Below are positions 1-33,142 of a stretch of DNA of 33,142 nt, piece by piece; the first letter of the stretch is position 1; the number at the start of each line of letters is the position of its first letter. Source of the stretch: Baffinella frigidus (Eukaryota > Cryptophyceae > Cryptomonadales > Baffinellaceae); contig MU646562.1 in NCBI GenBank assembly GCA_026770585.1, positions 252,330 through 285,471 of the forward strand, read 5' to 3'. The notes under the pieces were generated by a model. The model did no database searches, had not been told where the DNA came from, and worked only from the letters and a program-made list of their open reading frames with translations. Position numbers and translations under genes: made by a program.

Positions 1-80
<80 letters not shown>
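1..80. repeat. (AT)40 microsatellite
   Basis: Perfect AT dinucleotide run starting at the window edge, downstream of the LPAT stop codon. Confidence 0.99.
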
Positions 81-83
<3 letters not shown>

Positions 84-152
84 CGTTCTCTCGACCCCGT
101 CCCGAGGCGGGACCGTCGTATCGACTTCCGAGGCGGGCCCGTTGTATCTCGC

Positions 153-263
153 TCAGACCGAGAGGGAGAGGCGAGCCACGATGGCGAGGGAGAAGGCAGC
201 GTGGTAGAGGGCGATCGCGATGACTGCGGCGCCCGAGACCAACACCGCGTAGTTGAGGCCCAA
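153..263 (-). CDS. LPAT: LPAT exon 13 (C-terminal membrane segment, stop)
   Basis: Acceptor TGCAG. 36 codons plus TGA. Residues 319-354 begin LGLNYAVLVSGAAVIAIA and continue hydrophobic, a C-terminal transmembrane segment as in ER LPATs. A donor-like GTCTGA overlaps the stop, so a further exon outside the readable gene is not excluded. The (AT)40 tract lies about 70 bp downstream of the stop codon. Confidence 0.8.
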   Translation of the reverse strand: MGLNYAVLVSGAAVIAIALYHAAFSLAIVARLSLSV

Positions 264-3200
264 CTGCACAGGTTATCAGACACGATATCAGACAGGTTAT
301 GAGATAGGTTATGGGACAGGTTGTGAGACAGGTTATGAGACAGCCGCTGCCGAGCGAGGACGAGATTCAATTTTAAGATGTAATCCATAGGCCCTACGGA
401 TCAAAACCGTAGGGACATTGGGGGTTCCTACGGAAAAGCCATGGTCAATTTTCGACCTTGGCTTTTAAACGAACCCCCGGCTGCCTCGATAGCAGTTATG
501 AGACAGGTTGTGAGACAGGCTGTGAGATAGGTTGAGAGACAGGTTATGGACCTTTAGGTCCTTTAGGTTTTAATTTCTCCCGACATGGCCCAACGACACG
601 CCGTTCCGTAGAAACGATCTGCAGGGAAAGCATTTAGACATGTTGTGAGACAGGTTGCGAGACGGTAGTTGAGGCCCAACTGCTCAGGTTGTGAGACAGG
701 TTATGAGACAGGTTATGGGACAGGTTACGAGACAGGGAGGGCAGAGGAACGGTGTGAGATGGCCAGAAATGGCGTGAGGTAGGAATGGCATGAGATGGGC
801 CCGCCTCGGGACAGATGGCCCAACAACAACGCCACAGATCAACACCGCGTAGTTGAGGCCCAACTGCCGCCGACAAATCTCTGAATTTTCAGGTCCCTGT
901 GAAAGAATTTCCTGGTAAGGATAAAAAATTATTGCGCGTGGTTCCACACGAGAACGCTACAGGGGCCTAATTAAAACCGATGTGCTTTTAAAAGTGGGCA
1001 TTTGTGTAGTAACGTTGGTTGATTGGCCACGTAACTAGCCATATATTCGCATTATTGTACCTGAGCGCCCGTGCATTCGGTGATGGCGTAGGTCTCTCAC
1101 CAGCCATCACAAGTGGCTCAAATAGTGCCCTGGAAGGTCTTCGATTTTACGTTGAATCGGGGTCGAATCCGACCCCGATCCAAGGTAAATCGAAAATGCC
1201 CCAGAGCACTATTTGAGCCACCTCCAAGGGCTAGTGGTCTCCAGGGACCTTCTGCGTCTTCGCAAACTCGGTGTTGGGTGTCGTTTTTTGAGCACCCAAC
1301 ACCGGGTTAGCACAGTCACGAGGTTGGAATACCCTATCCGGGTACAAATGTTTACAACCCCACATGTAAATAGGCCCCTCTTGGATTCTCGAGTGGCTGT
1401 CTCCAAGGACCTTTTGACAGATGCACTGAGCAGCCACCGGCGCCGTCCTCGATCCCGGGAGAGATTCTGCACCTTTTGGCGTGTTTCCCTGGTGACAATC
1501 AACTTTGGACCAACTCGCCAAAAGCCACCGGTGGGTGCTAAGTGGACACAGTGTACCTGGGCGCCCGAGTATTCGGGGATGGCGTAGGTCTCTTTTTGGA
1601 ACTTGAGAAAAAATGGGGGAAACCACACGGTGGACTACGAACCTTTCATCAAAAGTCAACTCAACTCAAGACAATTAACGCTAAGAATGTTTCTAATTCA
1701 AATCGGTCACGTAATACCCCGGAATCCGGGGTCAACAAACCCTTGGTAGCCCACCGAGTGGCGGCTCAACTTTCTGCCATTTCCCGTCGAAACGGAATGC
1801 AAGGTGCCTCGGGTGGGTCCTCTAAGGGGCTCCTTCTTACAGTATGATAGACCCAGGGTTGGTTGGCTCAAGGTGTTCTGGGGAGGTCACACGAGAGAGA
1901 GGATAATCTCCAGGGACCTACCCAGAGTCGTATAACACCAAGTATACACCGTATACGAAGATTAAGTTGATTGTGAGTAATTAAGTTGATCGTGAGCAAT
2001 GAAGTGGACATATTCACACGAAGATCGTACCTGGGTGTATTTGGGGATGGCTTGGTCTCTCTGGGGAACTTCAAATTGCTTTGCAAATCGTTTTGGAGGG
2101 CTAAGTCCGGCGTCCAGGATGGACTTGAGTCGCGCTCCAACCGAAAAACGTTTTTCGCATTATTGTACCTGGCGCCCATGTAGAGAGACAAAATAATCTC
2201 GAGGGACCTACCCAGAGTCGTATATCACCAAGTATACAAAGTCGTATATCACCAAGTATACAACGGAGTCGTACATCAAAAAGTATGCAACGTATACGAA
2301 GATCGTACCTGGGCGCCCGTGTATTCCGGGATGGCGTAGGTCTCTCCGGGGAACTTCTGCGTCTTTGCAAAGTCCGCGAGCAGCCTGTGTTTCGGGTTTC
2401 GGGTTTCGGGTCTAGGGTTAAGGGCTTCCTTCTCAGTCTAGGGTTAAGGGATTTCTTCTCGTTTAGGGTCCAGGGTTGAGGGTTTCCTTCGGGTCTAGGG
2501 GCAAGGATTTCCTTCGTTTCCTTTGGAAGCATGGCCTTTCTTCAGAACAAGTTCCGGTGTCCGCCTGTGTTGGGAGCTCGAAGAACCTAAAGGACCTAAA
2601 GGATATCAGGCTTGAGAAAACCCAACAAAACCACTTGAGAAAACCCAACCAAACCAAAGGAGAAACATCAAGAAAACCACTCACTCAGGATTGAGAGAAA
2701 TCAACAAGAGACTCCCTGGATTGCACTGTGAGCCAGAACATTTCACCTAAGTCAACTCCTCCTGAAAGCCAGTGCCTTAAGTCAAATGCCTGCTCCCAGA
2801 GCAGGTCCATCCAAACAAAATGGCAACTTACTGCCAGCGTTGTTGACTTGAGGTAAAATATGGTGGGTAGCAGTGGATTGCTCACTTGTCCTTGGTCTCG
2901 AAGCGCTTGATGGTCCACTTGTAGATTCCGTCAGCGTCCAACGGGATCTCCGAGATCGGCACAAAGCTGATATGCATATGCACCTGATTTCAACCGCCAT
3001 ATATATATATATATTAGCTTCCGGCAACAAAATCTACAACACAATTTGGCCACACTATCCTGAAAACCGGGTAGTTAAGCCTAGGGTGTCCTGGAATCCG
3101 GGTAGTTAAGCCTAGGGTATTGCCTTCAGTAGGCCGTAGGGCCCTAAGGTGGGTCCTATGAAACATTAGGTCCCAGGGGTCCTACGGCCTACCGTATGCA

Positions 3201-4406
3201 ATACCGTAGGCCTAACTAGCGTGTTTCCAGGACGTAGCCCTCTTCATATGCACCTGGACACTCAACCGCCAACGTAGTGAGCGGTGGACTTATTTCGACT
3301 TAACTCTGGTACAGAAGATTGCACCCTACCCAACCCCGCTAAAACCCCGGTGGCTGCTAAGTGGACACCCGAACGCCCCCGAACGCCAACGTTACCGGCG
3401 GACTTAGGTGGACGTGACGCAGGTACAAAACATTACAATCAGTATTTTAAATCCTAGCTCTGCCTGACTCGGGTTGACCGACTGTTCTAACGTTGACATG
3501 GTGGGTCTGCGGTACAAACCCGCCAACTTTTGCACTCCAAAGATCCCGGGCTCGCCAAATCGGCGAGGCGGATCAAACTGAGAACTTGCGCAGGATGCCC
3601 TTCCCGAGAGGAATAAAGAAGAAGAATAAGAAACCCCAGATGTCTGATAGTGACGCCGCTCCAAATCGGTCATCTGGACAAGGCTGAGACAGAGATAGAT
3701 CTGAGTTCCGATGCTGCATTTCAAGAGACCTCTGCCCATTATAGAGCAATGGCTCCAATGCCATCCCGAGGCGGGCTCGTCCTAGCCTAGCTGGCCTAGG
3801 TCCTCACAATCTGCGTCGGATGTCATTTCCGAAGAGGATGGTTTCGAGCGACGGTTGGATCTTCCACGCCAGAGCCCAGGAGGGGGTTGAAGTTTTTAGA
3901 ACCTTACAGGATGGGACTTTGACTTTTGAAAACCACTGCCTTCAGGGGAAATTGACTTTTGGCAACCCCTTCCAAGAATCTGGCGTGGTTCTAGCTCTAC
4001 CTGAGTAAAACTGGGCTTTATGGCCACAAAAGAATTTTGGTTGCCCTTTTGTACTGGAGTTTCTGCTCTAAATGTGTTTTATGGCGAGTCCGGTTAAATT
4101 AAGGCTAGACCTTGCGGACTCCCTTCCCGAAGAGGATCGTCTGCAGCGATGGGCATCGTACCCACACATCGGACTTCGAAGCGATTTTGAATAACCCGTA
4201 AGCGATAAGACCTAGGACCCTACGGTAGGCAGCCCGTAGGCAAATAGAGGGGTTCCCACGGATAATGTAACGGAAAGTCGGCGCGATGTGGGCCGAAAAT
4301 CCCTTCGTAGGCCGGTGTGTGGAAAGAAAAGAGCAACGGCGGGTGGCTTAATCCACCCTGCGAGATACTGTATTTAGGCTTACGCCGGAAGTAGGGCGTG
4401 CTCTCT

Positions 4407-4473
<67 letters not shown>

Positions 4474-7400
4474 CTCTCTCTCTCTCACCTTGCGGCGGAT
4501 GCCTTTTCCGAAGAGGATGGTTTCGAGCGAGGGCTGGATCTTGCCCTTGGCGTCCCGGACTTCGTACGCGAGGGTCACGTCGATCACGCCGTCCACGTCA
4601 CCCCGCACCTATTTTGAATATGGCGTCAGTTGGGGTGGACAGGACGGCAGTTGGTAGGATAGGGCGTCAGTTGGGATGGATAGGGCGTCAGTTGGGGTGG
4701 ATAGGGCGGCAGCTGGCAGGATAGGGCGGCAGTTAGAGGTGTTGCACTTGGTACGCGAGGGTCACGTCGATCACGTGATGTGTCCACATCTCCCCGCACC
4801 TTCATCAAAGAGGACGTCACTTGCCAGGATAGGGCGGCAGTTGGCAGGATAGTTGGCAGGATAGGGCGGCAGTTAGAGGTGTTGCCCTTGGCGTCCCTCA
4901 CTTCGTACGCGAGGGTCACGTCCCCGCACCGCCCCGGTAGGAGGTGGAGTTGGAACCCATCCAGAAAATGCTCGTATGAGCGGCCGACACGGGGTACAGT
5001 AGTGGCGCAATGCGTAGCATGTGCGGCGCTGACGCTGGTCGTTTGGCAATAAATTATCAATCTCTCTCCCCGCACCTATATTAAATAGGGAGTCAGTTGG
5101 GGTGGATAGGGCGTCAGTTGGCAGGATAGGGCGTCAGTTGGGATGGATGGGGCGGCAGTCGGCAGGATAGGGCGGCAGTTGGGGTGGATAGGGCATCAGT
5201 TGGCAGGATATGGCGGCAGGATAGGGCGGGCAGTTAGAGGTCTTGCCCTTCGTACGCGAGCGTCACGTCGATCACGCGAAGAGAGAAGGATTCAGGGTGT
5301 GGGTGTAGGGTGCAGGGCGTAGGGTGTAGGGTGTAGGGTGTAGGGTGTAGGGTGTAGGGTGTAGGGTGTAGGGTGTAGTGTTTAGGGTTTGGGGGTGTAG
5401 GGTGTAAGGTGTAGGGTGTAGGGTGTAGGGTGTAGGGTGTAGAGTGTAGGGAGTAGACCCCTTCGAAGCTGGCTTGGAGGCCTTTGACGCGCGGGACCAG
5501 GAGGTGCTCCATCACAGGCAGCCCTACGCAGGGGGGGTTAGGGTTTAGGCGAAATCAGATCCAATTTTAAACACCGTTTTTGTGCTATTTAAACACCATT
5601 TTTGTGCTCTCCATCACAGGCAGCCCAGCGCAGGGGGGGTTAGGGTTTAAAGCGAAATCAGATCCAATTTTAAGCACCATTTTTGTGCTATCTTAAGGTT
5701 AAATTTTGCTATCTTGGTATCTGCACAGCTTTTACTCAGCACACACCCCACCCCTAAGGTAGAAAACAGGTGTTTCTCAGTACCGGCAGCCCTGGGTTTG
5801 GGGTTTAGGGTTTAGGGTTTGGGGTTTGGAGTGTAGGGCGTAGGGTTTAGGGTTTAGGGTTTAGGGTCTGGGGTGTAGGGTTTAGAGTTTAGGGTTTAGG
5901 GTTAGGGTTTAGGGTTTAGGGTTTAGGGATTAGGGTTTAGGGTCGAGGGTTTAGGGATTAGGATTTAGGGTTCAGGACCTTTTTCCTTGGAGAAGGCCTG
6001 GGCGGACGCGAGCATCGACGGCTTGAAGCGCGTGCCTTCCGGGAAGATCATCAGCCAAAAGTTGCCGGTGCTGCGCGCGCACCTCTTTTTCACTCGAAAG
6101 TTGACGTGTTTGTACCAGAAACCCAGAACGTCAACTTGAGAATAGTCCGCTAACCCGAGCAAAGCAAAGCTAGGGGCATCAGCCAAAAGTTGCCGGTGCT
6201 GCGCGCAGAAGCCCACAACGTCAACTTAAGGGAAGTCCGGTAAGCCGATCAACTCAAGGGAAGTCCGCTAAGCCGATCGAGGCATCAATTTTTTTGTTAG
6301 CGGACTATTCTCAAGGTGACGATGCAAAGCTAGGATGTTCAGTCGGTTGCCCGTGCTGCATGCCGATCGAGAATGCTGGAGCAGCCTATTTACATGTGGA
6401 GTTGTAAGAATTTGTAGCAGGATACGGTGCGTTATCAGGCGATCCTGCAGTCTTCGCACAGGAACGTGACCAAACTCACGAAATTTACTACACAAACGCC
6501 CACTTGTAAAAGCATCTCGGTTTTAATTAGGTCCCTCTAGCGTTGTCGTGTGGGGATACGCAGCGCTCGGCAATTTCATCTCGGAACATACCAGAATCTG
6601 TCCTGATAAGAAGGCGTAAGATAGCATCATTTGATGCCTAAAATAGCATATACCCCCTTACCTTCCGCGTGGGGAACCTAAGATAGCGGGACAGATTCTG
6701 TCTTGTCCCGAAATTAAATTGAGGTTTATTGGATACCTGGCTCTGCCTTACAAATCTAGTGACACCGGGCGCTGTTTCGCTCTAAAGTTGACGGATTTGT
6801 ACCCAGCAACCCCGAATGTCAACTTGAGAATAGCCTGCCAACCCAGCTGAGGCTGAGGAAGGATGCCCGTGAGATCACAGAGTGTTAATAGGGTACCGTC
6901 CTTAAAACCGGGTAGTTAGACCTACGGTATTGCCTTCGGTAAGCTGTAGGGCTCTTAGGACCTAATGTTTCGTAGGACCCCCCCCCAGGCCCCTACGGCC
7001 TACCGCAGGTCATAGCGTACCCGGTTTTCAGGACGTTGGCCTATGAGTGTTGGGTGACAGTCAGCGTATTCTCAAGTCGACACTCTGGGTGTGTGGTACA
7101 CACCCGTCAACTTGCAGTGACCCCCCCCCCCGTCTCACCCCGAATCAGACAGACCAACGAGACTTAGAGAGCGAGCGAGGAAATAACCTGTACTAGAGAG
7201 AGAGAGGGAGGAAATAACCTGTACTAGAGAGAGAGAGGGGAGATAACCTGAACTGGAGAGAAAGCAAGGAAATAACCTGCACTGGAGAGAGAGCGAGGAA
7301 ATAACCTGTACTAGAGAGAGAGAGAGGAAATAACCTGTACTGCTTGGACTTCTCGACGAGCGTGCGGAGCTGGCTCTGCGTGTTTAGGGTTTAGGGTTTA

Positions 7401-10400
7401 GGGTTTAGGGTTTAGGGTTTAGAGTTTAGGGTTTACGGTTTAGGGTTTAAATGTCGTTCCATCAAACTGGTCAGATTCGGCCACTTTGTTCCAGACCCGT
7501 CAACTTTTGCCAGGTTTGCGTGAGATCAGACCACGCAGCGGGCTACGAAGGGATTTTCGGGCAGGAAATGCCCGTTTCCGTTAACCTTATCCGTAGGAAC
7601 CCCGCTATATCCCTACGGGTTGCCTACCGTAGGGGCCGAGGTCTTATCGCTTAAGGGCAATTCGAAATCCCTTCGAAGTCCGCTGTGTGGGTCAGCGTGG
7701 CCCCCTAGAGCTATTTCAGAAACATAAGATCGTCAACGGCCGTGGGACGCAATGAGCATCCTAAACCCTAAACCCTGAACACCGACCACCAGCCCTGAGA
7801 GGGGGTGCAAATCTTCTTTGTTGAGCCCCCTGGTTGGTACCACAGGTCGCCAGATTTCATCCCCACAGGCATTCAAATGAAATGCTCTAAATGCATACTT
7901 TTGGCGTCAGAAGTTGCCAGAAGTTGCCAATTTGGCCACTTCAGGCAGAATTTGACGCCAAAAGTATGCATTTCAAGCATTTAATTTAAATGCCTGTGGG
8001 GATAAGATTCCGGCGACCTCCGAATCCGGCGCCCTCCAGTACAAATCTAATCTCGGAACATAACAGAATGTGTCAATAAGTACACGCGCCTAAGCCTTGG
8101 AGCACATTCACCTTTATCTTAAGCGCTGGAAGCCTTAAGATGCACAACAGATTCTGTTATGTTCCGAAATTAAATTCGGCGCCCTCCAGTATCCAGGTGA
8201 CGGGTTTAGAGACTCGCCCGGATCCTGAGCTTGTCCTTCTCGTCGTAATAGTTGACTCAACCAGGTCAGGATTTGTATCAGGACGGTGCCTAAAGCGGAC
8301 ACGATCAGTACCAGAGAAACTGGAACCAGTCAACTGCACCAGGATCCGGCGCCTGTCCTTCTGGTAGCGGTTGACTGAACCGGGTCAGGATTTGTACCAG
8401 GACGGTCAGTAAAACGAGCAGGGTTAGTACCAGGGACGCGTGAAATTAGTCAACAGTCGCTCGTCCGGGCAGCTTGAGCCCTCTGGTCTCGTCACACCTC
8501 TCCCCTTAGCGTGAAGCGGTCGTGTTTGTAAACCTATTAAATCCCGCTTTTCCCCGTTCGTGGAGAAATCAGACAGGAATCAGTCAGGAGCGTGTACCCG
8601 GATGCGTACCCAGATGCAGAAAGTGTACCCCGATGCGTACCCAGATGCAGAAAGTGCACCCGGACCCGGAAAGTGTACCCAGATGCATACCCAGATGCGG
8701 AAAGTGTACCCGGATGCGGAGCTTGTCTTTCTCGTAGTCGCGCTTCAGGAAGATGAAGTTGAGCGTCCACCAGAACCACCCTGCGTCAATCGGGGAGAGT
8801 GTTGAATGCAAACCAACCCCGGAGAGTGTTGAACATCACCTCTCTCCGCCCATAGGGAATTGGAGCCGTTGATTTATGAAAAGAAAGCTCCAATTCCCTA
8901 TCCACTTAGCAGCCACCGGGGGCTCAGGGATACAGTCCATCTAAACGATTTGTACTGGAATCTTATCCATTCCCCTCTAACTTAACCGGAATTTCACCTT
9001 GAATTCAAGGTAAAAAGGTCTTCGGTCGCTGCTAAGTGGGGGGGGGTTAGGATTAATCCCTAAGCCCGGTTCAGGATTAATCCCTATGCTAATCCGAGGA
9101 CATGAGTATTGAGTCGCGCTGCAGGAAGAAAAGCGTCCACTAGAACCACCCTGGGTTAGGGTTTAGGGGTTATGGTTCAGGGTTCAAGGTTTAGGGTTTC
9201 AGGTTTAGGGTTTAGGGTTTCAGGTTTAGGGCTTAGGGTTTAGGGTTTAGGGTTTGGGGGTTATGGTTCAGGGTTTATGGTTCAGGGTTTAGGGTTTCGG
9301 GTTTCGGGTTTCGGGTTTCGGGTTTCGGGTTTAGGGTTTAGGGTTTGGGGGTTATGGTTCAGGGTTCAGGGTTTCGGGTTTAGGATTTAGGGTTTACGGA
9401 AGAAGGGGGCATCACCAATCATGGTTTTATGGTTTCTGGTTCTATGGTTTACGGTTCATGGTTTTATGGTTTATGGCTTATGGCTTATGGTTTATGGTTT
9501 AAGGTTAATGAAGGGTTCGTGGTTTATGGTTTATGGTTTAGTGTTGAGTGTTTAGTGTTTAGTGTTTAGTGTTTAGTGTTTAGTGTTTAGGGAAGAAAGG
9601 AGGCATAGACCCTAACCCATAAACAATAGACCCTACGGTGGCATCACCCATGATAGGCTTGCTCCTTAGCGTAGGGTTCAGGGCAAGGGGGATAGGGTGT
9701 ACGGCAGAAGGGGGCTTACGGTGTACAGAAGAAGGGGGTTCAAACCCTGACCCCTACACCATAAACCCTAAACCCTACGGGGGCATCAATCATGATGGGC
9801 TGGTACGCGAGTTGCTTCTTAGCGTAGGGTTCAGGGGATAGGGTGCTTCTTAGCACTCTATCCCCCTAGCACCCTATCCTTTCAGTTGCTCCCAAGCGTA
9901 GGGTTCAGGGGAAAGGGGATAGGGTTTACGGAAGAAGTGGGCTTACGGTTTACGGAAGAAGGGGGTTTAGGGTTTAGGGTTTGGGGTTTAGAGTTAAGAG
10001 TTTAGGGTTTGGGGTTTAGGGTTTGGGGTTTGGGGTTTAGGGTTTAAGGTTTAGGGTTTAAGGTTCAAGGTTTAAGGTTTAGGGTTTAGGGTTTAGGGTT
10101 TATTGTTGAGGGCCGCACCGATGATGGGCTGGTAGGCGAATTGCTTGTTGCAGCCTCTAAAGAGAAGAGACTTTGTTGAACGTATGACGTCGGACCATCA
10201 CCTTAAGGCGTCCAGAGAAGGCTCCAACCAAGTACTTCTACGATACTCACTGTACACCGCTCTGAACCCCTGAACACAAAACCCTAAACCCTTAAGGGGC
10301 ATCACCGATGATGGGCTGGTAGGCGAGCTGCTGTTTGGTATAGGCCCGGATGTGCGCATCCTGCACACTCACCACCAGCCCTCACGGTTTGAGCAATTGG

Positions 10401-13400
10401 GAAATTACGTACCACTTTTAAAACTCCAAACACCCTGCTTTTGGAGTTTTAAAAATAACCGACGCCGGAATCCGGCGGCCTTCAAGGGCATTACGTACCG
10501 CCAAATTCGATCATTTGCTCAAACCGTGAGGGTTGGTGGAAGCACAGGTTATGAATGTGCAAAGTCTCTATCAGAGGTTTCTCCAGTACAAACCTTGACC
10601 ACACAGCGGGCTACGAAGGGATTTTTTGCTCAGATTTAAGCTATTTTCCGTGACCAGATGTGCGCGTCCTGCAGAGAAATCTCCGTTTAGCGTTTAGGTT
10701 CTGATCCCACACAGCGGGCAACGAAGGGATTTTCGGCCCACATTGCGCGGACTTTCCGTTACCGTAACCGTAGGAACCCCCCCTGTGTCCCTACGGGTTG
10801 CCTACCGTAAGGTCCCAGGTCTTATCGCTTATGTGTTATTCAAAATGCCTTCGAAGTCCGCTGTGTGGTTACAAGGCCTGCAGGGAAGGGAAGGATAGTG
10901 GCCATGTTGAGCTCGATGCGTCATACACACACCGGACTTCAAAGCGATTTTGAAAGGGGAATCTCCACCAAACGTCCATTTGAGAGAGTGTCTGGTGGGG
11001 CTCGCTACCTCTAGCCTTGTCCCAGTTCAATTTGGGCTCGTAGATAGAGTGCCCCCCCCGAAATTTCACAGCTGAATTTTGACACCGCGTCATGAAATTC
11101 GGCTCCAAGAAACCTTTCTGCAGCCCTCTTCAACGTCAAGTCAGGGGGGGGTCTCCGCCAAGAGTCCACTTTAGAGAGTGTTCGGGCGGGGTTTAATAGG
11201 GTAACGGACTAAAAATGGGGAAGTTCGACCTACGGTATTACCTACGGTAGGCCGTAGGGTTTTTCGTAGGAGCCCCTCTAGGCCCCTACGGCCTACAGAA
11301 GTCAATACTGTAGGCCTAACTACCCCATTTTTAGTCCGTTAGCCTATGAGAGTCCACTTTAGAGAGTGTTCGGGGTTGGTCGTAACCTCCCCGAGGTGGC
11401 CCGCAAAGCCGAAAATAACCAAAGAGGAGGGGGCCCAAACCCTTTGAGCCATTCCTATAGGAACCTGAAAATCCCAAAAACATGTGTGCTCTAACTTTTG
11501 AACCCCTGGGCCGAATTCACTTTTCTCGACGGTTCTGGATTCCTCATCACGCTCTCTCCAAACCCACTCGAAGAAACATCTCGAGCGGAGTACAGGAACA
11601 TGCCGAAACTCGCCTTGTTCGTGGAAAGTTGACTAAAACGGTGGGCCTGTTTCCGGGCCTCTGGCGCCCTATATTCTATGAGCGGGTTTGAAGAGGGAAT
11701 CATGGGGATTCCAGAACCGTTGAGAAACGTGAAAGCGACCTTCTGCGTCAAAAGTTACAGCCCAGAGCGTCCCACGGTGGACCTGACGGACCCGCCTCGG
11801 TACCCCAACAATTGCCGCACCCTGAATATCTCATTCCATGCAGAGCGTAACCGGGTAGTTCCAATAGGCAAGTTTCTTAAAATTTCGAGGGCTACAACTT
11901 TGCGATAGGAACCGCCCGGTTACGCTCTGCAGGTAAACATGTTCCTACACAAAAAGGCCGATTGGGCCCCCTCCCAAAGAGTCGAAATTTCACAGGTGAA
12001 TTTTGACCCCCCCCATGAAATTTACCTGTGAAATTTCGGGGGGGGCACTCTATCTACGGGCCCAAATTGAAGTGGGACAGAGCTAGTACCTCTCCGAGGT
12101 GTCCCGCGAAGCCGAAGATGACCTCATCCGGGAACATGTTTAACTTGAAAGAAAATGGGCTACCAAACCGGATTCTGCCCTAATTAAATTTACTTAGGGC
12201 CCTAATAAATCTTCCTTCACGTCCTATGAACACATTGGGATCCATTTTCTTTTGAGAGAGTGTTCGGGGTTGTTCGTCACCTCTCCGAGGTGTCCCGCGA
12301 AGCCGAAAATAACGAGGGAGTCTGTCATGGAGACGTGGTTCGACATCAGGATCCGTACGACGGTTGAGTAAACCATGCAGCGTTTGTAACGGGGCGGTGA
12401 CTACACCGGGCAGGTTGAGTACCAGGAAAAGGACAGTTTAGTCAACCGCTGTTCGGCGGGGCTCGCAACCTCCCCGAGGCGAGCGTCCTGCGGCTGAACC
12501 TTTCCGCAGCCCTCTTCAAAGTCAACTCAGGGGGGGATCTCCGCCAAGAGTCCACTTTAGAGAGTGTTCGGGGTTGGTCGTAACCTCTCCGAGGTGGCCC
12601 GCGAAGCCGAAGATGACCAAAGAGTCTGTCATCGAGACGTGGTTCGACATCAGGATCTTGCTCCCCGTTTGCCTGTTGAGGGGTTTCCACCGTTAGGGTT
12701 TAGGGAAGAAGGGAAGCATAGACGCTAACCCATGAACAATAGACCCTACGGTGGCATCATCCATGATGGGCTTGCTAGGTACACGAGTTGCTCCTTCGCG
12801 TAGACGTGGTTGGACATCAGGATCTTGCTCCCCGTGTGCCTGTTGGGAGCAAATCGTCTTTTTGAGTCCCTTGATTTGAATCTGGTTTTATAGTTGCAGC
12901 AAAAAAACTGGCCCCTCCCCCATTGGACATCAGGATCTTGCTCCCCGTGTGCCTCTCGAGGGGTTTCCACCGTTACTCTAAGTTAACGGAAGTTCCACTT
13001 TTGCTTTGAGACGTTCCACTCTCGACTTTTGTTCGAGTCGAGGGGTTTAATTACACAAACAAACATGGAAACGAGGGGTTTCCGTTTGCCTGTTGCCACG
13101 CCAGATTGGAGGTGGGGGTAGAATTTTTTAAAACCTTTCTGATAAGGGTTGGAAACTTTTGAAAACCACTGCCTTCAAGGGGAATTGACTTTTGGCGACC
13201 CCTTCCAAGAATCTGGCGTGTTGAGGGGTTCAGCGATTTGGTCCCAGCCCAGAATAAATTCTGTTTCGCAAGGCGTCCATCTAAAGGATTTCTGGCACAG
13301 AACAGGGCCGTTTAAAACCCCGACGTGAATTACGCTGCGTTCATCTAAAGGATTTCTGGGATAAAACAGGCCTTTTGAACCCCCGACGTGAATTAAGCTC

Positions 13401-16400
13401 CGAAATGGCTCCAAGCCGCACTCAACGTGATCGACACGTGGTTCGTAAACGAGATGTTTCAATGAAAATTACTACACGGATACTCGAACGTTACTACTAG
13501 TAAGAAGTAATGACGTGAATTAGGCTCCGAAATGGCTCCAAGCCGCACTCAACGTGACCGAGACGTGGTTCGTGAACGAGACACCCTAAGCCCTTAAAGA
13601 CCCTAAACCCGAAAAGACCCTTCACCTACACCCTACACCCTACACCCTACACCCTACACCCTACACCCTACACCCTTCACCCTTCACCCTACACCCCCAA
13701 AGACCCTACACCCTGCACTGTAAACCCCCTGAAGCCTTCGCGATGTCGGACGGCGTGCAGACCCTCCCCACCCTTATCTGAGGAAACCCTTTTGTCTGTC
13801 ATTTGATTCCAATGAAAATTACTACACGGATTCTTTAATATTACTACTAGTAAGAGCGAGTTGTGTAGTAATTTTCGTTGCCATCAAACGAAAGAAAAAT
13901 AGGTTTCCCCGGATAAACCCACCCTCTGGGGTGGTTCTGGGCTGCTAGAGTCCTCACGTCTCGTCCCACCTGTCCAACTGGCGTACAGCGGTCGTGTTTG
14001 ACTATTTAGTAAACTTCCTCCCCACCCCGTTCGGAGCTTGCTCCCCGTTTGCCTGTTCGAGTCCAGGGGTTTAATCACAAAAAAACACATATGGAAACAT
14101 TGAGGTAAAATGCCTTTACTACGGTTCGAAACCAACGTGGCCAGCCACTTAGCAGCCACCGGGGGCTTCACGGATACAGTCCTTCCGAACGATTTGTTCT
14201 AGAATCTTATCCATTGCTCTGGAACCTAGCCGGAACTTCACCTTGAATTTAAGGTGAAAAGGTCTTCGCTCGCTGCTAAGTAGTTGTATTCCCTCTTCCG
14301 TCAAGGCGTTGGAAGACTAGGACCGGCTGAGGGTTTCGCAATTAGGGTCTAGCAAATAGAGTTTAGCGATGAGAGTTGAGCGATTAGGGTTTAACGATTA
14401 GAGTTAAGCGATCAGGGTTTAGCGATTAGGGTTTAGCGATTAGGGGTTAGCGATTAGAGTTTAGCAATTAGGGTTTCGCAATTAGGGTTGAGCAATCAGG
14501 GTTGAGCAATAAGGGTTTAGCAATTAGGGTTTAGCGATTAGGGTTTAGCTGCGGGACCTGAGCAATCTCATCTCGGAACATACCAGAATCTGTCCACATA
14601 AAAACGCGTACGATAGCATCATTGTACTCCTAAAATACCATTTACACGCCTAAAATACCATTTACACCCTTACAAATTTATAAATTACAAGTGTTTCAAT
14701 ATGAGATTCTCTCTTGGTTTTGATGAGTTTCACGTCACCGTAGTAGACAGGCGTAATCGCTGACCCCTTTAACCCCAAACCCTAAACCCCGAGTCCCCAA
14801 TCCCTGACCCCTTTAACCCTAATCCCTGAACCATAAACTCTCACTTGGTAAACCCTAAACCTGGAACCCTACACCCTGAATTCTCACCTGGTCCGAATGA
14901 GCGCGACCAGACCCCTAACCCCCCAAACCCAATCTCTCACTTGGTGCGGATGAGTTCCACGTCGCCGTAGTAGACAGGCGTGACCCCTCCCATGACGTGG
15001 GCCCACCCGTAAATCGCGAACCACGCCCGCCGTGCCATGAACGTCAGCAGACTCTGCAAAACACACACAGCACGACAACACTATCAGTCAGCACTACAAA
15101 ACTGTAAGTCAGCACTACAATACTATTAGTCAGCACGACAACACTAATAGTCAGCACTTCAATACTATTAGTCAGCACTACAATCTTAATAAATCGCGAA
15201 CCACGCCCTTCGTGCCATGAACGTCAGCAGACTCCCTGCGAGTGTGTGGGGGGGGGTTGGCGAGTGGTGGGTGGGGGTTGGGTTTTGGGGTTAGGGCTTA
15301 CGGTTCGGCGTTTGGAGTTTGGGGTTTAGGGGTTGGGGTTTAGGGTTTCCTGGGCGTTTCTATGTAATGAGGGGGGTCGCTAGGGTTTAGGGCTCGCGTT
15401 TCTACGTATTTCCCTCGGACGAAATCATGGTAGAAAGGCGTGGCCCCACCCGTAGATCACATCAGCACTACAATACTATTACTCAGCACTGCAACACTAT
15501 TAGTCAGCACTACAATGCTATTAGTCAGCACTATAACACTATTAGTCAGCACTACAATACTATTATTCCGCACTAAAATGTTAACAAATCGCGAACCACG
15601 CCCTTTCCAAGGAAACCCGAACCCTATTCCCGAACCCTACTTCCTACACCAGGGCTGTACGGAGATCCCCAGGAAACCCTACACCCTGATGCGCCGGGTG
15701 TACAGGGGTACCTCGCTCATAAGGAACCGACCCCCCCTAGGACTCTACAGTAGGACCATCCCTAGGGTCATAGGGTGGTCCTAGGGGGGGGGGCGACTTC
15801 GTATGAGCGAGGCACGACAGCGTGGGTGAGGGGTACCCCTCTAGGGTTTCCTGGGACGCGCCGCAGGCTTCTGCCACCGTGTTAATACGATAACGGACTA
15901 AAAAGGGGGTAGTTAGGCCTACGGTATTACCTACGGTAGGCCGTAGGGTTTTTCGTAGGAGCCCCCCTAGGCCCCTACGGCCTACCGTAGTCAATACCGT
16001 AGGCCTAACTACCCCATTTTCTGTCCGTTAGCCTATGAGTGTCTGAACCAGTTCCAGTGCCCGCCTATGTTGGGAGCTCGAAGAACCTAAAAGACCTACA
16101 GTGGTGCCCTGTTGCACCACCCCCCCGGAGCCCCCCCAGAGCCCCCCCGGAGGCAGCAGGCGAGTCGGCCCCACGACAGGGCCATGCCATGGCCATGCTG
16201 TTCGCGGGTCGGCGGCTGACCTGGTGCGTCTGGGAAGACACGCCCGCGATCTCTCCCTCTCCCTCTCTCCCTCCCCCTCTCCCTCTCCCTCTCTCTCCCT
16301 CTCCCCCTCTCTCTCTCCCCCCTCTCTCTCTCTGTCGCTCTCTCGACCTGATGCGCCTGGGAGGACAAGGGGGCGACGAAGAGCGCGGAGATGGCCGGGA

Positions 16401-18489
16401 GGATGTTGCACATGAACAACATCGCCGTGTACAGCCCTGGTGTAGGGAGCATGGTGCTTCAGGGAGTGTGCTGCTTGTAGTGGGGAGTATGAAGGAGTGT
16501 GTACAGCCCTGGTGTATTCGAGAGTACGGTGGTTGAGGGAGTATGGTGGTTGGATTGGGGAGTATTAGGGAGTATGGTGTTTGTAGCGGGTCGGACGGGA
16601 GGATGAACAGAACTGAATTTCCGGGGTCAAATTTTGGGTTGCGACCCCCTTGCGAGGGGGTTGCGACCCCCTCGCCTAGAGATTCCCGGGAGACGTGCAG
16701 CACATCGCCGTGTACGGCCCTGAGCGAGAACGGTACAGGGCTTACTCCAAGCTAAGGTCACACAATACAAGGTCACACACCGTAAACTGAGATGTGGACC
16801 TGAATTATTCAAGGTCCGCACACCACACCCGTTTTCTGCGGACCTTAATATTTGAAGGTCCGCACCACACCCGTTTTGCGGACCTTAATGATTTGAGGTC
16901 CACACACCACCCCCCTGAAAATGGTGTTTTGTGTGACCTTAATTTCGAGTAAGCCCTGTAGAGGGTTCAGGAGCGCCAGCACTGAGCAACCTGCACCCTA
17001 CACCCTACACCCTACACCCTATCCCTTAAGTGGCCAGTAGGCTCCTACGCCCTACCGTAGGGCCCTAGGACCTGCGTAGGACCGCTTGGCGGTCAAACTT
17101 GACCGCCTGGCCACTTAAGAGATGCCCTACACCGCACACCCTTGCCGGGAGGATCTAGCTCTGCCTCACACGGTTTTCGTCTCATCACAATCATGAGACC
17201 GTAAGTCAATTCCCCGGGTTTTAGTGCAAATTCGTTAAATTTTCAGGTGAAAACGATTAGTCAACCCGAGTCAGGCAGAGCTAGGTATGTGTGGGGTGTG
17301 GGGTGTGGGGTGTGCGGTGTGGGGTGTGGGGTGTGGGGTGTGGGGTGTGGGGTGTGGGGTGTGGGGTGTGGGGTGTGGGGTGTGGGGTGTGGGGNNNNNN
17401 NNNNTGGGGTGTGGGATTCGGGGTTTGGGATTCGGGGTTTGGGGTTTGGGGTTGCGCACGACGAACATCGCCGTGTGCAGCCCTGGTGTAGGGAGTAGGG
17501 TTCGGGGGTCAGGGTTTGGGTTGTGGGGGTGGGGTTTAGGGTTTAGGGTCTAGTGTTTATGTTTGGGCTTAGGGCTTAGGGTTGAGGGTTTAGGGTTTAG
17601 GGTTTAGGGTTTAGTGTTTAGTGTTTAGGGTTTAGGGTTTATTGTTTAGGTTTTAGGGTTTAGGGTTCAGGGTTTAGGGTTCAGGGTTTAGGGTTCAGGT
17701 TTAGCGATTCCATGGGGTTTGGGGTTTGGGGTTTGGGGTTTAGGGTTTAGGGTTTGTGGTTTCGGGTTGGTGCTTGTTTGTAATTCAAACGATTCAGTTA
17801 TCTTCCCCGATGAAAGTGGTATCTTACACCCAACACTTTGTGGGAGAATCGCCTTTCCCGGAATCCCGGATTCTAGCTCTGTCTTGTCTCACCAGTCTGA
17901 TTTGGTCTCACCTTTCTGGTGAGACCACAACTCTGTTGAGACGGTCTCACCATTCTGGCGAGACCGGGCTCTTTTGCACTCCAGCGTTGACGGATGTGTA
18001 CTAGAAACCCACAACGTCAACTTGAGAATAGTCCCCGACTTGAGAATAGTCCTCTGCTCAGGCAAAGCTCGAGTGGAGCCGGATTTCGGGGCGCTCCAGC
18101 TCGTATCAAGCGGAGCGAAAACGGCGACGTGTTCCCCCTCAGAGGGCTGGTGGCAACGAACGCCACACAAAGGCATCTTGACTCTTCCGGTTTGTCGTAC
18201 TGTTCCGACAGACCCGATGCACTTCCCACAAAACGAAAACACGCCACCGACGACACAAACAGAACATCCGGTGAACCACGCCCCATGCAGACGTTCATCG
18301 CAGCGGTCGAGCGAGGGTGGGGACCCGCCAGGGCTCGCTACACGGCCAGGCTCTTCACGGCTGTTGTGGTGTAGGGTGAGGGTTTAGGGTGTAGAGTGTA
18401 GGTGTAGGTCGTAAGGTGTAGGGTGTAGGGAACAGACCCAGGAGGTGCACGACGCCGAGCGCCCCGCGGAACATCCCGTACAGCCCCAT
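153..18489 (-). CDS. LPAT: LPAT/AGPAT-type 1-acylglycerol-3-phosphate acyltransferase, 13 exons (354 aa)
   Basis: Joined exons (minus strand): 18489-18438, 16436-16348, 15053-14941, 12672-12585, 10360-10306, 8780-8710, 7375-7341, 6070-5979, 5523-5459, 4608-4489, 2983-2886, 2384-2309, 263-153. Sequence shows: all introns GT-AG, all phases agree, total 1065 nt ending in TGA. Residues 95-101 are NHVSMTD (block I, catalytic His/Asp), 139-146 NFIFLKRD (block II region), 177-182 FPEGTR (block III, phosphate binding), 208-213 VPRVKG (block IV). Hydrophobic segments lie near 19-42, 133-144 and 319-348. Known for the family: it transfers an acyl chain from acyl-CoA to lysophosphatidate (or another lysophospholipid) in the ER membrane, giving phosphatidate for glycerolipid synthesis; family members are usually 300-390 aa. 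Inferred: substrate class only; a lysocardiolipin/AGPAT5-like role is possible. Odd: coding is about 6% of the 18.3-kb span and echoes of nearly every exon fill the introns. The ATG at 18489 has an AAGATGG context; an upstream acceptor (18550) with an open frame leaves an N-terminal extension possible. Confidence 0.9.
268..740. repeat. CAGGTTATGAGA minisatellite blocks
   Basis: Three blocks (about 268-345, 486-548, 636-740) of a 10-12 bp unit GACAGGTTATGAGACAGGTT in LPAT intron 12. They begin at the exon 13 acceptor (…GCAG|) and appear to grow from the intron sequence next to it. Between them (about 370-470) is a small palindromic CCTACGG/CCGTAGG module. Confidence 0.85.
665..870 (-). pseudogene. 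two echoes of LPAT exon 13
   Basis: 665-683 and 838-866 repeat the acceptor and first codons of exon 13 (LGLNY; second copy LGLNYAVLI), then diverge. Each keeps an AG acceptor. They cannot code a full exon. Confidence 0.85.
1623..1761. mobile_element. MITE-like element, family L, copy 1
   Basis: Ends CCACACGGTGGACTAC and, inverted, CCACTCGGTGGGCTAC; 139 bp, no ORF. A homologous copy in the same orientation is at 29041-29181. Confidence 0.75.
1850..2035 (+). mobile_element. repeat family K, copy 1
   Basis: Runs from CAGGGTTGGTTGG through GAGGTCACACGAGAGA and CCTACCCAGAGTCGTAT to AAGTTGATTGTGAG. The reverse complement recurs at 31690-31880. Fragments occur at 2188-2300 and 21223-21290. Confidence 0.75.
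2309..2384 (-). CDS. LPAT: LPAT exon 12
   Basis: Acceptor ACACAG, donor GTACGA; phase 2 in, phase 0 out. Encodes LLADFAKTQKFPGETY then AIPEYTGAQ (residues 294-318). Together with exon 11 this gives the family's 'KD-x-L-L-x-x-F...FPGE' pattern. Five diverged copies of this exon occur between 1058 and 2184. Confidence 0.88.
2545..2612 (+). repeat. interspersed repeat with GGGAGCTCGAAGAACC
   Basis: GTTCCGGTGTCCGCC...GAAGAACCTAAAGGACCT recurs at 16043-16100, directly after a family A element. Both read VGSSKNLKDL in one frame, but no gene is evident. Nature unknown. The rest of 2400-2860 shows TTTCGGG/TCTAGGG repeats and nothing recognisable. Confidence 0.6.
2886..2983 (-). CDS. LPAT: LPAT exon 11
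   Basis: Acceptor ATCAG, donor GTGAGC. Residues 261-292 plus two bases: VHMHISFVPISEIPLDADG, then YKWTIKRFETKD. The 'V-H-x-H-I..I-P-x-D' pattern is the conserved C-terminal LPAT segment. Without splicing the next codon would be followed by TGA; the strong donor and exon 12 argue for splicing. Confidence 0.94.
3057..3240. mobile_element. MITE-like element, family A (variant)
   Basis: Inverted arms with CTGAAAACCGGGTAGTTA and CCTACGG/CCGTAGG core; the left arm is partly duplicated. Same subfamily as 6888-7044. Confidence 0.75.
3244..3258 (-). pseudogene. short echo of LPAT exon 11 acceptor
   Basis: Repeats the acceptor and first codons of exon 11 (CAG|GTGCATATG) 260 bp upstream of it in the intron. 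The remaining 3260-3580 carries TTGACG/GTCAAC palindromic pieces and no gene. Confidence 0.65.
3583..4153 (-). pseudogene. three 3' echoes of LPAT exon 10
   Basis: 3583-3617 (LGKGILRK), 3806-3868 (KIQPSLETILFG, then NDIRRR) and 4109-4153 (PSLQTILFGKGVRK) repeat the 3' half of exon 10 with substitutions. They lie downstream of the true exon in transcription. Confidence 0.9.
4162..4322. mobile_element. MITE-like element, family B
   Basis: Ends CCACACATCGGACTTCGAAG and, inverted, CCACACACCGGCCTACGAAG. The core has AAGCGATAAGACCTAGGACC and CCTACGGTAGG. 161 bp, non-coding. Confidence 0.9.
4401..4486. repeat. (CT)n microsatellite
   Basis: Starts at the exon 10 donor; on the sense strand GTGAGAGAGAG... 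forms the beginning of intron 10. Confidence 0.95.
4489..4608 (-). CDS. LPAT: LPAT exon 10
   Basis: Acceptor AATAG, donor GTGAGA directly into a (GA)n tract. Exactly 40 codons (residues 221-260) including GVIDVTLAYEV and PSLETILFGKGIRRK. This matches the post-block-IV 'D-V-T-x-A-Y' strand and the 'PS-x-x-x-(L)-x-G-K' segment of eukaryotic LPATs. At least seven echoes flank it on both sides. Confidence 0.95.
4618..5278 (-). repeat. GGATAGGGCGGCAGTTGGCA minisatellite with embedded exon 10 echoes
   Basis: A 19-21 bp unit occurs in blocks 4618-4740, 4814-4880 and 5087-5235. Between blocks are 5' echoes of LPAT exon 10 (4741-4802, 4881-4930, 5061-5087, 5241-5278), each reading part of DVTLAYEVRDAKG with its upstream edge. 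Confidence 0.88.
5292..5452. repeat. GTGTAGG heptamer array
   Basis: Degenerate telomere-like heptamers (GTGTAGG) abutting the exon 9 donor; the sense strand reads CCTACAC. Confidence 0.95.
5459..5523 (-). CDS. LPAT: LPAT exon 9 (VPR block)
   Basis: Acceptor GTAG, donor GTCTAC. Residues 199-220 contain LPVMEHLLVPRVKGLQASFE. LVPR-x-KG is block IV of the family (acyl-acceptor binding). Flanked by a GTGTAGG array downstream and a duplicated approx. 100-bp acceptor unit upstream. Confidence 0.95.
5527..5972. repeat. duplicated exon 9 acceptor unit and TTTAGGG array
   Basis: CTCCATCACAGGCAGCC plus GCGAAATCAGATCCAATTTT occurs twice about 100 bp apart (5507-5605 and 5606-5700), so the exon 9 5' edge is copied at 5606-5640 and again weakly near 5780-5797. 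5797-5972 is interstitial TTTAGGG running up to the exon 8 donor. Confidence 0.88.
5979..6070 (-). CDS. LPAT: LPAT exon 8 (FPEGTR block)
   Basis: Acceptor CGCAG, donor GTCCTG. Encodes TGNFWLMIFPEGTRFKPS and on to KEK (residues 169-198). FPEGTR is the diagnostic block III of the PlsC/LPAT superfamily. The donor runs straight into CCCTAAA-type repeats on the sense strand. A second copy of its 5' edge lies at 6176-6210. Confidence 0.95.
6090..6160. repeat. palindromic repeat, family N
   Basis: CGAAAGTTGACG...TTTGTACCAGAAACCC...GTCAACTTGAGAATAGTCC, about 65 bp. Relatives at 6778-6842, 7060-7115 (inverted), 17979-18035 and 18585-18662. Confidence 0.7.
6176..6210 (-). pseudogene. echo of LPAT exon 8 5' edge
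   Basis: GCCAAAAGTTGCCGGTGCTG followed by CGCGCAG repeats the exon 8 acceptor and TGNFWLM codons 110 bp upstream of the real one. A weaker trace is at 6338-6360. Confidence 0.85.
6571..6721. mobile_element. MITE-like element, family G
   Basis: CAATTTCATCTCGGAACATA ... inverted CAATTTAATTTCGGGACAAG, with ACAGAATCTGTC inside both arms. Copies at 8044-8176 and 14563-14692 (left half). Confidence 0.85.
6888..7044. mobile_element. MITE-like element, family A (GTCCT subfamily)
   Basis: Left ATAGGGTACCGTCCTTAAAA, right inverted ATAGGCCAACGTCCTGAAAA, then CCGGGTA on both. 157 bp with a CCTACGG/CCGTAGG core. Confidence 0.85.
7143..7340 (-). repeat. minisatellite grown from the LPAT exon 7 donor
   Basis: Six or so units of AGGAAATAACCTGTACTAGAG plus (GA)n. 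On the sense strand each unit contains the splice donor CA|GTACAGGTTATTTCC of exon 7; the last unit is the real junction at 7341. Confidence 0.85.
7341..7375 (-). CDS. LPAT: LPAT exon 7 (35-nt small exon)
   Basis: Acceptor CGCAG, donor GTACAG. Eleven codons plus two bases: SQLRTLVEKSK then H by splicing. Fits the LPAT spacer between block II and FPEGTR. Too short to recognise alone; supported by phase agreement on both sides and by amplified copies of its donor in the intron. Confidence 0.75.
7381..7448. repeat. interstitial TTTAGGG array
   Basis: Near-perfect heptamers immediately upstream (sense) of the exon 7 acceptor. Confidence 0.97.
7531..7690. mobile_element. MITE-like element, family B
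   Basis: CCACGCAGCGGGCTACGAAG ... CCACACAGCGGACTTCGAAG inverted; 160 bp. Opposite orientation of the core relative to 4162-4322. Confidence 0.9.
7845..8018. mobile_element. MITE-like element, family F
   Basis: GGTCGCCAGATTTCATCCCC ... inverted GGTCGCCGGAATCTTATCCC; inner arms share CACAGGCATTNAAATNAAATGC and ATGCATACTTTTGGCGTC. 174 bp. A half-relative is near 29285-29335. Confidence 0.85.
8044..8176. mobile_element. MITE-like element, family G
   Basis: TCTAATCTCGGAACATAACA ... matching inverted arm ending TTCCGAAATTAAAT; 133 bp. Confidence 0.85.
8211..8374 (-). pseudogene. two echoes of LPAT exon 6 3' end
   Basis: 8211-8252 reads NYYDEKDKLRIR and 8338-8374 reads NRYQKDRRRI, both diverged copies of RDYEKDKLRIR. 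Between and after them is a GTCAGGATTTGTACCAGGAC repeat. Confidence 0.8.
8590..8703 (-). repeat. minisatellite grown from the LPAT exon 6 donor
   Basis: About eight tandem units of GTACCCGGATGCG / GTACCCAGATGCAGAAAG. On the sense strand each is CGCATC(C/T)GG|GTAC, the exact exon 6 splice junction. The real junction is at 8710. Confidence 0.88.
8710..8780 (-). CDS. LPAT: LPAT exon 6 (block II)
   Basis: Acceptor CGCAG, donor GTACAC. Residues 133-156 contain GWFWWTLNFIFLKRDYEKDK, typical of the LPAT block II neighbourhood (GWxxW...FLxR...KD). The donor junction is the seed of the minisatellite that follows in the intron. Confidence 0.9.
8902..9040. mobile_element. MITE-like element, family H
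   Basis: CCACTTAGCAGCCACCGGGG ... inverted CCCACTTAGCAGCGACCGAAG; 139 bp, TATC-flanked. Copies at 14145-14284, 20806-20944 and a half at 32935-33012. Confidence 0.85.
9110..9155 (-). pseudogene. echo of LPAT exon 6 with stop
   Basis: Reads CAG|GGTGGTTCTAGTGGACGC, i.e. GWF-stop-WT, then LQRD. Keeps the acceptor but the UAG kills it. Confidence 0.88.
9154..9600. repeat. TTTAGGG / TTTCGGG / TTTATGG / TTTAGTG variant arrays
   Basis: Successive blocks of heptamer variants, each locally homogenised: TTTAGGG, TTTCGGG (9296-9335), GGTTTATGGTT (9415-9540), GTTTAGT (9541-9590). LPAT intron 5. Confidence 0.95.
9638..10155 (-). pseudogene. three echoes of LPAT exon 5
   Basis: 9638-9675, 9780-9826 (AKKQLAYQPIM) and 10111-10155 (NKQFAYQPIIG) repeat exon 5's 3' half and the following GATGCC intron bases. 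TTTAGGG arrays (9965-10105) and GGGGATAGGGTTTACGGAAG pieces fill the rest. Confidence 0.87.
10306..10360 (-). CDS. LPAT: LPAT exon 5
   Basis: Acceptor TGCAG, donor GTGATG. Residues 115-132 plus one base: DAHIRAYTKQQLAYQPIIG. Matches the basic 'K-x-L-x-x-x-P-(I/V)-(I/F)-G' stretch of LPATs between blocks I and II. A palindromic element starts 11 bp upstream of the exon in the intron; five echoes are present. Confidence 0.85.
10372..10539. mobile_element. MITE-like element, family E
   Basis: CCACCAGCCCTCACGGTTTG ... inverted CCACCAACCCTCACGGTTTG, 168 bp, with a nested hairpin of TTTTAAAACTCCAAA. Starts 12 bp upstream of LPAT exon 5. Confidence 0.9.
10599..10673. mobile_element. family B end fragment plus exon 5 acceptor echo
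   Basis: 10599-10628 is one family B terminus (CCACACAGCGGGCTACGAAG). 10650-10673 repeats the exon 5 acceptor and DAHI codons (CTGCAG|GACGCGCACATC on the minus strand). Confidence 0.75.
10707..10868. mobile_element. MITE-like element, family B
   Basis: CCACACAGCGGGCAACGAAG ... CCACACAGCGGACTTCGAAG inverted; 162 bp. A further left-end fragment is at 10926-10955. Confidence 0.9.
11010..11106. mobile_element. half element, family I
   Basis: CTAGCCTTGTCCCAGTTCAATTTGGG arm (split: CTAGCCTTGTCCCAG and TTCAATTTGGG) with GAAATTTCACAG(C/G)TGAATTTTGAC. The other arm type is at 11958-12086; a full copy is at 21411-21564. Confidence 0.7.
11196..11347. mobile_element. MITE-like element, family A
   Basis: ATAGGGTAACGGACTAAAAA / inverted ATAGGCTAACGGACTAAAAA, then TGGGGNAGTT; 152 bp. 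Inserted in, and flanked on both sides by, a duplicated GAGTCCACTTTAGAGAGTG segment. Confidence 0.92.
11383..12485 (-). pseudogene. four echoes of LPAT exon 4 (downstream side)
   Basis: 11383-11425, 12084-12131 (VIFGFAGHLGE), 12261-12352 (RILMSNHVSMTDSLV then IFGFAGHLGE, nearly whole but lacking the acceptor) and 12454-12485. Several carry the same downstream intron, CCCCGAACACTCTCTAAAG. 11430-11957 shows one plausible hairpin (11846-11935) and nothing else recognised. Confidence 0.9.
11958..12086. mobile_element. half element, family I
   Basis: Inverted GAAATTTCACAGGTGAATTT / AAATTTACCTGTGAAATTTC, then CTATCTACGGGCCCAAATTG to GGGACAGAGCTAG. Confidence 0.72.
12585..12672 (-). CDS. LPAT: LPAT exon 4 (catalytic NHxxxxD block)
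   Basis: Acceptor AACAG, donor GTTACG; phases agree with exons 3 and 5. Encodes GSKILMSNHVSMTDSLVI then FGFAGHLGE (residues 86-114). H96 and D101 are the expected catalytic pair. At least seven partial copies of this exon lie within 3 kb. This copy is chosen because it alone retains acceptor, full frame and donor. Confidence 0.87.
12751..12804 (-). pseudogene. displaced echo of LPAT exon 5
   Basis: Reads AKEQLVYL and GATGCC as at 9638; the preceding AGCATAGAC...CCCTACGGTGGCATCA is shared with 9600-9645. The copy thus sits upstream of exon 4, out of transcription order. Confidence 0.82.
13610..13735. repeat. ACACCCT heptamer array
   Basis: CCCTACA repeats on the plus strand, opposite to most arrays of this gene. 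Next to it is a short unique stretch (13736-13773) with no identified function. Confidence 0.93.
13774..13916. mobile_element. MITE-like element, family D
   Basis: TTATCTGAGGAAACCC ... inverted TTATCCGGGGAAACCTATTT; inner CAATGAAAATTACTACACG / CGAAAATTACTACACAAC. A fragment of the same family is at 13464-13513. Confidence 0.85.
14145..14284. mobile_element. MITE-like element, family H
   Basis: CACTTAGCAGCCACCGGGGG ... inverted ACTTAGCAGCGAGCGAAGAC; 140 bp. Confidence 0.85.
14330..14560. repeat. TTTAGCGATTAGGG minisatellite
   Basis: About 15 units of a 14-bp telomere-variant (AGGGTTTAGCGATT) in LPAT intron 3. Confidence 0.93.
14563..14692. mobile_element. left half of a family G element
   Basis: CAATCTCATCTCGGAACATA then ACCAGAATCTGTC; CTAAAATACCATTTACAC duplicated inside; the right arm is missing. 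Confidence 0.75.
14941..15053 (-). CDS. LPAT: LPAT exon 3
   Basis: Acceptor TGCAG, canonical donor GTGAGA. Residues 48-84 plus two bases contain FMARRAWFAIYGWAH and PVYYGDVELIRT. This matches the aromatic-rich stretch and G-(V)-x-x-Y-x-D region that precede the catalytic NHxxxxD in LPATs. Five partial copies surround it. Confidence 0.85.
15076..15585. repeat. AGTCAGCACTACAATACTATT minisatellite, two blocks
   Basis: 21-bp units at 15080-15190 and 15456-15585, each block ending at an exon 3 echo (AATCGCGAACCACGCC). Between them is a TTTAGGG/GGGG-rich stretch (15241-15420). Confidence 0.92.
15711..15812. mobile_element. palindromic element, family P
   Basis: CCTCGCTCATAAGGAACCG ... inverted CCTCGCTCATACGAAGTCG with CCCCCCCTAGGA inside. 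An outer imperfect arm (AGGAAACCCTA / TAGGGTTTCCT) extends to about 15671-15853. Confidence 0.75.
15885..16036. mobile_element. MITE-like element, family A
   Basis: ATACGATAACGGACTAAAAA ... ATAGGCTAACGGACAGAAAA inverted; GTAGTTAGGCCTACGGTATT in both arms; 152 bp, about 90% similar to 11196-11347. Confidence 0.92.
16249..16342. repeat. CT-rich TCTCCC tract
   Basis: Imperfect (CTCTCCC)n beginning at the exon 2 donor; GGGAGAG on the sense strand. Confidence 0.93.
16348..16436 (-). CDS. LPAT: LPAT exon 2 (N-terminal membrane segment)
   Basis: Acceptor CCAG, donor GTCGAG. Residues 18-47 begin GLYTAMLFMCNILPAISA, a strongly hydrophobic stretch expected to be the first transmembrane or monotopic anchor. 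Intron 2 starts in purine-rich DNA (plus strand CT-rich). Three or four echoes of its two edges lie in introns 1 and 2. Confidence 0.8.
17021..17122. mobile_element. MITE-like element, family C
   Basis: ATCCCTTAAGTGGCCAGTAG ... inverted ATCTCTTAAGTGGCCAGGCG with GTCAAACTTGAC at the centre side; core CCCTACCGTAGGGCCCTAGG. 102 bp. 16740-16960 just before it contains four AAGGTCC(G/A)CACACCA repeats. Confidence 0.9.
17155..17285. mobile_element. MITE-like element, family I
   Basis: CTAGCTCTGCCTCACACGG ... inverted CTAGCTCTGCCTGACTCGG; 131 bp. Confidence 0.8.
17287..17454. repeat. GGGGTGT array with 10-N gap
   Basis: Heptamer GTGTGGG repeats interrupted by Ns at 17395-17404 (assembly gap; true length unknown), ending in GGGGTTT. 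17498-17760 continues as TTTAGGG. Confidence 0.97.
18030..18365. other. unique non-repeat island in LPAT intron 1
   Basis: About 330 bp without recognisable repeats; a plus-strand frame is open across it (…VFPLRGLVATNATQ…FIAAVERGWG…), and so is a minus frame. No known domain seen; could be a captured gene fragment or intronic regulatory DNA. Flanked on the left by a family N palindrome and on the right by GTGTAGG repeats. Confidence 0.35.
18438..18489 (-). CDS. LPAT: LPAT exon 1 (start codon)
   Basis: Codes residues 1-17 plus one base (MGLYGMFRGALGVVHLL), donor GTCTGT. ATG at 18489 has A at -3 and G at +4. The frame stays open upstream to a possible acceptor (CACAG before 18549), so this could be the 3' part of a longer internal exon with the true start further up. 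Phase 1 matches exon 2. Confidence 0.72.
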
Positions 18490-18659
18490 CTTCCTTTGGT
18501 TGTTGCCTTGGACGTTGCCGGTCGTATCAGAGAATCCGTCGATGCCACCCTGTGCACAATGCGCCCCTCTAATGGGTCTATTTTAAAGTCGACAAATTTG
18601 GACCGAAAGTGGAGAAAGAGCCTGGGAGTTCGCGCTGTCAACTTTAGAATAGTCCGTCA

Positions 18660-19340
18660 ATGGAGGAAAGTCTGGAAGCGCTGTTCATGTCGGTCTTTTC
18701 TTCGCCTGGACGCCTTACGTGAGCACCCCGCTCGCTCGCGCGAGAGCCAGGCGGGCGCGGACTGCGGCCCACCAGGCAGGTTGGCGAGGCGAGGCGGAAA
18801 TCGTACTCGAATGGCGAGCTACCGTGTGTTTTGGGGGCGGGACTCGTGCGGGCTCGTGAGCAGGAGTTTGGGAGGCGGGGGAGGCGGGGGAGGTGCTCTG
18901 GCCGTCGCGATTGCGTGTGGGTTATTTTTTGGGACTTTGGAGGGCGGCGTGCGTGGCGATTCAGTGGCGTGGGGCCGCGGGGGGCTGGTCCCGGGCGGTC
19001 CAAGACTTCCGTTCCTAACCCTGGGGCTTCGAGGCGGGGGGGCTGCGGCCGAGCGCAGCCCCCCCGCTTCGAAGCCCCAGGGTCAGAAACACCGGCCTTC
19101 AGCGTTGGGGCTCGAGCTGGACGACATTTCGCAAGATTCGCGTGGGGAGGAGTCTGGGGGGAGCGTGGCGCGCGTGAGCAAGCGCACCCGCTCGCCTGAC
19201 GACACGAGTGGGCGTTCCGCGAGCACCTTCCCGACGTCCAGGGGAGGGATGTCGGGGTCAGAGCTTTGGTGGTCGGGGTCAGAATCACGATTCGGCGAAC
19301 CGAAGCTGGGGAAAGAGGTACATGCTTCCCACCAACCCTA
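18660..19340. promoter_or_regulatory. GC-rich block upstream of LPAT (possible promoter/CpG-like region)
   Basis: Markedly GC-rich, CpG-rich, free of telomere-like repeats, located upstream of the LPAT ATG. Long frames are open on both strands (plus 18445-19341, minus 19288-18644), as expected from GC-rich palindromic DNA, and read low-complexity Gly/Arg/Pro. No TATA or other core element identified. Confidence 0.35.
19018..19083. other. strong hairpin, 31-bp arms
   Basis: Arms 19018-19048 and 19053-19083 (ACCCTGGGGCTTCGAGGCGG...), one mismatch or so, 4-nt loop. Extremely stable as DNA cruciform or RNA. Confidence 0.85.
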
Positions 19341-19512
19341 ACAGGCGCTCAAATCCTAAGTCGGTTCGGTCGTTGTACCAGTACAAGGACGCTGGATTCC
19401 GGCGTCCTTGGACCAGAAAAATAGAAGGGCAGAAGTTATTTGGGCTGTCTGTAGGGTTTGGTGGTGGTTCCGCCGCTGCGGACGCGCCCTGCTTGCTGAT
19501 CCACCAGCAACC

Positions 19513-19580
<68 letters not shown>

Positions 19581-19665
19581 CTTCTTCTTCTTCTTCTTCT
19601 TCTTCTTCTTCTTTGTTACTCTCGATACGCGTCCTAACTCAGGCCCTTTAGCCTTGAGCAGCGTA
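19513..19665 (-). mobile_element. SINE-like family M, with (TTG)n(TTC)n tail
   Basis: On the minus strand: CTCAAGGCTAAAGGGCC, TGAGTTAGGACGCGTATCG, AGAGTAACAAAG, then (GAA)n followed by (CAA)n. Homologous to 23583-23700, 29404-29520 and 32803-32915. Confidence 0.75.
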
Positions 19666-19673
19666 TCCCGGAA

Positions 19674-19769
19674 CTTGCAAGCTTCCGGATCCTGGTACAA
19701 ATCCACTTGCAAGCTTTCGGATCCTGGTACAAATCCACTTGCAAGCTTTCGGATCCTGGTACAAATCCA
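19674..19769. repeat. three 32-bp tandem repeats
   Basis: Unit CTTGCAAGCTTTCGGATCCT + GGTACAAATCCA, three copies, one mismatch. Confidence 0.98.
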
Positions 19770-19978
19770 CGCGATCTCATGACTTCACGTCCCGATCTCC
19801 CCGTAGGGAATTCCTAGGTCCCTAGGGGCTTACTACCGTATGGTCCTGGGAATTGAACGAAACTTTTTTATTCCTTGTAAGGATCCGGTTTGAGCTGTTT
19901 CGGGTTGCTGGTGAATGCAAAGCGCGTGCGTTCCGGAGTAAGATTATTTTTTTAGTGCAAGAAGCGGGGCGTTCTCTC

Positions 19979-20114
19979 CCACCAACCCTCACGGTTGGAC
20001 CAAATCATCGATTTCAGACTTGCGATTTACCTTGCAGAAACCCTGGATCCGGTAAATCAAGGGTAAATCTAAAAGCTAGAATCGACGATTTGGTCCAATC
20101 GTGAGGGTTGGTGG
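19979..20114. mobile_element. MITE-like element, family E
   Basis: CCACCAACCCTCACGGTTGG ... inverted CCACCAACCCTCACGATTGG; inner AAATCATCGATTTCAGA-type arms; 136 bp. Confidence 0.9.
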
Positions 20115-20212
20115 TCGTGAAGGGATCTGAGAGACGCAAAAGACCATGAGCGTTTTGCCGCTTTCTCTGGACCGGTTAACCTCCGGTGTACAGGGTACCG
20201 AAACGCGCCCTG

Positions 20213-20373
20213 CCACACAGCAGACTTCGAAGAGATTCTTGAATAACCCCTAAGCGATAAGACCTAGGACCCTACAGTAGGCAACCCGTAGGGACATAGG
20301 GGAGTTCCTACGGATAAGGCAACGGAAACTCGGCCCGAAATGTGCCGAAAATCCCTTCCAAGCCCGCTGTGTT
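20213..20373. mobile_element. MITE-like element, family B
   Basis: CCACACAGCAGACTTCGAAG ... inverted ACACAGCGGGCTTGGAAGGG; 161 bp; butts directly against a family E element. Confidence 0.9.
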
Positions 20374-20518
20374 GTGCCCTCAGGGTTCGAGCAAATCGAC
20401 GATTTTTGATTTCCGATCCCTTCGGGAATTGGAGCCGTTGAAGTCGGATTCCGTGTTCACTCCCGAAGGAATAGGGAAACAAAAGTCGTGGATTTGCCCC
20501 AACCCTGGGGGCTGGTGG
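20374..20518. mobile_element. MITE-like element, family E (diverged)
   Basis: GCCCTCAGGGTTCGAGCAAA / inverted CCACCAGCCCCCAGGGTTGG; TTCGGGAATTGG and CCGTTGAAGTCGG inside. Confidence 0.75.
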
Positions 20519-20559
20519 TTGCTTGCGCTCCCTTGCGATCACGTGCACTTTTTTTTCAG

Positions 20560-20790
20560 CGCTCGGGATTTCTCAGACCTTAGTTCTCAGAATTCGGGAT
20601 TTCTCACTTCTGGTTTCTCCAAGTAAGGGTTTCTGAGAGGTAGGATTTCTGAGAGTGAGGGGGTTGCTCCGAGCAGGTTGCTCAGAGTTGGGTGTTCTCA
20701 GAGTTAGGGATTCTCAGAGCCCGGGGTTTCTCACAGCTCGGGGTTTCTCAGAGTTAGGATTTCTGAGAGCAAAGGGGTGCTCAGAGTTCC
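20560..20790. repeat. TTCTCAGAGTTAGGG minisatellite
   Basis: About a dozen degenerate 17-20 bp units (GGTTTCTCAGAGTTAGGA). Confidence 0.9.
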
Positions 20791-20805
20791 AGTGGGACCC
20801 CCTTT

Positions 20806-20944
20806 CCACTTGGCAGCCACCGTTACCCCCCCCCCCCGGATTTCTGAGGGGGGTTTCAAGCCCCTGACCCTGAAATGAGTTACAATTTGTACCAGAATCG
20901 TTTAGATGGACACATCATGGAAGGCACCGTTGGCTGCCAAGTGG
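20806..20944. mobile_element. MITE-like element, family H
   Basis: CCACTTGGCAGCCACCGTTA ... inverted CCACTTGGCAGCCAACGGTG; ACAATTTGTACCAGAATCG inside. Confidence 0.85.
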
Positions 20945-21005
20945 CATGGGGATGGAGCGATAGACCCGAGGGAGAAATCGATCAGTGTTTTCCAATGACA
21001 ACCTA

Positions 21006-21166
21006 ATAGGGTAATGGACTAAAAATGGGGTAGTTGGGCCTACGGCATTGCCTAGGACCTCCTACTGTTAGCCAAAATCCTAGGACTTTTTGGTCATAGG
21101 AGCCCTACGGCCTACGGTAGGCAATTCCGTAGGCCTAACTTCCCCAGTTTTAGTCCATTATCCTAT
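21006..21166. mobile_element. MITE-like element, family A
   Basis: ATAGGGTAATGGACTAAAAA ... inverted ATAGGATAATGGACTAAAAC; 161 bp. The arms carry matching ACGG-to-ATGG changes. Confidence 0.92.
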
Positions 21167-21410
21167 GAAACCTGCGCTGGGCATCCTAGCTCTGCCTCGA
21201 ATAATGAGGGCTCCTCATTAATCTTAGTATACGTTGTGTACTTGGTGATATACGACTCTGGGTAGGCGACCTTTCGGCATCTTCTTGTCTGGTGTCGCGT
21301 CCCCCCCGTTTCAGCCAACCAACCCTGAGTGTATCAATAGTTTCAGATCAGGCCTCCGTGCACACGCTCGAAGGTACAACGAGCATCTCATCGGTTGTAC
21401 TCAGGAACTC

Positions 21411-21564
21411 CTAGCTCTGTCCCACTTGGATTTGGGCTCGCCATGATTTCGCCCCCCCCCGAAATTTCACAAGTGAATTTTGACACACCCCCATGAAATT
21501 TACCTGTGATTTTTTGGGGGGGGCGAAATAATGGCGAGCCCAAATTGAACTGGGACAGAGCTAG
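21411..21564. mobile_element. MITE-like element, family I (long form)
   Basis: CTAGCTCTGTCCCACTTGGA ... inverted CTAGCTCTGTCCCAGTTCAA; then TTTGGGCTCGCCAT in both arms; 154 bp. Confidence 0.9.
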
Positions 21565-21765
21565 AACTCAGATTAACTGAGGCGGCGCGGGGGTTTAGTT
21601 TCTTGTTTTTTAGGGTTTAGGGTGCAGGGTCTTGCTCTCAGGGGGTTTGAGGCTTTACGTTCTTGTTTTTTAGGGGTTCCGTTCTTTTTAGGGTTTACGT
21701 TCTTGTTTTGGGTTTCGAGTTCAGGGTTGAGGTACCTGCGAAGACGCGCGAAGACGGCTTGCCGT

Positions 21766-21952
21766 ACCATACCAGGCTATCTATGCGAACAGATTCATAA
21801 GTCAATTATTGGATTATTGCCCAGGAAACACGCCGAAAGTCAGCAATTGATCACGTTTCCGCCCGCTCAGCGGGCGAAAACGTGACCATTTCCCCACATT
21901 TTTTAAAAATGTCCTTTAATTCTGTTCGTTTGGATAGCCTCGTGTGGTAGTT
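21766..21952. mobile_element. MITE-like element, family O
   Basis: CCAGGCTATCTATGCGAACAG ends (21 bp arm, imperfect: ACACGAGGCTATCCAAACG inverted) with an internal palindrome around CGTTTCCGCCCGCTCAGCGG; second copy 26743-26921. Confidence 0.75.
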
Positions 21953-22081
21953 TGCGCCCGGAAAAGAAAACAGGTGCACGTTTTTCCAAAGAGATGATGA
22001 TTTCGCGTCGTACTTTCAGCGCGTCGCACCCACCGTCGCACCCACCGTCGCACCCACCGCATTGCTACAAGTTTTTTTTAC

Positions 22082-22156
22082 ATGTCAGCCGACGATAAAG
22101 CGATACAGAAGCGGAAACAGCAAGACCATAATTGGAGTTTCATTTTCTGTGGCCCG
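22082..22156 (+). CDS. candidate first exon of the RRM gene
   Basis: ATG at 22082 opens 25 codons (MSADDKAIQKRKQQDHNW...), ending at a GTTTGC donor in phase 0, matching the next exon. The upstream 22017-22060 stretch has three copies of CGTCGCACCCAC, possibly leader or promoter. No homology seen, so only the phase and position support it. Confidence 0.3.
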
Positions 22157-25100
22157 GTTTGCTCCCGCGGGGGGGGGGGGTGTGCATTGCGGCCGTGTTG
22201 GTACTCCGGCACTAAACCACTAAACCACTAAACCCTAACCCCCAAACCCCAAACCCTAAACCCTGAACCCCAAACCCTAAACCCTGAATCCTAAACGCTA
22301 AACGCTAAACCATATGCCCTAAACTCTCAACGTCTGCGGTGTCTCAGGGGCCGGCGACGGGGTTTGGGCTGGCCAGCATGCTCAAGCCAGCCAGCGAGGT
22401 TTGCACCCCTAAATCCTGCACCCTCAATCCTGAACTCTGAACCCGAAACCCGAAACCCGAAACCCCTAAGCACTCAACACTCAACACTTAACCCCTGAAC
22501 TCCTGAACCTTGAACCCCTAAACCCCGCACCCCGCACCCCAAACTCCAAACCCCTCAGCCCCAAACCCCAAACCCCAAACACCTCAACCCCAAACCCCAA
22601 ACCCCTACACTCCAAACCCCAAACCCCAAACCCCAAACCCCAAAACCTAAACCCCAAACCCCCAAACCCCAAACCCAAAACCGCACACTCGAAGCAGGGG
22701 CGAGGCGACGCGAAACAGCTCTTGCCTGTGCACATCACCGTGGGCGAGCAGGTCTTTCCCGCACGATGTATATCCCTTAAGTGGCCACTTACGGTGGCTA
22801 TCCCTTAAGTGGCCAGTAGGCTCATACGCCCTACCGTAGGGCCCTGGGACCTGTCTAGGATCTCTTGGGGGTCAATTTTCACCCTCTGGCCACTTTTGAC
22901 CCCCTGGCCACTTGAGGGATAGGTTCAGGGTTCATACCCGCACCATTCATCCCTCAACTAGGCTCCGAAGTCTGCGTCGTACAGATTTTGGTATCCCTCA
23001 AGTGGCGAGTAGGTCGAATTCGACCCCCAAGAGGTCCTGGGCGTAGGAGCCTACTCGCCGCCCAGTGTATATTTAGATGATCATTTGAAGTTTGAAACCG
23101 GAAATTGACCGCCAAGAGGTCCTCGGCAGGTCCTAGGGCCCTACTGCAGGGCGTATGAGCCTACTGGCCACTTAAGGGATATTAGTCGAGGATGTCTTCA
23201 GAGTTTAAGGATCAGGGTTCCGGGGTTCAGGGTTCAGGGTTCAGGGTTCAGGGTCCACACAGTTTCATTGGAAAAAGGTTTTAATTTCAAACTTTCTGGC
23301 AATGAAATTTACTACACAGACTGCGTTTTGCTAGTAATCTTAAAGCATTCGTGTAGTAATTTTAATTGAAGCCAAAAGTTTTAAATTAAAACCGTTTTCC
23401 TATGAGACATTCATTCTTGAGGACTTCCCTCTACCAACCCTCACGGCCTGAGCAAAACCTCGAATTTCGATTTGGGATTTCAAAGGAGTTGAAGTCGGAA
23501 TCCGACTTCAACGGCTCCAATCCCCCTTGAAACCGTGAAATCGAAAATCGATGATTTGCTCAGGCCGTGAGGGTTGGTGGATTGTACCGAGGCGGGCTCG
23601 TCTTGCGGCTCATAGACTTTTGGATCACTCATCTTCAGGATGGGGAGTAATAAAGATAAATCACCAAGAAATTAATAATAATTACAACAACAATGATAAA
23701 AGCAACTCTCTCTCTCCGGCAGTTCGAACCATCGCTGGCGGGGATGGACTATCTGGACAGAGGGTTCCTCGCGCAGCATCGCCCGGGGCAGCCGCACGTC
23801 CCGCGCCCTCGTCATGCCCGAAACCCGAACCTCGAAACCCCAAACTCGAACCCGAGTCCGAAACCTGAACCCCAGACCGAAACCCGAAACCCGAAACCCG
23901 GAACCTGGAACCTGGAACCCGAAACCCGAAACCCGAAACTCGGAACGCGAAATCCGGAACCCGAAACCCGAAACCTGAAACTCGAAATCCGAGACCGAAA
24001 CCCGGAACCCGAAACCCGAAACTCGAACCCGAGACCGAAACCTGAACCCGAGATTGAAACCCGAAACATGAAACCCGGAACCCGGAACCCGGAACCCGGA
24101 ACCCGAAACCCGGAACCCGGAACCTGAAACCCGGAACCCGAAACACGAAACTCGGAACCCGAAATCTGAAACCCGAAACCCGAAACCCGAAGCTCGAGAC
24201 CCGAAACCCGAAACCCGAGACCCGAAACCCGAAACCCGATACCGAAACCCGAAACACGAAACCCGGCACGCGGAACCCGAAACCCGAAACCTGAAACTCA
24301 GAACCCAGAACCCGAAACCCGAAACACGAAACCCGGAACCCGAAACCCGAAACCCGGAACCCGAAACCCGTAACCCGAAACCCGAGACCGAAACCCGGAA
24401 CCCGAAACCCGAAACCCGAAACCCGGAACTCGAACCCAAGACCGAAACCTGAACCTGAAACCCGGAACCCGGAACCCGAAACCCAAAACTCGAACCCGAG
24501 ACCGAAACTCGAACCCGACACCGAAACCCGAACCCGCGACCGAAACCCGAAACCCGGAAGCCGAAACGCTTCCAAGACAAGCCCCAGTGACACCGGAGAA
24601 CTCCTCACTCCCACGCCTAGAGGGCTCGAAACATCCACTTTTGACATCTTTCAGGAGAAAGCTCCTGAATGCCTAAGTCAACGACGCCAGATCTGGCGTG
24701 GATAAGGCGTCGGTTTCCCGTGAGCCCTCTGGCGTGGTGACAAGTCTAGTGTGCAACTGGAGGTCGGAAAGGCCCTCTAAAAGAGGTTTGAAGCCCCCTT
24801 GCGGATTTCAAACAAAGGCCACGGTCATCCTCGAGTGGGGGCACTCAAACTTAAACCCTCTACCTAAACCCTAAACCCTGAACCCCTGAACCCTGAACCC
24901 TAATCCCTGAACCCTAGCCCTAAACCCTAAACCCTGAACCCCTGAACCCTGAACCCTAAACCCTAAACCCTGAACCCCGAACCCCTGAACCCTGAACCCT
25001 AAACCCTATGATATTCGCGCGGAACGATCTACTGAACCCAAACCCTAAACCTCAAACCCGAACTCTAAATCCTAAACCCTCAACAGGGGGAGTCTCGGAG

Positions 25101-26352
25101 GACAGGAAGTTTCTCGTCTTCTCTGGTCAATCCCAAAACCCGAAAGCCGGATCCCGAAACCCGAAATTCGGATCCTGGAACCCGAAACACGAAATCCGGA
25201 TCCGGAATCCCGAAATCCGAAATCCGGAACCCAACACCCGAAATCCGGATCCTGAAACCCGAAACACGAAACACGAAATCCGGATCCCGAAACCCGAAAC
25301 CCGAAATCCGGAATCCGGAACCCGGCACCCGAAATCTGGAACCCGGAACCCAATTGCTGGTACCCTCCCCCGAGATTCCGCCGTGCGACTCTAAACTCAA
25401 CCACGAAACCCTAAACCCCCCACCCTTAACCCTAAACCCTGAGAAGAAAGTAGGGCCGCGAGCGGTTCCTCTGGATCTGGCCCTAAACCCTAAACCCTGA
25501 CCCCACACCCGAAACCCTGACCCTACACCCGAAACCCTAAACCCTAAACCCTAAACCCTAAACCCTAAACCCTAAGCCCTAAACCCTAAACCCTAAACCC
25601 TGACCCCACACCCGAAACCGTTAACCGTAAACCCCAAGCTCTAATCCCTCAACCCTAACCCCTAACCCCCAAACCCAAAACCAGCCCTGGCAACGGACGA
25701 CGTGGGGGCGCGGGCAGTGCCTCTAGATCCCTGAACCCCAAACCCAAAATCCCACGCCCCTAAATCCTAAGCCCCACCCCCCATGAAACAGCTCTGTCTA
25801 CGGACAAAGTAAGGCAGCGGGTGGTCCCTCTTGATCGGGCCTTAAACCACAAACCCACAACCCCACGCCCCTCAATCCTAAACCCCACCCACACAGCGGA
25901 CTTCGAAGAGATTTTGAATAACCCCTAAGCGATAAGACCTAGGTACGGTAGGCAACCCGTAGGGCCGTAGGGGGGTTCCTACGGACAAGGTAACGGTAAT
26001 TCGGGCACTGAGTGCCCGAAAATCCCTTCGTAGCCCGCTGTGTGGCCCCCTGAAACAGCACTGTCTACGGTCAAAGTGGGGCAACGGGCGGTCCCTCTAG
26101 ATCGGGCCTTAATCCCTTCGTAACCCCCCACCACCTCAAACAAAAATCCCTTCGTAACCCCCCACCCCCTGAAAATTCCTTCGTAACCCCCCACCCCCTG
26201 AAACAGCTCTGTCTACGGACAAAGTGGGGCAGCGGGCGGTGCCGCTGGATCGCGAGACGCGCGGGTGGATCAACCACGCGTCTGGCGCGCCCGTTAAGGT
26301 GCTGGACACACCCGTTGGTGTGTTAGACACACCTATATATATATATATATAT

Positions 26353-26391
<39 letters not shown>

Positions 26392-29300
26392 GACACCTAT
26401 ATGTATGTTAGACACACCTATATGTGTGTTAAAAACACACGTTCGTGTGTTAGAAACACATAATGTGTGTTAGACACACCCGTGTGTGTGCCGCTGGATT
26501 GAGGCACGCGCAGCTAGATCAACCACGCGTCTGGCGCGCCAGTCAAGGTGTGGGAAATGCCCGTTTATTGATTTATTAATTGTTAAACATTTCGTTTTAA
26601 TCTCATCTGGCTACGAGAATTTCTACACAGCTGGACCATACTGATAGTAGTAACGTGAAAATGAGTGGTACGTTTTGCTGCAAGAACAGCAATTACAATC
26701 AAAAAAAAAGTTGAAATAAAACGAGGCCCCAGCCTCGTTGAACCACACGAGGCTACCCAGGTGAACAGAATAAAACGGACCTTTAAAGTTTTGTGGGCAA
26801 ATGATCACGTTTCCGCCCGCTGAGCGGTCGGACCTGTGTAAAGTCGCTGCTTTTCAGCTGAAAATTACTACACACGTTTACAATCGACATTTATTCTGTT
26901 CGCATAGGTAGCCTCGTGTGGAACAGCGCGAAAGCGTAGCAATTTTTGCTGAAGTTTGTGAAATTAAATTATTGAAACAAAATGATCGGCAGATGGCGGG
27001 CAAAAGCGCGGGGGAGGTTGCTCGCGACATTCAATGAAAAGCTCAAATTGAATGAAAATATTGGAATTAAACGATGCTTCGGCAAAAGCGGGGGGGGGGG
27101 TTGCACGAGGCCTCATTTAACAGCGCGAAAGCGTAGCAATTGTTGCTCCCGGGAAAGACTGGAATTAAAGGATGGCTCCAAGATTGACATTGAATGATGC
27201 CTCGGCAGTTGCCGGGCAAGAGCGCAGGGGGAGTTGCTCGCGCGCGCGCCAGGATGCAAGAGGTCCCCCGAGTCCCAACCCCCCACTCAAACCCAAACAC
27301 TAAACACTAAATACTCAACTCTACACCCTACACTCTGCACCCTAAAAACCAAACCCTCAACCCTTAACCATAGACCATCAACCATCAACCCTAAAATCCC
27401 AAACCTCTGAGCCCTGAACCCCTAACCCACTAACCCCTAAGCCCCCGGGCCCCTAACCACTAAACCCTAAACACAAACCCTAAACCCTAAACCCCAAACC
27501 CCTGAACCCTAAGCCCTAAAGCCTAAACTCTAAACCCAGGCGATCGCGGGCTCCGACCATTCCGCGAGCGACGTTGATGTAAACCCTAAAACCTAAACCC
27601 CAAACCCTAAACCCTAAACCCCAAACCCTGAACCCTGAACCCCAAATCCTAAACCCTGAACCCTAAACCCCAGACCCCAGCCCCCAGACCCCAGACCCCA
27701 AACCCAAAACCCTAAACCCTCAACCTTAAAACCCCAAACCATAAACCATAAACCATAAACCATAAACCCTGAACCCTAAACCCCAAACCCTAAACCCCAA
27801 ACCCCACAACTCACCCCCCAAACCCTAAACCCTCAACCCCACACCCCACACCCCACACGCTAAACCCTCAACCCCACACCCCACACCCTAAACCCCAAAC
27901 CCCAACCCCCACACCCTAAACCTTAAACCCTAAACCCCCACCCTAAACCCTAAACCCCAGACCCAAAACCCTAAACCCTGATCCCCACACCAGGGTGAGG
28001 GGGGGGAGGGGCCGAATATGCCTTCGAGAACGGCCGTCATGATTCGGTCTGCCCACCCACCCAGACAGCGGACTTCGAAGGGATTTTGAATAACCCCTCA
28101 GCGATAAGACCTAGGACCCTACGGTAGGCCACCCGTAGGGCCAGAGAGGGGTCCCTACGGATAAGGTAATGGAAAGGTGGTCCGATTTGGTCCGAAAATC
28201 CCTTGGTAGCTGTGTGGATCTGCAGCCCGTGCCGCGGCCCCACGGACCGGGTTTAGGGTTTAGGGTTTAGGGTCTAGGGTTTAGGGTTTAGGGTTGGCGA
28301 GCGGCGCTAAGCAAGAGTCACTCGACGCCAATGTCCTACTGCGTGCTAGAGCTACTCATGGTTCGGGAGACGTGGGGTTTGGGGTTTGGGGAACGTGGAT
28401 GTTCCGAGCCCCCTGGCGTGGTGCTACAGACCCCCGACCTCGGTCCTAGGCAGGTCCTACAGCCCGACGGCAGGGCGTATCAGCCTGCTCGCCACTTGAG
28501 GGATAGCGCTACATGTAGTACCGCAGGGGGGGGGCACGCTCAACGCTCGTCCCCAAACCCCAGAATCCGAATATGTCCCAAACCCCCAGAATCCGATTTT
28601 TTCGTCCCGAAACCCCAGAACCCAAAACTTCAGAACCTCAACCCCAGCACCTAGACCATAACCCTGCACCCCGCACCCTGGAACCTAAACTCTCAACCCC
28701 AAACCCCAAACCAACCCTAAACCCTAGACACCGCAGGGTTTAGGGTTTAGGGTTTAGGGTTCAGGGCGGCGACGCCGTAGGAGCCCAAACCCCAATGCCT
28801 CAAACCTACATCGTCCTTACTATCACGCCAGACTGCTGGAGGGCGTAGCTCCCTTCGGTAACGCCAATTTTGGCGTTCAACTATCCCAAAAGCAAACCAT
28901 TCCCCCTGATTCCTTCCGGGGAATTGACTTTTGGCGACCCCTTGCAAGAATCTGGCGTGGTAGGTCTGCCCACAGCCTGAAAGCCTACTCACGCACCGCG
29001 GGGGGCTTGCGGCGGCAACCCCGCGGAGTGTTCTCACGTGCCACACGGTGGACTACGAACCTTTCATCAGAAGTCAACTTGTCTCAAGACAATTAACTTT
29101 GAGGATTTTTCTAATGCAAATTGGTCACGTAACACCCCGGAATCTGGGGTCGACGAAACCCGAGGGAAGCCCACCGAGTGGATAGGAGGATGCCAGCGAG
29201 ACCAGGTTCGCGTCTCGCAAACTGTACCCCTAAGAGCACAAATCTAAAAGCTTACTAAAAGCTCCAGGTGTTGAGCCATTTTCGTGCATTCGGGGAACTC

Positions 29301-31920
29301 CCGAGCAATTAAATTAAATGCCTGGCGGGATGACATCCCTAAAACCTACATCTTCCTCACTAGGTCTGCCCACTGCCTGCTGTTGACGCTGGAGCCATCA
29401 TAGCTCTTGTCTCTGAGGCGGGCCCGTTTCTCAAGGCTCATAGACTTTTGTGTCACTCAACTCCAGGCTCAAGGGCCTCATTTAGGACCTTTATCGAGAG
29501 TATTAAAGAGGAAGAAGACTGCCTGAACCCTGGACACCGCAGCGGGCTTGCGGCGGCGACAAGACCACCGCATTCCCGGCGGTCCGTTTCATTCTAAAGA
29601 TCCGTTCGTTCGATAGCGGCTAGCAATATTAAATCACCCGTGTAGGTATTTTCATCGGAATCAAATGAAAGAAAGATAGGTTTCCCCGGATACATGTAGT
29701 CAACGTTCAACGCACCGCAGGGGGCTGGCGGCCGCGACGCCTCGGGGTGTTCTCATCGAGGCCATGGAGATCTTCGGCACTGTCAAAGACGTACGCCCCC
29801 CAAGCCACACACCGGACTTCCAAGGGATTTTGAATAACCCCTCAGCGATACGACCGAGGACCCTACGGTAGGCAACCCGTAGGGGCATAGGGGGTCCCTA
29901 CGGATAAGGTAACTCGGGGAGTTCTGGTGGAGGTCATGGAGCCGTTTGGGAAAGTCGAGGACGTCTGACCCCCAACCCCCAACCCTAAACACTAAACCCT
30001 ACACCAAAGGCAAGGACGTACCACCCCCAACCCTAAACCCTAAACACTAAACCCTAAACCAAAGTCAAGGACGTCTGACCCCCAACCCTAAACCCTAAAC
30101 CATGTCCCCCAACCCTAAACCCTCAACCTGCCCCCTAAACCCTAAACTTCAAACCCTGAACCGTCAACCGTAGACCCAACAACCAAACCCCGATGCATGT
30201 ACCGTACACGCTCAACACCAATCCCTGAACCCTGCACCCAACCACGCCAGGTCAGAAGTCGAAATTTGAACCAAGTTTCATTTTACTACACGATCTAGAA
30301 GTAAAGTTGATTCTACCCGGGAACCACGCCAAAAGTGTGGGGAATTGGAGCTCTTGCTGGGCGCTATAATGATTTATAAAAATAATTTGTACCAGGATAA
30401 GCCATCTATTGCGATCTATTGCGAACGAGTGTGTATGACAAAGGAACTTATGACCTGGCGTGGACCCCCTGAACCCAAAACTCCAACTCGCCGGACCACG
30501 TGGTGGAGATTGCATCCTCTGAGCCCCAAATACTGAACCCTAAATATTGAACCCCACACACTGAACCCCAAACACTGAACCCCAAACACTGAACCCCAAA
30601 CACTGAACCCCAAACACTGAACCCCAAACACTGAACCCCAAACCCTGACCCAGGTCTCGCAAAGCCACGTGATGGGGTTTGCGTATGTCACTTTCCACGA
30701 GGAGCGAGCAGCGCGGGCAGCACTCAAATCAAGGTTGGAGAGCTGTATCCCTTACGTGCCGAGTAGGCTCATACGCCCTACCGTAGGGCCCTAGGACCTG
30801 CCTAGGACCTCTTGGGGGTTAATTTTGACCCCCTCGCCACTTAGCGGATATTGTATATTGTTTTCCACGTCGCGTCCAAATAAGTCCTCCTGTAGCGTGA
30901 GCTTTCTGCAAGAGTCTCGCGTTCTGCAAGAATCAACACCAACAACAGCCACGTGACGAGGAACGGGCCGCGCTCAAGTCACGGCGAAACCCCAAGCCTT
31001 GGTGCAAAAGTTCACAACAGAGGGCTTCAAACAGTTTGGAAAGCCGTATATTGTACTTTTTTGCCGTATATTGTACATTGTCGCGTCCAAGTGAGTCCTC
31101 CTGTCGCGTGAGCGTTCTACCAGAATCAACATCACCAACAACCACGTGATGGGGTTTGCGTGGGTCACTTTCCACGCGGAACGGGCTTCGCTCAAATCTC
31201 ATCTCCAAAGATAACTGAATCAGTTCCCTAATTGGCGTTTTCATTTAATTAGGAGGACTAATTGAATTCACTATGCCTTAACTATTTTCTCCTATTCAAC
31301 CTGCTATTGAAAAGGAACTGATCCAGTTATCTTCCGAGATGAAATCACGGTCATACTGCCAAAGGCTCGCTCTACAGGAGGACAAAACCACACAATGAAC
31401 TTCGAAGGAATTTTGACCTGAGCAATAAGACTGCTTCCCACGTAACGATGACCTGTGCACCAAATCCCTCTGCTTTTAAAGTCAACTCGCCATCAATCGC
31501 CCAATCTGTCAACTTATCCGGATTCCGGATTAAAATACTAGAAGTGCAGGAATAATAGAAAGACTCAACAAAAATACAGCTGTTTGGTACACAGGCCATC
31601 GTCGCGTGGTCGGTACAGCGGCAGTCCTCAAAAGGGGGGTCCTGTGACGACTCATCGTTTTGCCTCCGCGCGTGTACGCAGTCCCATAAGCGAACATGCC
31701 CATAAGTGAACATGTTCACTTAACTGCTCACGGTCAACTTAATAACTCTCAATCAACTTAATATTCTTATACGTTGTATACTCGGTGATACACGACTCTG
31801 GGTAGGTCCCTCGAGATTATCTTTTCTCTCGTGTGACCTCCCCCCAAAAATCTCAAGACAAACCAACCAACCCTGAGTCCATGAACCAGGTACGTTATCC
31901 TGGACGGGCTGCAAGGCGAA
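22082..31920 (+). CDS. RRM (Mei2-like?) RNA-binding protein, split gene, probably continues past the window
   Basis: Proposed exons: 22082-22156 (weak), 22348-22398, 22698-22767, 25087-25125, 26207-26298, possible microexon 26993-27016, 27540-27578, 27994-28046, 29721-29790, 30654-30733, 31890-31920 (weak). Seen: all GT-AG, phases consistent through the chain, no in-frame stop. The last strong three exons give TAVMIRGLAAATPRGVLIEA..MEIFGTVKD followed by SHVMGFAYVTFHEERAARAA. Known: beta1 RNP2 ([ILV]-x-[ILV]-x-[NG]-L) and beta3 RNP1 (GF-[AG]-[FY]-V-x-[FY]) define an RNA-recognition motif; Mei2-like proteins have a shortened beta2-beta3 loop and an 'RAA..A' helix. Inferred: an RNA-binding regulator. 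The N-terminal half (PVHITVGEQVFPAR, EDRKFLVFS, VGQRAVPLDRETRGWINH) matches no family I can name. The start and 3' end are uncertain. Confidence 0.68.
22203..22680. repeat. CCCTAAA / CCCCAAA array around two candidate exons
   Basis: Plus-strand C-rich heptamers flank 22348-22398 and run to 22690. This is the sense orientation for the plus-strand gene. Confidence 0.95.
22348..22398 (+). CDS. RRM gene, candidate exon (17 codons)
   Basis: Acceptor CTCAG, donor GTTTGC inside CCCTAAA-rich DNA. Frame 0 reads GPATGFGLASMLKPASE. All three plus frames are open here, so frame and strand rest on phase agreement with the next exon. Confidence 0.45.
22698..22767 (+). CDS. RRM gene, exon
   Basis: Acceptor AGCAG, donor GTATAT (alternative GTCTTT at 22752). 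Encodes GRGDAKQLLPVHITVG then EQVFPAR, leaving one base that completes a codon with the exon at 25087. The isolated 70-nt unique island in a CCCCAAA array supports coding. Confidence 0.6.
22771..22921. mobile_element. MITE-like element, family C with duplicated left end
   Basis: TATCCCTTAAGTGGCCA occurs at 22771 and again at 22799; right arm ends TGGCCACTTGAGGGATA. Begins 4 bp after the exon donor at 22767. Confidence 0.88.
22992..23181. mobile_element. MITE-like element, family C (large, rearranged)
   Basis: TATCCCTCAAGTGGCGAGTA ... TACTGGCCACTTAAGGGATA; 190 bp, CAAGAGGTCCT occurs twice, suggesting two elements recombined. Confidence 0.85.
23270..23402. mobile_element. MITE-like element, family D (variant)
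   Basis: GGAAAAAGGTTTTAATTTCA / inverted GGAAAACGGTTTTAATTTAA; AATGAAATTTACTACACA and GTGTAGTAATTTTAATT inside. Confidence 0.82.
23431..23580. mobile_element. MITE-like element, family E
   Basis: CTACCAACCCTCACGGCCTG ... inverted CCACCAACCCTCACGGCCTG; 150 bp; inner GAGTTGAAGTCGG / CCGACTTCAAC hairpin. The arms share the GGCCTG variant. Confidence 0.93.
23583..23700 (+). mobile_element. SINE-like family M
   Basis: ACCGAGGCGGGCTCGTCTTG, GGCTCATAGACTTTTGGATC, GAGTAATAAAG, then an AAT/AAC-rich tail. Starts where the family E element ends. Confidence 0.7.
23723..23810. other. unique coding-like island, strand unresolved
   Basis: CGGCAG|TTCGAACC... 88 bp between a SINE-like tail and a CCCGAAA array. 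Open on both strands (minus frame reads VRLPRAMLREEPSVQIVHP). A plus-strand 75-nt exon (23723-23797) would fit the phases between 22767 and 25087. Left out of the gene model. Confidence 0.35.
23811..24563. repeat. CCCGAAA heptamer array (TTTCGGG)
   Basis: About 100 copies of CCCGAAA with CCCGGAA, CCTGAAA and CCGAGAC variants. The 302- and 321-codon minus frames here (GFRVSGFGFRV...) are pure repeat translation. Confidence 0.98.
24843..25690. repeat. CCCTAAA / CCCTGAA arrays with a CCGGATCCCGAAA block
   Basis: 24843-25008 and 25380-25690 CCCTAAA; 25133-25365 is a CCCGAAATCCGGATC variant array starting at the 25125 donor. 24590-24840 in front shows a GCCAGATCTGGCG palindrome and nothing else recognised. 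Confidence 0.95.
25087..25125 (+). CDS. RRM gene, exon (39 nt)
   Basis: Acceptor AACAG, donor GTCAAT. With two bases for the incoming codon it reads GVSEDRKFLVFS plus one base; both phases fit the neighbours. Downstream the CCGGATCCCGAAA array begins directly at the donor. Confidence 0.55.
25446..26107 (+). pseudogene. four echoes of the 26207-26298 exon
   Basis: 25446-25478, 25691-25730, 25783-25840 and 26047-26107 repeat the 5' half (…GTCTACGGACAAAGTGGGGC…GGTGCCGCTGGATC). The latter two keep the GAAACAG acceptor. All then break off into CCTTAA(T/A)CC. Confidence 0.88.
25889..26045. mobile_element. MITE-like element, family B
   Basis: CCACACAGCGGACTTCGAAG ... inverted CCACACAGCGGGCTACGAAG; 157 bp, with an extra GGGCACTGAGTGCCC inner palindrome. 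Its right end abuts an exon echo. Confidence 0.93.
26108..26206. repeat. tandem copies of a family B end plus exon acceptor
   Basis: Three units of (AA)TCCCTTCGTAACCCCCC + ACCCCCTGAAA. Each equals the right tip of the family B element at 26010-26055 without CGCTGTGTGG. The last unit supplies the acceptor of the intact exon at 26207. Confidence 0.8.
26207..26298 (+). CDS. RRM gene, exon (30 codons)
   Basis: Acceptor AACAG, donor GTGCTG. Encodes LSTDKVGQRAVPLDRETR then GWINHASGAPVK. Third codon positions are strongly G/C, as in the LPAT exons. Four truncated copies lie upstream (25446-26107) and one downstream (26489-26555, with an in-frame TGA), making this the intact member. Confidence 0.75.
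26300..26480. repeat. (AT)n(GT)n and TTAGACACACC repeats
   Basis: AT run 26333-26352, GT run 26355-26389, and units of GTGTTAGACACACC (a short palindrome) on both sides. Confidence 0.95.
26489..26555 (+). pseudogene. 3' echo of the 26207-26298 exon
   Basis: GTGCCGCTGGATTGAGGC... ATCAACCACGCGTCTGGCGC ...GTCAAG|GTG: keeps the donor but has TGA in frame. Confidence 0.88.
26743..26921. mobile_element. MITE-like element, family O
   Basis: CCACACGAGGCTACCCAGGT ... inverted CCACACGAGGCTACCTATGC, then GAACAGAATAAA in both; 179 bp. 26560-26740 before it is A/T-rich with nothing recognised. Confidence 0.85.
26993..27016 (+). CDS. possible 24-nt microexon of the RRM gene
   Basis: CGGCAG precedes ATG GCG GGC AAA AGC GCG GGG GAG and GTTGCT follows. 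Eight codons in phase 0-0 would fit between the exons at 26207 and 27540. A near-identical cassette with the same acceptor and donor is at 27209-27232 (LPGKSAGG), and a degraded one near 27079-27105. Confidence 0.35.
27209..27232 (+). pseudogene. second copy of the candidate 24-nt cassette
   Basis: CGGCAG|TTGCCGGGCAAGAGCGCAG...|GTTGCTCGCG: same acceptor, length and donor as 26993-27016. The surrounding GAATTAAA(C/G)GATG(C/G) pieces show a degenerate 100-bp tandem unit. Confidence 0.5.
27285..27990. repeat. CCCTAAA / CCCCAAA / CCCCACA arrays
   Basis: C-rich heptamers on the sense strand on both sides of the 27540-27578 exon. Confidence 0.97.
27540..27578 (+). CDS. RRM gene, exon (13 codons)
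   Basis: Acceptor CCCAG, donor GTAAAC running into CCCTAAA repeats. Reads AIAGSDHSASDVD, an acidic/serine linker, phase 0 on both sides. Only unique sequence in about 700 bp of repeat. Confidence 0.6.
27994..28046 (+). CDS. RRM gene, exon with RNP2 start
   Basis: Acceptor CCAG, donor GTCTGC. Reads a glycine-rich linker then PNMPSRTAVMI plus two bases. Joined to 29721 it forms AVMIRGL, an RNP2-like beta1 strand. The exon ends 15 bp before a palindromic element (28061). Confidence 0.7.
28061..28217. mobile_element. MITE-like element, family B
   Basis: CCAGACAGCGGACTTCGAAG ... CCACACAGCTACCAAGGGAT inverted; 157 bp. Confidence 0.88.
28240..28430. other. TTTAGGG array and unexplained unique island
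   Basis: 28248-28298 is TTTAGGG. 28299-28375 (GAGTCACTCGACGCCAATG...GTTCGGGAGACGTGG) is unique; open in plus but skipped because 28046 joins 29721 directly in phase. Confidence 0.4.
28431..28507. mobile_element. half element, family C
   Basis: Right arm only: GACCTCGGTCCTAGGCAGGT ... GCTCGCCACTTGAGGGATA. Confidence 0.8.
28550..28765. repeat. CCCAGAA/CCCTAAA then TTTAGGG repeats
   Basis: The orientation of the heptamer flips near 28730 (CCCTAGACACCGCAGGGTTT), a head-to-head junction of C-rich and G-rich arrays. 28790-28990 contains a family-N-like GACTTTTGGCGACCCCTTGC piece. Confidence 0.85.
29041..29181. mobile_element. MITE-like element, family L, copy 2
   Basis: CCACACGGTGGACTACGAAC ... 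inverted CCACTCGGTGGGCTTCCCTC; 141 bp, about 80% similar to 1623-1761. Confidence 0.85.
29404..29520 (+). mobile_element. SINE-like family M
   Basis: GAGGCGGGCCCGTTTCTCAA, GGCTCATAGACTTTTGTGTC, GGCTCAAGGGCCTCATTTAG, ATCGAGAGTATTAAAGAGG, then GAAGAAG tail. Most complete copy. Confidence 0.8.
29622..29692. mobile_element. half element, family D
   Basis: AGCAATATTAAATCACCCGT ... ATCAAATGAAAGAAAGATAG ... GGTTTCCCCGGAT: right half only. Confidence 0.78.
29721..29790 (+). CDS. RRM gene, exon with RRM helix 1
   Basis: Acceptor CGCAG, donor GTACGC. Reads GLAAATPRGVLIEAMEIF then GTVKD: the loop, helix alpha1 and FG(x)V turn of an RRM. Two echoes upstream (28995, 29536) and three downstream (29912, 30010, 30060), the downstream ones keeping the donor. 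Confidence 0.85.
29805..29911. mobile_element. truncated element, family B
   Basis: CCACACACCGGACTTCCAAG through CGGATAAGGTAA, then it breaks directly into an exon echo; the right arm is missing. Confidence 0.88.
29912..30078 (+). pseudogene. three downstream echoes of the RRM helix-1 exon
   Basis: 29912-29966 reads GVLVEVMEPFGKVED|GTC (good RRM helix, donor kept). 30010-30024 and 30060-30078 are only (G/T)CAAGGAC|GT donor edges amid CCCTAAA. Confidence 0.88.
29968..30185. repeat. CCCTAAA array
   Basis: Sense-strand C-rich heptamers around the donor echoes. 30240-30480 after it has a GCCAGGTCAGAAG...-type palindrome and A/T-rich DNA, no gene seen. Confidence 0.93.
30533..30652. repeat. CACTGAACCCCAAA 14-bp tandem array
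   Basis: About eight near-identical 14-mers ending at the acceptor of the RNP1 exon. Confidence 0.97.
30654..30733 (+). CDS. RRM gene, exon with RNP1
   Basis: Acceptor CCCAG, donor GTTGGA. Reads VSQSHVMGFAYVTFHEER then AARAALKS plus two bases: RNP1 (GFAYVTF) and helix alpha2. Two partial copies at 30950 and 31142 keep parts of the motif; which copy is spliced in mature mRNA is not decidable here. Confidence 0.82.
30746..30850. mobile_element. MITE-like element, family C
   Basis: TATCCCTTACGTGCCGAGTA ... inverted TATCCGCTAAGTGGCGAGGG; 105 bp, 13 bp after the RNP1 exon donor. Confidence 0.92.
30867..31205 (+). pseudogene. duplicated segment with two RNP1-exon echoes
   Basis: GTCGCGTCCAANTNAGTCCT...GCGTGAGC...AATCAACA occurs at 30867 and 31083. 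Each is followed by an RNP1-exon copy: 30950-30998 (deleted RNP1) and 31142-31205 (NNHVMGFAWVTFHAERASLKS, intact motif, no GT donor directly after). Confidence 0.82.
31391..31440. mobile_element. family B end fragment
   Basis: CACACAATGAACTTCGAAGG ... GAGCAATAAGACTGC; one arm. 31207-31345 before it is an imperfect palindrome (TAACTGAATCAGTTCCCTA / TGGATCAGTTCCTTTTC). 31440-31690 shows nothing recognisable. Confidence 0.6.
31690..31880 (-). mobile_element. repeat family K, copy 2 (inverted)
   Basis: The reverse complement aligns with 1850-2035 across CAGGGTTGGTTGG, GAGGTCACACGAGAGA, CCTACCCAGAGTCGT and AAGTTGATTG; roughly 75-80% by eye. Confidence 0.78.
31890..31920 (+). CDS. candidate next exon of the RRM gene
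   Basis: Acceptor ACCAG, donor GTAGTC, 31 nt. Phase 1 completes the codon left at 30733 and reads YVILDGLQGE, which resembles the L-(N/D)-G...G segment after RRM helix 2. Short, so weakly supported; the coding region should continue beyond the window. Confidence 0.35.
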
Positions 31921-32204
31921 GTAGTCCCGGCGCCCTCCGCTACCCCCCAGGCACCCCCCGCCCCCCACCACCACCAACAACCTGAAACCCCTTAAAATCG
32001 GGGGTTTCGAGGACGGGTTTTCCCCCAGGATGTACACTTTTAAGTGTACACGCCATCTATTCACCACCCTAGGAAAAGTCTAGGTCCCTAGGGATGTCCT
32101 ACGGTAGGGTACTGCGGAATGAATATCCGAAGTTCGCGGACCCGAAATAAGCTGTTTCGGGTTGCCGCTCGGGAGCCTACGAAGAACCGCAGCCCCGGAT
32201 ATCC

Positions 32205-32344
32205 TTATCCGGGGAAACCTATTTTTCTTTCATTTGATGCCAATCAAAATTGCTACACAATTCGTTCTCATTAGTAATATTAAAGCATTCGTGTAGTAAT
32301 TTTGATTGCCATCAAATGAAAGAAAAATGGGTTTCCCCGGATAA
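32205..32344. mobile_element. MITE-like element, family D (best copy)
   Basis: TTATCCGGGGAAACCTATTT ... inverted TTATCCGGGGAAACCCATTT; then TTCTTTCATTTGATGNCAAT both; 140 bp, near perfect arms of about 60 bp. 31960-32200 before it holds C-rich and CCTAGG/CCTACGG palindromic pieces. Confidence 0.95.
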
Positions 32345-32588
32345 ATCTGGTGTGACGTGGCCAACAGTTGCTGACTTTTGGCGTTTTTCCTAAGAAAGAA
32401 TCCAATAATTGACTTTAGATTGTTCTCCGTAGTGTTCTGAGTGGCCCGGGGGCGTGCCTAAATGTATTGTGGTTGTCCCGGCGCGAAACCCTAACCCCTA
32501 AACCGTTACGTTGCCGCCCGAATGTCACGTGGCTACACGCGTTTCGTGTAGCCACGTGACCATCTCCATTCAGAACGCCTACACTTGA

Positions 32589-32691
32589 TATCCCCTAAGT
32601 GGCCCGTAGGCCCATACGCCCTACCGTAGGGCCCTAGGACCTGCCTAGGACCTCTTGGAGGTCAAATTTGACCTCCTGGCCACTTGAGGGA
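32589..32691. mobile_element. MITE-like element, family C
   Basis: TATCCCCTAAGTGGCCCGTA ... inverted TATCCCTCAAGTGGCCAGGA; GGAGGTCAAATTTGACCTCC perfect palindrome inside; 103 bp. Confidence 0.95.
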
Positions 32692-32802
32692 TACCCGTCC
32701 CGCAGGCGCACTGGGGGTCAATCTGCAAATGGGTTTTGGAGGAGTTGGCCGGAACACGGGGGATGCCCAACACTGCTGAAAACCTCCCGTATTGGGGGCA
32801 AG

Positions 32803-32915
32803 ATCGATTTTCTTCTTCTTCTTTATTACTCTCGATACAGGTCCTAAATCAGGCCCTTGAGCCTTGAGTTGAGTGATACAAAAGTACATGAGCCTTAAGA
32901 AACGGGCCCGAGTTT
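32803..32915 (-). mobile_element. SINE-like family M
   Basis: On the minus strand: CTCGGGCCCGTTTCTTAAGG, CTCATGTACTTTTGTATCAC, GGCTCAAGGGCCTGATTTAG, ATCGAGAGTAATAAAG, (GAA)n. About 88% similar to 29404-29520. Confidence 0.8.
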
Positions 32916-32934
32916 CTTCGGCTGCCGGCACCAA

Positions 32935-33012
32935 ACCCAAACCCCAAACCATTCTCGTACAAATCGTTTAGATGGACTGTATCCGTGAAGCCCGCGGTGG
33001 CTGGTAAGTGGG
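32935..33012. mobile_element. half element, family H
   Basis: ACAAATCGTTTAGATGGACT ... GGTGGCTGGTAAGTGGG; right arm only. After it, GGAACA(C/A)GGGGGA at 33130 repeats 32752, an unexplained direct repeat at the window edge. Confidence 0.75.
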
Positions 33013-33142
33013 AAACCAAGGCGGTCACATTGGTTTCGACCCCTAACAAACGCATCTCTCTCTCTCCCTGAACCTGAAACTCTGAGCAGGCGCGCTGCGG
33101 GCTGCAAAGGGGTTCCGGAAACGTTGGCTGGAACAAGGGGGA

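Follow-up and report, generated by a model that had tools for sequence, protein, structure and literature searches.

Partial exon copies with a single splice edge in the introns of a Baffinella frigidus acyltransferase gene: probable traces of recurrent in-place duplication

Patch-mediated double-strand-break repair, reportedly treated by Vaughn and Bennetzen in 2014, is grouped here with tandem duplication at staggered breaks. The latter has been found in mouse stem cells, where breaks with 46-nt overhangs give tandem duplications (PMC5730883). Tandem duplications also become more frequent in a worm that lacks a helicase by which they are prevented (PMC8654963). Tandem duplication across an intron–exon boundary is itself a named process (PMC4974935), and repair-mediated duplication is known from vertebrates, with 824 probable cases in the human genome by the method of that study (PMC2671141). 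Finally, direct repeats with a mean length of 11.4 bp occur near intron splice sites, around both borders of one intron (PMC11782384).

The introns of an acyltransferase (LPAT) gene from the cryptophyte Baffinella frigidus hold partial copies of the neighbouring exons, hereafter called echoes, which show both likenesses to and differences from these systems. Like the duplications of PMC4974935, they are direct and extend over an intron–exon boundary; there, however, a single event creates a new spliced intron, whereas here many events are seen in two genes with no sign of a new intron, and the copy decays inside an existing one. The products of staggered-break or patch-mediated repair are also direct, short, and in place, with a polarity that follows from the geometry, but they are called tandem duplications (PMC5730883), whereas most of the measured pairs here are spaced apart and diverged. 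Vertebrate repair-mediated duplications are likewise proximal and short and include exons and splice sites, yet they arise by copying a template into an unrelated break, and the accessible sections of PMC2671141 do not mention polarity, in contrast to the polar echoes; the human cases compare with about 0.8 detectable pairs per kb here, by methods that differ. The repeats of PMC11782384 are direct, lie at or near intron borders, and are read as insertion traces, but span 4–30 bp, whereas here 15–73 nt of exon are copied from the exon edge into the adjoining intron. Since named processes with such an anatomy exist (PMC4974935, PMC5730883, PMC2671141), the kind of event is already known, and the statement of an earlier note on this DNA that no named process fits is not supported. 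In the open-licence literature, no description was found in cryptophytes or as a genome-wide pattern, and the density of the echoes and their near-perfect polarity look unusual.

The window, that is, the whole stretch of DNA analysed, comprises 33,142 nt (C258:252330-285471) and belongs to an assembly that totals 382.5 Mb in 1364 contigs. Open frames were used to reconstruct the LPAT gene, which was compared by alignment with relatives, its exons being set by tblastn, reading frame, and splice edges. The resulting homology-based model holds 13 exons on the minus strand, encoding 356 amino acids and separated by 12 introns of 455–2268 bp with GT-AG edges. The predicted protein bears the Pfam domains Acyltransferase and Acyltransf_C, and is 69% identical to its best relative (P0001); a Rhodomonas transcript among its relatives reaches 45%. 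The homology model places exon 1 at 18438-18489, exon 2 at 16348-16436, exon 3 at 14941-15053, exon 4 at 12585-12672, exon 5 at 10306-10360, exon 6 at 8710-8780, exon 7 at 7335-7375, exon 8 at 5979-6070, exon 9 at 5459-5523, exon 10 at 4489-4608, and exon 11 at 2886-2983. Exon 12 (2309-2384), which is not among the listed tblastn matches, was set by frame and splice edges, and exon 13 (153-263, including the stop codon) by frame and splice edge.

A blastn search with the exons alone detects, at E ≤ 0.01, 29 echoes from 10 of the 13 exons (2, 3, 4, 5, 6, 8, 9, 10, 12, and 13), and none for exons 1, 7, and 11. This agrees with the earlier note, which had listed copies of exons 2–6 and 8–13, for every exon except exon 11. 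As had also been described, the copies cluster near their parents and always follow the orientation of the gene: all 29 lie within 1.4 kb of the parent exon on the minus strand. Most of them (23 of 29) retain one splice edge, counted as a match ending within 6 nt of it, again as previously noticed. At E ≤ 0.1 there are 33 matches, all in the same orientation and 32 of them local, the lone far match having E = 0.026.

Exon 2 has two acceptor-side echoes upstream (17451-17482 and 16702-16719). Exon 3 is preceded by an acceptor-side echo (15190-15233) and two fragments without edge (15586-15603 and 15439-15458), and followed by a donor-side echo (14714-14754). The six echoes of exon 4, the largest number for any exon, comprise three acceptor-side copies upstream (14033-14052, 12923-12952, and 12802-12839) and three donor-side copies downstream (12281-12353, 12090-12123, and 11387-11426), the last of which continues in intron sequence to 11349. 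The copy at 12802-12839 begins an exon 4/5 chimera (12704-12845, minus strand, junction read by eye), in which the acceptor side of exon 4 is joined, out of order, to an exon-5-type donor piece. The out-of-order copy of exon 5 that had been reported at about 12751 is thus real: 12704-12776 matches 9591-9663, 3.1 kb away, at 91.8%. Exon 5 itself is followed by two donor-side echoes (10119-10145 and 9792-9816), while exon 6 has one acceptor-side echo upstream (9112-9150), which carries the stop codon noted earlier near 9110-9155, and one donor-side echo downstream (8218-8246). Single acceptor-side echoes lie upstream of exon 8 (6177-6198) and of exon 9 (5609-5625), the latter within a 103-bp tandem repeat. 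Upstream of exon 10 are two fragments without edge (5248-5277 and 4882-4922) and an acceptor-side echo (4746-4799); downstream of it are two donor-side echoes, with 6 nt (4114-4152) and 2 nt (3812-3863) missing, respectively. Exon 12 is followed by an exon-only match without an exact edge (2035-2087), a donor-side echo (1557-1604), and a split copy, consisting of an outer, donor-side half (1061-1098) and an inner half (1238-1269) with an inverted-repeat element (1113-1221) between them. Two acceptor-side echoes (830-863 and 665-679) precede exon 13.

A stretch picked blind (C15:100001-120000, L003) and its neighbour L025 hold, according to codon scoring, relatives, and exon mapping, a P4-type ATPase gene. 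The analysis covered the 26 exons that could be mapped with an unambiguous match and unambiguous edges, leaving out at least three coding stretches (about 2598-2683, 5174-5278, and 5404-5496 of L003). At E ≤ 0.01, which excludes the matches h, l, and w (E 0.016–0.019), nine of these exons yield 14 echoes, every one direct, and 17 yield none; echoes are therefore found for 19 of the 39 exons of both genes, about half. All 43 echoes are direct and lie within 2 kb of the parent, with no far copy, which is inside the 5-kb donor-copy limit of a synthesis-dependent strand annealing model.

The two genes share a near-perfect polarity, scored by comparing the exon end that an echo lacks with the side of the exon that it occupies: upstream copies hold the acceptor side and downstream copies the donor side in 42 of 43 cases. 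The 20 copies with an acceptor edge are all upstream and the 17 with a donor edge all downstream; six have neither edge, and none has both. The sole exception is the inner half of the exon 12 copy, which appears to have been split by the inverted-repeat element; the two halves, if joined, would obey the rule. Because some echoes resemble copies of echoes, as in the exon r array of the P4-ATPase gene, the 43 cases are not all independent. At E ≤ 0.001, the exons give 25 matches, all local and direct; of 300 control segments from the same introns, 99 have a local direct match, 62 a local inverted one, and 121 and 103 a far one, so that these segments find partners in either orientation and at any distance. 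Polarity, which is the diagnostic feature, is absent from the earlier note.

The geometry is that of an in-place duplication reaching from exon into intron, and not that of dispersed capture. Polarity follows automatically when sequence across an exon edge is duplicated where it stands; it would not be expected if sequence were copied to arbitrary nearby sites. Synthesis-dependent strand annealing, where a break in an intron is patched by copying nearby sequence, is expected to leave acceptor- and donor-edge pieces on either side of an exon, and is therefore improbable in view of an almost complete restriction to the in-place side, although the out-of-order chimera fits a patch taken from about 3 kb away. 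Nor has a new intron arisen between the copies, as in the AGGT model, since the parent exons align unbroken with their relatives and no echo has both edges. No mRNA-like join of one exon to the next was noticed by eye in the printed echoes, and the exon 4/5 chimera contains only minor parts of the two exons. The view that the copies are neither processed pseudogenes nor the result of whole-gene duplication is supported.

Some of the structures are plain tandems. Exon q of the P4-ATPase gene is a clear case, with 7375-7511 and 7525-7663 of L003 being 85% identical over 139 columns and separated by 13 bp, and LPAT exon 9 with its 103-bp repeat is another. Exon r is accompanied by three acceptor-edge copies in steps of 91, 71, and 58 bp. 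Exons t and u show, in one case read by eye, a junction where the start of u is followed by the end of t via a shared 7-mer; this reversed order is expected where a tandem duplication has joined microhomologous sites of two exons.

Similar copies are present at other loci, where the earlier note had proposed to look for them and would have taken their lack as a refutation. In 86.8 kb of readable sequence from 13 loci outside the window (two of which, L023 and L024, are not random, 11 of 20 sampled stretches and L022 being left out as unreadable or nearly so), there are 69 direct versus 3 inverted pairs below 1.6 kb, and none of either kind beyond; in the window itself the numbers are 41 versus 3 below 1.6 kb and 6 versus 6 beyond. 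For all pair counts, including those of the kinase loci and the flank tests, tandem repeats were masked, and pairs recurring in other loci (more than 20% cover) were omitted to exclude dispersed elements. Chance is excluded: neither resampled sequence of identical dinucleotide composition nor 50 kb of E. coli contains any local pairs. Where pairs at loci other than the two genes touch codon-predicted exons, the remainder of the exon lies away from the copy in 18 of 20; another 34 pairs touch no predicted exon. Six stretches chosen from 108 kinase matches include four with local direct pairs, and the polarity rule holds in 8 of 11, the three failures being doubtful minus-strand predictions in L033; six further direct pairs touch no predicted exon. 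By eye, the kinase exon 2884-2999 of L029 is followed by two long donor-edge copies, and upstream of exon 3456-3572 of L033 lies an acceptor-edge copy with an intron flank that is apparently homologous but diverged. A search of the whole assembly with exon 4 and its flanks, which covers one exon and skips very common words, returns five matches, all within one 1.5-kb stretch and corresponding to the parent and four of its six echoes. Within these limits, exon 4 does not recur anywhere else in the 382-Mb assembly, in contrast to the dispersal expected of a mobile element or a retrocopy.

Comparison with relatives indicates that the echoes are decaying. They contain 2 stops in 484 codons, and at 63 amino-acid differences between echo and parent the relatives side with the parent 42 times, with the echo 7 times, and with neither 14 times. 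On the other hand, echo–parent dN/dS is 0.26 (bootstrap 0.18–0.37, with nested copies not being independent), and uncorrected pN/pS is 0.29, versus 0.44–0.54 in simulations of a neutral echo and a constrained parent, an excess of synonymous differences that is unexplained. Selection on the echoes as coding sequence, suggested by the low dN/dS, was rejected on the basis of the outgroup comparison. It is also very improbable that the echoes serve as functional alternative exon ends under selection. The shortage of nonsynonymous differences relative to the neutral simulation and the scarcity of gaps (13 gap columns in 1549) would fit such a role, but the stops and the concentration of changes on the echo side speak against it; moreover, as every echo lacks at least one splice edge, an mRNA that used it would take up intron sequence.

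A dN/dS of this size is also what two coding alleles could give, and the window holds one gap of 10 N at 17395-17404, both of which would be consistent with alleles or paralogues wrongly joined in the assembly. Nevertheless, such an artefact is hardly credible given as many as six echoes per exon at identities from 77 to 100%, the density of local direct pairs outside the window (about 0.8 per kb), the stops and changes at conserved residues within the echoes, and the exon 4 search, which found no further copy and led to the rejection of allelic copies in the assembly.

The extent of the copies was measured for 32 of the 37 echoes that bear an edge. Medians are 37.5 nt for the shared exon part and 8.5 nt for the shared intron part, with an intron extension of at least 20 nt in 12 echoes and of at most 8 nt in 16; the claim that copies include a stretch of neighbouring intron is thus true of some of them. 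Since the similarity of half of the echoes ends no more than 8 nt from the splice edge, one has to suppose that introns diverge fast or that filler was inserted. The ratio of duplicated length to spacing is at least 0.7 in only 2 of the 32 pairs, which are nearly adjacent, and at most 0.3 in 21. Among 106 direct pairs, the flanking homology expected of a tandem unit reaches a score of at least 32 in 35%, versus 5% of controls, and the median gap of about 175 bp is mostly without homology at its flanks. Intron-flank extension reaches a score of at least 16 in 13 of 30 echoes, versus 17% in controls, and is thus only partly above control, under a strict scoring by which, as L033 shows, diverged flanks can be missed. 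Judged by closure and gap flanks, most pairs do not look like simple adjacent tandem arrays, which were therefore set aside as a complete explanation, although later insertions and fast intron divergence can widen the spacing of once-adjacent copies.

These measurements suit an insertion with long flanking duplications, in which nicks staggered by 20–100 bp straddle a splice junction and are filled in while unrelated DNA (palindromic elements, heptamers, or a minisatellite) is captured in the same event. The short intron parts, the low closure, and the gaps that mostly lack flanking homology all agree with it, as do the tandem duplications from 46-nt overhangs in mouse stem cells (PMC5730883) and a 162-bp element lying between perfect 26-bp direct repeats (11161-11186 and 11349-11374), for which a related unfilled stretch exists at 12497-12624. 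Conversely, exons q and z of the P4-ATPase gene, LPAT exon 9, one exon 13 copy, and some exon 4 copies share longer intron stretches, the gap contents belong, by eye, to no single element family, and another member of the 162-bp family, near 6888, is apparently flanked by an 8-bp repeat instead (also by eye). This scenario, a sub-mechanism of in-place duplication with the same polarity, is a serious possibility that falls somewhat short of being probable. Long target-site duplication by one transposon family, prompted by the 26-bp repeats, was rejected as a general cause, because no single family accounts, by eye, for the inter-copy DNA and the similarity of several pairs reaches far into the intron. 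From extent and spacing, in-place duplication is the safe statement, and the inter-copy DNA may have come with the same event or later.

Heptamer arrays had been given a role in the earlier note, where the copies were said to break off into heptamer repeats. The breakpoints argue otherwise: only 1 of 38 exon-internal flanks (from 43 echoes) is heptamer-like, versus 18% of random intron positions, which amounts to a depletion. Heptamer-like sequence is, however, enriched 7–37 nt from the splice site at the 37 parent intron edges (43% on the donor and 41% on the acceptor side, versus the same 18%), which speaks for heptamer-primed re-replication or gap repair. Given the depletion at the breakpoints themselves, this priming is highly unlikely.

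The echoes are thus local, exclusively direct, polar, and one-edged, and occur in more than one gene. They are best explained, with good but incomplete confidence, as the products of recurrent short direct duplications, of tens to a few hundred bp, each running from within an exon into the adjoining intron or the reverse. Frequent and small breaks or stalls would be healed with an in-place duplication, so that the duplicate contiguous with the remaining exon would go on serving as the working exon, while the other would be stranded in the intron with a single splice edge. Being spliced out, the stranded copy would be tolerated and would decay. A duplication inside an exon would usually be harmful, one across an exon edge hidden by splicing, and one within an intron free; copies with both edges, or copies cutting the exon, would alter the mRNA and have presumably been purged. 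As splicing hides the boundary-crossing copies, introns would gather one-edged exon copies on a predictable side. Extra DNA would often be inserted between the copies, at the event or afterwards, and palindromic elements and heptamers may have been added later, as the copies faded. The likeliest candidates for the molecular step are the end-joining of staggered breaks with fill-in, or slipped or template-switched replication on the same strand. Points that count against recurrent in-place duplication, and are included in the confidence given to it as a whole, are the non-adjacency of most pairs, the early loss of intron similarity in half of the echoes, the intron-flank extension that exceeds the control only in part, the unexplained dN/dS, the distant exon-5-type piece, the excess of local duplications touching exons, and the many exons without echo.

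The growth of introns and the source of their sequence are hard to read because the traces decay. In this genome, the conserved exons serve as tags by which local duplications, a little-known way for introns to grow, can be recognised, and an echo gives the direction, the rough age, and one end of an event. With echoes at about half of the tested exons, the rate, size, and survival of boundary-crossing duplications would become measurable, and one could examine directly whether duplications that are lethal within an exon find shelter in introns. Gene predictors are warned as well, since echoes are coding-like fragments with one splice edge.

Duplication might also be coupled to exon–intron boundaries in this lineage, for instance if DNA breaks or replication stalls at points where transcription meets splicing, in which case introns would grow outward from exon edges by copying those edges. 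Such coupling is considered unlikely. Its signature would be the excess of pairs touching an exon, together with the half of the copies that end within 8 nt of the splice site. Of the 44 local direct pairs within the spans of the two genes, 30 touch an exon, versus 28% expected under random placement, and so do 9 of the 15 with at least 94% identity. Part of this excess is due to detection, as exons stay recognisable for longer, but as it is also present among the young pairs, a genuine link to exon edges may contribute. The position of the edge within the shared stretch is non-uniform (Kolmogorov–Smirnov p about 1e-4), but the comparison of exon part and intron part in the 13 youngest copies gives a Wilcoxon p of 0.14.

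Echoes, the partial copies of exons lying in adjoining introns, differ from their parent exons in both genes, the acyltransferase (LPAT) gene and the P4-ATPase gene carried by L003 and the neighbouring L025 outside the window, by about twice as many synonymous differences as neutral decay would predict from the nonsynonymous ones. Both genes have tiny exons and a very high intron density: the 1071-bp coding sequence of the LPAT gene is split by 12 introns into exons of 41–120 bp, and the mapped exons of the P4-ATPase gene measure 36–148 bp. In a kinase-matching stretch of the same genome, inspection by eye revealed a kinase exon and, after it, two long copies that keep its donor edge, together with a third fragment (L029:2884-3540).

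Telomere-like heptamers in the introns of the LPAT and P4-ATPase genes exhibit a strong strand bias relative to the gene. On the sense strand, exact CCCTAAA outnumbers TTTAGGG by 61 to 6 in the LPAT gene (gene span 153-18489), and by 147 to 1 in the P4-ATPase gene. Both GT and AG are absent from CCCTAAA repeats, so this bias could be explained by selection against cryptic splice sites. Outside the LPAT gene, the window holds a degenerate CCCGAAA heptamer array of 751 bp and approximately 110 units (23817-24567). The only N run of the window, of 10 N (17395-17404), lies within a GTGTGGG array.

A 162-bp stretch with a palindromic element is bounded by perfect 26-bp direct repeats (11161-11374), and 12497-12624 represents a related, unfilled stretch. 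Other members of this palindromic family are found near 6885, 15885, and 21006. In the gap of exon z of the P4-ATPase gene, another palindromic element, flanked by a 14-bp direct repeat, was noted by eye. Additionally, a family of elements of approximately 160 bp each occurs in both orientations, with seven copies in the window, one of them shorter (4160-4322, 7531-7692, 10707-10868, 20213-20375, 25887-26045, 28059-28217, and 29805-29913), and further copies in other loci.
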